Source: Halorientalis persicus
GTDB lineage: Archaea; Halobacteriota; Halobacteria; Halobacteriales; Haloarculaceae
Assembly (NCBI RefSeq): GCF_900110215.1
Contig: NZ_FOCX01000026.1
Coordinates: 1 to 42,047, forward strand
Reading direction: 5' to 3'
DNA length: 42,047 nucleotides
The stretch's first letter is position 1; the number at the start of each line of letters is the position of its first letter. Positions 1 to 42,047 of the stretch are shown here, in pieces. Under the pieces are notes generated by a model. It saw nothing but the letters and a program-made list of their open reading frames with translations. It did not search any database and had not been told where the DNA came from. Both the position numbers and the translations under genes were made by a program.

Positions 1-105
1 TTGATAGATATAATGTGGTGCTTTAGCGAACGCTTCTGTGATCACATTGTATCTCGATGGTAGCTTGCCCGGCTGAGTTCCTTGATTTTGCTTTGTGTCA
101 GACAT
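1..105 (-). CDS. Unknown protein, N-terminus only (runs off left edge)
   Basis: An ATG at 105 opens a frame that stays open to base 1, giving 35 residues beginning MSDTKQNQGTQPGKLPSR. The start overlaps the stop of the upstream ASCH gene by 8 nt, as elsewhere in this operon, which is the main reason to call it real. No domain can be named from the visible part. Confidence 0.55.
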   Translation of the reverse strand, partial: MSDTKQNQGTQPGKLPSRYNVITEAFAKAPHYIYQ

Positions 106-625
106 GGTTATTATCTGGGTTGTGAGGGGAGGTGGTGGACTCGTGAGCTTCAGTTCGGCCGTCGCGCCAGGCTTCCCGACCGCCATCATACTCGTCGGCT
201 ACGGTCACGTTTGTCCACGAGATTGCGACAACTTCGGTTTCGGGCCCTATCTCTTTTTCTGGGTAGTACTGGCGCATTTGGTCAAGGAACTGGCCTACCT
301 TTCGGTATGAGCGGTGACCTTCGTAGTGGGCCTCGCCAGCGACGCGAGCGAAGTAGGCGGCGTCGTGTTCGCCGATCAGGTCGACTGTAGCACGGCCGAC
401 TTCCTCGCCTGTTTCGTCGCAGAGGACGATCGTATCGCCAGTGTGGACGGACTGGTACTTCGATCCAAGGCGGGCTGTCACTGTCTTCTCCTGGTCAAGG
501 ATCGGTTGGATATGCACGCTGTCGAACTTGATTCGGAGAGGCGAAGAGCTTGGCTCACCATTGTTTTCTGTTCGCTCTGAGTCTTTTTCTTCGCCTGCCG
601 TACTTTGGCTTGGTCTTTCTGTCAT
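98..625 (-). CDS. ASCH-domain (PUA-like) protein
   Basis: A protein of 175 residues. After a 30-residue polar leader it shows an ASCH-like pattern: a first strand (LRIKFDSVHI), then KTVTARLGSKY, then GDTIVLCDETGEEVGRATV, with a distal YP..EI..ET.V..I.W strand. ASCH domains have a beta-barrel related to PUA and are thought to bind RNA or nucleotides; some have esterase or nuclease roles. I assign no reaction. The frame extends further upstream, but ATG 625 is preferred because GGAGGT lies 7-12 nt before it and it overlaps the preceding stop as ATGA. It sits in the left-hand overlapping operon, two genes after an HNH nuclease. The family call rests on pattern recognition only. Confidence 0.72.
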   Translation of the reverse strand: MTERPSQSTAGEEKDSERTENNGEPSSSPLRIKFDSVHIQPILDQEKTVTARLGSKYQSVHTGDTIVLCDETGEEVGRATVDLIGEHDAAYFARVAGEAHYEGHRSYRKVGQFLDQMRQYYPEKEIGPETEVVAISWTNVTVADEYDGGREAWRDGRTEAHESTTSPHNPDNNHV

Positions 626-960
626 GCCACTGACCTCCGGTGTGGATAGAATGCGCGGTCTGGCTGGTTGAACGGCCAATGAGCAGCGCATGCCCGACAG
701 TACTGCGTATCTGACTCGTGGTCGACGTGCGTGGATCCACATTCGGGACATTCGTCGATCATCATATCGGGCTTCACCATCCACTCTCCGGGGATGTCGC
801 CGTGGAGGTCTGCGAGGATGCAGAACACCTCGTGCGTGGGCCGATCACTGTCACGGAACGAGGACGCCAGCGCGTAGGCTGTCTGCAACGGAACGCCGTA
901 GCGAACTGTTCCGTTGTTCGTCTTGTTCTCGGACTCTTTGGACCTATCTGTGTCTGTCAT
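622..960 (-). CDS. Zinc-ribbon protein, unknown function
   Basis: A protein of 112 residues. The first two thirds resemble nothing I know (VRYGVPLQTAYALASSFRDS). The C-terminal part holds a CPECG...CRAC pair, a likely single zinc ribbon, followed by an aromatic and basic tail. Start ATG overlaps the HNH gene stop by 4 nt (ATGA), and its own stop overlaps the next start by 4 nt, so translation is probably coupled. It could be a nucleic-acid-binding accessory protein, but that is only inferred from the zinc ribbon. Confidence 0.7.
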   Translation of the reverse strand: MTDTDRSKESENKTNNGTVRYGVPLQTAYALASSFRDSDRPTHEVFCILADLHGDIPGEWMVKPDMMIDECPECGSTHVDHESDTQYCRACAAHWPFNQPDRAFYPHRRSVA

Positions 961-1607
961 TGCTGATCTCCTTTTTCGGTATTCGTACTTCCCGGTGCAG
1001 CCGATTCGCTTTCGCCAGTTTCGAGATAGTCGTCTAGCGTGACTGCCTGCGCTGGACGGTTGGGCTCACTGTTCTCTTCGGCGGTCTTTTCGCGGTGACA
1101 CCGGCGACAGAGGGTCTGGAGGTTCTGTTCGTCGAACGGGTGTCCACCTTCTGAGATCGGAGTGATGTGGTCGACGTGGAATGCGCCATTGGAGAAGTTG
1201 ATCCAACCGTACCGTCGATGAAGTTCTTTCCCGGCGCGTCGCCAGCGGTCGTAGCTGGCTGCGGGGTGGTCGCTCTTTTCTGGGTGGAGCGGCTCTTTCA
1301 ACTCGTCAATCCGTTCCTCAATCTGCCAGTACGCTCGCTGAGCCATGTCGTAGCTCAGGCCGCATTTTTGGCAGGTGTGGTCGTCACGTTCGAGGACTTG
1401 CTCACGGACCACATCCCAGACGAACATCTTCTGGACGGCCTCGGCGATCTCGCGACACCGCTTCGAGCAGTAGTTCCATCGGCCGTCGACAGTTGGCTCC
1501 CCGCAAACACGGCACTGGCTGTTGTGATCCTGTGGAAACAGTGTGTCCATTGACTTCCGAAGCCGGCTGCGGTCGGTCGTTTCCCAAACTGGATCTGCCT
1601 CGGTCAC
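957..1607 (-). CDS. HNH endonuclease with N-terminal zinc finger
   Basis: A protein of 216 residues. Residues 32-51 hold a Cys cluster (CRVCGEP...YCSKRC) typical of a small zinc finger. The HNH fold follows: C79-x2-C82, the catalytic VDHI at 145-148, then SEGG, N (in QNLQTLC) and C167-x2-C170. These are the metal-binding and zinc residues of the McrA/HNH nuclease family, so it should cut DNA; target unknown. About 60 residues are inserted between the two halves of the zinc site, unusually long for this fold. GTG start overlaps the upstream stop as GTGA and is preceded by GAGGTGA. In phages and plasmids such genes may be homing, restriction or packaging nucleases; context does not decide. Confidence 0.88.
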   Translation of the reverse strand: MTEADPVWETTDRSRLRKSMDTLFPQDHNSQCRVCGEPTVDGRWNYCSKRCREIAEAVQKMFVWDVVREQVLERDDHTCQKCGLSYDMAQRAYWQIEERIDELKEPLHPEKSDHPAASYDRWRRAGKELHRRYGWINFSNGAFHVDHITPISEGGHPFDEQNLQTLCRRCHREKTAEENSEPNRPAQAVTLDDYLETGESESAAPGSTNTEKGDQQ

Positions 1608-1966
1608 GCCGACTCACCTCTCTCACTGGACGGGATGCGATCTTCCCATTCGACCAGTTTCACCTCCAGTTGTTTTTCGTAGATGTCTTGGGCAAGATCC
1701 TTGGCGTTTGAATGGTGACACTGCCCGATGAGTGGCGGCTGTACCTGGAACTTGTCGCCGTATCTGGATGGCCGAAGCTCGTCGCAGCGCCCGGCCATCA
1801 TACCGTCGCCCTGAACGACGGATTTCAACATGACTTTTCCACGCTCTAGCCTATCGAGAAGCTCGTGCGCTTCTTCGATAGAGTCGACAGTCTGGAACTC
1901 GTCAGCACCGATCCTAAACAGCTCATTGACTTCCTTTTGCTCCTCGGTCTCTTTTGTTTCTGTCAT
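1604..1966 (-). CDS. Unknown acidic protein
   Basis: A protein of 120 residues with no domain I recognise. The N-terminal half is helical and Glu/Lys rich (SIEEAHELLDRLERGK); the C-terminal half carries PPLIGQCHHSN and an amphipathic helix. ATG 1966 is preceded by GGAGGAT at a good distance and overlaps the upstream stop by 4 nt. Its stop overlaps the GTG of the HNH gene, so the two are probably translationally coupled. Confidence 0.68.
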   Translation of the reverse strand: MTETKETEEQKEVNELFRIGADEFQTVDSIEEAHELLDRLERGKVMLKSVVQGDGMMAGRCDELRPSRYGDKFQVQPPLIGQCHHSNAKDLAQDIYEKQLEVKLVEWEDRIPSSERGESA

Positions 1967-2310
1967 TGCTCATCCTCCCGTTCACCGTCCGCGTCTTCTG
2001 ACTGCTTGTGACGGGTCCGCTCCATTGCCATGAGCATATGGTTCAGTGCGTCTGCGATGTGCTGAGTAGCTTGATCATATTCGCCCTCGTGAGCGTAGTC
2101 ACGAGCCTGAAAGAGTTCGTCACATGCCTTCCAAATATGCCAGCGGGCTTCGGGTGCACTAGGACCGAGCCAGTTTTTCCCTGCTCCATGTTTCTTGACG
2201 TTCTTCCGATATTGAGCCTCTGCTGTGTTAAGGAGAGTTTCTAGGTCTTTTCGGGGATAGCCGAGAGAATCCACGTGTTCAGTGCCGTCCGCAGGAGACT
2301 CACTGGGCAA
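1963..2310 (-). CDS. Unknown helical protein
   Basis: A protein of 115 residues, mostly predicted helix (LETLLNTAEAQYRKNVKKHG, ALNHMLMAMERTRHK). No domain recognised. The start is a TTG at 2310 that overlaps the upstream stop by 11 nt; a later in-frame GTG at 2274 is the alternative. The stop overlaps the next ATG by 4 nt. Confidence 0.62.
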   Translation of the reverse strand: MPSESPADGTEHVDSLGYPRKDLETLLNTAEAQYRKNVKKHGAGKNWLGPSAPEARWHIWKACDELFQARDYAHEGEYDQATQHIADALNHMLMAMERTRHKQSEDADGEREDEQ

Positions 2311-2518
2311 CGTAAGTCACCTCCGTGTAGGTGAACGTCTCATGCCCCTTCCGCTCGGCGCGGGAGTCCGCTTGATCCTTCGCTGTTTCTTCATCGTCCC
2401 ACTTCATGTGGAAGTGACAGCCTTCGCGCTCGGAGACATACGGGGTCACTCGTTCAGTTTCTCCCCTTTGCTGACTGGTCTTGTCTTCAGAATTGTCAAC
2501 CTGTTCTGTATTGGTCAT
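2300..2518 (-). CDS. Small unknown protein
   Basis: A protein of 72 residues. Start at ATG 2518 overlaps the stop of the membrane-protein gene by 4 nt; the longer open frame upstream is Arg/His/Ser rich and looks like out-of-frame translation of that gene. The second half has a strand-helix-strand pattern (CHFHMKWDDEETAKDQAD, then FTYTEVTYV) like other tiny proteins of this window (2721-2978, 27774-27962, 11454-11723). No function can be given. Confidence 0.6.
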   Translation of the reverse strand: MTNTEQVDNSEDKTSQQRGETERVTPYVSEREGCHFHMKWDDEETAKDQADSRAERKGHETFTYTEVTYVAQ

Positions 2519-2724
2519 TGTTGCTCTCTCTGTTGGATGTCTGTGTTTGGTGGAGTGGTGTCGCCCATCCAAATCGCAGTGAGCATGATGCTCATGCCTA
2601 CAATTTGGAGAGCTGTTTCTTTTTGAATCAGGCCGAGAAGTGTTAGCAACCAGCCGACAATCAGCATCCCCCACAACCGTTTTTCTGAGGCTTGGAGTGA
2701 ACGATTTCCTCTCGTGTTCGTCAC
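2515..2724 (-). CDS. Small two-helix membrane protein
   Basis: A protein of 69 residues with two hydrophobic segments: LWGMLIVGWLLTLLGLIQ (about 17-34) and ALQIVGMSIMLTAIWMG (about 38-54), separated by a short loop. This fits a helical hairpin in the membrane. GTG start overlaps the upstream stop as GTGA, and the stop overlaps the next ATG. No family recognised; holin-like or accessory roles are possible but unsupported. Confidence 0.66.
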   Translation of the reverse strand: MTNTRGNRSLQASEKRLWGMLIVGWLLTLLGLIQKETALQIVGMSIMLTAIWMGDTTPPNTDIQQREQQ

Positions 2725-2978
2725 GTTTGGTCACCGTCTGGAGTGGTGGGGTCTGGCTCGAATGGCCCGGCTACTTGGTATACTTCGTATCCGTCCTGCC
2801 GTCCGATGAGCGAGTAGAGGCCGGACTTTGCTTCTTCGACGGCGCGCTCTTTGGCTGTCTCTTTGTCGGGAGCGTTCGGGTGGAAGTGATCCCATCGGGC
2901 CTCGCCGGGCTCGTCATCAGGGCCCCAAGCTCGGATGCCGACTTCCCATTCTGGATCTGGCTGAGAATTGTTACTCAT
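2721..2978 (-). CDS. Small unknown protein (beta-alpha-beta type)
   Basis: A protein of 85 residues. It reads strand (EWEVGIRAW), strand (EARWDHFHP), helix (KETAKERAVEEAKSGL), strand (YEVYQVAGPF). ATG 2978 lies inside the 3' end of the 53-residue zinc-ribbon gene, and the SD AGGAGGT 11 nt before it is also inside that gene. Its stop overlaps the next GTG. Function unknown. Confidence 0.66.
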   Translation of the reverse strand: MSNNSQPDPEWEVGIRAWGPDDEPGEARWDHFHPNAPDKETAKERAVEEAKSGLYSLIGRQDGYEVYQVAGPFEPDPTTPDGDQT

Positions 2979-3132
2979 TGGTGTAGCTACCTCCTGACTT
3001 CATACATCGGTCGTTGCACCACCAGCAGTAGGCAAGCAATCCGCCTGCTGCAGTCTCAGTTACGGTGCGACCGCAGGTTGGACACTCGTCGCCAACCGAC
3101 AAACGTCGTGATGGGCCTGATGTGGCACTCAT
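2971..3132 (-). CDS. 53-residue zinc-ribbon protein, first gene of the left operon
   Basis: A short frame from ATG 3132 to TAA 2971 encodes MSATSGPSRRLSVGDECP followed by a zinc ribbon: C17-x2-C20 and C36-x2-C39, with a further C43. It overlaps the next gene by 8 nt and carries that gene's SD, strong evidence that it is translated. A GTTTTTTCGC element lies just upstream, but closer than usual (T-tract about 16 nt before the ATG), so the true start might be an in-frame TTG at 3102. Probably a small nucleic-acid or protein-binding module. Confidence 0.68.
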   Translation of the reverse strand: MSATSGPSRRLSVGDECPTCGRTVTETAAGGLLAYCWWCNDRCMKSGGSYTNE

Positions 3133-3142
3133 TTTTGCAGTA

Positions 3143-3150
3143 GCGAAAAA
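3143..3150 (-). promoter_or_regulatory. GTTTYTCGC-type promoter element
   Basis: TTTTTCGC (preceded by GT on the coding strand) before the left operon. The T-tract is centred about 16 nt from ATG 3132, the shortest spacing in the set, so either the start is further in or this copy is atypical. Confidence 0.45.
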
Positions 3151-3196
3151 ACGCCGCTGTTCACTGGATCCGCACGAGAAAAATCGGCCTCTGATG

Positions 3197-3427
3197 CTAC
3201 TCGATGGTTTCCCAGCCGCTCTGCTTGAGTTCTTCCAGCTTTTCGAGCGGATATGATCTCTGCTCGGACTTTGGTTTGAGGTCGTCGGAGAGCAGAGAGA
3301 CGCCAGCAGGGGCGGTCCCCTCGCTGAATCTGACTCTTTCGTCTCCGATGTTGACGCTCATTTCGATCTCGTCTTCTACGAGGGCGATTCTGTCGCCGTC
3401 TTCGAATGGGAGTTGTTTGGCTTCCAT
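3197..3427 (-). CDS. Unknown acidic protein
   Basis: A protein of 76 residues beginning MEAKQLPFEDGDRIALV, mainly beta at the N-terminus with a C-terminal helix (PLEKLEELKQSGWE). No family recognised. ATG 3427 is chosen because the protein becomes globular there and GAGG lies upstream; ATG 3466 (89 residues) is possible. A promoter element at 3537-3544 is about 110 nt upstream, so this gene would have a leader unlike most others here. Confidence 0.6.
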   Translation of the reverse strand: MEAKQLPFEDGDRIALVEDEIEMSVNIGDERVRFSEGTAPAGVSLLSDDLKPKSEQRSYPLEKLEELKQSGWETIE

Positions 3428-3536
3428 GGTGTCTGGTTGCCTCGCTGCCGTTGTTGGGCAGGTCATTGGCAGGGGAATGCATCTTGTCTGTGGTGGTGAC
3501 CGGGGCGGTTCGTTTCCTCATCGCTGTCCTTTGGGG

Positions 3537-3544
3537 GCGAAAAA
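3537..3544 (-). promoter_or_regulatory. GTTTYTCGC-type promoter element
   Basis: TTTTTCGCC on the coding strand, 16-17 nt before an ATG at 3521 whose frame looks non-coding (Arg-rich, antisense-like). The first convincing gene downstream starts at 3427 or 3466, so either a leader is transcribed or a tiny leader peptide exists. Confidence 0.5.
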
Positions 3545-3563
3545 TGGCTTGGCGTTTGCTCTG

Positions 3564-3842
3564 TTACTCGACGGGCCGCGTGGAGGCTCTCGATTCAGCA
3601 TGATCGTTGCGGTGCGTGTCGATCGCGTCGTAGGCCTCTTTTTTTGAGAGGGCTGACTCTGGGTAGTACGACGTCGACCAGCCACACTCTGGATACGGAC
3701 AGCGATACGTCCGCTGGGATTGCTCGCGACGCCGGCTGTTGAGACAGTCCATCGAGCAGTACGGATGCCCGCTCACGCGTTGGATCGTCTTCGTCCCGCA
3801 GTGGAGACACGGCTCCGGATCGATCTCGCGATCACTCGTCAT
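3564..3842 (-). CDS. Double zinc-finger protein
   Basis: A protein of 92 residues. A first zinc site is C12-x2-C15 with C29-x3-C33 (CLHCG...YCSMDC). A second is C2H2-like: C48-x4-C53, then H76 and H81 (CPYPECGW...HRNDH). Basic residues lie between the fingers. ATG 3842 overlaps the upstream gene by 11 nt; the open frame continues upstream but is Arg-rich shadow of that gene. Likely binds nucleic acid, possibly together with the product of the upstream gene, which is also rich in zinc motifs. Confidence 0.7.
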   Translation of the reverse strand: MTSDREIDPEPCLHCGTKTIQRVSGHPYCSMDCLNSRRREQSQRTYRCPYPECGWSTSYYPESALSKKEAYDAIDTHRNDHAESRASTRPVE

Positions 3843-4968
3843 GCGTATCCTGTGCGGGGGTCTGAGTAGCGGACTGGGGCGATGGGAGGACGCCACGTTC
3901 CTGCAGCTGCTCCATGTAGTACTCGTGTTCCGCGTCGGGACCACGTGCTGGTTTCGGGAGCATCTCCGCCGTGAGCGACGGCGTCGATGTCTCGGTCTCC
4001 GACTCCGGCGGCGCGTCCACATCTGCGGGTTCGGGATCTGGCGATTCGAGGACGCTTTCACACTTCGGACCGGTGCGGGGCGTCCGACACTCGAGGCAGC
4101 GCCAGACGAACGGCCCGATCACCCGATCGGGCACTGTCGACTTGGGGGTGTTTCGAGCGTTGGCGACCGGATCGCCGTTGCGATTGTAGTCGCGAAGCGC
4201 CGGCGGGACGCCGACTGTGCCATCGCAGTCGTGGGGCTGGACGGAGCCACATTCCCGACACTCGAACTCACGGATATCTCCATCGCGTTCGGAGTGCGTC
4301 TCTGGAATGTATGCGAGTGCGCTCACGAGGTAGTAGTCACTCTCACCAGTGACGGTGTCTCGGAACGCCTCGAAGTCCTCACTGGAGAGGATTGCCGTCC
4401 CATGCTCGTCGTAGAGCGGCGGGCGGCGGCCGCCGTCGAGGGAGATGTGTGTCCACGGCGTGTCCGCAAACCGGTCCAGAACGGTCTGCCCCTCTGGGTC
4501 CGTGGCGGGCGTGTATGCGGGCACCTGGTCCCAGTCATCGGCCATCTTGGTGACCGGGACCTTGTCGAACTCGTCGACGAGCCTGAAGGACTTCAGCTCA
4601 TGATCGCGGATGCTGCCCTCAAAGCCATCGCGCTGCCGGAAGACGCCTTTGGCCTTCGCGAGAGCGACGGGCGAACTGGGGGCTGGCACAGCGACGAAGA
4701 TGATCCGATCGAATGTCCAGGTCGTCGTGTTCCCCGTTGGGATTTTGTCGGCGGGGAAGTCAGCTGAGGAGACGTCGGCCTTGCAGTAGGGACACTGCTC
4801 GGTGAGCGGGCCAAGGTTGCGCCAACACTGTGGGCAGGTCTGCCCGTCTGGGGATGCCTGAGATGCTGTCTCGCCGGCACTCTGGTCTGCGTCGGGGGCA
4901 CGGGAGGAATGTTCGCGACTAGATCTGTTCGACGGCGTACCGTCGCTGGGGGGATCGCGTCGGGGCAT
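3832..4968 (-). CDS. Multi-zinc-ribbon protein, unknown function
   Basis: A protein of 378 residues. It has an N-terminal zinc ribbon (C45-x2-C48, C59-x2-C62), a central region without known motifs, then ECRECG...DC and CLECR...C clusters toward the C-terminus, and a polar tail. ATG 4968 is preferred over ATG 5046 (404 residues): the extra 26 codons are AT-rich and contain TTGAATATAC, a plausible TATA box placed for a leaderless start at 4968. It therefore uses an ordinary AT-rich promoter, not the GTTTYTCGC element. Function unknown; scaffold or nucleic-acid-binding roles fit the zinc sites. Confidence 0.72.
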   Translation of the reverse strand: MPRRDPPSDGTPSNRSSREHSSRAPDADQSAGETASQASPDGQTCPQCWRNLGPLTEQCPYCKADVSSADFPADKIPTGNTTTWTFDRIIFVAVPAPSSPVALAKAKGVFRQRDGFEGSIRDHELKSFRLVDEFDKVPVTKMADDWDQVPAYTPATDPEGQTVLDRFADTPWTHISLDGGRRPPLYDEHGTAILSSEDFEAFRDTVTGESDYYLVSALAYIPETHSERDGDIREFECRECGSVQPHDCDGTVGVPPALRDYNRNGDPVANARNTPKSTVPDRVIGPFVWRCLECRTPRTGPKCESVLESPDPEPADVDAPPESETETSTPSLTAEMLPKPARGPDAEHEYYMEQLQERGVLPSPQSATQTPAQDTHDE

Positions 4969-5160
4969 GTCCGTCACTAGTATATTCAAATTGAGATTAC
5001 TTAAGTGTTCATCTGAATTCGCACGGATTCGGGTAATATTAGCCATGTAGCTCCCGGTTTCAATCTGCCAAAAACTAGGAAAGTGGGTGTTCTGATGGGG
5101 GAGCTCTCCGAATTGGTGACCCCTTCCCGTGTCTTCTTCGAACTTGTTACGTCACCTGGC

Positions 5161-5682
5161 TCAGATTATCGTTCTCTCAACCATGCCATCCGGTACTACT
5201 GTCACCTGAGTGTGTTCGGCGTTGACTTCGAGAGTGGCCGGTTCTGCTTTTGAAGCGAAACGTGACCCATCACGCATGAAGTAGAGTTCGTTTGAATCAC
5301 CGGCGAATACATAGAGCGTTTTATCACTGTGTTTGAAATTAGCCTCAAATGCAATTCTGCCACTGAGTGCTTTGAGTCCGATATCAGCGGTTAGAATTGG
5401 CACCTCTCCGTGGCAACCATTCTGAAGAAACTGCAGCCAATCGACAGCTGCTTGCTCTTTTTTTGATAGGCTGCTGTTTCCGCTAGAGTTTCTGTCACTT
5501 GGACCACTGTCGAGGTGGCTAGCTACGTTGAGTTCGCGGGTGGTCTCTGCTACGATTTGACCAGGGCTGATTTTTCTCGTGCCCTCGAATGTAACAGGTT
5601 TGTCTGGTTGGTTCCAGTCTTGGGTAGTGATCTGGGGCAGCGGGTCCTTCCTCTCTGTCTGGCTGGGCGGGGACTCTCCCAT
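5161..5682 (-). CDS. Unknown protein
   Basis: A protein of 173 residues. The N-terminal third is polar, then AAVDWLQFLQNGCHGEVP, and the C-terminal half is beta-rich (TLYVFAGDSNELYFM, TLEVNAEHTQVTVVP). No family recognised. ATG 5682 (MGESPPSQ) is chosen because TAAGAATAG lies about 25-33 nt before it, as for a leaderless haloarchaeal promoter; ATG 5697 (178 residues) is the alternative. Single gene flanked by 70-190 nt intergenic regions. Confidence 0.62.
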   Translation of the reverse strand: MGESPPSQTERKDPLPQITTQDWNQPDKPVTFEGTRKISPGQIVAETTRELNVASHLDSGPSDRNSSGNSSLSKKEQAAVDWLQFLQNGCHGEVPILTADIGLKALSGRIAFEANFKHSDKTLYVFAGDSNELYFMRDGSRFASKAEPATLEVNAEHTQVTVVPDGMVERTII

Positions 5683-5768
5683 GTGAACCACTAACATCTA
5701 GCTATTCTTATGTGAAAACCAAAAATGTTCGGGGCGTCATGTGGTTGCCATTTTCCGGTTCCAGTAGA

Positions 5769-6317
5769 TCAGTTTACAAGAATCCATAGAAAGAGCCCGT
5801 ATAGAAGGCTGCCTGTAAGAAGGAGTCCGTAGTTCCAGACTGTGGAATCGGCGCGGCAGTATCCAAATCGCAGTTCACGACGCGAGAGGGGCCATACTGG
5901 TTGTATACCGTATTTGCCAGAGCCAACAGTCAGACTGTCAGCGAAAATGTGGCTGAGGAGACTTAGCAGAACAGTACTTCCAATGAGTCCTGCTGCGATT
6001 TGTGGTTGGATCGTAGCGAGACTTTGGACTGTCTCTGGATACGGCTCATGTTCAAAGAGCAGCGAGGCGATCTGGGGCCAAAACGTGAGTGCTCCAGCTG
6101 TCGTGATGGCGGTGATGAGACCTGCGAACCAGATCGTATGGCTGAATCCCCGGTGGGAGACAATTGGAATCCGCTGGTCCCAGTCTGGGAGTGACGCTAC
6201 TGCGACTGCAGTCACGGAGAGGAGAATCGTTGCTGCTACACCTGCGGTTAAGTATCCAAGGAGAAGCGCTGGCAATGTCCAGATGAGCGCCATGCCCAGA
6301 TGGCCGGCTCGATACAT
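5769..6317 (-). CDS. Membrane-bound metal-dependent hydrolase (DUF457/YdjM-like)
   Basis: A protein of 182 residues with about four hydrophobic segments. It has the family signature: LPDWDQRIP, then SHRGFSHT about 10 residues later, and LLSHIFADSLT further on. These His and Asp residues are the presumed metal ligands of the DUF457 (YdjM, LexA-regulated) family of inner-membrane hydrolases. Length is typical. Substrate is unknown; the family is often linked to DNA-damage responses in bacteria, which cannot be assumed here. It stands alone, with no obvious SD or GTTTYTCGC element. Confidence 0.85.
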   Translation of the reverse strand: MYRAGHLGMALIWTLPALLLGYLTAGVAATILLSVTAVAVASLPDWDQRIPIVSHRGFSHTIWFAGLITAITTAGALTFWPQIASLLFEHEPYPETVQSLATIQPQIAAGLIGSTVLLSLLSHIFADSLTVGSGKYGIQPVWPLSRRELRFGYCRADSTVWNYGLLLTGSLLYGLFLWILVN

Positions 6318-6382
6318 GAGTGTAGTGTATCATCCTCTAGAATATCAAACCACTGTCTGGTTTCTTCTGGACGCTTTGGAAA

Positions 6383-7123
6383 TCAACCGAAACTTCCTAG
6401 ATTGCTTTGACCAGTTCGTTGCTTATCCGTGCTCTCTTGTTTTTCAGTCTCGTCGGTGCTGTTCTCTGTTGTTGTGGAGGATTCGACTTCGAATTCGCTA
6501 AGCGAGGAATTAGTTGTCGTGTTGTCGTTGTTCTTCCCGCAGGATTTGAGCCGAGAGACGATGGCGTCCTGATCATTGTCGCCACGGATTTCCGTAGCGT
6601 ATATCCTGTTTGGTGTGACAGCGAATGGAGGGACGAGACTCTCGCGAGCGGTCAGATATGGCGATAGAGTGTTGTCTCCTCGGTGATGGAAATCTCGGAT
6701 GGCCTCCCATGCGTCTTCTGGAACGGGGATTGTGGCAATATCGTCGCTCCACGTATCTGCGGCTAGCCGATAGACGAATTCTCGCTCGTTTTGAGTCAGA
6801 CCGGAGAAGATCGATGCAGTGTGGTCTGGCGTGTGTTCGTAGGTCCACTCGGGATCGAGGATGACGATTCCGACACTGTCTCCGTCGTAGTAGGGGCTCT
6901 GTGGATGGCCTGCGACAGTGTGGACGCCAAGATTCTGGCCATTTTCGAGTTTTATTGAGCCCCAGGAGGGGCTGTAGCGGGCGAAATTGAGATAACAGTC
7001 GACGCAGGTGAGACCATTCAGGCCGAAGAGTCCGACATCGTCTGTCTCGAAAAGAGGAGTGCCACAGAGTCCGCACTGGTCATTGATACCGCCGATTGGA
7101 AGCGAAATCTGACTTGATGCCAT
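6383..7123 (-). CDS. Zinc-ribbon protein, unknown function
   Basis: A protein of 246 residues. CGLCGTPLF and CVDCYLNF near the N-terminus form a zinc ribbon; a mixed domain follows (residues about 55-190) with YYDGDSVGIVILDPEW and LTARESLVPPF, then a Ser/Thr/Glu-rich disordered tail. No enzyme motif seen. It may be the last gene of the operon that starts at 9047, as only 35 nt separate it from the gene at 7159, or it may have its own promoter. Confidence 0.68.
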   Translation of the reverse strand: MASSQISLPIGGINDQCGLCGTPLFETDDVGLFGLNGLTCVDCYLNFARYSPSWGSIKLENGQNLGVHTVAGHPQSPYYDGDSVGIVILDPEWTYEHTPDHTASIFSGLTQNEREFVYRLAADTWSDDIATIPVPEDAWEAIRDFHHRGDNTLSPYLTARESLVPPFAVTPNRIYATEIRGDNDQDAIVSRLKSCGKNNDNTTTNSSLSEFEVESSTTTENSTDETEKQESTDKQRTGQSNLGSFG

Positions 7124-7158
7124 GAATTGCTTTCTCTGGTGCTGTGTTGGTCCAGAAT

Positions 7159-7599
7159 CTAGCTAGTGCTTGGATTCTGCCGTTCTGCTGTGGAGCTACT
7201 CAGATTGGATTGGAGAGGGATCTCTTCCCAGTCGGCAGCCGCGTATACGACGCGGTGAGCAACGTAGTCTGATGGGCTGATTTTGATTGTGAATTCTCGA
7301 ACTTCAGATTCGCTGTTGCCGATATCGATCTGTTCGCGTAGAATGAACGTTCCATCGTCATATCGCCAAGAACGTGGTTGGTAGCGAACGATGTCGTGTG
7401 ACCCGATGCTGCCGTGTTTCTCGTATACTCCGAATTCTGCTGGAACGAAGTCTGGGTATTCTGGCAGATCGCCAGCAAACAGCAGAACTGGGTCGACAGG
7501 ATGGTCCGGGTATGTCTTTTCTGCGAGTTTGTCAAGAGTTCTTGAGAGATGTACTGAGAGAAGATATTGGCGAATGATTGAGAGGAGTCGGAGTATCAT
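7159..7599 (-). CDS. Unknown protein
   Basis: A protein of 146 residues. The first 25 residues form a hydrophobic to amphipathic helix (MILRLLSIIRQYLLSVHL) that could be a membrane anchor; the rest is beta-rich (IVRYQPRSWRYDDGTFIL, REFTIKISPSDYVAHRVVY). ATG 7599 overlaps the upstream stop as ATGA and has AGGTGA before it. No family recognised. Confidence 0.66.
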   Translation of the reverse strand: MILRLLSIIRQYLLSVHLSRTLDKLAEKTYPDHPVDPVLLFAGDLPEYPDFVPAEFGVYEKHGSIGSHDIVRYQPRSWRYDDGTFILREQIDIGNSESEVREFTIKISPSDYVAHRVVYAAADWEEIPLQSNLSSSTAERQNPSTS

Positions 7600-8255
7600 T
7601 CGTCTTCACCTGGATTGCTTGGACACTCACCAGGATCTCTCACAGAGAGACCATCCACGAGGCAGGCATCTGCGATGACGGCGCCACGTTCGACCGTGTA
7701 TTCTGTCTCGTTGTTCTCCGATCGTCTGGCTGCTCTGCGGTATGCTCGGTCTTCACTGTTGTAGGGACCGTGGGCAGTTCCGTTGCCACAGACGTAGTAG
7801 CCGAGCGGATCGACTTCTGCTGGCGATGAGGGGTCGGCTGCGTCTTCGAGGGGACTGACGACGAAATTGGCATCATCGAAGAAGGCAGCACGCCGTTCGG
7901 GAGACATCCGTTTCTCGAGTTCGTCTTCTAAAGCTTCACTGAGGCTGTTGGCACCGCCTCGGAGGATGTTCATCGGTGCTTGGGCTGTCACGAGAACGTT
8001 TTCTGAGGGAGCCTCTTCGGACTCTGAGCCACCTTCTGTGGCGCGGTCCTCAGTGTGATCTTGAAAGTGGAACGGCAGTTGGCACTCGGCTTCAGCGTCG
8101 ACGATTACTTCGCCGTGGTCGATGCATTCGACTGTTGCGTTCTGGACGGTTTCATCGTCTCCGTCTTCAACAGCTTCGCCGTAGGTTTCGATCTTGAGCG
8201 AACAGTTAGCGTGTCGTGCGAGGGCGGTCACGAGGGAGGTGTCGTACAGTGGCAT
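7596..8255 (-). CDS. Unknown acidic protein
   Basis: A protein of 219 residues: an N-terminal beta-rich part with a few Cys (HANCSLKIET, VECIDHGEVIVDAEAECQ), a Glu/Ser-rich linker, a helix (SLSEALEDELEKRMSPERR) and a C-terminal part with GYYVCGNGTAHGPY. No domain recognised. Third gene of the operon beginning at 9047; its stop overlaps the next start by 4 nt. Confidence 0.66.
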   Translation of the reverse strand: MPLYDTSLVTALARHANCSLKIETYGEAVEDGDDETVQNATVECIDHGEVIVDAEAECQLPFHFQDHTEDRATEGGSESEEAPSENVLVTAQAPMNILRGGANSLSEALEDELEKRMSPERRAAFFDDANFVVSPLEDAADPSSPAEVDPLGYYVCGNGTAHGPYNSEDRAYRRAARRSENNETEYTVERGAVIADACLVDGLSVRDPGECPSNPGEDE

Positions 8256-8271
8256 TGGCTTTCTTGAGTGG

Positions 8272-8736
8272 TTACTGCTTTGCAGGTCGTTTGATGATCT
8301 CGACGTGTTTTTTGAGGGCTGGCTGGTCGTCGTCGTCGCTGCTGTCGCGGATTTCGACTTGCGGGAGCATCTGGCCGTTTGGCCACGCGATGTCGATGTG
8401 GGCGTCGCACCGTTGCCCTCCGAGCGAGACGGTCACACCGCTGTCTGTGTCTGTGATTACTGTCCGATCTTCTGGTTCGAGATGGGGCTCTGGTTCGGAT
8501 TCTAGCGAGACGGTACTTCTCGTTAGAGTAGGTGCCCAGGCACCCGCCGGATAGACTCGGACTTGCAGTTCGGATTCCCATCCGGTGCGATAACCGATCA
8601 TGAGCTGCGGGACATCCGAACAGCCGATGAAGATCGCATCGACACCGTCGTCTTCTTCGATGCTGATTGTCGTTTTGACGGGCTGTTCAACGCTGTGTGT
8701 GGGCATTGGTTGACGTGAGTGGGGTGAGTGAGTCAC
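8272..8736 (-). CDS. Unknown beta-rich protein
   Basis: A protein of 154 residues from GTG 8736, which overlaps the upstream stop as GTGA; ATG 8706 (144 residues) is a good alternative. Beta-strands dominate (AIFIGCSDVPQLMIGYRT, ELQVRVYPAGAW). No family recognised. Second gene of the operon driven by the element at 9066. Confidence 0.62.
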   Translation of the reverse strand: MTHSPHSRQPMPTHSVEQPVKTTISIEEDDGVDAIFIGCSDVPQLMIGYRTGWESELQVRVYPAGAWAPTLTRSTVSLESEPEPHLEPEDRTVITDTDSGVTVSLGGQRCDAHIDIAWPNGQMLPQVEIRDSSDDDDQPALKKHVEIIKRPAKQ

Positions 8737-9047
8737 CGTCTGCCTTGCAGGTGGGCGAGAAAGGGATTCTCCGCGTTTGCTTCCAACAGGGACGTTGGAG
8801 TTGCGAGGGAGGGGTTCTCGTCAGTGACCGGGACTGTGCAGCTGTCGTGGATCTGCAACACACGAACGTCTTGCGTGTCCGGTTCTAGTGCGGCGATAGT
8901 GAGGTACTCCGTATCAGGCCGGCACCGGTCGATTTCTAGCAGGTACAGCACATCGCCGGTGTCTGGATCGCGAAAGTAGCCACCGTCGCCGATAGCGACG
9001 GGCGATTTCTCTTCCCAGTCTGGTTCTTTGTCGTCTGTTTCTGACAT
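8733..9047 (-). CDS. Unknown small protein, first gene of an operon
   Basis: A protein of 104 residues, beta-rich (GYFRDPDTGDVLYLLEI, TEYLTIAALEPDTQDVRVLQI). No family recognised. ATG 9047 has no SD but a GTTTYTCGC-type element whose T-tract is centred about 24 nt upstream, fitting a leaderless transcript. Downstream genes at 8736, 8255 and 7599 follow with small gaps or overlaps. Confidence 0.66.
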   Translation of the reverse strand: MSETDDKEPDWEEKSPVAIGDGGYFRDPDTGDVLYLLEIDRCRPDTEYLTIAALEPDTQDVRVLQIHDSCTVPVTDENPSLATPTSLLEANAENPFLAHLQGRR

Positions 9048-9065
9048 TGCTCACGCCCCTCGCAG

Positions 9066-9073
9066 GCGAAAAA
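9066..9073 (-). promoter_or_regulatory. GTTTYTCGC-type promoter element
   Basis: TTTTTCGCC on the coding strand; T-tract centred about 24 nt before ATG 9047. Confidence 0.7.
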
Positions 9074-9114
9074 TGTATGTCTGTGATGGGCGGCGGCCCT
9101 GTGTTTTCGACGGA

Positions 9115-9188
9115 AGCCAGGGCGGGGATTTGAACCCCGGAACTCCCGATTACAAATCGGGTGCTTGGACCGCCCAAGCTCCCCTGGC
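9115..9188 (-). tRNA. tRNA-Thr (anticodon UGU)
   Basis: The 74 nt fold into a complete cloverleaf: acceptor GCCAGGG/CCCTGGC, D stem GCTT/AAGC, anticodon stem CCCGA/TCGGG around loop TTTGTAA (anticodon TGT, reads ACA), variable region AGTTC, and T arm CGGGG-TTCAAAT-CCCCG. Discriminator base is T, as expected for archaeal tRNA-Thr. CCA is not encoded. It lies between the end of an unknown gene (9288) and the promoter element of the next operon, away from any other RNA gene. Presence among accessory genes suggests either a cargo tRNA or an old integration site. Confidence 0.95.
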
Positions 9189-9287
9189 ACTGGCTGGGTA
9201 TTCTGAACCGCTGCTATTGCGCGATTTCTCTGCGATGGTGGAGTTGTTTTGTCTGGTCCTCTTATCGGTTTCTGGTTGGGAAAGTCT

Positions 9288-10016
9288 CTAGGCGGTGGCT
9301 CTGGATTGGTTCGCTCGGATGAGGTCCCGATCGACGTCGACCGAGACGACGAAGCCATAGTCGGTTTCTCTGCCGTCGATGACCTTTCCGAGTTGTGCGG
9401 CGAGCCACTCGACCCGCGAGAACGTACACGGTGCGGTGAAGTCCTCGCGAGAGAGGACCCATTCGCCGACCGTTTCTGCCCAGTAGTGCAGCAGTTCTGT
9501 CGAGTCGCGTTCTGCGAGGTCCGTGATCAGCGGTTCGGGATCCCATTCTTCGGCAGCGCCCATTTTCTGCTCTGCTTCCCAGTGGACGATGTCTTCGATG
9601 ACGTTGTAGCGGTTGTCGAAGGAGAGCCGGCCAAGTGCATCGATCCGGTCGTAGAGGGCTCTGCTTTCGGGTGTCCCGTCCTCGGGATGAAGTTCGATGA
9701 TATCGTGAACCATCCCGTCGTAGAGGTGGACCCACTCACGGTCGTCGGCTTCGAGTATCTGCTGGATGGTCTGGTTGACGTCGTGGGGGAGGCCGTTGGC
9801 GTCGAGGTACTCCTTGAGTTCACGGTTAGAAGCGTCCGAGAGTGAGTCGAGTGGCGGTTTGCCTCTGTCTTTTCGTCCTTGATTGATCGATTTGAGGGCG
9901 TCTTCGTGGTCTAGATTCGGGGCGTGTTCGAATCGATCTTGGACGTCGAAATCGAGTCGGCGCATGAACTTCGCGAACGTCTCGATGGTGTAGTGGTTTC
10001 CAGTTCTGATGGTCAT
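9288..10016 (-). CDS. Unknown acidic protein
   Basis: A protein of 242 residues, largely helical, beginning MTIRTGNHYTIETFAKFM. Segments such as EEWDPEPLITDLAERDSTELL and the C-terminal VVSVDVDRDLIRANQ are visible, but no family is recognised. The frame extends 83 codons upstream in Arg/Thr-rich sequence typical of non-coding frames, so ATG 10016 is preferred. It follows the operon at 10109-11723 with a 92-nt gap and may be its last gene. Confidence 0.66.
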   Translation of the reverse strand: MTIRTGNHYTIETFAKFMRRLDFDVQDRFEHAPNLDHEDALKSINQGRKDRGKPPLDSLSDASNRELKEYLDANGLPHDVNQTIQQILEADDREWVHLYDGMVHDIIELHPEDGTPESRALYDRIDALGRLSFDNRYNVIEDIVHWEAEQKMGAAEEWDPEPLITDLAERDSTELLHYWAETVGEWVLSREDFTAPCTFSRVEWLAAQLGKVIDGRETDYGFVVSVDVDRDLIRANQSRATA

Positions 10017-10108
10017 GTCTGTGTTTGTGGCGCTGGTTGTGGTGGTGAGAGTCGATGACAATCGGAGAGCTGTGCTAGTGGCTGCTGAGGATCGGCGGCG
10101 GCGATTGG

Positions 10109-10477
10109 TTACTCGTCGTCGCGAACCGGGATCGGTGGGACGGCTTCTGTTCGCCGAGTGAGCATCCCGAGGAGAACGAGTTCGGCTGTTCTGCGGTGGC
10201 CGAATGATTCGATTGAGTCGTGGGTCTCTTGCCCGTTGAAGGGATCGGAAAGGCTCACTTGCCAATCCCCGTGGGCTTCGTAGACGCGTCCGACACGCGT
10301 GCCGTGATCTGACCAGTGCGAGTTGTCTTCGAGGTCGTCGGCCCGTACTTCGGTCATCTCGTCAGTTCTGGTGATGAGTCGCCACGGGCCGGGAAGGACG
10401 GCTTCCCTGAATGGTCCAAGGTCGATCTCGATGTCTGCACTTTCGGGGATGTCTGGATGGGTGATTGATTGAGGCAT
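10109..10477 (-). CDS. Unknown protein
   Basis: A protein of 122 residues starting MPQSITHPDIPESADIEI. It reads as a beta-rich domain (GPWRLITRTDEMTEVRADDL, HGDWQVSLSDPF) with a C-terminal helix (RRTAELVLLGMLTRR). No family recognised. ATG 10477 is 2 nt after the upstream stop, pointing to coupled translation. Confidence 0.64.
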   Translation of the reverse strand: MPQSITHPDIPESADIEIDLGPFREAVLPGPWRLITRTDEMTEVRADDLEDNSHWSDHGTRVGRVYEAHGDWQVSLSDPFNGQETHDSIESFGHRRTAELVLLGMLTRRTEAVPPIPVRDDE

Positions 10478-10479
10478 GG

Positions 10480-10944
10480 TCACTTGAGGCGACGGTTGCG
10501 CCAGTCGTCGAGGATTGGTTTGATTGTCTGGAGCGCGGTTTCGACCTGCTCTGCATCGGGACTGCCGTTGGTGCCGTCTGCTGCTTCGATCAGCGTCTGA
10601 AGGGCGCTGATCGGAACTGGGGCGAGCCCACTGAACGGCTCGTCGACGTCGTGCTGGGCACTGGCAATTGTGAGACTCCTGCCTTCGTGGACGAGCAGCG
10701 TCGAACATTCTTGGCAGTACAGATACACGCCGCCTTCTGCGAAGAGCGGCCGTTCTCTGGCCTGCTCGTAGCCAGTGAACTTGTAGCTCGCAGTGTCGGG
10801 GGAGAGATCGACGCTGCGATCAACCGGGCGAGCGCTGCCTTTGTTGACACTGAATACGGGGAGTTCCAATGCTACTGCTCCGCAATTTGGACAGTGCAAC
10901 GACTCATCTTCCGAATTTGAGTTTGTTGCGTTGTTGTCAGGCAT
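10480..10944 (-). CDS. Zinc-ribbon protein, unknown function
   Basis: A protein of 154 residues. CPNCG near the N-terminus pairs with CQEC some 55 residues later to form a likely zinc ribbon; the C-terminal half is helical (ISALQTLIEAADGT, AEQVETALQTIKPILDDWRN). Its start overlaps the upstream gene by 8 nt, the same overlap length as in several other gene pairs here. Function unknown. Confidence 0.68.
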   Translation of the reverse strand: MPDNNATNSNSEDESLHCPNCGAVALELPVFSVNKGSARPVDRSVDLSPDTASYKFTGYEQARERPLFAEGGVYLYCQECSTLLVHEGRSLTIASAQHDVDEPFSGLAPVPISALQTLIEAADGTNGSPDAEQVETALQTIKPILDDWRNRRLK

Positions 10945-11461
10945 GGATCGGTTCTAGTTTTTCTCGCAGGGAGTCTAGTCGTTCGACCTGTTCGCTGTAG
11001 CCGTTGCCGTCGATGCTGTCGAGAACGCCGTCGAGAACGGCGACGAACTCGCTGTAGTCCTGTTGCCACATCAGCTGTTGCTCATTGGTCGCGCAGGCAT
11101 CTTCGACAGTGCCGATGACTTCTTCGACAGCATCGTCCGGGATGCCTTCGTGGGCCCGCATGGCCAACTCGAACGATTCGACGATGTCTGGGAAGTTGAT
11201 GGGTTGCTCCGACTCGGTATCGTAGCCGGTGCTGGTGACCGATGCGCCGTCGAACTCGGCGATTTTCTCTCGGAATCTACTCTGGTCGTATTTATCGCCG
11301 ATGACCTCGATCCCGTAGCGGACAGCGGCCGCTTCGACAGGCACGTCGGTTTCGGACTTGACACTGGCCCCGCTAAATTCGGCGACCAGCTCCCGGAACG
11401 TGCCCTGTGTCGGCTGTTCGCCACGGACGATCACCGAGTAGGGGACGAGTCCGTCAGTCAT
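10937..11461 (-). CDS. Unknown protein with an internal duplication
   Basis: A protein of 174 residues. Residues about 8-38 and 48-78 are copies of one unit: YSVIVRGEQPTQGTFRELVA and YGIEVIGDKYDQSRFREKIA are each followed by EF.GASV. This suggests a tandem repeat of a small beta-alpha unit. The C-terminal half is helical. The start overlaps the upstream gene by 8 nt. No known family. Confidence 0.68.
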   Translation of the reverse strand: MTDGLVPYSVIVRGEQPTQGTFRELVAEFSGASVKSETDVPVEAAAVRYGIEVIGDKYDQSRFREKIAEFDGASVTSTGYDTESEQPINFPDIVESFELAMRAHEGIPDDAVEEVIGTVEDACATNEQQLMWQQDYSEFVAVLDGVLDSIDGNGYSEQVERLDSLREKLEPIHA

Positions 11462-11723
11462 CGGAGACAGCCTTGTTCCCCCAGTCGCTGAGGCCGGCCT
11501 GATCGGTGAGGACCTGCGTGGCTTCGAGAACCTTGTCGTTGCCCGTCTTCCGCAGGACCATTCCTTTGTACCGCTCTTCGCCGTGGGCCTCGGCCTTGCG
11601 TTCGAGGAAGTTCTTGGCCTCTTCTTCGGTGTCGAAGAAGGGATTGGCCATGTCCTCGCCGAACTTCGTGTGGGTGAGGACGCCGTTGCTGCCGCTCCAG
11701 TAGTACTGCTCTCTGTCAGTCAT
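11454..11723 (-). CDS. Small unknown protein, first gene of operon
   Basis: A protein of 89 residues (MTDREQYYWSGSNGVLTHTK...). It contains a strand-helix-strand unit with TEEEAKNFLERKAEAHG, recalling other tiny proteins in the window. ATG 11723 was chosen because the upstream extension is Arg/Pro-rich shadow of the next gene. The promoter element at 11750-11757 is centred about 32 nt upstream. Confidence 0.66.
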   Translation of the reverse strand: MTDREQYYWSGSNGVLTHTKFGEDMANPFFDTEEEAKNFLERKAEAHGEERYKGMVLRKTGNDKVLEATQVLTDQAGLSDWGNKAVSDD

Positions 11724-11749
11724 TGCTGAACACTCCACTCCCCCTGATG

Positions 11750-11757
11750 GCGAAAAA
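11750..11757 (-). promoter_or_regulatory. GTTTYTCGC-type promoter element
   Basis: TTTTTCGCC on the coding strand; T-tract centred about 32 nt before ATG 11723, leaving a short leader. Confidence 0.65.
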
Positions 11758-11778
11758 TACTGCTCAGTTGCCGGTTGG

Positions 11779-13020
11779 TCACTGATTCGGGAGCGTCGTC
11801 TGTGTTGTCCTAGATTCCGACGCGGCCGGTTGGCCGGCCGATGCGCTTGTTTGCTCTGCTTTTGGTCCGGTCGGGAGCGACCGGGAGGAGGTTGCAGGAT
11901 GAGTGCCGATTGCTCGCTCTCGGCGGTCGCGTACCGCGTCCCAGTGGGAGAGTGCGGCCGTCCGACAGTGCCGACAGCCTCTCGTCCGTGGATCGGGACT
12001 GGGCGCCCCCGGATCGATCTGCCGCCCGCAGACACACTCGAGGAGCTGGTAGTCGGCGGCTGCTCTGTCTCGGTTGTTTGCTCCCCAGTCGGCAAGACTG
12101 GTCACGGAGACGTTCGAGCCGGCCCGATCTGTGCTGTCGTGGGGCCGATCCAGCAGGTTGGTGAGGCGATTTCGGTAGTCTAGGTATGTGATGAGGTAGT
12201 TCTCCCACGAGCATCGTGGGAATCCGGGCTTGCGATATGCCAGCCACTCGTCGCGCCACTCTGGCCCGTCGTGAGCGGTTGTCGTCGCGTCGGTGTAGAG
12301 GTTCTGCTCCCAAGCGTTGGAATCGACAGAATCCAGTGCGTTTCGGACGGCTGGTGATTCGAGAACGGACTGCTTGACTCCAAACCCGTGGAGCGAAACA
12401 CGCTCGGGGAGCGCTTCCCGTACTCGGAGGATAGTGTTCTTGATCTCGGCATCTTGGCCGCGGCGACAGACGGATCCAAGCCCGACGTAGTCGGTGATGA
12501 GCCCGTAGTCGGCTAACTCGTCAATGTGTTCGAGGTAGTCACGGATGTCGTAGCCTTGGACGACGGCCATGGGCTCAGCATCAATATCGCGCGTCTCGTA
12601 GGCTTCTAACTGCAGGATGTGGTCCCGCGTGGTCCACTCCTGGTGTGTGCTGACTGTCCGACCATATTCGGACAAAAGTGATGGCTCGCACGCCCAGTCT
12701 CGGAGCGCAAACCGACTGATGCAGTCGTCGTGTTCGGCGACGAAATCAAGATGCTCGGTCACCGTGCTGTCGTAGGATCCGGTCTGGGAGAGGGTCGAGT
12801 AGCCGCCCGAATCGAGAATCCACTCCGGTCCAGGCCACGGCTCGTTCATTTTGGATGCGAACGATACCATCAGGTGTTCTGGCTCTGGAAACCGACTGGC
12901 GTCAAGCTCGCTGTTGACGATCACGGACTCGGTGGTATCTGCCTGCGAAAGAGCCCGGAGCGCTTTTCGTTGCGATCCTGACGAAACTGTCCAGTAAAAG
13001 TCGAGTGTGTCGCTGTGCAT
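11779..13020 (-). CDS. TGT/DpdA-like nucleic-acid guanine transglycosylase
   Basis: A protein of 413 residues. Residues 60-240 show the tRNA-guanine transglycosylase (TGT) barrel in the form seen in DpdA proteins: WILDSGGYS with Asp70, VQGY at 154-157, GLGSVCRR at 180-187, HGFGVK at 211-216, and SVDSNAW with Asp233, the expected second catalytic Asp. DpdA enzymes swap guanine in DNA for preQ0. Near the C-terminus a CVC...CRHC cluster could bind zinc; the last 60 residues are low complexity. It is distant from the archaeosine tRNA enzyme (no PUA domain, different motifs). It is transcribed alone from an element at 13041. The TGT fold is clear; DNA as substrate is inferred from similarity to DpdA, and tRNA cannot be excluded. 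Confidence 0.82.
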   Translation of the reverse strand: MHSDTLDFYWTVSSGSQRKALRALSQADTTESVIVNSELDASRFPEPEHLMVSFASKMNEPWPGPEWILDSGGYSTLSQTGSYDSTVTEHLDFVAEHDDCISRFALRDWACEPSLLSEYGRTVSTHQEWTTRDHILQLEAYETRDIDAEPMAVVQGYDIRDYLEHIDELADYGLITDYVGLGSVCRRGQDAEIKNTILRVREALPERVSLHGFGVKQSVLESPAVRNALDSVDSNAWEQNLYTDATTTAHDGPEWRDEWLAYRKPGFPRCSWENYLITYLDYRNRLTNLLDRPHDSTDRAGSNVSVTSLADWGANNRDRAAADYQLLECVCGRQIDPGAPSPDPRTRGCRHCRTAALSHWDAVRDRRERAIGTHPATSSRSLPTGPKAEQTSASAGQPAASESRTTQTTLPNQ

Positions 13021-13040
13021 TGTCGCTGGGCATCTCGCGG

Positions 13041-13048
13041 GCGAAAAA
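13041..13048 (-). promoter_or_regulatory. GTTTYTCGC-type promoter element
   Basis: TTTTTCGCC on the coding strand; T-tract centred about 26 nt before ATG 13020. Confidence 0.7.
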
Positions 13049-13362
13049 GCAGTCAGAGGAATGGCAGCAGGATGCCAGCCAGAATGCTGTTAACCTACAA
13101 TCGGGGTTGTTGGTTAATGACTGGGTTCTGATTTGACGAAAGAGATTTTCAAAATCGAGAATCTGGTTCCGGGTATCATCCACTTTCTGTCTGGCATTTT
13201 TCGGCAGGATAGCAAAACCATTTTCACTAGCGAGAACGAGAGTCAAAATGCGGCCTGCCTACACCGGTCGTACGGATGGATGAGCTCCAAAGGAGCGTGT
13301 GACTCCGGGGAGTTTCACCCCGGATTTTGACCTACTGGCTGGCCGGAGATATGCTTGTGGAC
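13049..13362. other. Gene-free stretch with two hairpins
   Basis: This interval, lower in GC than its neighbours, lies between the DpdA-like gene's promoter and the end of the Mom-like gene. One minus-strand frame (TTG at 13246) is open through it but runs out of frame into the DpdA-like gene and has no good start. The right end holds two perfect hairpins (13284-13323). No gene is supported; it may be the remnant of an inserted element. Confidence 0.5.
13284..13323. repeat. Two adjacent perfect hairpins
   Basis: First: GCTCC-AAA-GGAGC (13284-13296). Second: CCGGGG, 7-nt loop, CCCCGG (13305-13323), followed by ATTTTGACC on the plus strand. They lie 40 nt after the stop of the Mom-like gene. 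Could be a transcription terminator or the hairpin end of a degraded IS200/IS605-type element; neither is proven. Confidence 0.5.
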
Positions 13363-14274
13363 TCAGATTGACGCTTCCCAGCGGCGCTTGGTCCAGTTTT
13401 CGTCGACGCTCGTTTCCCCGCTGTCCAGTGAAAGCGTCTTGGTGTGTTCGAAACCTGCACCGGCGTAGCAGATACCTCGGTTTCCGTCGACGCCTGCGAG
13501 CGCGATGAGCCGACTAATCTCGGTATTGTGGCGGAGCCAGCCTCGGATTCGACCGAGCATCCAACTGGACGTGTTCGGTGGCCGATTTGGATGGTTTGCG
13601 AGCCGAGTGAGATATCGTGTCTGATTGTAGTCGGCGATCTCGCGATTGTGTCCATGCTCGAGAACAGCGACGGAAATGAGATGCCCGTCATAGACGGCCC
13701 CGAAGGCGTGGCGGAAGCCGTCGACGCCGAGTAGTCGGTGATCGACGCGGCCGTCTGGCCCGCCCGCGAGGAACTGGTTAACCGTGCGGAGTGCCCCCTC
13801 GCCTTCGAGATGGTGGAAATCGAGGGCCTTGGCGGCTGGTGCGGTTGGCACGTTGGTCCGCGGTGGTTCCCAGCGCGAGAATATCCAATCCGGCTCGTCG
13901 CCACACTCGGCTGCGGATCGCGGGAAGTCCGGCATTTCCGGTGGTGGACTGGTTCGCCACTCGTGGCCGGGCCCGTGCAAGTCTTTGATCATGGACTCGG
14001 TTTCTGGGAGGCGATGCTCGAAGCGAATGGTGGTGTTGGAGCCGTCGTATGCGACCGTGTCGACGACGTGCCGTCGGTATTCCGCGCGGACCTCGCGGAG
14101 GCAACTCGTCGTCTGGCCGGTCTCCAGCTGTCGCTTGCGAGTGTCTGTGACCGTCCGGTGAAAGAGATGGTCGCCAGGAGCGATTGATGACGGTGGATGA
14201 GAGACCGTCACCTCGTCTTCTGTTCCAGCATCGATGGCTGTGAGAGCGCTTACGCATCCGTATCGGAATGCCAT
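13363..14274 (-). CDS. Mom-like GNAT-fold protein
   Basis: A protein of 303 residues. The first 150 include an ASCH/PUA-like portion (VSHPPSSIAPGDHLFHRTVT). Residues about 180-285 read as a GNAT domain of the phage Mu Mom type: FGAVYDGHLISVAV, YLTRLANHP, SWMLGRIRGWL, ICYAGAGFEHT. Mom modifies adenine in phage DNA and protects it from restriction; several phages and archaeal viruses encode relatives. ATG 14274 is fixed by a GTTTCTCGC element centred 23 nt upstream; the longer open frame to 14400 includes that promoter. Its location next to TGT-like genes supports a DNA-modification role. A general GNAT acetyltransferase acting on another substrate remains possible. Confidence 0.7.
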   Translation of the reverse strand: MAFRYGCVSALTAIDAGTEDEVTVSHPPSSIAPGDHLFHRTVTDTRKRQLETGQTTSCLREVRAEYRRHVVDTVAYDGSNTTIRFEHRLPETESMIKDLHGPGHEWRTSPPPEMPDFPRSAAECGDEPDWIFSRWEPPRTNVPTAPAAKALDFHHLEGEGALRTVNQFLAGGPDGRVDHRLLGVDGFRHAFGAVYDGHLISVAVLEHGHNREIADYNQTRYLTRLANHPNRPPNTSSWMLGRIRGWLRHNTEISRLIALAGVDGNRGICYAGAGFEHTKTLSLDSGETSVDENWTKRRWEASI

Positions 14275-14291
14275 GGTCTGTTCTCCAGCCA

Positions 14292-14299
14292 GCGAGAAA
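14292..14299 (-). promoter_or_regulatory. GTTTYTCGC-type promoter element
   Basis: GTTTCTCGC on the coding strand; T-tract centred about 23 nt before ATG 14274, deciding that start. Confidence 0.7.
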
Positions 14300-14396
14300 C
14301 TGCTCCAGTGCGGTTGGTTGGGATGTTCTGGGAGCGCGATGCTTGGGCCGCCAACACCCGTGTCTTCAGCGCGAAAAAGCGCGGCCGCTCGACGGG

Positions 14397-14903
14397 TCAT
14401 TCAAGCGACAACCAGTGCCGCGCATACCGTTCAATCTCGTTAAGTGAGATTTTTGTCGCCTTGAGATCAGCTGTTCGCTGAGAGAGTCTGGCTTCTGGTA
14501 GTCCGTTGTCGACTGCTGCTGGCTGGTACCATTCTGCCGTGAGGTCTTGGTATTCGTCGAAAACTGGATCGCTAGACATTCCTTCATCAGTATATATCTG
14601 CGTTGGCTGACCAAGGATGAGAGCGTGGCTGAGGATGATACCTGCTGCGAAGCCTAAATGTCCTTCCAGAGACAGGAACATACCAATACCACTGGCTGTT
14701 TCGGTCCCCGAGAGTACAAACTCATCACCATCGTCTTTGAGTGTCATTTCATAGTCGCGCTGCTGGGCTGTTAGGCCTGCTGGGAGATCGATTTCTGTGT
14801 CTGATGTGTAAGAAACTCTGACATCTGCGAGTTCGTTGTTGATTAGGCTCTCTAGTTCTTCGTCGGGAGCGTAGGGGTCTCTGGTGATTTGGCTATCGGG
14901 CAT
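14397..14903 (-). CDS. Unknown protein
   Basis: A protein of 168 residues. It has a beta-rich N-terminal half (TDEIDLP-type and EMTLKDDGDEFVLSG segments), a Gly/Ala-rich hydrophobic stretch (GHLGFAAGIILSHALILG) and a helical C-terminus. No family recognised. Its codon use is more AT-rich than that of the flanking genes, hinting at a separate origin. No GTTTYTCGC element is seen before the ATG. Confidence 0.62.
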   Translation of the reverse strand: MPDSQITRDPYAPDEELESLINNELADVRVSYTSDTEIDLPAGLTAQQRDYEMTLKDDGDEFVLSGTETASGIGMFLSLEGHLGFAAGIILSHALILGQPTQIYTDEGMSSDPVFDEYQDLTAEWYQPAAVDNGLPEARLSQRTADLKATKISLNEIERYARHWLSLE

Positions 14904-14968
14904 GAGAAGATGTTTGCGGCAGTGTTCACAGGTTTTTCGTGTTCATCTTGATACTCTTTGGGTCTGAG

Positions 14969-15973
14969 TCATGCCCAATGTTTGTTTGTGGCTTCCTCTG
15001 CAATGTGGATATGGACTGTGTGGTGATCCCACGCATCTCCTGGGTGTGATCCAATCTTTTTTACGGCCTGTTCGGTGGACTTTCTGCCTGTTTCATCTTC
15101 AAGATCTGCGTGCTCGATGCGTTGGCGGGCAGGGCTAGCATTAATCTCGAGTTTGCGTTGTTGCCATTCTCCGAGTCCTGATTCCCACCGAAGTTCTTGG
15201 ATGGCTCGGTCGACTAATTCTTCCTCATCGCTATCGAAAATATACCCGAACCGGGTTGACCTGAGTCGTTTGGCTAGGTCTTCGGCTGTCTGATCTGCAA
15301 CGGTCACGTCGACTTGATTGACTCCGTCGCTATCTCGCAAAAGGTCAGTGACAGCTGCAGCGACATGGTAAGGATTGTGACCAGGCGCATAGACTGTCCA
15401 ATCACGGAATCGAGCGTATCCTTCGTTTTGCACTCTGGCGCTAAACTCGCAAGGGAGACGTCCACCAGCACGAGTGACGGCATCTGCAATTTCGTCAGTG
15501 AGAGGACTAGACGCTGAATCTCGCTTGTATACTCCATCTCCACGTGGGTCTTCTGGTCTTGTGTTTCGGTAGTCTTCTGTTGTTTCTTTCTCGTATCCTT
15601 CGGGCGGCTCATTGGTGTCTGCGGCGTGGAGGGGATCTGTTTCTTCTTTGGTTTCGTTGACGCCAATCCGGGCCAACCAGTCGTGTAAGACTGCCCGCCC
15701 TGATCGTTTGGGATTGTGTGGATGGAGTGCGACGAATGATATCGAATCCTCGCTTGGTCTGGTACCGGCTTTAAGAGTAATTCCAGCTAGCTCGTCGCGG
15801 TAGCGCATATTCCTTTTGTATGGAGTGGCGCCTTCACCCGACGGAACGAGTCGCCGGGAGCCGTCTCGCGCCGGTTTTTCACCCGCAATCACCTCATAGT
15901 CCGGCTTGGTACTGTTGTTGGTCTCTCCGCCGTCAGTCATTGCTTTGGATCTGCTATTAGCTCTTTTAGTCAT
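14969..15973 (-). CDS. Unknown protein
   Basis: A protein of 334 residues. A basic start (MTKRANSRSKAMTDGG) leads to a polar N-terminal third, then a domain with AVLHDWLARIGV and a C-terminal segment with repeated His (DHHTVHIHIAEE). GVNQVDVTVADQTAEDLAK suggests a beta-alpha domain. No family recognised. ATG 15973 has AAGGAGAA upstream; ATG 15940 is possible. Relatively AT-rich codon use like the neighbouring gene. Confidence 0.64.
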   Translation of the reverse strand: MTKRANSRSKAMTDGGETNNSTKPDYEVIAGEKPARDGSRRLVPSGEGATPYKRNMRYRDELAGITLKAGTRPSEDSISFVALHPHNPKRSGRAVLHDWLARIGVNETKEETDPLHAADTNEPPEGYEKETTEDYRNTRPEDPRGDGVYKRDSASSPLTDEIADAVTRAGGRLPCEFSARVQNEGYARFRDWTVYAPGHNPYHVAAAVTDLLRDSDGVNQVDVTVADQTAEDLAKRLRSTRFGYIFDSDEEELVDRAIQELRWESGLGEWQQRKLEINASPARQRIEHADLEDETGRKSTEQAVKKIGSHPGDAWDHHTVHIHIAEEATNKHWA

Positions 15974-16031
15974 GTTGCCTTAATTCTCCTTCTGATGTTC
16001 GCTAATTGAATGCAGTCCATAAATTGATAAT

Positions 16032-16898
16032 TCACTCTTCTACTGCTTTACCTCGCTTGCTGGTGGCTTGTGTTCCTGTTTGAGTGCTGTCGACCATCTG
16101 CTGGACTTCGCCGAGTGTGGTCTGATCGTGGTAGGCTGAGACGACGTCGTCGTCAACCTGCGGACCGAGCATGTAGTTCAGCATGATCAGGACGGCAGAG
16201 GCGAAGTTGGACCGGACGGTCGTTGAGTCGGTCCCCTGTGGAATGTAAAACGGCGTCTGCTTCCACGATTTGTCTGGGATGACCGAGTTCTTGAGGGCCC
16301 GCTCTGCGGTTGAGATGTCGATCGAATCAAGGAAGGGCCGATCTCGGCGGAGAGCTTTGACCATCTCGAGGCTTGTTCCGACGCCGAAGCCGTGGACGTG
16401 GACGTGTTCGCCGGCAACTTCTCGGAAAGCTTCGATGGCGTCGATCTGCTCTTGCGTGGATTCGAACTGCTGGAGACCGCCGAGTGCGAAGTGAGAAAAC
16501 TCTGAGTAGAAGTCGGCGTGTGCGGCGTAGTGGTCTGCATACGGTGGTTGGATCGGTGCCCAGACCTTCGCGTGCGTGTCTGCTTCTCGGACTAGCGGGA
16601 GGAACTCTTTGGTGGATTCGAGAGTTCGCGTCGGCTGGCCGACAAAGTCTTTCGGGATGATGATGTCGGCGTCGAATTTCTCGGCGGCTTTGATCACGTC
16701 TTCGTTGGACACTGAGGGGTCCTCGAAGTTCGAGTCGATGATGAGTTCGTAGCAGGAGTCTCGCACGCCGTCGGTGGCTTTCTCGCAGTGTTGGAGCTTG
16801 TATGGGTACCCGTATCGCGGCCAGTAGGAGGCGGCGAATACCCGGATGGGATTCTTCGCGATGATCTCCATCCGTTCTTTCATCTCCCGCCACATCAT
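16032..16898 (-). CDS. TGT-like protein, paralogue A
   Basis: A protein of 288 residues, made almost wholly of a TGT/DpdA-like barrel: ELIIDSNF with Asp55 at the position of the first catalytic Asp, FALGGL at 137-142, HVHGFGVG at 167-174 and DSIDIS with Asp194 at the second Asp position. It aligns along its length with the gene product at 17690-18805. It lacks an obvious zinc site. Start ATG 16898 overlaps the upstream stop as ATGA. As last gene of a four-gene operon with its paralogue, it may form a heteromer, as eukaryotic TGT subunits do. Substrate (DNA or RNA) is inferred, not shown. Confidence 0.75.
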   Translation of the reverse strand: MMWREMKERMEIIAKNPIRVFAASYWPRYGYPYKLQHCEKATDGVRDSCYELIIDSNFEDPSVSNEDVIKAAEKFDADIIIPKDFVGQPTRTLESTKEFLPLVREADTHAKVWAPIQPPYADHYAAHADFYSEFSHFALGGLQQFESTQEQIDAIEAFREVAGEHVHVHGFGVGTSLEMVKALRRDRPFLDSIDISTAERALKNSVIPDKSWKQTPFYIPQGTDSTTVRSNFASAVLIMLNYMLGPQVDDDVVSAYHDQTTLGEVQQMVDSTQTGTQATSKRGKAVEE

Positions 16899-17662
16899 CG
16901 TCCGTCACCTCTGTTGTCGCCCGTCTGTGCTCTGAACGGTTGCTCGAGTGCCCAGTGATCGGTTGCTGGGTCGATCGTTTCCGTGTCGGCCCCACGTTCG
17001 GTGACGATGCCGGTGTGGAACAGACAGCCTTTCAGCTGTGAGATAGGTTCGCCCCGGTAGTTCGAGCAGTCCGTGAGGTCGACGTCTTCGACGGCTTGCC
17101 GGTTGCTGTTGCTGTCAGCCCGGAGAAAGAGTCGTGCTGTCCGTTGCTCGTCTTTTTCGGCGAGCGTTTCGACGAGTTCTGGAAGTGTCAGTGGCCGGTC
17201 GTAGTTTCGGAGGGTGGAAATGATGAACTCTGCAGGCTCGTAGGTCGCGAAGACGCGCTGGGCGGTGTCTTGCCACGCTGGGAAGACATTACAGAACCGT
17301 TTGGGCGATCCGTGAAGGCCGTCGAACGTGGTGAGGGCGGCTTCTGCGCTGCCGTGGATCTTGACGCCGGCGGCGACGACGTGATCACCAAGTGGAGTGC
17401 AGGCACCGTCTGGTGTGAGCAGTCCGAGTTCGATAGCGCCCTGTTTCGCCCGCCCGGGGAGGCTCACGAGATGCTGTCGCACGAGTGCGCCGGTCTGGCC
17501 GGACCCGACGACGGCTAGCGGGACGCCGAGGTAGTTTTTCGGATGCGAAAACGAGAGTTCCGTCACGCGTGGCGGCCGCTGTCGCGCCTGTTCAATTTCG
17601 AGCGAAACGGTGGGCGTGGACCTGGCAGCTGCCACTGTTGCTGAGTCTTGGTTTGCGGTCAT
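16895..17662 (-). CDS. Unknown protein between two TGT-like genes
   Basis: A protein of 255 residues with no family I recognise. Visible segments: a beta-rich N-terminal region (PTVSLEIEQARQRPP, VTELSFSHPKNYLGV), GSGQTGALVRQHLVSLPGRAKQGAIEL which looks like a helical DNA-binding-type stretch, and a later winged-helix-like part (YDRPLTLPELVETLAEKDEQR). ATG 17662 has an AGGAG SD; the stop overlaps the next ATG. Its fixed place between two TGT-like paralogues makes it a candidate partner subunit or target-recognition protein. Confidence 0.68.
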   Translation of the reverse strand: MTANQDSATVAAARSTPTVSLEIEQARQRPPRVTELSFSHPKNYLGVPLAVVGSGQTGALVRQHLVSLPGRAKQGAIELGLLTPDGACTPLGDHVVAAGVKIHGSAEAALTTFDGLHGSPKRFCNVFPAWQDTAQRVFATYEPAEFIISTLRNYDRPLTLPELVETLAEKDEQRTARLFLRADSNSNRQAVEDVDLTDCSNYRGEPISQLKGCLFHTGIVTERGADTETIDPATDHWALEQPFRAQTGDNRGDGR

Positions 17663-17689
17663 CTGTTTCTCCTGTGAGCGACAAACTGG

Positions 17690-18805
17690 CTAGTCGTCGC
17701 CGAACGCGCCCAGGTGTTGCTGTGTGGTCGCGTCTTGAGCGAATGGAGTGACGAGGCGAACGTCCTCGATGAGTCGGCTACTGGCTTGGGCGGCGACAAC
17801 CGACAGTCGTTCGTCGCCAGCCTTCACCGACGTATCGAAGTCGCGGATTGGGGTGCTGTAGTCCAGTGAATCCAGCAGGTCGGGATCGTCGCGGATTGCG
17901 GTCGCGAGTGGCGGCGTGAGGCCAAATCCGAGCCCGTGCAGGTGGGCGTCGTCACCGATGACGGCCCGGACTTCGCGAGCGGCGCTGAGCTTCGGCTGAT
18001 CTGTGTTCTCGTTTTTGAGCCCGCCGATGGCGAAGGCGAAATCCGAGATGCCGTGGTCGAGTAGCCGGTCGGCACACTCGCCGAATGGCGGTTGCAGTGG
18101 GAGGATCACCTCGCCGTCGTACTCGTGGGATTCGAAGTGGGCAACGCCGTCAACGAGTGCGTCGACGGTGGCTTTCATGTCGTGCCAGACGTCGGCCAGG
18201 ACGACGGCGTCGGCTCCGAGGTCGGCGGCCGTATCCAGCGCGTCGGTGTTGTTGATCGACTCGTCTTTGAACGAGCTGTCAACGATATACTCTGAGCAGG
18301 CATCTCGGTAGGAGCCGGTGGCCTCGTGGACTGGCTGGATTCGACTCGGCCAGAACATCCGCTGCCCGTCGTTTCCACCGAGAATTACGTCAACGTAGGC
18401 GGCTTCTAGAAGCGTATACAAATGTTTCCCGCCGACGGGTGCCCCTGACAGGTCGTATAACTCGGTCACAAGGGCAGGTTCTCGCCGCGGGGTCAGCCCG
18501 AGGTCGTAGACGAGCGCAAGCAGATCGTCTTGTGAGAAGGGCTTGCCGTCCTGTGGAGGGCGACCGATTTCCTCTCGAATGGCATCGTACAGGTGGCGTT
18601 TGGTTTTCCCGCTTGGATTGATATCGTACGCGGCGGCGATTTCTTCGACGTGTGACCGCAGGAAGTAGATAGCGGCTGTCGTATTGGATTCGCTGTCGAG
18701 AACTCGCTCGCGGAAGGGGAACTTGAAGTAGTCACCAAGTTGGATTCGGAGGTCGACCGGGCGCGGTGACTTGTTCTGAGACGGTGCCTTGCTCAGACTA
18801 CTCAT
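17690..18805 (-). CDS. TGT-like protein, paralogue B, with possible SAP-like N-terminus
   Basis: A protein of 371 residues. Residues about 45-100 contain YDINPSGKTKRHLYDAI, which recalls SAP/HeH-type helix-extended-helix DNA-binding units. Residues about 150-320 form a TGT/DpdA-like barrel: EYIVDSSF with Asp176, FAIGGL at 258-263, HLHGLGFG at 288-295 and DSLDYS with Asp315. It is clearly related to the protein at 16032-16898. ATG 18805 overlaps the upstream stop as ATGA. A possible DNA-binding module joined to a base-exchange fold supports a DNA substrate, but the SAP call rests on one short pattern. Confidence 0.75.
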   Translation of the reverse strand: MSSLSKAPSQNKSPRPVDLRIQLGDYFKFPFRERVLDSESNTTAAIYFLRSHVEEIAAAYDINPSGKTKRHLYDAIREEIGRPPQDGKPFSQDDLLALVYDLGLTPRREPALVTELYDLSGAPVGGKHLYTLLEAAYVDVILGGNDGQRMFWPSRIQPVHEATGSYRDACSEYIVDSSFKDESINNTDALDTAADLGADAVVLADVWHDMKATVDALVDGVAHFESHEYDGEVILPLQPPFGECADRLLDHGISDFAFAIGGLKNENTDQPKLSAAREVRAVIGDDAHLHGLGFGLTPPLATAIRDDPDLLDSLDYSTPIRDFDTSVKAGDERLSVVAAQASSRLIEDVRLVTPFAQDATTQQHLGAFGDD

Positions 18806-19194
18806 GACTGTTCCTCTCCGCTGTTGGCGTCTTGCTCGGCGGCTCGGACGAAACCCTGCTTTTCGAGACGGCTGTCCCAACTACTGATGAACTGCTGGAC
18901 TTCCATCAGTCCCGATTCGTCGAAGCGTTGCTTCCCGAGTGGATGGTGGATATATTCGACGGGCCGCCACCTATCGTCTGTCTCTTTGAACGTGATCTCG
19001 GGATCGCACATCTGGTCGCCACGCTGGATGTAGTAGTGGCCGACTGCGACGAGATCGTCACCGATCCGCTCGATGGTGAGGTCCTCGAATGCCGGCGGTG
19101 AGACCGTGACTGGATCGTTGACTTCGAGGTCGTCTATCGAGTCGATGCCGTGAGCGGCGAGAATTTGCCGAATGGTTCCCATCGGGAATTGCAT
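18802..19194 (-). CDS. DUF6908-like protein, first gene of the TGT operon
   Basis: A protein of 130 residues beginning MQFPMGTIRQILAAHGID. The core (LTIERIGDDLVAVGHYYIQR, DPEITF, WRPVEYIHH) resembles DUF6908, a small domain common on plasmids and phages, of unknown function. ATG 19194 is chosen because the promoter element is centred 24 nt before it; upstream ATG 19206 and the frame start at 19251 overlap or precede the element. Its stop overlaps the start of the paralogue B TGT gene. Confidence 0.62.
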   Translation of the reverse strand: MQFPMGTIRQILAAHGIDSIDDLEVNDPVTVSPPAFEDLTIERIGDDLVAVGHYYIQRGDQMCDPEITFKETDDRWRPVEYIHHPLGKQRFDESGLMEVQQFISSWDSRLEKQGFVRAAEQDANSGEEQS

Positions 19195-19212
19195 ATCTCG
19201 GGCCATTCGGGA

Positions 19213-19220
19213 GCGAGAAA
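19213..19220 (-). promoter_or_regulatory. GTTTYTCGC-type promoter element of the TGT operon
   Basis: TTTCTCGC on the coding strand; T-tract centred about 24 nt before ATG 19194. It would drive the four genes 19194 to 16032. Confidence 0.68.
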
Positions 19221-19265
19221 TGTGGAGTCGTCTAGCGGAACAGAACTTCACAACCGCGAACTTCG

Positions 19266-20255
19266 CTACTGGGCTGCTGGCTCGAAAACGTCGGATTCGT
19301 GGATTTCCTCCACTCGTTTGAGGATTCCTCGTCCTGTTGTGGAGGTGGCCTCAGCTAATTCTACCACTGGAATGTGAGTGCCGGCAGTGTCTTCTCTTGC
19401 TGCGAGCAAGAGGCAGGTAGCCGCCATCACTTCGGGATCTTTCCCAGAACTGTAGCCGACATCGAATGCGGCATCAGCGATCTCGATTGCCCGATGCTCA
19501 ACAGAGTGTTCGACGTCGAGCTTCGATGTGAGAGGCGGGATGAACTCCCGTGGCCGGCGTGGTGGGATGGGGAGTTCTGTGTCTTCGACGACTGCCCGGT
19601 AGGCCCTGCGAACTTGGTCCAGTGAGACCTGAGCTTCTGAGGCAACTTCGACGAGTGTGCGTGGCAGGCGGTTGAGCCTGATCGTCGCGTAGACGACGAC
19701 GGCGGCGATTGTGTCGATCCCGTAATTTGGGAGGAAGCCGCGGCTCTCGCAGTCTCTGAGCAGTTGCCCCGCCTGCTCCCGGTAGTTGGACGGTAGGTCT
19801 AGCGCGGAGATGAGGCGATTGACTTCGCCGTGAGCGGAGGCGAGTGCAGTATCCTCGCTGTCGAGTTGCGCTTTCCGGTGGTGCTTTCGTAGGCGAGTGA
19901 GCCGAGCTTGTTTGTGACTGGGGACGACGTTTGTTGACTGTCCGATTACCGTTGTGAGTCCGTCGTCGTGTCGACTCTTCGTTGTCGTTTCTCGGGCGTC
20001 TTTGGGCTGTATTTCACCGTCTGGCTCTGCGTATTCGGGATTGTATTCGAGTGAGGACCCACCTTCGATGAGGCGTCCACACTCTTCGCAACAGACGTCG
20101 CCGTCAACTACGCGGAGAGCACCGCTACAGTCGGGACAGGAGTCAGTATCGAGATGATGACTCTCTCCCTCTTCCGTGTGTTCTGTTGCTGTTGCGTTGT
20201 CCTGAGACGATTCGGAAACTGATGCATCTTCTTCGAGTTCTCGAAAAGAGACCAT
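19266..20255 (-). CDS. tfb: Transcription initiation factor IIB (divergent TFB)
   Basis: A protein of 329 residues with archaeal TFB architecture: zinc ribbon C40-x2-C43 and C56-x2-C59 (CPDCSG...CEECGRLIEGG), a linker, then two cyclin folds (about 130-220 and 235-320). The first includes YGIDTIAAVVVYATIRLN; the second includes DPEVMAATCLLLAARED and a recognition-helix region (VVELAEATSTTGRGILKRVEE). TFB recruits RNA polymerase and reads the BRE next to the TATA box. The protein is divergent, especially in that last helix. Haloarchaea encode many TFBs with different promoter preferences, so this one may serve the GTTTYTCGC promoters. It has such an element 31 nt upstream of its own start. Confidence 0.88.
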   Translation of the reverse strand: MVSFRELEEDASVSESSQDNATATEHTEEGESHHLDTDSCPDCSGALRVVDGDVCCEECGRLIEGGSSLEYNPEYAEPDGEIQPKDARETTTKSRHDDGLTTVIGQSTNVVPSHKQARLTRLRKHHRKAQLDSEDTALASAHGEVNRLISALDLPSNYREQAGQLLRDCESRGFLPNYGIDTIAAVVVYATIRLNRLPRTLVEVASEAQVSLDQVRRAYRAVVEDTELPIPPRRPREFIPPLTSKLDVEHSVEHRAIEIADAAFDVGYSSGKDPEVMAATCLLLAAREDTAGTHIPVVELAEATSTTGRGILKRVEEIHESDVFEPAAQ

Positions 20256-20280
20256 AGAGAAAAACCTCAGCCTTCAGGGA

Positions 20281-20288
20281 GCGAGAAA
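20281..20288 (-). promoter_or_regulatory. GTTTYTCGC-type promoter element of the TFB gene
   Basis: TTTCTCGC (preceded by GT-T) on the coding strand; T-tract centred about 31 nt before ATG 20255. If the TFB acts here it would be autoregulated. Confidence 0.65.
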
Positions 20289-20342
20289 ACGGATTGCACT
20301 TGGCGAGAAGGGGTCCCGTTCTTGACGTTCGTTTGCGCTCGA

Positions 20343-20825
20343 TCAATCAGGTTGATACTCAGGGATATCGAGTGATCGAAGCGCGGCTTGTTGCCGGATC
20401 GCGATGAGGTGCGCGCAGATTCCTTCTGACTGGAACATGAGACAGCTGCACCAACCATGGCCAGCGGTCCACTGTTGCCCGTCCGTGTGTTGCGCTTCGC
20501 CGTGGGCGGCATCTGGCGAGCGAGAGAGTGAGCAGTTGTGGGCGGTTGGTGTGTCGTCGGGTTCGGTCGGCGGAACGACGACGAAGAGGTCGGGGCGGTT
20601 CCCCTGCCTGATCTCGTACCTGGTCTCGAGAGTGTGTTGCCAGAGCTCTGTCTCCGTCTCCCGTGCAGCAGCAAAATCGACTGGCGCGTGTCCGTCTGGG
20701 AGCCTTGAGACGATTGGCTCGCTGCGAGTCCCATCTGGTCCTGAATTCGGACCTGATGCCGTCTCTCTTTGGCTAGCGTCCTGGTCGCTTGTCGTGGTCT
20801 GTGGCTGGGACTCTGCTGTTTTCAT
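20343..20825 (-). CDS. SWIM zinc-finger protein
   Basis: A protein of 160 residues. The C-terminal part carries the SWIM motif CxC...CxH: C126-S-C128 then C137-A-H139 (WCSCLMFQSEGICAH), followed by a helix. SWIM domains bind zinc and take part in DNA or protein binding, for instance with recombination factors and MuDR-like transposases. The N-terminal half is polar with one likely beta-alpha segment. Start ATG 20825 is followed upstream by an AT-rich stretch, so it seems to have its own conventional promoter. Confidence 0.78.
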   Translation of the reverse strand: MKTAESQPQTTTSDQDASQRETASGPNSGPDGTRSEPIVSRLPDGHAPVDFAAARETETELWQHTLETRYEIRQGNRPDLFVVVPPTEPDDTPTAHNCSLSRSPDAAHGEAQHTDGQQWTAGHGWCSCLMFQSEGICAHLIAIRQQAALRSLDIPEYQPD

Positions 20826-21199
20826 GGGTGAGCCCGTCTACGAATATCTAGCGTTCCCAACACAATAGAACTAGGCATCTGTCCTTTGCTCTAGAGGTCG
20901 CTTGGCCGGGTCTTGGGAAGTTAATACTGTCTTGAGATAATCGCAGTATATGATTTGATGGGCACCGTGACGAAAATTTGCACAAAGACTTTGATATCCA
21001 CCGGTCAACATCCGGATGCTCAGTTTATCGCTGAGCAGACCGCCAACGCCGCCGAAACTGATTCATCATCCACGCACGACTGTCTGTGGCTCTTCATCGG
21101 TGCCACAGATGGCCGCTTCTTGGCTGGTTCCCGAATCTTCTGTAACAGAGGATGAACTGAGGGCCAGTTTGAAGTAGTTTCCTGTGTTGGTACGCTTTG
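20826..21199. other. Gene-free divergent intergenic region
   Basis: This 374-nt stretch separates the minus-strand SWIM gene from the plus-strand gene at 21200 and must hold both promoters. A 66-codon plus-strand frame (20955-21155) lies inside it; it has no recognisable domain or SD and is not called. I see no RNA gene or long repeat. Confidence 0.5.
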
Positions 21200-21583
21200 A
21201 TGCCCGAACAACTGAGTAGTAGTGTCACCTACGAGGAACAGGCTGGAGTTGGAATTTGGACGATCGCTGACCTTGACGAGGCGCTTGAGTCTGGGGAACT
21301 GGAAGCGGGAGAGGACCATTTCCGTGAGCGGGCTGGATCTCCGGATATGGATGGCGTTGTCATCCATATTGAGGAAGTGGACACGGCTGGGGCATCGAAT
21401 ACTCTAGAACACGTTGAACAGGAGTGGACCGAGTTGGCAAACGAGACTGGGATTGCTCGAACCGCATACGTCGCTGATGGGCTTGCTCGGATGGCGATTG
21501 CTCAGCGGAATCAGGCTGAAGAGTGTGAGACCAAAGGCTTCTCCGAGTTTGATGAGGGCCTTGAGTGGGCCCAGAACGCCTGA
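21200..21583 (+). CDS. SpoIIAA/STAS-like small protein
   Basis: A protein of 127 residues, one of only two plus-strand genes. It alternates strands and helices (SVTYEEQAGVGIWTI, MDGVVIHIEEVDT, ARTAYVADGLARMAIAQRN), resembling the SpoIIAA/STAS-like family found widely in haloarchaea, whose role is unclear. ATG 21200 is used rather than TTG 21197. TTTGAAGTAG about 23-32 nt upstream could serve as TATA box. It converges on the gene ending at 21600 with only 16 nt between. Confidence 0.6.
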   Translation: MPEQLSSSVTYEEQAGVGIWTIADLDEALESGELEAGEDHFRERAGSPDMDGVVIHIEEVDTAGASNTLEHVEQEWTELANETGIARTAYVADGLARMAIAQRNQAEECETKGFSEFDEGLEWAQNA

Positions 21584-21599
21584 CCAGACTGCCAACTAG

Positions 21600-22040
21600 T
21601 TAGTCTGCTTCATTTGCCCTGCTTGTCTGCCGCTCTGGATTACTGTCGAGCGTGGTGTGTTCGATGTGACCGTCGGGCCAGACAGCATATACAGAAGCGA
21701 GGAAGGGGAACCGACACTTTTCGCGTCCGATAGTTTGGATGACGAGCTTTTCCTCGAGGAATGGCGCGATGCTTTCAAGGAACTCGTAGGTGGACTCGTC
21801 TTCGAGGTCTGGTTCCCGGTCGATATACGACTCTTTGATCTTCTGGGGCTGGAAGTGAGCGTAGCCGTGGAGTTCGAGAACGGCTTTGCCGTCGCTGGCT
21901 TCGTCCTCGTGAGCGAGGACGGTGAGAGACTCGTGGGCGCCAGAGAAGTCGAAATGGCTGATGACTTTGTTCAACTCGTCGATCTGGTCAGCGTCGATTT
22001 CGGGTCGATTTGACGCAGTTGCTGCTTGGAATGTAGCCAT
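21600..22040 (-). CDS. Unknown protein
   Basis: A protein of 146 residues starting MATFQAATASNRPEID. The middle is beta-rich (SLTVLAHEDEASDGKAVLEL, KLVIQTIGREKCRFPFL, VYAVWPDGHIEHT). No family recognised. The open frame continues far upstream but is Arg-rich shadow; ATG 22040 is set by a promoter element centred 26 nt before it. Single-gene unit. Confidence 0.66.
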   Translation of the reverse strand: MATFQAATASNRPEIDADQIDELNKVISHFDFSGAHESLTVLAHEDEASDGKAVLELHGYAHFQPQKIKESYIDREPDLEDESTYEFLESIAPFLEEKLVIQTIGREKCRFPFLASVYAVWPDGHIEHTTLDSNPERQTSRANEAD

Positions 22041-22060
22041 GGTGTGCGGGCCTTTCGCAG

Positions 22061-22068
22061 GCGAAAAA
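22061..22068 (-). promoter_or_regulatory. GTTTYTCGC-type promoter element
   Basis: GTTTTTCGCC on the coding strand; T-tract centred about 26 nt before ATG 22040. Confidence 0.7.
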
Positions 22069-22111
22069 CAGGGGGCGTCTGAGTGTGGTACTGATGCCTC
22101 TGAATGGGTGC

Positions 22112-22672
22112 TCACTCGATCTGAGCGTCGTAGACACCTTCGTCGACGGCGCGCATCAGTCGGCACGCGGCATCCGCGCAGGCGTCGTCCGTTTGCTCGG
22201 CAACCTGAATGCTGTCGATTTCTCCCCCCCAGGCGTTTCCGGTATCGTACTGGCCGAGTGTCACGCCCATGCAACCGGGCACACTGTAGGCGACCTCTAG
22301 CGTTCCGTTGTCGATTTGCTGTCGCCAGATCCGGCAGTACAGCCCTCCGCCTGTGTGTCGGACGTGCCCACCGTTCCACGCATCTGGTGCTGCCCGTTTG
22401 CCGCCGAAGCCGTCTGGAACGGTGGGGAGTGGATGCTGCTCGCTTCGCTTGGCGACGAATTCGGTGACTGCATCTCGGGGAATCGTGAACTCCATCACCT
22501 CGCTGTCGGGGAAGGGAACGAGTTTGAGGTAGCCGTCCCCGTTTTTGAGACCGATCTCGAGGTCGCCGTGTTCGGGAGTTTTCGCCGGTTCGGCGAAACC
22601 GCTTGTTTGGTGGAGTGGGCCGATGTCGTCTGGGAGGTCTTCTGCACGCTGTGCAGTGTCGGTGTCGCTCAT
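22112..22672 (-). CDS. Unknown protein
   Basis: A protein of 186 residues starting MSDTDTAQRAEDLPDD. It has beta segments DLEIGLKNGDGYLKLVPF and MEFTIPRDAVTEFV, then LYCRIWRQQIDNGTLEVAYS and a C-terminal helix with ACADAACRLMRAVDEG. The phrase EFTVPRDDA in the protein at 24016-24279 matches its EFTIPRDAV, suggesting a shared small domain. ATG 22672 has a promoter element centred 27 nt upstream. Confidence 0.66.
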   Translation of the reverse strand: MSDTDTAQRAEDLPDDIGPLHQTSGFAEPAKTPEHGDLEIGLKNGDGYLKLVPFPDSEVMEFTIPRDAVTEFVAKRSEQHPLPTVPDGFGGKRAAPDAWNGGHVRHTGGGLYCRIWRQQIDNGTLEVAYSVPGCMGVTLGQYDTGNAWGGEIDSIQVAEQTDDACADAACRLMRAVDEGVYDAQIE

Positions 22673-22693
22673 GGTACTCGCGCTCGTCTGGAG

Positions 22694-22701
22694 GCGAGAA
22701 A
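22694..22701 (-). promoter_or_regulatory. GTTTYTCGC-type promoter element
   Basis: GTTTCTCGCC on the coding strand; T-tract centred about 27 nt before ATG 22672. Confidence 0.7.
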
Positions 22702-22731
22702 CTGGACTTTGTGCGACTAGGGGATCGCCAT

Positions 22732-24012
22732 TCATCGACTGGCGTCGTCGAGTGTGACCTGCGTGGTTCGACTAGCGACAGATTCTTCGCTGGTACTGCC
22801 GAGAGTCTGCGGTTCGCAGTGCTGTTGGCGGCTGTCTGTCTCGGTTTCGGGCGTGATCGTCTGCTGGATTGTGTTCTCTTCGAGAGCGGCCGCAGCCTCC
22901 TGTTGGCGGCGCTTGACCGAAGCCGCGACTTGGCTGGCCCGGCCTTGGCACGTTTCGCAGAGTGTTTGCTGGCAGCTGTCCGCGTCGGCAATCCGTTCCC
23001 GCAGGTCGGTATGAGACATTCCGCCGTGACCGATGTAGCAGGTTTCATCGAGTCGTCCTCGCTGGATGGCCTGCTCTTTGTCGACTGCAGCGATGCTGTC
23101 GAAGATGCCGGGATACTCGTTTTTGAGGACGGTGAGTCGCATCGGGTTGGGCTTGGTCTGTTTCCGAAGCGAACTCACCTCTTCGTAGATGTCGGGATGT
23201 TCGTCTTCCAGCAGATAGACGCGACCGCGGTATTCTTGCACGCGCTGCTCCGTATTCAGTAACCATTCGGCGTGGTCTGGGAATTTTGCTTGGAGGTTGA
23301 CGAGTTCCTCGTCGCGATGGCCGTAGGCGAGACAGAAGCAGTCGCCACTGCGGTGGATCTTTCGGGCGACGGGGTTACGCGGGAGGTTGTGACGGCCGCG
23401 ATACTTGGCGACCCACTCATCGGATTTGTCGATGAGTGGTGAGAGCCACCAACCGCGGAAGTTGCCACCGTTTGAAGGATCTTCGTACTGGACTTCGGCT
23501 TCGATGTTTTCCATACGGCGATCGGATTCGAGGCGACGGACGCCAGAGAAGTACTTCACGCCGCCGGCCCGATGCCGGCTGAAGTAGCCCAGTTGCCGCC
23601 CCTTGAAGTAGATATAGGCCTGCCGGTGGAGGCTTGGACCGGGGAACGCGTACCGGTAGGCGAACAGGTCGAACGGCATCGGCGAGGAGATGATGAAGAA
23701 GGGCCAGTTGAACTTCTTACATATTTCCCGCACGTAGTCGATATTTGCCGGCAGCGATGAGTTCGTTGCAAGATGGATAACGAAATCCGCCATGTCGTTC
23801 TCCATGGCGAGATGGGTGAGGGCGAGCGAGTCATCCCCTCCAGAGAAGAGGACAGCGCGGTCTTTTCCACCGCCGACGCCAGAGGTATCGAGAACGCGGC
23901 TGATCTCCCAGATGTCCACGGGATCTGAGCTTGGTTCTGGTTTCGAGAGATGCTCGGACTGGACAGTTTCCTCTGGTGGTCCGATTTCCTCGTAGCCGTC
24001 GAGTTCGATCAT
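22732..24012 (-). CDS. PAPS-reductase/DndC-like PP-loop protein
   Basis: A protein of 426 residues. A PP-loop SGGDDS at 57-62 (AVLFSGGDDSLALTHLA) and a GVRRLESDRR motif identify the adenine nucleotide alpha-hydrolase superfamily, near PAPS reductase and DndC. Such proteins activate a substrate with ATP or reduce/transfer sulfur. Further Cys residues occur as GDCFCLAYG, ETCYIGHGG and CQQTLCETC, which could hold zinc or an iron-sulfur cluster. The last 50 residues are polar. It is the second gene of a two-gene unit, 3 nt after the gene at 24016. No other dnd gene is present, so phosphorothioation is not indicated; a role in tailoring a modified base is a reasonable guess. Confidence 0.8.
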   Translation of the reverse strand: MIELDGYEEIGPPEETVQSEHLSKPEPSSDPVDIWEISRVLDTSGVGGGKDRAVLFSGGDDSLALTHLAMENDMADFVIHLATNSSLPANIDYVREICKKFNWPFFIISSPMPFDLFAYRYAFPGPSLHRQAYIYFKGRQLGYFSRHRAGGVKYFSGVRRLESDRRMENIEAEVQYEDPSNGGNFRGWWLSPLIDKSDEWVAKYRGRHNLPRNPVARKIHRSGDCFCLAYGHRDEELVNLQAKFPDHAEWLLNTEQRVQEYRGRVYLLEDEHPDIYEEVSSLRKQTKPNPMRLTVLKNEYPGIFDSIAAVDKEQAIQRGRLDETCYIGHGGMSHTDLRERIADADSCQQTLCETCQGRASQVAASVKRRQQEAAAALEENTIQQTITPETETDSRQQHCEPQTLGSTSEESVASRTTQVTLDDASR

Positions 24013-24015
24013 GGG

Positions 24016-24279
24016 TCACTCGATCTCTTCGAGCGTGACAAAGAACGGCCCCTGCCACTTTCGAGCCTTTTTCGGTGCGTTTTGGTGGTTTCGTAACTGG
24101 TCAGACTCTGCGGTGTTGTCTTCGAGTAGTTCGCCGTCTTCGTCGATTGCGTCGTCCCGGGGGACTGTGAACTCGAAGGCATCCCCGGTGAGCGCGTATC
24201 CGTTGTCCCAGACCTGTGGATAGAATTTCACGTGAACCTGCTCGCTGTCTGCCGTCTGCTGTGGATTGGTACTGCTCAT
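24016..24279 (-). CDS. Small unknown protein upstream of the PP-loop gene
   Basis: A protein of 87 residues (MSSTNPQQTADSEQVHVKFY...). The segment YALTGDAFEFTVPRDDAIDE resembles a part of the protein at 22112-22672. ATG 24279 has a promoter element centred 24 nt upstream. With only 3 nt to the PP-loop gene, the two are probably made together. Confidence 0.66.
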   Translation of the reverse strand: MSSTNPQQTADSEQVHVKFYPQVWDNGYALTGDAFEFTVPRDDAIDEDGELLEDNTAESDQLRNHQNAPKKARKWQGPFFVTLEEIE

Positions 24280-24297
24280 GGCTCGCGTCGCCCGCTG

Positions 24298-24305
24298 GCG
24301 AGAAA
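24298..24305 (-). promoter_or_regulatory. GTTTYTCGC-type promoter element
   Basis: GTTTCTCGCC on the coding strand; T-tract centred about 24 nt before ATG 24279. Confidence 0.7.
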
Positions 24306-24320
24306 CAGTGGAACCTGTAC

Positions 24321-25178
24321 TCAGGGAGGGTCTTTCAGTCGTTCTGCGACGTCGACTGGCACGAGACGGGGGGCAGGATATGTGTATGTTCGGATTGCGT
24401 CTCCAGAGGCGATTTCTTGGAGCCGTTCGGGATCGTCGTCCCATTCATCCGCCTCTGGGAGATCAGACTCGAAGGCGACGGTTGCGACGGAAGCGTCGTC
24501 CGGATAGTTCTCGTTGTAGTCGGCGACGGTGTCGGTGTCGGTGACGTAGTGGGCGTCGGCGGAGTCAGGTGGGAGCGCGACGACGACGGCAACGCTTGCG
24601 GTGTCCTCTGGCCTGAATGTCGTAGTATCCCCAGTATCCAGAACGCGCATACCGACTTCGAGAGTGTGGGCCGCTTCGGGATCAAGTGTGGTCGCAATCT
24701 GCTTTGCTGTTTCGACGCGGTCGTCAATGTAGTTTGAGAGACTGGCGACGTTCTCACCGTCTCGGATTCGGGATTTGATTTCCTCGAACAGCGACTTGCA
24801 GATTCGCTCCTGTTCTGTCGTCGCTGTCTCGTATCGTTGTTTTTCTGTGTCGTTGCCGTGGCGGTAGCCCAGTAGTTTGTGATCCCGGAACAGTTGGTGG
24901 ACGCGCCGCGAGGCTTCGTCGTACAGGTCGCTAACCTGTGCCCAGTCGGCAGTGCCGTCGAGTGACTTCTGTCTGTATTCGCTGTCAGTGACGATTTTCT
25001 CGGCGAAATTCCGAGCGTACTGCTCGTGAAACTCGTCGTAGTAGAACCAGCGTGTCACACTGTAGTCGTCACCGTTGATGAAGACGACTTCTGTCGCACC
25101 GACGGGGCCGCCGGTGTCGAATTCGACGGTAATACTGGCATCGCCAATCTCGTATGTGTCGATTGTGCCGCGTGCCAT
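24321..25178 (-). CDS. Unknown protein
   Basis: A protein of 285 residues. An N-terminal beta-rich part (ASITVEFDTGGPVGATEVVF) precedes a helical middle with many charged residues (about 70-160), a second beta-rich part (TLEVGMRVLDTGD, ASVAVVVALPPDSA) and a C-terminal region with a Pro-rich end. No family recognised. ATG 25178 lies 9 nt after the upstream stop, so it is probably the last gene of the operon starting at 27658. Confidence 0.64.
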   Translation of the reverse strand: MARGTIDTYEIGDASITVEFDTGGPVGATEVVFINGDDYSVTRWFYYDEFHEQYARNFAEKIVTDSEYRQKSLDGTADWAQVSDLYDEASRRVHQLFRDHKLLGYRHGNDTEKQRYETATTEQERICKSLFEEIKSRIRDGENVASLSNYIDDRVETAKQIATTLDPEAAHTLEVGMRVLDTGDTTTFRPEDTASVAVVVALPPDSADAHYVTDTDTVADYNENYPDDASVATVAFESDLPEADEWDDDPERLQEIASGDAIRTYTYPAPRLVPVDVAERLKDPP

Positions 25179-25187
25179 TTTTTCAGT

Positions 25188-26393
25188 TCATTTGAGGGCG
25201 TCAAACGTCGTTGAGACGTGATATCCGAAGTTGTAGTCTTCGACGGATGTTGAATCTAGGTGGCTGTTGGCGTTGAGCCCGACTTGTTTGAGAGTGGCCA
25301 ATGCTTCGGGGAGTGTTTTGGGGAGGTCATCTGTGTTCGTGGATGGCTCGAAGTCAATCGACTGCGGTTCTAGTTCAGATGGATCCAGCCCGACTGTATC
25401 GAAGAGGTCATCGACGACTGCTTCGCGTGGTTGGTGGAACGAAAACTCACCAAAATCAAAACAGAACATCGTTGTTTCTCCGAGGTCGTGTAGTGTCACG
25501 TTGACTTTGTCTGGCTCCTGCTTGACAAGCCGGTGGATTGCGATGGTTTTCACTGAGTATAGCGCTTTTTTCTGAATGGAGTAGGCTCGGGCTTCAGCTC
25601 CGGCGTTGGCTTGATATGCGTCATCGGCTTCAATGTCAAGGCGTTTCGCGTGTCGGTTGATTGTGAAAACCGCCTCAAGAATGTCGTCTGACCAGATGAG
25701 TGGGTCTAGCTCTCCGAAGTCAATTGATGGATGTCGAGATGGGAGAGATATGTCTAGTTCACGTTTTTCGTAGTCCGGTTCTGATGGCCATTCTGAAAGG
25801 TCATCAAGTGGTTCGATACGGACAATTGTTCCGACCTGGATCCGATCGAAACCTCTGGCGTCCGTTTCTGCATTTTCCCCGTGTGTAACATACAGAGTGA
25901 GTGTCGGATATTCGATTGGGACCGGGGGTCGATCTGGCTCATCATCGATCTGATCGTTCCACTCTGTGAGTAACGGCGAATCGTCTGGGAGTGGCTCAAG
26001 ATGGTCGAATCTATAGTCATCATCGGACGCCTCGAAGAGGTTGTCTTCGCGACTTGCCCAGACTTCGAGTCTCCGATTCATATCGGTGAACGGGTCGTGT
26101 GGATCGACTGCATCGTGTTCTTGATGTCTAGAAAGGCCTACTCGCTCCCATTCGGTTGCAGGGAGGTGGACTCCACCAAAACTGGAGACATTGAGACCAC
26201 CGTCTTCGACACTGGCCTGTTCGATTACGGCGTCGAAAGACGATACTTCTGCAGTAGTTGTTTCTGGAGTCCCACTAGAGTACGGCTCTGTTGGAATCGT
26301 GAGTTGGCTGTTCTTGAGAAAGAATCGGGCAGGATTCCCTTCGTTTGCTACAAGATGGTGCGCGACGACATCCGGTGGATCTTGCTCTGGCAT
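25188..26393 (-). CDS. Unknown protein
   Basis: A protein of 401 residues with no recognised domain. Several strand-rich stretches occur (PTLTLYVTHGENAETDARG, IQVGTIVRIEPLDDL), and the C-terminal half is mixed, with YSIQKKALYSVKTIAIHRLV. Codon use is slightly more AT-rich than in neighbouring genes. It lies 38 nt after the gene at 26432 and 9 nt before the gene at 24321, likely in one operon. Confidence 0.64.
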   Translation of the reverse strand: MPEQDPPDVVAHHLVANEGNPARFFLKNSQLTIPTEPYSSGTPETTTAEVSSFDAVIEQASVEDGGLNVSSFGGVHLPATEWERVGLSRHQEHDAVDPHDPFTDMNRRLEVWASREDNLFEASDDDYRFDHLEPLPDDSPLLTEWNDQIDDEPDRPPVPIEYPTLTLYVTHGENAETDARGFDRIQVGTIVRIEPLDDLSEWPSEPDYEKRELDISLPSRHPSIDFGELDPLIWSDDILEAVFTINRHAKRLDIEADDAYQANAGAEARAYSIQKKALYSVKTIAIHRLVKQEPDKVNVTLHDLGETTMFCFDFGEFSFHQPREAVVDDLFDTVGLDPSELEPQSIDFEPSTNTDDLPKTLPEALATLKQVGLNANSHLDSTSVEDYNFGYHVSTTFDALK

Positions 26394-26431
26394 CTGTGAG
26401 TGTGTTGGGTATCTCTTGGAGAGTTCTAGTT

Positions 26432-26827
26432 TTAGGTATTGTCCTGGGTCTGGTCCCAGTCGTCGCGCTGCTTTGCCTGCTCAAGCGCGTCGGCAGGATC
26501 GAGCGATGCTTCCACGGCGCCGGCGAGTACTCGGTCGGGATATATCTGCACAGTCTCTTGTCCCGTGTCGAACTCTGCAACGGGGGGCTCGTCGACCGTG
26601 AGTTCGTGCTGCTCGCGAAGGCTGGTCGGTGGCCGACGCTCGAGTTCGATGACAGTCTGCCGGCCCGGTTCTCGCGGGTCGTCGCGGGACCGAATGCCGT
26701 AGGGCTTGAGTGCGTCTCGTGCGTTCCTGGTCAGTGGGCGATTGGGACTTACGACGGTGGTCGTCTCTGGTACTGGATCGAGCGACGGCTCGGCAGCTGG
26801 TGCGGTAGCCTGCTGGCTGTTACTCAT
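26432..26827 (-). CDS. Unknown acidic protein
   Basis: A protein of 131 residues (MSNSQQATAPAAEPSLDP...). It is polar and Pro-rich at first, then carries a short basic part (RPLTRNARDALKPYGIRSRD) and a C-terminal helix. No family recognised. ATG 26827 overlaps the upstream gene by 8 nt. Confidence 0.62.
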   Translation of the reverse strand: MSNSQQATAPAAEPSLDPVPETTTVVSPNRPLTRNARDALKPYGIRSRDDPREPGRQTVIELERRPPTSLREQHELTVDEPPVAEFDTGQETVQIYPDRVLAGAVEASLDPADALEQAKQRDDWDQTQDNT

Positions 26828-27047
26828 CGTTTCCCTCTCGAATATCGACACTGACGGTCGTGTCCTCTGTGACCGGATTTTCGATCTCACTGTAGCGACT
26901 GACGTGTTCGTTGTAGTCTTCGAGCAGCAGACTGATCTCTGCTTCGAGTTCGTCGGCGAGGTGGACGTGGTCGGCTTCGTCTGCTGGCAGTTCGAGGTTC
27001 GTGATGGCGATCTGGGCGAGGCCGGTGGCCTGGTCTGAATCGGTCAT
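26820..27047 (-). CDS. Small acidic unknown protein
   Basis: A protein of 75 residues, very acidic, with one long helix (HLADELEAEISLLLEDYNEHV) flanked by strands. No family recognised. ATG 27047 overlaps the upstream stop as ATGA and its own stop overlaps the next start by 8 nt. Confidence 0.64.
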   Translation of the reverse strand: MTDSDQATGLAQIAITNLELPADEADHVHLADELEAEISLLLEDYNEHVSRYSEIENPVTEDTTVSVDIREGNDE

Positions 27048-27658
27048 GAGTGGTGTTCGGACAGCGTGCTGTTTCGATCGATCGATGCACCGACGCCGAG
27101 CCGGTCGCGGCGGGCGTCGGATTCGTCTGTGTTGTCGGTGGCGTCAGGCTCGTAGTCGCGGCCAAACCGCCCGACCGGCGGCACGTCGTTGTCGTCGGTG
27201 AACTCGGGGAGCGCGGTGACTGGCTTAGGCTCATGTCGGAGGCCGCAGACGTCGATCTCGATGTGGCCGCCGATGGTGTAGCGACCGAAAATGTCGGTTG
27301 TTGCATCCGGTTCGACCACGGCAGCAACTTCGAACAACCGGTAGACGCCGGGTCCGTCACACGGATCGTCACAGGACGCACTGTGGCCGAAGTGGGGGAC
27401 TTTGCAGATGTCTGCCGGCTTCGGAACGTGGGGATGCGTGGCGGCGATGACCTCCACGTCGCCGAAGGTTTGGAGTTCGAGGACTTCTTTCACTGACCGT
27501 CCGTGGTCGGGGCTGACGATTTTCTCGAGATGCCGGAGTGAGTCGGCATTGATCTCCACGATCACAGAGATTTCCCGACAGAGTTGCTGGTCCGGTGCTG
27601 TGGCTTGGTCGCTCTGGTCTGTCATGTCTTGTTGGACCGACTTGGAATTTTCTGGCAT
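27044..27658 (-). CDS. Unknown protein, first gene of a five-gene operon
   Basis: A protein of 204 residues starting MPENSKSVQQDMTDQ. A beta-rich core (REISVIVEINADSLRHLEKI, VYRLFEVAAVVEPDATTDIF) includes a possible metal site: HFGHSASCDDPC followed by DVCGLRH. ATG 27658 is chosen over GTG 27667 because the promoter element is centred 25 nt before it. Genes at 27047, 26827, 26393 and 25178 follow. Confidence 0.66.
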   Translation of the reverse strand: MPENSKSVQQDMTDQSDQATAPDQQLCREISVIVEINADSLRHLEKIVSPDHGRSVKEVLELQTFGDVEVIAATHPHVPKPADICKVPHFGHSASCDDPCDGPGVYRLFEVAAVVEPDATTDIFGRYTIGGHIEIDVCGLRHEPKPVTALPEFTDDNDVPPVGRFGRDYEPDATDNTDESDARRDRLGVGASIDRNSTLSEHHS

Positions 27659-27677
27659 ATGCTTCACGTTCTAGGTG

Positions 27678-27685
27678 GCGAGAAA
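27678..27685 (-). promoter_or_regulatory. GTTTYTCGC-type promoter element
   Basis: GTTTCTCGCC on the coding strand; T-tract centred about 25 nt before ATG 27658. Confidence 0.7.
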
Positions 27686-27773
27686 CGACTGGTGGTGAGG
27701 GGCTACGACCGTGTCTTCTGTGCGATGTGTCCCCTCCTGTCGGTGCTACAGCGAATGGGACGTTCTGTCGGGC

Positions 27774-27962
27774 TTAGGCCCCCCCGACCTCGACGCCGAC
27801 GCGGAACTCGCCTTGCTCGGTGTCGATGTAGCCTTCGGCGTCGGCGTGGTCGATGGCTGCTTCGAAGGAGTCCCAGCCGCTGCCGAGGCTCCGGTACTCG
27901 CCGGTTCGGTCGTTGTAGACGAAGACAACCTCGTGGTTTTCGGGTGACTGATTGATGGACAT
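27774..27962 (-). CDS. 62-residue unknown protein
   Basis: A small acidic protein with pattern strand (NHEVVFVYNDRTGEYRSL), helix (SFEAAIDHADAEGY), strand (GEFRVGVEVGG), the same order as in several other tiny proteins of the window. It is a single-gene unit with its own promoter element centred 22 nt before ATG 27962. Confidence 0.66.
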   Translation of the reverse strand: MSINQSPENHEVVFVYNDRTGEYRSLGSGWDSFEAAIDHADAEGYIDTEQGEFRVGVEVGGA

Positions 27963-27978
27963 TGCACTCCTGCTGCTG

Positions 27979-27986
27979 GCGAGAAA
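27979..27986 (-). promoter_or_regulatory. GTTTYTCGC-type promoter element
   Basis: GTTTCTCGCC on the coding strand; T-tract centred about 22 nt before ATG 27962. Confidence 0.7.
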
Positions 27987-28004
27987 CAGACCTGACTCAG
28001 ACGA

Positions 28005-28448
28005 CTACTCGTTGGTGCTGGCGTATCTCTCGGCGAATTCTTGGAACCATGCGGGTGTGAAAATCATTGTGTCGTGACAGTTCCTGATAATATCGGCGGC
28101 TTCGTCGTAGGAGAGGTCTTCCAATTCCATGATAACCGCAATAGATGCATTCACCGACCGACACACTCCGCTCTCGCAGTGGACCAATGTCTTTCTCCCA
28201 GCACGCATATGCTCAAGAGTGGTCTCCACAGCCTCTGCAAACAGATCATATGAAAATTCAAGTTCGTTGTTTTCCGAGCCATGTTCGTCTGGGGAGTCTG
28301 AGAGAAGATACTGGTGATAGTACTCGCAATCTACTTTATCAGCGGTGTTAAACCGGCAGATGGAAACGACCGCATCGAATTCGGTCACTTCGTTGTCCGC
28401 GATATACTGGTGATGTGTCAGCCACAGATCGTCGATGACCTGATTCAT
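28005..28448 (-). CDS. Dual-specificity protein phosphatase
   Basis: A protein of 147 residues. The signature HCESGVCRS at 90-98 is the HCx5R(S/T) active-site loop of cysteine phosphatases, with Cys91 as nucleophile and Arg97 binding phosphate. LSDSPDEHG at about 49-57 may supply the general acid Asp. Length and the start (VIDDLWL, FDAVVSICRF) fit compact archaeal dual-specificity phosphatases. ATG 28448 is 7 nt after the upstream stop. Its partner gene is the DUF6884-like protein, so substrates might be nucleotides or proteins of the element. Confidence 0.85.
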   Translation of the reverse strand: MNQVIDDLWLTHHQYIADNEVTEFDAVVSICRFNTADKVDCEYYHQYLLSDSPDEHGSENNELEFSYDLFAEAVETTLEHMRAGRKTLVHCESGVCRSVNASIAVIMELEDLSYDEAADIIRNCHDTMIFTPAWFQEFAERYASTNE

Positions 28449-28455
28449 CGTGACA

Positions 28456-28986
28456 TCATCTAGTGGTTGTGTGGAAAGGCGGGAGGGATTCGTTGGCGTC
28501 GATTGTTTTTCGAAGCCAGCCCATCTGGTCGCCAATCCCGTCGAAATCGTGTTCCTCAAACGGGTAGACTGTCCGATATTCTGAAAGCACGGATCGGACT
28601 TGCTCTGGCAGGTAGTGCGACGTAGCGAGAACGACGATGGTGCCGACAGGCTCGCGTTCGTGGAGTTGCGTCGCCAGTTCCACGCAGACCTGATCAGCCC
28701 ACTCAGCGACCGCTTCATCCCCGATGTAGCTGTCGTCCTGGGGCCGGAGTGAGGCATCATACGTCGTGAGCGGCTCGTTCGGCTCAACGACGCCATGTTC
28801 TCCGGAGAGGATCAGCTGATCGTCGCACAATTCTTCTGAGAATTCCTGCTTGAGGGAGGCATACGACGAGTTGTAGAGGTCCTTCGCTGGGACTGTTTCA
28901 CCGTCGTCAAGATCCTGCTTGCTACTGCCACAGGCGATGAGGGCGATGTCGGTCGTGCCACGAGTGGTGTGGAGGGCGTTTGCCAT
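28456..28986 (-). CDS. DUF6884-like protein
   Basis: A protein of 176 residues. IALIACGSSKQDL near the N-terminus, PAKDLYNSSYASLKQ, and LILSGEHGVVEPNEPLTTYD are the typical blocks of a family annotated as DUF6884, frequent in phages and plasmids and without a proven reaction. The conserved Cys/Lys and His residues suggest an enzyme. ATG 28986 has a promoter element centred 29 nt upstream; the phosphatase gene follows after 7 nt. Given the TGT-like genes in the window, action on a nucleoside or base is possible but not shown. Confidence 0.7.
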   Translation of the reverse strand: MANALHTTRGTTDIALIACGSSKQDLDDGETVPAKDLYNSSYASLKQEFSEELCDDQLILSGEHGVVEPNEPLTTYDASLRPQDDSYIGDEAVAEWADQVCVELATQLHEREPVGTIVVLATSHYLPEQVRSVLSEYRTVYPFEEHDFDGIGDQMGWLRKTIDANESLPPFHTTTR

Positions 28987-29009
28987 GGGAATACTCTGCT
29001 CTCTCGGTT

Positions 29010-29017
29010 GCGAGAAA
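29010..29017 (-). promoter_or_regulatory. GTTTYTCGC-type promoter element
   Basis: GTTTCTCGC on the coding strand; T-tract centred about 29 nt before ATG 28986. Confidence 0.68.
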
Positions 29018-29046
29018 CGGTGTTCGCTTGCTGACTGGTGGTTGGT

Positions 29047-30369
29047 CTAGAGGTTGCTCTGGACGTCGAGTTCGTTCATCGCGTCGACGTCTTGGCTGAT
29101 CTCTTGGATTTTCGCGGTTTGCTGTTCGTTGGCGGCTGCAATTGCTTCGGCTTCGCTGGCCACATCTTCGAAGTCTTCGGCCGTTTCGTCGATCATGCTA
29201 GCGATTTCTTCGGTGCTTGCGGCTTGGTCGTCGGTCGCGTCTGCGACTTCGGCGACGCCGTCTGAGACTGCTTCAACTACTTTGGAGATGTCTTTGAATG
29301 TTTCCCCGGAATTCCGGACTTTCTCAGCGCCGTCCTGGACCACCCTGTTGGTTTCTTCGAGACTGGAAACCGTGTCGGTGGTGCTTTCACGGACGTGTGC
29401 GACGATTTCTTCGATTTCGGAGGCTCGTTGTTGGGACTCTTCGGCGAGTGATTTGACTTCGTCGGCAACGACGGCGAACCCGTCGCCGGCTTCGCCAGCA
29501 CGGGCGGCTTCGATGGAGGCATTCAGTGCCAGCAGGTTTGTCTGGTCGGCGATGTCGTTGATCACGTCGACGAGTTCGTTGATCTCTTGAATCCGGTCGT
29601 TGAGTTCTCGAACGTCGTCTGTTGCTTCGGCAGCGGCGTCCTCGATACCGGCCATGATCTCGATGGTCTCCTCAGCGTCTTCTTTCCCGGCTTCGGCCTT
29701 TTCTCGAGCCTGCTCGCTCGTTGTTTTGACCTCGTCTGCTGTGGCCGCGATTTCTTCGACTGTTGCACTCAGTGATGCGACTTCTTTCGAGACGTTCGTG
29801 ATCGAGTCCAGTTGCCTGTTGGCCTGCTGGCTAATCTCCTGTGAGTTGTCAGCGACTTCTTCAGACGACGCTTTGAGTTCGTCAACGGCGGATTTGATGC
29901 TTTGGCTTGCGGCTTTCTGATCGGAGATATCGCGGAATGTCTCGCTGATGGCAACAATATCGCCTTCCGGGTCGTGAATGGGCCGGACAACCAATTCCGT
30001 AGGGATGACCCGCCCGTCGTAGCTTTCTTTCTCGACTTCGACGCGGATTTCGTCCTTGCCTTCGTCGACGATCTGTTTGAGAGTGCAGTTGCCAGTCCCG
30101 CAGACTTCCGGATTGCAGAACTGGTCGTAGCATTTCACGGTCGCGCTATTTTCTGCGTCGACGCCGCCGAGTTGCTTCATTTGCTCGTTTTCCACAACGA
30201 CGTTGAAATCCAGATCGAGAATCCGCATCGCGGCGCCGGTCGACTCCATTACCTGCTTGAGATTGTTGGTTAGTACATCCCAGAGTTCGTCTTCTGGGAG
30301 TTCTTTGCCAGCGAAAATCTGTTGAGAGAAGTCTTCTCCTGCTGTTGAACCGTCTTCAGTGGTGGCCAT
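29047..30369 (-). CDS. Cytoplasmic PAS-containing chemotaxis transducer
   Basis: A protein of 440 residues without membrane segments. Residues about 35-150 form a PAS domain with four evenly spaced Cys (80, 85, 90, 95) that could bind a metal or sense redox state. The rest is a long coiled coil with the conserved MCP signalling tip (ADQTNLLALNASIEAARAGE...GFAVVADEVKSLAEES), which contacts CheA and CheW. Haloarchaea have several soluble transducers of this kind. It would feed a cytoplasmic signal to the host archaellum. No che gene is nearby. A weak CTCTCGCC stands 53 nt before the ATG; I do not count it as a promoter element. Confidence 0.92.
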   Translation of the reverse strand: MATTEDGSTAGEDFSQQIFAGKELPEDELWDVLTNNLKQVMESTGAAMRILDLDFNVVVENEQMKQLGGVDAENSATVKCYDQFCNPEVCGTGNCTLKQIVDEGKDEIRVEVEKESYDGRVIPTELVVRPIHDPEGDIVAISETFRDISDQKAASQSIKSAVDELKASSEEVADNSQEISQQANRQLDSITNVSKEVASLSATVEEIAATADEVKTTSEQAREKAEAGKEDAEETIEIMAGIEDAAAEATDDVRELNDRIQEINELVDVINDIADQTNLLALNASIEAARAGEAGDGFAVVADEVKSLAEESQQRASEIEEIVAHVRESTTDTVSSLEETNRVVQDGAEKVRNSGETFKDISKVVEAVSDGVAEVADATDDQAASTEEIASMIDETAEDFEDVASEAEAIAAANEQQTAKIQEISQDVDAMNELDVQSNL

Positions 30370-30499
30370 GTGTCGGGTATTTCATGCTCTGCAATTCAGT
30401 CTTGTTGCGATTCCCACGCGGCGAGAGGGGCTCTGCTCGGGGGTGGTTTGGACTGCTGCCTCAGTTGTTGGAGTAGCGAGACGGGGCTTCTCGCCATTC

Positions 30500-32002
30500 T
30501 CACGGGGTGTCTCTTGATGAGCGCGCTGGCTCAAACGAGTCTGGTGTCGCCGCTCCTCGTGGACCAGAAAAGCGTCTGTCGTCCGTTTCCCACGCTGAAA
30601 CGCGTCGCCGAGCCGTTCCGGTGAGTGGCTTGGAGTGGAGCGATTCGGCTAGTTCCACCAACCGCTCGTACGTGCGCTGGCAGGATTGCCGAGCGGGGAG
30701 TGCAACCGGATCTTCGTCAACGTAGGCGCAGTCTGTCTCTCCGCCCCACCGAGTCTCGCTTGGGACGTGGATCTCGTACTGGATCGTGTACTCGTCTTGG
30801 CCGACAGGCCCGCTAAGAACCAACCGACGCGTGTACCGCTCGTTGATACTCTGCTCGTAGGTGACTCGAAGTGTTCCCGGCTGTCCGTCGTCCTGAACGA
30901 CGCGTGGCTCCTTTGCGAGAGTCCACTCCTCTGGCGGTTGATGCAGGCACTCGTGGTGCCCGGGATGGGACCAGAGTTCGGGATCGTGTGTTTTCATCCA
31001 GTCGATGGCGACCGACCGCGCTTCTGCATCGCTGTACTCGGCTTGGACTTTCCCCGGGAGCGAGTCGGGTGGGAAGCGACCACGGACGCCGCCGAGTCTG
31101 TCGTCGCCGACCTCAACCCATGAAAAATCCGTGTGATGGTGGAGGATTTTGACGTATGCGTGCCCGTCGGACTGTTCCCATCGTTCGTGGCCGGTGAGTC
31201 GTGTCGGCGTATACTCCCAGCCGTTGACTTCCGAGGGCACGTTCTGGCAGTACTCGAAGTCCGAGTCGAATGGAGTTCCGTCTGGATCGGAAAGCAGTGT
31301 CGCAGTCTCGGCGCTGTCGATGCCGGGCCACTCGAGGTGGCTTGGCGGTGTATGCTCGTCGGCTCGCCGAACGTTCAGCTGGTAGCGCGGGACGGCGGTT
31401 GGTGCAGGTACCCCCTCCGTGTGTGTCATCGGCCAGTCGCCTTGCAGGATTCGGACGACGCCGCTGGTCTGCCAGTTGTCTTGGATCGCCCAGGCGTAGT
31501 TGCTGGCGTCGTGGAGGACAACGTTGTATCCTGAACCACTTGCCTGTGGTTGGATCCAGACGGCCCGTGTCCACTCCCACGGATTTGATCCACGGTCTTC
31601 TCGATCTGGTTCCGACAGCGCAACGTGCAGAATCGAACTTTTCTCCTCAGCATCTTTCGCCGCTAGCTTCGACACCCACTGCTCGTACTCTGTTTGGTGC
31701 TCATACCAGTGTGAGCTATCGAACTGGCCGCCGCTTGTGATACCGAACTGGCTCAAGCCGCTTCCGAGCAATTCACTCGTCGTGAGGGCACTGCTGTAGT
31801 CTGGATGGCAATCGATTGCGATTTGCTCTTCGTCCGGACTGGAACCGGTCTCCGTGAACTCGGTGAGACGATCTTGCAGTGTTTCAACGGCCTCACTGTG
31901 CGAGTCGACATGGAACCACTCGCCGTTGAGAGACGTGTGACAGAGTGCCCACGCATCATCGAGATACGGCGGTCGAATGTCGATCTGCAATTGGTCAGAC
32001 AT
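30500..32002 (-). CDS. Large unknown protein
   Basis: A protein of 500 residues. No domain recognised. It is rich in Trp, His and beta-type segments (HAYVKILHHHTDFSWVEVG, TRRLVLSGPVGQDEYTIQYE) and has a basic, Ser/Arg-rich tail. Start ATG 32002 overlaps the zinc-ribbon gene upstream by 8 nt, so both belong to one unit under the element at 32227. Confidence 0.7.
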   Translation of the reverse strand: MSDQLQIDIRPPYLDDAWALCHTSLNGEWFHVDSHSEAVETLQDRLTEFTETGSSPDEEQIAIDCHPDYSSALTTSELLGSGLSQFGITSGGQFDSSHWYEHQTEYEQWVSKLAAKDAEEKSSILHVALSEPDREDRGSNPWEWTRAVWIQPQASGSGYNVVLHDASNYAWAIQDNWQTSGVVRILQGDWPMTHTEGVPAPTAVPRYQLNVRRADEHTPPSHLEWPGIDSAETATLLSDPDGTPFDSDFEYCQNVPSEVNGWEYTPTRLTGHERWEQSDGHAYVKILHHHTDFSWVEVGDDRLGGVRGRFPPDSLPGKVQAEYSDAEARSVAIDWMKTHDPELWSHPGHHECLHQPPEEWTLAKEPRVVQDDGQPGTLRVTYEQSINERYTRRLVLSGPVGQDEYTIQYEIHVPSETRWGGETDCAYVDEDPVALPARQSCQRTYERLVELAESLHSKPLTGTARRRVSAWETDDRRFSGPRGAATPDSFEPARSSRDTP

Positions 32003-32207
32003 TCTCGGAGTTCTCGCTGTCGGATGCCGGGCGGTATCGGCACTGCTCGCAGACGAGGTGCCACTCGCCAGTGCGCTTCACGTCGATGAGGTGGGCCGCT
32101 TCGCATCGTGGGCAGACGTCGCCGTGGCTGTAGTCTCCGGGCCGTTCTTTCGGTTCAGGCGGTGAGTGCTGCCGTGGTCGGAGGGATCCGAACTGGAACA
32201 GGAGCAT
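31995..32207 (-). CDS. 70-residue zinc-ribbon protein
   Basis: C32-x2-C35 and C53-x2-C56 (CPRCEAAH...CEQCRY) form a single zinc ribbon. N-terminus is basic and Pro-rich. It is coupled to the 500-residue protein by an 8-nt overlap. Promoter element centred 25 nt before ATG 32207. Function unknown. Confidence 0.7.
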   Translation of the reverse strand: MLLFQFGSLRPRQHSPPEPKERPGDYSHGDVCPRCEAAHLIDVKRTGEWHLVCEQCRYRPASDSENSENV

Positions 32208-32226
32208 CGCTCTGTCTCGGTAGGGG

Positions 32227-32234
32227 GCGACAAA
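32227..32234 (-). promoter_or_regulatory. GTTTYTCGC-type promoter element (variant)
   Basis: GTTTGTCGCC on the coding strand, with G in place of the usual pyrimidine; T-tract centred about 25 nt before ATG 32207. Confidence 0.6.
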
Positions 32235-32249
32235 CGACTGATTTCTCGT

Positions 32250-35200
32250 CTAGATGCCCGTCAGTAGCGACGCGAGGGTGTCGAGCTTCTCGGTCAGGTT
32301 CTCTTTGTTGAAGACGGTTCGAGAGGCTGTCCACTTGCCTTCCAACTCTGCTGCTCCGGGGGGCGCACGATTTCGGGCGCTGGTCGTGGCGAGTGTGAGC
32401 GAACAGACGGGGGGTTCGCCGAGTTGCTCTGCGACGGCGCCGGGACTGGCAGGCTGGCCGTCGGTCATGGTGATGATGAGCGGCTCCTGTTGCTGGCGGC
32501 GAACGAGCGCTTTCGCCAACTCAAGAGCGTCCGAAAGCGGTGTCCCACCGCCGGTCTCGGTCGTGAGCAGTGCGTCTTGGACATACTCAACATCGACGCT
32601 GAACGGCTTGATGAGGCGGGCTTCGTCTCGATAGAAGTCGATGACGGCGACGTTGATGCCGAGGTCTTCGGCTGCGGCGGCGAACGTCGCGACCGCCTGG
32701 ACAGCTGGCTCGATCTCGTTGCTCCGGTACCCGCCCATCGATCCAGAGCGGTCTAGTACCAACACGAGCGCGTATTCTTTCTCGTCGCCGGGCGTTTTCC
32801 GCTCGAAGGCACGCGGATCACCGTAGGAGAGCTTGTAACCCTGTGCGGGATCGACTCGCCCGCTGGTTTGACCGGGGATGACGTCGCTCTGCTTGTCCAT
32901 CGCGAGGACGTTCGCCAGCGTGTCGGCTACCTGTTCGGATTCGGCTTCGATGGTAGCCCACGTCTGCTGGTCAGCGACGCTGTTCTGTGTTGTTGGCTCA
33001 GTCTGGCCCGTTTCTGGCGTCGTGATCGAAGTGAGCGAGCCACTGCCCGCGCCCTGACCGCCTGGCGATTGCTCCCCAGTGGGATCGTCGTCAGTGTCTT
33101 CCAGCAGGTCGTTGATCTGGTCTAGCTCGTTGTTGACGGCGTCTGTGTTGGGTGTCGTCTGGTCGATTTCTTCGCGAGCTTTCTCTGCATCGGACTCGAG
33201 GGCGTCCGCGTCAATCTCAGGATCGATTGAGGGCGCACTTGGTTCGGAACGACTGCCGTTCTGCCCGTCGGAGTCAGACTGACTGGTTTCCTCGCCTTCG
33301 CTTGGAGTGGCGTCGGTGTCATCTGCTTCTGAGTCGTCGGGCTGATCCGGCTCGCCATCAGTATCCGATTCAGAATTCGTGTCAGCGTTTTCACTTTGCA
33401 CGTGGGGTGTCTCGTCGTCACCGGACTCACCATCTGCATCTTCGCTTGGACTTCCGGCGTCGGCTTCAGAACCGTCTGTCTCGTCGCTACGCTCGTCGCT
33501 GTCAGCGTCGATGCTATTGTCCCCACTCTGCTCCTCTTCTTCGCCGGAGCGGCTTATGTCGCTGTCCGCGTCGTTCTCGTCGTTTTGCCCCAATGCGAAG
33601 TCGCCCAGTGCAGACTGGCCGCTACTGATTCCTGAGCTCCCATCGCTTGACCCGGGGTTTATATTGGGTCGGGTATCGCCGCTGGAACCACTGCTTGCCG
33701 CTGGGTCTTCCGAAGCGGGTCCGTCTTCGGCGCTGGCTGTGGTACCGCTAGCGTCTTCGCTGTCGTCTTGGCTCTCGCCCTGCGTCTGTTCGCTTCCATG
33801 ATCTCCGGCACTATCGTCACTGGTGTCTGCTTCGGGAGATGTGTTCTCTTGGTTTGCTTCGGTGTCTCCGCTTGTTTCCGGTTCGTCGGCTCCCGGTTGG
33901 TCGTCTGCACCACTCCTCGCTTCCTGAGAGTCGGTTGCCTGCGATTCGTCTGTGTTTTCGTCGGCTTGCTCGGGGTCCGACGTGGACGGCTGGTTGGGCT
34001 CGGTGTCGACGTCGTCCGGCTCGGGCTCTTGTGGGTCGATGTCGGGATGGTCGGTGATCGACTGAAGCGGCGTCTCGTCGGTTTCCTGCCGCTCGGTCGT
34101 GACTGCTTCTGGGTCAGGTTGGCCGGCGGGCTGATCAGGACCTGCTTTGCTGTCTGATTGGTCGGTGTTGTCCTCGCTGTCCGGTTGGGCGCTGTTTTGC
34201 TGTCCTTGCTGCTCCTGTTGCTCCTGCGGTCCCTGCTGGCTCTGTTGCTCCTGTTGGGCTTGCTGGTCTTTATCGTGACTGTCCTGATTGTCTGCGTCGG
34301 TACTCTGAGCCTCTTCACCTGACTCTTGTGGCGAATCCGGTGAAGACTCGTTCCTGTCTTCGCTCTCGAAGAACGGCGCCATGTGGGCCGTCCAGAACTC
34401 AGTGAGTCGGCGAGCGCGCTGAATGGAGGCTTCCTTGCCGTAGAGTCGGATACTGTCTTGCTGTTCGTTCCGAAGACCGTGGAGATCGGCGGCGAGTTGC
34501 TTGAGCGGCTCGTGGATCGAGAGGAAGGCGTCTTCGTCTGCGTCGGAGGCGAAGGTGATTCGGTCGTCGTCGGGGTCGGCGAGAACGGGGCCGACGCCAG
34601 TGTAGGTTTCGGACCCCGGGAAAATCGCGTAGTCGTATAGCGCGCCCGTGACCGCATCCCAGAAGGAGAATTCGGCCCCATGTTCGACGTCGGAGAGCGG
34701 CTGGCTGACGATTCGGCGAATGAGCGTCAACTGCGTCGTTGCTTGGTCGGTGAAGGCATCGGCCCGGCGGGCTTCGGCCTCGATGACGCCGTCTTCGCCG
34801 ATATTCAGTAGCTCGTGGGCTTTCTCGCGCTGGGCCTCGCTGTCGATCTCTTGCTCGATGATCTCGGTCTGGCCGCTAACGTTCGTGAGCAGGAGGTGCA
34901 GCAGTTCGTGGAGGACGATGCCGTGTTGGTAGGCACGATCGACAGTGGCTTGGTCGGAAATCGGGAGCGACGACGTATCGGCTGGCTGGCCGGTAACGGC
35001 GATCAGGTAGTCGCCGTCGATGCTGTCGGCGAGGTGGGCAGCGGCGTCGGCGTCAAGGCCGGCGTCGCTCGTGAGTGCGTCCGCTGTCGCGGGCATGATG
35101 AAGCCTGTATCGACACTCGGCAGGACGCGCAGGTCGACACGTGCCTCGAGATGAGGCGGCAGGAGTCCGGTAACAGTGTCCGCAAGCCGTTGCTCGCGAA

Positions 35201-35261
35201 CACTGCTGGTCCGGACGTGTGCGGCTTCGTCGGGTGTGAAAGTGTCTGGTGCAAGTGACAT
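32250..35261 (-). CDS. Metallopeptidase-like protein with C-terminal vWA domain (CobT-like)
   Basis: A protein of 1003 residues. Residues 118-122 are HELLH, a zinc metallopeptidase motif, followed by NIGEDGVIEAEARR, which matches the downstream acidic ligand region of vWA-associated putative peptidases. Residues about 300-760 are extremely acidic, Gln/Ser/Asp/Glu-rich low-complexity sequence. Residues about 829-1003 form a vWA domain with MIDAS motif DRSGSMG, a GGGTPLSDAL loop and MTDGQP. This order resembles CobT-type partners of MoxR/CobS ATPases, and such an ATPase is encoded at 35964. The pair could remodel or load metal into a protein complex. A promoter element is centred 44 nt before ATG 35261. 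Confidence 0.85.
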   Translation of the reverse strand: MSLAPDTFTPDEAAHVRTSSVREQRLADTVTGLLPPHLEARVDLRVLPSVDTGFIMPATADALTSDAGLDADAAAHLADSIDGDYLIAVTGQPADTSSLPISDQATVDRAYQHGIVLHELLHLLLTNVSGQTEIIEQEIDSEAQREKAHELLNIGEDGVIEAEARRADAFTDQATTQLTLIRRIVSQPLSDVEHGAEFSFWDAVTGALYDYAIFPGSETYTGVGPVLADPDDDRITFASDADEDAFLSIHEPLKQLAADLHGLRNEQQDSIRLYGKEASIQRARRLTEFWTAHMAPFFESEDRNESSPDSPQESGEEAQSTDADNQDSHDKDQQAQQEQQSQQGPQEQQEQQGQQNSAQPDSEDNTDQSDSKAGPDQPAGQPDPEAVTTERQETDETPLQSITDHPDIDPQEPEPDDVDTEPNQPSTSDPEQADENTDESQATDSQEARSGADDQPGADEPETSGDTEANQENTSPEADTSDDSAGDHGSEQTQGESQDDSEDASGTTASAEDGPASEDPAASSGSSGDTRPNINPGSSDGSSGISSGQSALGDFALGQNDENDADSDISRSGEEEEQSGDNSIDADSDERSDETDGSEADAGSPSEDADGESGDDETPHVQSENADTNSESDTDGEPDQPDDSEADDTDATPSEGEETSQSDSDGQNGSRSEPSAPSIDPEIDADALESDAEKAREEIDQTTPNTDAVNNELDQINDLLEDTDDDPTGEQSPGGQGAGSGSLTSITTPETGQTEPTTQNSVADQQTWATIEAESEQVADTLANVLAMDKQSDVIPGQTSGRVDPAQGYKLSYGDPRAFERKTPGDEKEYALVLVLDRSGSMGGYRSNEIEPAVQAVATFAAAAEDLGINVAVIDFYRDEARLIKPFSVDVEYVQDALLTTETGGGTPLSDALELAKALVRRQQQEPLIITMTDGQPASPGAVAEQLGEPPVCSLTLATTSARNRAPPGAAELEGKWTASRTVFNKENLTEKLDTLASLLTGI

Positions 35262-35299
35262 GGCTCTGGGCGAGTGGATCTGGCTCGGCTACTCCGCCA

Positions 35300-35307
35300 G
35301 CGAAAAA
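35300..35307 (-). promoter_or_regulatory. GTTTYTCGC-type promoter element
   Basis: GTTTTTCGC on the coding strand; T-tract centred about 44 nt before ATG 35261, implying a leader of roughly 18 nt. Confidence 0.6.
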
Positions 35308-35352
35308 CTGAGCGCGTGAGACGTGGATAGACCGTAGTTCGTAGTGGGAGGA

Positions 35353-35441
35353 CTAGTGCCGCTTCAGGCGTGAATCGCTAGATTCACAGGACACAACGCC
35401 TCTTGATTAATTCTAGCAGTTCAGAACTGAAGCAGCACTAG
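35353..35441. repeat. 89-bp MITE-like inverted-repeat element
   Basis: Ends are 15-bp inverted repeats with one mismatch: CTAGTGCCGCTTCAG (35353-35367) and CTGAAGCAGCACTAG (35427-35441). Inside is a perfect hairpin GTGAATC-GCTA-GATTCAC. The interior is AT-rich. It resembles a miniature transposable element. Its right repeat contains the stop codon of the gene at 35438-35635, so insertion may have changed that gene's end. Confidence 0.6.
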
Positions 35442-35635
35442 GCCGGAAGTACTTCGGAATGGGATTCGATGCTGACCGGATCAATGAGCCCGATCCCATC
35501 GCCGGTGAGGGAGATGATCTGGTTCTCCACTTCGGTCACGAGGACGTTGTCGCGGCCGTATTCTGTCGCAAGTTCGTTGTGGACGGCTTCGATCTCGGCT
35601 TCTTGCTTGGAGTTCTCGGGGATGATGAAGGTCAT
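35438..35635 (-). CDS. 65-residue unknown protein
   Basis: A small acidic protein with one helix (ENSKQEAEIEAVHNELATEYG) and strands NVLVTEVENQIISLTGDG. No family recognised. ATG 35635 has a promoter element centred 23 nt upstream. Its TAG stop lies in the inverted repeat of the MITE-like element, so the original protein may have been longer. Confidence 0.64.
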   Translation of the reverse strand: MTFIIPENSKQEAEIEAVHNELATEYGRDNVLVTEVENQIISLTGDGIGLIDPVSIESHSEVLPA

Positions 35636-35652
35636 GCTTCACTGCCCTGGAA

Positions 35653-35660
35653 GCGAGAAA
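35653..35660 (-). promoter_or_regulatory. GTTTYTCGC-type promoter element
   Basis: GTTTCTCGC on the coding strand; T-tract centred about 23 nt before ATG 35635. Confidence 0.7.
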
Positions 35661-35686
35661 CTTCTGTTGAGACGGCCGACAGCCAG

Positions 35687-35947
35687 TCACTTTTCGATCT
35701 CCTGCCACCAACCGGACTGGAGTGAGCGGGCGACATTCCGAATCGACATACTCTTCTCCTTGGTTTTGCCGTTCGCTTCAATCACAAACTCGACATTCCG
35801 GATGCCCGCGCCGCTACACTTGAGGTCAGTGACAGTGATGTCGCCAACCTTGTCACCGTCTTCGTCCCCCATCCGGAACCATTCAAACTGCGCGCCCTCT
35901 TCGACTCCGTGGCTCGCCGCGATTTCTCGGGCTTCGTCAAGTTGCAT
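35687..35947 (-). CDS. Unknown protein
   Basis: A protein of 86 residues (MQLDEAREIAASHGVEEGA...). It has a helix followed by beta-rich sequence (IRNVEFVIEANGKTKEKSMS) and a C-terminal helix. ATG 35947 is preferred; an in-frame TTG at 35971 would overlap the AAA+ gene by 8 nt, the overlap length common here, and is possible. Last gene of the operon with the AAA+ protein. Confidence 0.62.
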   Translation of the reverse strand: MQLDEAREIAASHGVEEGAQFEWFRMGDEDGDKVGDITVTDLKCSGAGIRNVEFVIEANGKTKEKSMSIRNVARSLQSGWWQEIEK

Positions 35948-35963
35948 TGGTCTGTTTAGTCGT

Positions 35964-37979
35964 TCAGTCAACGATATTTCGGAGCGTCTGGTGTGCGGCG
36001 TCGGGATTCTGGTTCGGTTCTGCCACGGCCCAGAGGACGTTTTTCATCGCCGCCCGGGGACTCGCCCCGTCATCGATGTGTTCGCAGACGGTCATCAGCG
36101 ATCGGGTCGAGACCGTCGGCCAGGACTCGTTTTCCCGCGTCTTGTGAGCCATCTCGACGAGTTGGCGGAGCGTCTCCCGTGAGGCCGTCTGCCAGTTCCG
36201 GTTGGCCTGTCGAGCGACTGCTTCGGTTTCCGTTTTGACATCCTGGGGATACTGATGCTGGAAGCGACGGAACCGTTCCCGCGTCGCCGAGTTCATCGGC
36301 TCGGAATCGCGGTACTCACGCGTCGGCGGGTTCATCGTCACGATGATCCGCGCTTGTGGATGTGGCTCGACCAGCTGGCCGTGGCTCTTGATCAGGAGCT
36401 TTCCTTCGTTGAGGAGGCGGTGCATCGCCATCGCTGCACCTGCCCGCATCGTGGGGAACTCGTTGATGACCAGCCACTCCCCGTTCAGGAGTGCTTGCTT
36501 GACGGGACCGCTTCGCGGTTCGATCACTCCGTTTTCATCGGGCGTCAGCGGCCCGAATAGGTCGTCCGGCGTGGTGGTCCGGTCGGCGTCGATGGAGCGG
36601 TAGCCATTGTTCGTCTTGTAGGCGAGATACTTGATGAGATAGTTCTTCCCGGCACCGCGCGGGCCTTCGATACAGACGGGAACCAGCCCACGCGCCAGTT
36701 TGTTCGCGATGAGGACGTCCATCTGGACCTGGAGACGCGGCTCGACCGGGACGGCAGGCGGGATGACTTCGCCGTCCGCGACCGGGAGGGCATCGTCACC
36801 GGCGTCGGGATGGGTTTCGGGCTTGGGGATCGACGGGTGGTCGTCGGTAGCGTTGACCGGCAGCCCAGTCTGTTCGGGGTCGTCAGCGTGCTGGCCGATC
36901 TCCGAGTAGTAGACGCTGTCGGCGTCGGTGATGTCACACTCTGCGATAGCTTGATACCGCGGATCGGGCACGTCGGCGTCCACGCTGTCCACGTCGACGA
37001 CGCGAGCGGTCCCACTCCCAGCCTCGTTCGTCCGTGACTCGTACCGTTGCTTGTGTTGCTTGATGAGGCGAGGGGCAGTCGGGATCGCGGACGTGGCTTC
37101 GGCGATGATCGCGCTCGTCTGTTCGGCGTCCACGTCGGTCACGAACGCTTCGGCAGCAGTCGAAATCTGGTCGGCATCCTCGAGATCGACACAGAACGCT
37201 TTCTCGGCGGCTTCTTCCTTGATGACTTCGGCACGGGCTTCGTTGATGGTCGCGCCGGCTTCGGCTAGTTCTTCGATCGGCGCGTCGGCGATTTTGCGGA
37301 ACGACTCCAGGCATTCTTCTTGGAGCCGGTCACGCTGAGTGTTCGAGACGCTGTCCAGATTCGTCAGCGGGCTTGGGGGGAGATACTGCGAGATATGATC
37401 GTCGGCGGCGTCTGCGAGGTCCTGAGTGTCCGTGAATGCCAGATCGCGGTAGGTCGAGAAGCCGGCGTGCGTGAGCGCGTCCAGTATCGCATCGACGTTC
37501 TCGAGTTCTGCCTGCCACTGGGCCGGAATTTCGTCTTGGAGAGCCTCGTAGTCGATGGGATCGGCCCGTTCTTCGAGTTCTTGCTCGATCTCTTTCTGGA
37601 GGGCTTCTGGATCGGCTTCGGAAAGGTCCTCGAACGAACTGTAGCCGAGTCCCTGCAGGACTGATGCGATGTCTTCGGTGACGCCGTTGAGGTCGGCGAA
37701 GTCAGCTGTCTCGAAGTGGGCGGCGACTGCATCGGGTTCGTCCCCGACAGGATCGACGCTTGTGATGACTTTCCCGTTGTCGTCCGAGCGAGAGATGCCG
37801 TACACGTCGCCGGCTCGCTCGTTGACTAGCTGCTCGATGTCGGCGTCGATGCCGAACTCGTCGGCGGCGGTCATCGCGAGCGTTTCGAGCGGGACCGACC
37901 CGCCTTCGGCGGCGAGAAGGCGATTGGCGAGGTGGCTCAGCGTCTCCTGCTCGGCAGTCTGGTGGTGTTGTGTACTCAT
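35964..37979 (-). CDS. MoxR/CobS-like AAA+ ATPase with unusual Walker A
   Basis: A protein of 671 residues. The N-terminal 300 are helical with helix-hairpin-helix-like patterns (VTEDIASVLQGLGYSSFEDL; DAILDALTHAGFSTYRDLA). The ATPase domain (about 430-650) has Walker A GPRGAGKN at 439-446 with Asn where Ser/Thr normally binds magnesium, a Walker B-like WLVINE with Asn-Glu, sensor-1 Asn550 (TMNPP) and a likely Arg finger (ATRERFRRF). The overall pattern fits MoxR/CobS/CbbQ AAA+ proteins, which work with vWA proteins such as that at 32250. ATG 37979 has an AGGAGA SD, 28 nt after the upstream stop. The altered nucleotide site may lower or change activity. Confidence 0.85.
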   Translation of the reverse strand: MSTQHHQTAEQETLSHLANRLLAAEGGSVPLETLAMTAADEFGIDADIEQLVNERAGDVYGISRSDDNGKVITSVDPVGDEPDAVAAHFETADFADLNGVTEDIASVLQGLGYSSFEDLSEADPEALQKEIEQELEERADPIDYEALQDEIPAQWQAELENVDAILDALTHAGFSTYRDLAFTDTQDLADAADDHISQYLPPSPLTNLDSVSNTQRDRLQEECLESFRKIADAPIEELAEAGATINEARAEVIKEEAAEKAFCVDLEDADQISTAAEAFVTDVDAEQTSAIIAEATSAIPTAPRLIKQHKQRYESRTNEAGSGTARVVDVDSVDADVPDPRYQAIAECDITDADSVYYSEIGQHADDPEQTGLPVNATDDHPSIPKPETHPDAGDDALPVADGEVIPPAVPVEPRLQVQMDVLIANKLARGLVPVCIEGPRGAGKNYLIKYLAYKTNNGYRSIDADRTTTPDDLFGPLTPDENGVIEPRSGPVKQALLNGEWLVINEFPTMRAGAAMAMHRLLNEGKLLIKSHGQLVEPHPQARIIVTMNPPTREYRDSEPMNSATRERFRRFQHQYPQDVKTETEAVARQANRNWQTASRETLRQLVEMAHKTRENESWPTVSTRSLMTVCEHIDDGASPRAAMKNVLWAVAEPNQNPDAAHQTLRNIVD

Positions 37980-38007
37980 GATTTCTCCTGTGGGGGCAGT
38001 GGGCCGC

Positions 38008-39663
38008 TCAGTCGTCGGCGGTCGTCATGTCGGCCGTGGGCGCGTCTGTGTCCCCCGCCTCGCGAGAAACGTCGTCGGTATCATCGCCCCCATCCGCATC
38101 ACTGTCGGCGGTCTCGGCATCGCCGTCGTCGCCGTCACTGGCTTCCGCGTCTTCGATGTCGTCTTCGGAGACGAACGCGTCGATCTGGCGATCCACGGTT
38201 TCTTGGACCTGTTGGGCTTGGCCGGCCGCGATGTCGCTCAGGTCGAAGCCCTCCATGTCGTCGAAGTCTTCCAGGTCGTCCAGCGTGTCGCCCAGCGTCT
38301 GCTGGCTGTCGGGAAGGATCTCGGCATCGTCCTCCTCGTCGTCACTGTCGGCATCGCGCTGGTAGGCTTTGATCGCGACGCGGAGTTGCTGTTTGGGCTG
38401 GCGAACGAGTTTCCCGGCGACTTCGGCGAGTTCTTGGAAGCGACTGCTGCCACGCTCGCCGCCGTAGGCTTTCAGCAGTGCGATCTTGAGTGAAATCTGG
38501 AGGTTCCACAGGGTCGGCTGGCCGCTCGGGTTCGCCAGTGCCGTCGCCCGGTCGGCCGCCTGCTCGGCGATTGACCCGGAGAAGCCCAGATACTCGTAGA
38601 AGTCCGTCACGGAGAACGGCAGCGTGTTGAACTTGAGCGTGAGCATCCGCGCCCGGGCCAGGTCGCTACTGAGTTGCGTGGCGAAGCTGTCCAGCTCTTC
38701 GAGAATCTCGCTGTGCCACTCGGTCGGGGGCGTCCGGTTGGCGCTGCGCTCGTGGGACTCACTCATGAACTCCCCGACGTGCTTTCGGGAGAAGCGAGCG
38801 TCTTTCCCGGGCACGGGCATGGTTGTGTCGACAGCGGGAATGTAGACGACCGGCCGGGCCCAGATGGTGGACGACCCGCGGTAGTCGTAGCCGATCTGGG
38901 AGCCGTAGTAGACAGTGATTTCGCCGCCGTCGTCGGCGGCAGTCATCTGCCCGGCTTGGTCCTCGCCGACAGTCCCGAACTGGTCGATGAGGGCGTCACC
39001 GTCGCCGGGGAGGACGCTTCCCTCGTCGTCGACTTCGACGGTGTACTGCTTGTCGGGGAAGACGGTCGTGATCCGGCCTTCGCCGCCCCAGTCGTGGTAG
39101 TGGATCCAGCCGAACGGCGACGGATCGTCTGCACCTTCTTTCTGTGCGGCGACGACGAGCCGTTCGAGGAACGCCTGCATGTCGCCGGCCTCGTAGGAGG
39201 TCGTGGCGATCTGCCATCGGAAGCGGCAGTTGAATCCGAGCGTTCGGAGGGCGAGACGGCGACGGTCGATGATGTCTTTGTGGTCGGCAACCGGGATGTG
39301 CCGGCTGGCGTTTGCGGTGCTGGTGATGTCGTCGAGGTCGTGGCCGGCGGCCTGCTCGAGTTGTTCGACGTCCAGCCCGTCGACGTTGCGGATAGCCTCT
39401 TGATCGATGGTCGCCTCGGCGTCGTCAGCGACGAATTCGTTGACGGCCAGCAGGTCGCCGTTGCCCGGCACGGGGAGGACCTGAATGGCGTCTTTGAAAC
39501 ACTGGCTGGTATCGAAGCGGTCGCCACTGGCTGTGACGGCGTCAGGATACTCGCCCGAGCGGGTCAGGCCACAGAAGCCGACAGTGCCGTTGGGGCTGAT
39601 CAGCGACTCGACCGATGCACTGAACGCGATCTCGCTTTCGGATGGAGTTTGGTTCGTTGTCAT
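38008..39663 (-). CDS. Large unknown protein upstream of the AAA+ ATPase
   Basis: A protein of 551 residues. An N-terminal region (SVESLISPNGTVGFCGLTR), a middle with FRWQIATTSYEAGDM and ITVYYGSQIGYDYRG, a helical region (about 330-440) and a very acidic tail of about 120 residues are visible. I recognise no family. Start ATG 39663 has AGGTGAT just upstream; GTG 39672 and ATG 39669 are alternatives. It leads an operon with the AAA+ gene, and likely acts with it and the vWA protein. Confidence 0.72.
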   Translation of the reverse strand: MTTNQTPSESEIAFSASVESLISPNGTVGFCGLTRSGEYPDAVTASGDRFDTSQCFKDAIQVLPVPGNGDLLAVNEFVADDAEATIDQEAIRNVDGLDVEQLEQAAGHDLDDITSTANASRHIPVADHKDIIDRRRLALRTLGFNCRFRWQIATTSYEAGDMQAFLERLVVAAQKEGADDPSPFGWIHYHDWGGEGRITTVFPDKQYTVEVDDEGSVLPGDGDALIDQFGTVGEDQAGQMTAADDGGEITVYYGSQIGYDYRGSSTIWARPVVYIPAVDTTMPVPGKDARFSRKHVGEFMSESHERSANRTPPTEWHSEILEELDSFATQLSSDLARARMLTLKFNTLPFSVTDFYEYLGFSGSIAEQAADRATALANPSGQPTLWNLQISLKIALLKAYGGERGSSRFQELAEVAGKLVRQPKQQLRVAIKAYQRDADSDDEEDDAEILPDSQQTLGDTLDDLEDFDDMEGFDLSDIAAGQAQQVQETVDRQIDAFVSEDDIEDAEASDGDDGDAETADSDADGGDDTDDVSREAGDTDAPTADMTTADD

Positions 39664-39702
39664 GCTCATCACCTGGAAGTGAACAGGCTACCTCCACTGC
39701 GG

Positions 39703-39710
39703 GCGAGAAA
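39703..39710 (-). promoter_or_regulatory. GTTTYTCGC-type promoter element
   Basis: TTTCTCGCCC on the coding strand; T-tract centred about 45 nt before ATG 39663, leaving room for the SD of that gene. Confidence 0.6.
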
Positions 39711-39716
39711 ATGCCG

Positions 39717-39728
39717 TTGCCATGGCAA
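39717..39728. promoter_or_regulatory. 12-bp palindrome between divergent genes
   Basis: TTGCCATGGCAA is a perfect palindrome lying next to the minus-strand promoter element at 39703 and upstream of the plus-strand archaellin gene. It could be an operator for a dimeric regulator; a chance palindrome cannot be excluded. Confidence 0.35.
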
Positions 39729-39818
39729 ACCACTCTCAGGTCCTTAGAAACCAATTTATTTTTGGAACTGAAAATCACGACGCCAGTATTAACACCTTCT
39801 GTGATAGGTTATGGGTTA

Positions 39819-40835
39819 ATGGCCCTATGGCGGCGGCTTTTGAGAAGTGTAGAGCGTGGTCAAGTCGGGATTGGAACATTGATAGTGTTCATAGCGATGG
39901 TACTAGTCGCGAGTATTGCTGGCGGTGTGCTTCTCTCAACCGCGGGGTTCTTACAAAGCCAGTCTGAGGAAACTGGGGAAGCGTCCTCTGCCCAGGTTTC
40001 AGACCGTGTTACTGTTATGAGCAAGTATGGGAAAGTCACGGAAGCAAACAACCGGCTTGTCCTCGATAGTAGCCAACTTGACGAGTACGAGAGTGGAAGA
40101 GAGGAGTACCGCGAGGAAATAATTGTAGAATTTGGCACAGTGTTCCTGTTTGGGGGCGGGGCAACAGCCGGTTGCTCACCGCCATTCCATCTTGTGCTGG
40201 ATGGGGTGCGTTCTGAAGAACCATTTGCCGACTCTTATGCTGATGGCCCCGATTATGACCAACTCAAATTTGAGGAGACATCAGCGGGCGAAATTAGAGT
40301 AACTCATTTGGACCCTGATGGTGAGGATTACGTCATTACCACGTCAGAACCACCAATCTCAGCTAAGATCGTGGATGAAATGGACTGCAATAGCGATCTC
40401 CTTTTTGAGGACCCTGACGGTGACAGTGGGATGTGGTGGCTTGTCGACGAGACAGGGACTGCTGAAATTCGACCTGCAAGAGAGAGTCTCTCGCAGGTGA
40501 GTGTTACAGTACAGAGTGCACCCGGTGCGGGAGATGTTGACCTGACCGACGCTGTTGTAACGTACACAAGTGCAACGACGGTACAGCAGCTCACATATGC
40601 TGAAGGGAGCGCCAGTAAAACCACATTTACGACCGAGTCACTGGAAGACGATGATGCTATTCTTGAAGACGGCGAACAAGTTACTCTGAAATTAAATACG
40701 GCTGAGCTTGAACCAGGGCTCGGACTCAAGCCCGGTGCTGAAGTACAACTCAGTATCAATACGAGAAGCAGCGCAACTACCACCACTACAATAACAGTGC
40801 CTGACACATTCTCGCGGGCCGAACCATTGTTGTGA
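39819..40835 (+). CDS. Archaellin (archaellum filament protein)
   Basis: A protein of 338 residues. The class III signal peptide ends in VER, cut before GQVGIGTL; a hydrophobic assembly helix follows (LIVFIAMVLVASIAGGVLLS), then TAGFLQSQSEETG. The C-terminus (GLKPGAEVQLSINTRS...ITVPDTFS) is the conserved archaellin end, so the protein looks complete. The middle (about 90-240) is a variable outer domain with two extra Cys. ATG 39819 gives the usual short positively charged leader; longer frames upstream are spurious. It has an AT-rich promoter (ATTTATTTTT near 39760) and lower GC than the neighbours. No other arl/fla or prepilin peptidase gene is here, so it would depend on host machinery. Confidence 0.93.
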   Translation: MALWRRLLRSVERGQVGIGTLIVFIAMVLVASIAGGVLLSTAGFLQSQSEETGEASSAQVSDRVTVMSKYGKVTEANNRLVLDSSQLDEYESGREEYREEIIVEFGTVFLFGGGATAGCSPPFHLVLDGVRSEEPFADSYADGPDYDQLKFEETSAGEIRVTHLDPDGEDYVITTSEPPISAKIVDEMDCNSDLLFEDPDGDSGMWWLVDETGTAEIRPARESLSQVSVTVQSAPGAGDVDLTDAVVTYTSATTVQQLTYAEGSASKTTFTTESLEDDDAILEDGEQVTLKLNTAELEPGLGLKPGAEVQLSINTRSSATTTTTITVPDTFSRAEPLL

Positions 40836-40928
40836 ATCGCTTCGGGGTCAACCCCGAGGCACTCGGCTTGCCCCGCCTGTAGATGCGTCGTGAGTACGAG
40901 CGTCGGACCGAGTTCGGCGAAGGGGGGA
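40836..40928 (-). pseudogene. Possible gene fragment between hicA and archaellin
   Basis: On the minus strand this interval translates without stop as PPFAELGPTLVLTTHLQAG then QAECLGVDPEAIHNNGS, which reads like real protein rather than an antisense frame. It has no start, and continues into the antisense of the archaellin gene. It may be the end of a former gene cut by rearrangement. No family could be named. Confidence 0.3.
40842..40857 (+). terminator. Hairpin just after the archaellin gene
   Basis: TCGGGG-TCAA-CCCCGA starts 7 nt after the archaellin stop. There is no T-run after it, so a terminator or mRNA-stabilising role is only suggested. Confidence 0.35.
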
Positions 40929-41162
40929 TCAGAGGATCTCGTCGATCCAAGCACACCACGACTGAAAGTCGTTCGCACCGCACTGGTCCGCGATGTTCCG
41001 GAGTGTATCGCCACTGACTTCTTTCCCCATTGGAATCGTGACGTTCCGGATCTCACCGGTCTCTGGGTGAATGTACCGGAGTTTCAGATGCATTCCGGCA
41101 CGGTCGACGGGCTGATACCCCATCTCGCTCAGTGCGACGACAAGTTCTCGGCGCCGGCACAG
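40929..41162 (-). CDS. hicA: HicA-like toxin with no standard start codon
   Basis: A frame of 77 codons that begins right after the HicB stop. It encodes the HicA double-stranded RNA-binding-like fold: RRELVVALSEMGYQPVDRAG, MHLKLRYIHP with the likely catalytic His, VTIPMGKEVSGDTLRNIADQ. HicA enzymes cleave mRNA and are blocked by HicB. No ATG, GTG or TTG lies in frame before the RREL block; only CTG at 41162 does. ATG 41123 would lose the first helix (64 residues). Either CTG is used, or the toxin is N-terminally truncated and inactive. A GTG one frame off suggests a single-base change. Confidence 0.75.
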   Translation of the reverse strand: MCRRRELVVALSEMGYQPVDRAGMHLKLRYIHPETGEIRNVTIPMGKEVSGDTLRNIADQCGANDFQSWCAWIDEIL

Positions 41163-41444
41163 CTACTCGGAAAACCAGGGTGATTCGGGTTCCTGTGGTT
41201 CGGCGGAGACCTCTTCGGGGTCAAGCCCTAAATCATGCAAGTCGGCGTCCGTGACCGGTTCCCCGATCTCTCCGGTATGCAGTGCTACGGCCTCGTCTAG
41301 GTTTACGAGCGCTTCAGATCGTGTTTCTCCGTGACTCGCCACACCAACCCCTTTGTCGATAGCGGACCACCGGCCATCGTTCTCTTGTACCAGCTGAATT
41401 TCACGCCGTGCTGAGTCTGAATCGCCAGTGTCGGCTTGAGCCAT
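41163..41444 (-). CDS. hicB: HicB-like antitoxin
   Basis: A protein of 93 residues. The HicB fold is visible: EIQLVQENDGRWSAIDKGVG, VASHGETRSEALVNLDEAVAL, typical of the partly degraded RNase H-like core that binds HicA. There is no C-terminal DNA-binding domain, as in many haloarchaeal HicB proteins. It precedes hicA without a gap, so the pair forms one unit. ATG 41444 follows a short AT-containing upstream region. Confidence 0.85.
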   Translation of the reverse strand: MAQADTGDSDSARREIQLVQENDGRWSAIDKGVGVASHGETRSEALVNLDEAVALHTGEIGEPVTDADLHDLGLDPEEVSAEPQEPESPWFSE

Positions 41445-41501
41445 ACCTTCACTTACACGAGAACGCAGTAAGACACTTCGGGAGAGGTCACCAGGTAGTG
41501 T

Positions 41502-42047
41502 TCAGATTAGCTGATTCCATGCGAAGGCGAACGATCGAAGCCAGTCGTCAGCTGTGTCTCGTTCGGCGTTGCTAAAACAGTTTGAGAACGAAGAGGTGCG
41601 TCGTTTTACCTCACGAAAGACACGTTCAACGGAATTCCGATTTCCGTGGCGTTCGTATCTGAAATCGAGGCCGTGTCGCTGGCAGGCGTCTTTCAGCGGT
41701 GCTGCACCATCGACGAGAAACACGGCGTCGTCGACATCGTGTTTCTCGCGGAGTTCAGCGAAAAACGCGTGAGTGAACGCGTTGGTTCTCACCGGTTCAA
41801 GCTTTGTGTGGAGTAATTCGTTCGTATCAGGATCGACGGCGGCGTACAGCCAGTAGCGCTCGTCGTCGAGCTGGATCACAGTCTCGTCAACCGCAACGTG
41901 ATCCGGCTGGCGTCCGTCTTGGGGCTGTAGATCGGCCTTATGAACCCAGTTATGAACGGTGGATCGTGCGCGTTGGACACCGAATACCTCAAGAAACGAA
42001 ACAGTATTCGAAAGCGAAAGTCCAGCCAGGTGTAGCTGAATACTGAG
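41502..42047 (-). mobile_element. IS6-family transposase, 5' part beyond window
   Basis: The frame is open from base 42047 to TGA 41502 (181 codons visible). It has an N-terminal HTH (LSLSNTVSFLEVFGVQRA...TVHNWVHKA) and the IS6 DDE catalytic domain: VAVDET, FLVDGAAPL, and NSVERVFREVKRR carrying the Glu, plus the family ending FAFAWNQLI. This matches haloarchaeal IS6 elements and looks intact. The candidate terminal repeat GGTAGTGTTCAGATTAGC (41494-41511) overlaps the stop codon, so the element's right-hand boundary is near 41494. IS6 elements move by replicative transposition and often join plasmids, which fits an accessory setting. Confidence 0.9.

Follow-up and report, generated by a model that had tools for sequence, protein, structure and literature searches.

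Phage-encoded sigma factors such as T4 gp55 redirect the host polymerase to element promoters. Halobacterium sp. NRC-1 has several TFB genes, some of them on large plasmids (pNRC200), for which roles at different promoter classes have been proposed, and bop is known as a promoter without BRE conservation (PMC2121645). In the SIRV1 and SIRV2 promoters the TATA box is followed by a GTC element (PMC5569661), and HF2 contains intergenic repeats that have been shown to act as promoters and have a TATA box near −26 (PMC8707807).

The stretch of DNA analysed here (the window) is the entire contig C33 (42,047 bp) of a 4.87-Mb haloarchaeal genome in 121 contigs. It contains many copies of a motif with the consensus TTTYTCGCYNNCRR, which, judged from its sequence and position, is probably a core promoter that is specific to this element and sits in the TATA slot. 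The whole statement, that this core promoter is read by the element's own TFB together with the host TBP and polymerase, is the one that we favour by a narrow judgement. The likeness to T4 gp55 is one of logic, that of an element-encoded initiation factor; the machinery is non-homologous and belongs here to the archaeal TFIIB family. With the multiple TFB/TBP system of Halobacterium NRC-1 the window shares a plasmid TFB gene and a BRE-less promoter, but the NRC-1 factors act genome-wide and the sections of that report used here define no TFB-specific core promoter sequence, whereas in the window an own TFB stands beside a private promoter (PMC2121645). The SIRV promoters are similar in that promoters of a mobile element share an extra conserved block just 3′ of the TATA position; yet SIRV keeps a clear TATA box and BRE and is thought to use the host TFB, while here BRE and TTTWWW are absent and a TFB is encoded (PMC5569661). 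HF2 is likewise a haloarchaeal mobile element with intergenic repeats, but these are longer, differ in sequence and have a recognisable TATA box and BRE, unlike the window motif (PMC8707807). HF2-type repeats were rejected as a candidate, their cores CTTTAAGT and CCCTTTAC being absent from the window. An element-encoded TFB and a private BRE-less core promoter are combined in none of the Halobacterium TFB, SIRV and HF2 precedents.

Why haloarchaea keep many TFBs, and whether TFBs define promoter classes, has been a question since the Halobacterium proposal (PMC2121645). The window offers a compact natural system with a named TFB, a sharp promoter sequence and about 18–20 target sites in 42 kb. 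In sister plasmids the factor seems to have changed in step with the promoter, which makes the question of TFB promoter classes directly testable, and orthogonal archaeal expression tools could come from such a TFB-promoter system.

A motif concentrated upstream of the window genes

The window genes lie almost all on the minus strand. We counted 25 copies of TTTYTCGC in the window, where 100 shuffles gave a mean of 3.96 and a maximum of 10. The coding strand carries 21 of the 25, of which 16 have an ATG 10–32 nt downstream and stand shortly 5′ of called starts (start codons were called by a home-made gene finder). An earlier note on this DNA had described the element as GTTTYTCGC(C) and proposed a motif search. 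An unseeded, MEME-like ZOOPS search of the 60-nt upstream regions and an unbiased enumeration of words each put the motif first. The former returned TTTyTCGCy..Crr with 18 sites and a log-likelihood gain of 140, above all other sets, and the latter ranked TTT.TCGC first among all spaced 7-mers, with 17 of its 30 copies standing before a start (log10 p −16.3). A wider matrix reads T-T-T-Y-T-C-G-C-Y-N-N-C followed by purines, with C12 nearly invariant and weak preferences in the bases upstream of the motif. The motif described in the earlier note is thus real, but its fixed part is TTTYTCGCYNNC plus purines; the leading G and the 10-mer are loose, G being present at 10 of the 18 sites listed earlier and the strict GTTTYTCGCC occurring only five times. 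All 18 of those sites stand, 17 as exact minus-strand TTTYTCGC and the one at 32227 as the one-base variant TTTGTCGC; missing from the list were 17678 (TTTGTCGC, 23 nt before 17662) and a weaker site at 25198 (TTTGACGC, 27 nt before 25178).

The sites, all on the minus strand, are distributed along the window. Near its beginning, TTTTTCGCCCCC (3533–3544) lies 23 nt before the ATG at 3521 of ORF 3129–3521, and TTTTTCGCTACT (3139–3150), which is weaker and without C12, 19 nt before the ATG of a short ORF. Three versions are found twice: TTTTTCGCCTGC at 9062–9073 (26 nt before gene 8733–9047) and 22057–22068 (28 nt before gene 21600–22040), TTTCTCGCTCCC at 19209–19220 (26 or 38 nt before gene 18802–19182/19194) and 20277–20288 (33 nt before the TFB gene), and TTTCTCGCCAGC at 24294–24305 (26 nt before gene 24016–24279) and 27975–27986 (24 nt before gene 27774–27962). 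Single versions precede gene 11454–11723 by 34 nt (TTTTTCGCCATC, 11746–11757), a DpdA-like gene at 11779–13020 by 28 nt (TTTTTCGCCCGC, 13037–13048), gene 13363–14274 by 25 nt (TTTCTCGCTGGC, 14288–14299), gene 22112–22672 by 29 nt (TTTCTCGCCTCC, 22690–22701), gene 27044–27658 by 27 nt (TTTCTCGCCACC, 27674–27685), gene 28456–28986 by 31 nt (TTTCTCGCAACC, 29006–29017) and gene 35438–35635 by 25 nt (TTTCTCGCTTCC, 35649–35660). The variant TTTGTCGCTCAC (17674–17685) stands 23 nt before gene 16895–17662, the weak variant TTTGACGCCCTC (25194–25205) 27 nt before gene 24321–25178, and the variant TTTGTCGCCCCC (32223–32234) 27 nt before the ATG at 32207 of ORF 31995–32207. Longer distances separate TTTTTCGCTGGC (35296–35307) from the VWA gene (46 nt) and TTTCTCGCCCGC (39699–39710) from the gene for the 551-aa family marker (47 nt).

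Enrichment of the motif is largely restricted to the window element and related elements. Comparisons with the chromosome rested on nine chromosomal stretches and on whole-genome pattern counts. The pattern TTTYTCGCYNNCR-N6-22-ATG is found 38 times genome-wide, against once for a reversed control; 18 of the 38 fall in the 114 kb of contigs C33, C34, C49, C54 and C66, and the remaining 4.76 Mb contain 20, so that the densities differ 37-fold. The earlier note had named equal density elsewhere as an outcome that would count against it; the fuller pattern with ATG occurs 10 times in the 42 kb of the window and 20 times in the 4.76 Mb beyond the five candidate contigs, is about 57-fold denser in the window, and so withstands this test.

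The T-tract occupies the position of the host TATA box

We determined the distance from the first T of the motif to the called start for 18 upstream sites as 23, 24, 25, 25, 26, 26, 27, 28, 28, 29, 30, 31, 33, 34, 38, 46, 47 and 56 nt. These values agree with the spacing reported earlier. The first T lies 23–38 nt before the start codon at 15 of the 18 sites, with a median of −28, and the 38-nt case (19213) becomes 26 nt with an upstream ATG; the 23–34-nt spread is wider than a strictly fixed TATA-start spacing would give. A matrix built from the host chromosome shows BRE (CSRWRS) from −37 and TTWT at −29 to −26 relative to the start codon, the usual leaderless arrangement. With its first T at a median of −28, the T-tract of the window motif thus occupies the TATA slot, and in many motif genes the best host-promoter scores fall on the T-tract. 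Among the non-motif genes of the window, host-promoter scores showed no excess over shuffles.

At the same time, the sites share only part of the canonical haloarchaeal promoter: a T-rich box stands about 26 nt ahead of the start, while TTTWWW and BRE are absent. Of 68 TTTWWW boxes in the window and C34, C54, C49 and C66, none lay upstream of genes, whereas 21 of the 53 boxes in the chromosome sample did (Fisher p 2e-9), and no BRE exceeded the threshold at any of the 19 window sites, vs. z +5.1 for chromosomal TATA sites. Upstream of the T-tract, the window showed no TATA-like signal. Because the TATA slot is shared with the host, the enrichment is largely confined to this and related elements and no canonical TTTWWW lies upstream of the element's genes, the proposal of a TATA-like core of a distinct regulon, made in the earlier note, is the reading that we favour, and as a TATA-slot promoter the motif is well supported; what had been overlooked are the element's TFB, the plasmid family, whose lineages have their own versions of the motif, and the other motif-bearing contigs of this genome. 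The T-tract would stand in for the TATA box, with transcription predicted to begin about 26 nt further on, at or just before the start codon, and, as there is no upstream BRE, the conserved CGC..C directly 3′ of the T-tract would be read instead.

The window belongs to a family of haloarchaeal plasmids

GC content is 0.58 in the window vs. 0.65–0.69 in the sampled chromosomal stretches. The marker of the family, a 551/554-aa protein (38008–39663/39672, minus strand), has relatives on at least 34 haloarchaeal plasmids of roughly 90–560 kb, whose hosts include Halorarius, Haloplanus, Haloarcula, Salinigranum and Natrinema. In annotated kin its neighbourhood comprises RPA-like genes, TFB, PCNA, DUF6166, the 554-aa protein, a MoxR ATPase and a VWA protein. 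The window carries four of the family's core genes, those for TFB, the 551-aa protein, the MoxR-type AAA ATPase (35964–37979, minus strand) and the VWA-domain protein (32250–35261, minus strand). An RPA pair is on C34 and PCNA on C49, and each is kept in most kin. By these shared genes the window belongs to the haloarchaeal TFB/PCNA/RPA/MoxR/VWA plasmid family as a piece: the family is characterised by a single circular replicon of about 90–200 kb, and the window is one 42-kb contig for which no joins with C34, C49, C54 or C66 were seen. We infer that C33, C34 and C49, and probably C54 and C66, are parts of one replicon. A complete second set of core genes lies on C67 (160,887 bp) of the same genome, which would make this contig a co-resident cousin plasmid. 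A tailed-virus origin was rejected: a DNA search of phage records was empty, scans of viral contigs gave no relative, and matches to phage proteins were weak and those to plasmids strong.

The element-encoded TFB

The TFB gene (19266–20255, minus strand) encodes a 329-aa TFIIB homolog with a zinc ribbon and two cyclin repeats. The product matches PF00382 over two stretches (80.4 bits), retains the N-terminal zinc ribbon CPDC...CCEEC in the alignment and aligns with the archaeal TFB chains 1d3u and 1ais. It is a divergent paralog by sequence comparison: identity does not exceed 39% for any of the TFBs listed in 145 related genomes, a scan of genome contigs gave no close relative, and the score against the NCBIfam TFIIB subfamily (139 bits) is below the cut-off of 384. 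Its recognition helix reads STTGRGIL, vs. EVTIRNRY in a host chromosomal TFB and EVTVRNRY in 1ais; we take this to be the BRE-contacting helix from the positions of TFIIB V283 and R286. The protein also matches the viral family PHROG phrog_20431 ("unknown function") at 143 bits, and some archaeal viruses probably encode TFBs.

The most likely reader of the altered promoter would be this TFB acting with the host TBP and host RNA polymerase, a pairing suggested by the changed helix. The same motif lies before the TFB gene itself, through which the factor could drive its own gene in a possible autoregulation. If the motif is bound by the element's own TFB, the element would have an element-wide regulon partly uncoupled from the host TFBs. 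Four TBP genes are present in the host genome, on contigs C26, C29, C62 and C70; those of C26 and C29 are on low-GC contigs, and the C29 TBP is divergent.

Helix type and motif version in kin plasmids

TTTNTC was also the highest-ranking upstream word in kin plasmids, where its fourth base differs between lineages: five plasmids have TTTGTC.C (26/76, log10 p −22.6), two have TTTCTC.C and two TTTATC(G). The motif also precedes several of the kin TFB genes. Its fourth base goes with the type of TFB helix, PTT[IL]R occurring with TTTGTC in 7/7 replicons, SAMTLREQW/SEVSLQHVW with TTTATC in 3/3 and SVVTIRNRY with TTTYTC (C/T) in 2/2, while the window helix goes with C/T. The replicons of Haloplanus rubicundus, Salinigranum rubrum and G034:C2, obtained after the rule had been formed, fit it. 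This association amounts to about four independent lineages only, because TFB type and motif are co-inherited; many motif sites across the kin are orthologous copies, and a pooled chi-square is not an independent-sample p-value. For five other TFB-bearing family members (C67, C41, G072:C49, Halarchaeum and G096:C2) no clear dedicated motif emerged.

As a tentative extension, which may well not hold, the plasmid family could contain orthogonal TFB-promoter pairs, in which the TFB helix of each lineage diverged jointly with its core promoter (TTTYTCGC, TTTGTCGC or TTTATCG). Plasmids that share a cell, C33 and C67 among them, would then run separate transcription programmes with one polymerase.

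Additional symmetric sequences accompany the motif in some kin. On G071:C5 and G022:C2 (L072–L078, L096–L100) a conserved inverted repeat, TCCTACGCAACA ... TGTTGCGTAGGA, lies about 16–60 nt upstream of several TTTGTCGC (TTTGTC) sites and is a probable operator. On HarCBA and G021:C1 (L041, L102), short palindromes such as ACCCCGAAAGGGGT and TCTCTAAAGAGA immediately follow TTTATC on its 3′ side; their sequence varies and the symmetry is retained.

Alternative readings of the motif

A core promoter in the TATA slot might instead be read by the host TBP and one of the host TFBs, with CGC..C as the site of another element-encoded regulator. This accounts for the positional evidence no less well, about a dozen further TFB genes are present in the host genome in addition to its four TBP genes, and the TTTTTCGC version of the motif agrees with the host box TTWT.YSS. 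Also in its favour are other members of the plasmid family, whose TFBs come without a special motif, and the GTC element of SIRV, for which a regulator of this kind has been proposed (PMC5569661). Yet host TATA sites have a BRE and motif sites have none, and the helix of the element TFB is altered, with helix type tracking the version of the motif, so that we consider a host TFB unlikely as the reader, though a serious candidate. The motif could otherwise be an operator of a repressor or activator that overlaps otherwise ordinary promoters. Some sites are near-palindromic, e.g. TTTTTCGCCTGCGAAA at 22061, and separate dyads lie beside the motif in related plasmids, but upstream of element genes there is no ordinary TTTWWW to overlap, and the pairing symmetry across sites, on which a dyad operator was rejected, is not significant; we regard an operator as very unlikely.

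The motif could also act in RNA, as a 5′ leader element in which a hairpin of the pyrimidine tract and the purine run would enclose the ribosome-binding site, and the promoter would lie further upstream. Many sites are foldable, CCCC..GGGG arms are common in related plasmids, some sites of related plasmids have a TATA-like sequence near T−33, and in the SVVTIRNRY lineage a strong Shine-Dalgarno sequence stands 16–24 nt after the first T at short-spaced sites. Such a sequence would lie upstream of a T+27 start and is the main observation at odds with the TATA reading in that lineage. However, shuffling each alignment column among sites did not alter the folding energy in the window (z −0.6), in its sister contigs or in the main kin group, and gave a weakly positive result only in this same lineage (z about −2), no TATA-like signal precedes the T-tract in the window, and the Shine-Dalgarno strength of the window motif genes is about that of shuffled sequence. 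A leader element is therefore improbable in general, and for the window a hairpin or riboswitch-like leader was rejected on the column-permutation folding test, with no Rfam match at the motif. A Shine-Dalgarno origin of the purine run was rejected, the signal being weak in the window and strong in one kin lineage only, as was a terminator of the upstream gene, since the preceding stop lies anywhere between −30 and 314 nt away, while the distances to the start cluster at 23–34. We retain a TATA-slot core promoter, with the element TFB as its preferred reader.

Other genes of the window

Possible DNA-modification genes lie at 11779–13020, 13363–14274, 16032–16898 and 22732–24012, the first two of which are preceded by the motif. 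The candidates include a DpdA-like transglycosylase (PF23859), a weak Mom-like protein, a second TGT-like protein (PF01702) and a PAPS-reductase-like protein. A tRNA-Thr (TGT) is located at 9115–9188 on the minus strand, about 42 nt upstream of the 9066 motif, and a plasmid-borne signalling protein with PAS and methyl-accepting chemotaxis parts is encoded at 29047–30369 (minus strand). Among the very few plus-strand genes, that at 40017–40835 matches the archaeal flagellin family PF01917.

Follow-up and report, generated by a model that had tools for sequence, protein, structure and literature searches.

Organization of the locus

The window analysed here, a stretch of 42,047 nucleotides from Halorientalis persicus (contig NZ_FOCX01000026.1), carries three TGT/DpdA-like open reading frames, P1, P2 and P3, all on the minus strand and within 7 kb. 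The features considered in this work are the following:

11779..13020, minus strand: P1, DpdA (PF23859) DNA-guanine-transglycosylase-like protein, 413 aa, with a C-terminal Cys-rich tail
13280..13310, plus strand: conserved 31-nt block upstream of P1, recurring only upstream of a second dpdA (contig C37)
13363..14400, minus strand: Mom-like GNAT acyltransferase, upstream of P1 (PHROG 1384, E 9e-6)
14397..14903, minus strand: 168-aa protein, with a 38% homologue near a P2-like gene in genome G183 (L092)
16032..16898, minus strand: P2, TGT-superfamily protein, 288 aa, with a TGT barrel in its AlphaFold2 model
16895..17662, minus strand: P4, partner protein, overlapping P2 by 4 nt
17690..18805, minus strand: P3, TGT-superfamily protein of the HRTV-29 type, 371 aa, with an N-terminal extension of ~126 aa
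22732..24012, minus strand: PAPS-reductase-like PP-loop protein, with homologues in HRTV-29 and adjoining P2/P4 in genome G283
28456..28986, minus strand: DUF6884 (YaaA/DpdC-like) protein, with CxxxK and LSxxxG motifs (Pfam E 4.5e-19)
29047-30369: chemoreceptor (MCPsignal E 5e-49)

The operon order is P3-P4-P2, with gaps of 27 nt and -4 nt. What the original prediction called a two-paralogue operon thus includes a third conserved protein, placed between the two paralogues. By its appearance the stretch is a mobile element. At the DNA level, no plasmid record resembled positions 10000-30000 of the window, and neither capsid nor terminase was found among the proteins scanned from the contig, on which chemoreceptor, flagellin and VWA/AAA genes are present. 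The PHROG label 'tape measure' for the protein at 29047-30369 was rejected as a coiled-coil artefact, given the chemoreceptor assignment. The contig also bears a tRNA-Thr gene at 9115-9188.

Family membership of P1, P2 and P3

P1 matched the Pfam DpdA profile PF23859 with 93.7 bits (E 1e-26; cut-off 27) and PHROG 1279 (E 2.8e-33), and is the only one of the three proteins assigned to the DpdA family, assignment meaning a profile score over the curated cut-off. Its score against NF041059, the DpdA equivalog of bacterial dpd islands, fell below the threshold (26.1 bits; threshold 200), and neither P2 nor P3 matched this model or the Pfam DpdA profile. P2 matched the Pfam TGT profile (29.7 bits; cut-off 26.3); for P3, no TGT-family match was found in Pfam, PHROG or NCBIfam. 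P3 is 40-42% identical to the 'DpdA' of HRTV-29 (tblastn 40%, E 3e-37; 42% over the barrel), with which it clusters in the tree (99/95), and 32% identical to P2 (E 3.5e-24), and its relatives occur in tailed viruses. Profile-profile alignment of the P2/P3 family with the DpdA family gave 97.8% (E 8e-13). Viral contigs scanned with the single P1, P2 and P3 sequences yielded no relatives, but alignment-based scans did find some. Against the PDB, phmmer of P1 and P2 returned chance matches only, the family profiles placed 7ui4 on top at E 0.04-0.07, too weak a score alone, and the P3-type profile retrieved nothing relevant. All together, the likeness of the three proteins to TGT/DpdA is homology and not chance, which upholds the family assignment originally proposed (P1 through Pfam DpdA, P2 through Pfam TGT and P3 by homology), and the three belong to distinct lineages instead of being tandem duplicates.

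In the Z. mobilis TGT, which serves as reference, the active-site set consists of two active-site Asp (D102 and D280), the base-recognition Asp (D156), a Gln (Q203) and the GG loop (G230). This set is kept in P1 (D70/D108/Q155/G182/D233), P2 (D55/D84/Q117/G140/D194) and P3 (D176/D205/Q238/G261/D315). The Asp pairs given in the original prediction (70/233, 55/194 and 176/315) proved exact, whereas the HG(F/L)GxG-type block claimed for all three proteins fails in P1, which reads HGFGVK instead of HGxGxG. D70, D108, Q155, G182, H211 and D233 are invariant in 14/14 DpdA rows of the alignment, and D55, D84, G140, H169 and D194 (P2 numbering) in all 23 P2/P3-family rows. An active-site Asp has been lost in family members near P2-like genes at two loci (L095, L096). 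The CxCxxC...H zinc site of tRNA-type TGTs is missing from P2 and P3, which have only two Cys each; P1 has CxC and CxxC pairs downstream of the barrel.

The AlphaFold2 model of P2 (pLDDT 79.4) presents a predicted TGT barrel, which agrees with the original prediction. Compared with TGT/DpdA structures, the model reached Z 16-18; its top VIA match was DpdA 7ui4 (Z 18.0 over 216 residues), the tRNA TGTs among the matches shown scoring Z 16.6 and below, while Foldseek ranked a tRNA TGT first. For P1 and P3, the sequences point to the same fold.

P4 and the conservation of the gene neighbourhood

P4 has no named family in Pfam, NCBIfam or PHROGs, and its AlphaFold2 model was poor (pLDDT 47.8). Profile matches to designed armadillo repeats in the PDB were dismissed. 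A ~412-aa protein widespread in haloarchaea has a C-terminal domain to which P4 is related; P4 matches are present in 242/391 genomes. The N-terminal part of this protein contains an invariant D, E-x-K and Q, residues by which it looks nuclease-like (PD-(D/E)XK); its profile found nothing convincing in the PDB and so no support for such a fold.

The overlap between P4 and P2 is kept in 7/7 P4-P2 pairs (the window, C37, L085, L086, L087, L089 and the KK48 plasmid). Of the 39 P2/P3-family genes examined, 13 have DUF6884 at a distance of no more than 300 nt, 7 have P4 and 4 have DpdA at such a distance, and one more (L149) is fused to DUF6884; as the DUF6884-linked loci include the near-identical L106-L109, the number of independent events is below 13. 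A P2-like gene has DpdA next to it in L110 and L138-140. In the loci read, 14 of the 27 P2-bearing panel genomes had no P4, DUF6884 or DpdA within 300 nt of a P2/P3-family gene, two of the 14 (G366 and G337) being without a strong P2/P3-family row in those loci. In phages, the view that three copies are unusual is borne out by the records that match P1 (399 places in 399 records), whereas haloarchaea repeatedly show loci with two copies (L085, L110, L111, L113, L138-140).

These data bear on the possibility, which we regard as realistic though not the favoured one, that three independent and redundant DpdA acquisitions each work alone, with co-location due to modular turnover and no heteromer. 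The parts (a phage-type DpdA, an HRTV-29-type DpdA and a P4-linked TGT) would then have been gathered at different times. In agreement with this, P1, P2 and P3 fall in three lineages and each family is found alone elsewhere: several P2/P3-family loci have neither a second TGT nor a known partner nearby, and HRTV-29 has one TGT-type gene. The tight spacing of P3-P4-P2, the conserved P4-P2 overlap, the contacts between DpdA and P2-like genes and the occurrence of members without the active-site Asp near P2-like genes all argue against it.

Candidate tailoring enzymes and comparison with known systems

The GNAT protein scored 18.7 bits against Pfam Mom (PF25680), below the cut-off of 27.1, and is classed as Mom-like only; its relatives in L121 (43.7 bits) and L154 exceed this cut-off. 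Among 391 genomes, DpdA occurs in 12 and an over-cut-off Mom in 7, with 4 in common (hypergeometric p 1.7e-5, post hoc). When the Mom threshold is relaxed to E 1e-3, Mom is found in 5/12 DpdA genomes versus 49/391 overall. In the viral contig L134, the DpdA and Mom genes overlap by 4 nt.

The DUF6884 protein reached 69.4 bits in Pfam (cut-off 30), with the motifs ACGSSK and LSGEHG (LSG, not LSA), and only E 0.0057 against the PADLOC DpdC model. Its gene lies 9.6-11.6 kb from P3/P2, and the domain is common (214/391 genomes). According to PMC11888242, DUF6884 is a domain of DpdC. Together with the Mom-like GNAT, this bears out the DNA-modification setting of the original prediction.

Like phage DpdA and the bacterial dpd islands (7ui4), the locus has an enzyme over the Pfam DpdA cut-off, the same active-site residues and a P2 model closest to that structure; unlike them, it has three enzymes instead of one, two of which escape the DpdA profile. 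Of the island components (DpdA+DpdB, +DpdC, DpdD-K), the 10 window proteins scanned in PADLOC gave only a DpdA-like and a DpdC/DUF6884-like protein. HRTV-29 (Haloferuviridae) likewise has a DUF6884/YaaA-like neighbour of DpdA and a PAPS-reductase-like gene, but a single TGT-type gene, no P4 and no Mom-like gene, and P3 adds its N-terminal extension. HVTV-1 gp69, presumably the archaeal-virus 'DpdA4', was considered as a P2/P3-family member, which its E of 0.14 to the P2/P3 profile does not support. HVTV-1 is a haloarchaeal virus with dPreQ1 DNA, whose gp69, part of a preQ0 cluster, has TGT-like motifs (PMC6884629).

BRC systems can combine a GNAT and a TGT-type enzyme in defence loci (PMC12839542). 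This precedent, the contig's chemoreceptor, flagellin and VWA/AAA genes without capsid or terminase among the proteins scanned, and the D, E-x-K and Q of the P4-related protein would suit a defence island marking replicon or host DNA as self, with a matching Dpd or BRC-like nuclease, rather than viral camouflage. We consider this unlikely: DpdB, DpdD-K, HerA, PglZ and BrxC were not found in the proteins scanned (10 in PADLOC), nor were the BREX-type components of BRC systems, and the nuclease reading is one of motif, with an unconvincing PDB profile search.

A proposed DNA-modification pathway

The host genome encodes a QueC-family protein (E 4e-69) and an arcTGT (E 2e-84), so that the host is able to supply preQ0, as anticipated; no preQ0 genes were found among the window proteins scanned. 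We propose, as the probable explanation, that the element uses an arsenal of three non-orthologous TGT-type enzymes to place host preQ0 in DNA and then modifies this base again. The donor would be the preQ0 that the host synthesizes for its archaeosine. Guanine in DNA would be exchanged for it by P1 and by the products of the P3-P4-P2 operon, through the covalent intermediate usual for an Asp nucleophile, with P4 as a putative partner for DNA binding or targeting. By analogy with DpdC, which forms the amide, the DUF6884 protein may then act upon the nitrile group of preQ0 in the DNA, and an acyl group might be added to the base or to adenine by the Mom-like GNAT. The element would thereby be hidden from host restriction or marked as self.

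We favour this reading because P1 belongs to Pfam DpdA, the P2 model is closest to 7ui4 and P3 groups with HRTV-29 DpdA; because all active-site positions are kept; because DUF6884, P4 and DpdA recur beside P2/P3-family genes; because DpdA and Mom share genomes and BRC offers a GNAT-TGT precedent; and because the host has QueC and arcTGT and P2 and P3 are without the zinc site. Against it speak the best Pfam name of P2, tRNA-TGT, and the fact that a shared fold does not reveal the substrate, the Foldseek ranking, the frequency and distance of DUF6884 and the near-identity of some DUF6884-linked loci, the sub-cut-off score of the Mom-like protein, the Mom-DpdA overlap at the looser threshold and the 14/27 genomes without partners nearby.

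We hold it improbable that the substrate of P2 and P3 is tRNA, as for archaeal TGT, or another RNA, with a role in tuning translation during element activity and with P1 alone working on DNA: the P2 match to Pfam tRNA-TGT but not DpdA and the tRNA-Thr gene on the contig would fit, but the short length of P2 and P3 without the zinc site, the first rank of DpdA in VIA, the recurring DpdC-domain partner and the P3 relatives in tailed viruses argue otherwise.

Within the DNA-modification reading, any of the enzymes could be a heteromer. A bolder and improbable version has P3-P4-P2 as a heteromeric, site-directed guanine-exchange machine, in which P4 would share its target-binding domain with the C-terminus of the widespread PD-(D/E)XK-like protein of haloarchaea, so that 7-deazaguanine would be placed exactly at host nuclease sites. 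If true, a modification-restriction pair would be split between mobile element and host, with base exchange replacing methylation.

To our knowledge, DpdA systems have been described with one transglycosylase, and in the open-licence literature searched we found neither P4 nor a haloarchaeal locus with three TGTs described. The three-gene set thus looks like a variant of known DpdA systems, apparently new within that literature, which brings together three non-orthologous transglycosylases in 7 kb with the unnamed partner P4 and candidate tailoring enzymes. If real, the set would offer new DNA bases and a naturally occurring case in which to ask whether transglycosylases of DNA can work as heteromers or be targeted; it would also give a first clue to the role of the widespread ~412-aa haloarchaeal P4-domain protein.

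Three enzymes from three lineages

The original prediction of three TGT/DpdA-like proteins, each keeping two Asp residues in the TGT positions, was borne out by database searches: all three proteins were found, with those residues kept. They lie, together with a partner protein, at:
11779-13020: P1, DpdA-family protein
17690-18805: P3, TGT-superfamily protein
16895-17662: P4, partner protein
16032-16898: P2, TGT-superfamily protein

P1 scores 93.7 bits against Pfam DpdA (cut-off 27), its nearest PHROGs family is PHROG 1279, and a tblastn search with it returned 399 phage records, one place each, 390 of which are mycobacteriophages. P2 narrowly exceeds the Pfam TGT cut-off (29.7 bits, cut-off 26.3); P3 gave no family match and resembles P2 and the DpdA of the haloarchaeal virus HRTV-29 by sequence. 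D55, D84, G140, H169 and D194 (P2 numbering) are unchanged in 23/23 P2/P3-type rows, as are D70, D108, Q155, G182, H211 and D233 (P1 numbering) in 14/14 DpdA rows; we take these residues to correspond to the catalytic Asp pair, recognition Asp/Gln and GG loop of Zymomonas TGT. Profile-profile alignment joined the two families with a probability of 97.8% (E 8e-13). The predicted P2 model (pLDDT 79.4, pTM 0.79) retrieved tRNA TGT in Foldseek (E 4e-8), and its VIA re-alignment placed DpdA 7ui4 first (Z 18.0, rmsd 3.6, 216 residues), the TGT rows ranking behind it at 16.6 and below.

In a 38-row tree with DpdA as outgroup, P3 groups with HRTV-29-type enzymes in a supported set (99/95), P2 joins the P4-linked group close to the base, outside any supported set, and P1 falls in the separate DpdA outgroup (100/100). 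On this placement P1 belongs to a different family, P2 and P3 are old paralogues, and the three are not duplicates of one another.

The P3-P4-P2 operon and its recurrence

P3, P4 and P2 are consecutive, separated by a 27-nt gap and then a 4-nt overlap. P4 immediately precedes and overlaps P2 in the window, in C37 (a sister contig of the same genome) and in L085, L086 (= L146, from the relative Halorientalis regularis TNN28, which shares the window's panel genus), L087 (= L147), L089 and L152, a Salinibaculum KK48 plasmid. Among 39 P2/P3-family genes (L146, L147 and L141 left out as duplicates of L086, L087 and L001, and L152 outside the set), P4 lies within 300 nt of seven, the window's P2 and P3 each counted, DUF6884 of 13, and DpdA of four (L110 and L138-L140, L139 and L140 being near copies); in L149, DUF6884 and TGT are fused in one 417-aa protein. 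At least one of P4, DUF6884 and DpdA is within 300 nt in 13 of the 27 P2-bearing panel genomes; the loci examined of the other 14 show none of them at that distance.

Further genes in relatives are:
L113:7301-9220, minus: 639-aa protein with TGT and DUF5591 (PF17884) domains, adjoining a DpdA gene in G237
L111:7464-9647 and 9696-10604, minus: two more, adjacent TGT-type genes in G337, encoding 727 and 302 aa
L095:10647-11756 and L096:6204-7130: weaker P2/P3-family members, 205 nt and 1.3 kb, respectively, from a P2-like gene
L123:8627-9865, minus: example of a ~412-aa protein widespread in haloarchaea, with a PD-(D/E)XK-like N-terminal part and a P4-type C-terminal domain

The DUF5591 domain is ArcS-type. 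In the L095 and L096 members two active-site Asp residues, D84 and D194, appear to be lost, and these proteins are possibly inactive helper or partner subunits. For the window, a heteromeric or P4-targeted enzyme is possible.

P4-type sequence occurs in 242/391 panel genomes; where rows were listed, the open frames that carry it are mostly at least 400 aa long. Of 30 aligned full-length P4-domain proteins, among which L123/L060 and L124/L066 are each one gene entered twice, 29-30 retain each of the G, D, E-x-K and Q residues that make up a PD-(D/E)XK-like pattern. The ~412-aa protein has no Pfam or NCBIfam name, its profile search for structures gave no convincing match, and the predicted P4 model was of too poor quality to use; judged from its motif, the ~412-aa protein is a putative, unproven nuclease.

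Candidate tailoring genes

Two further genes may act with these enzymes:
28456-28986, minus: DUF6884 (YaaA/DpdC-like)
13363-14400: Mom-like GNAT acyltransferase, upstream of P1

The DUF6884 product scores 69 bits (cut-off 30). One passage names DUF6884 as one of the domains of DpdC (PMC11888242), and another, labelling the domain DUF328, has DpdC convert dPreQ0 to dADG (PMC12839542). A dual-specificity-phosphatase ORF (28005-28796, minus) overlaps this gene in another frame. The phosphatase domain of that ORF occupies the C-terminal half, which makes a start codon further downstream the probable one.

Mom-like homologues accompany DpdA in C37, L114, L116 and L121, and on the viral contig L134 the two genes overlap by 4 nt. 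Of 391 panel genomes, 12 carry DpdA, seven an over-cut-off Mom and four both (p 1.7e-5, computed post hoc, after the pattern was noticed). At E 1e-3, Mom is found in 49 genomes, five also with DpdA, a far weaker overlap. P2-type matches occur in 27 of the 391, four also with DpdA (p 0.006). In G135 and G217, DpdA, Mom-like and DUF6884 genes all fall inside about 12 kb.

The element and its proposed preQ0 supply

The genome comprises 4.87 Mb in 121 contigs, the window being one entire contig of 42,047 bases (C33) with most long ORFs on the minus strand. Alongside the modification genes it encodes VWA, AAA ATPase, TFIIB, HNH and ASCH proteins, and:
9115-9188, minus: tRNA-Thr (TGT anticodon)
29047-30369: chemoreceptor, PAS and MCP-signal domains
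39642-40835: archaeal flagellin/pilin

The window proteins scanned included no capsid, portal or terminase, and we therefore regard the window as a mobile-looking contig and not a virus. C37 holds DpdA (54%), the Mom-like gene (50%), P2 (47%) and P4 (35%), full P3 being absent. Each of the two dpdA genes has upstream of it, at a distance of about 260-470 nt, a nearly identical copy of a 31-nt block (13280-13310 and C37:28388-28418); the genome has no other copy, and none was found in 19 other genomes searched.

Among the window proteins scanned there were no preQ0 genes. The host genome carries a single strong QueC-family gene, plus arcTGT; another TGT-domain gene, close to arcTGT, is taken as a putative ArcS. 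The element would depend on preQ0 from its host, as a passage of PMC8651126 proposes for HRTV-29. In conclusion, the element is best read as a system for 7-deazaguanine modification of DNA, a reading that is moderately probable.
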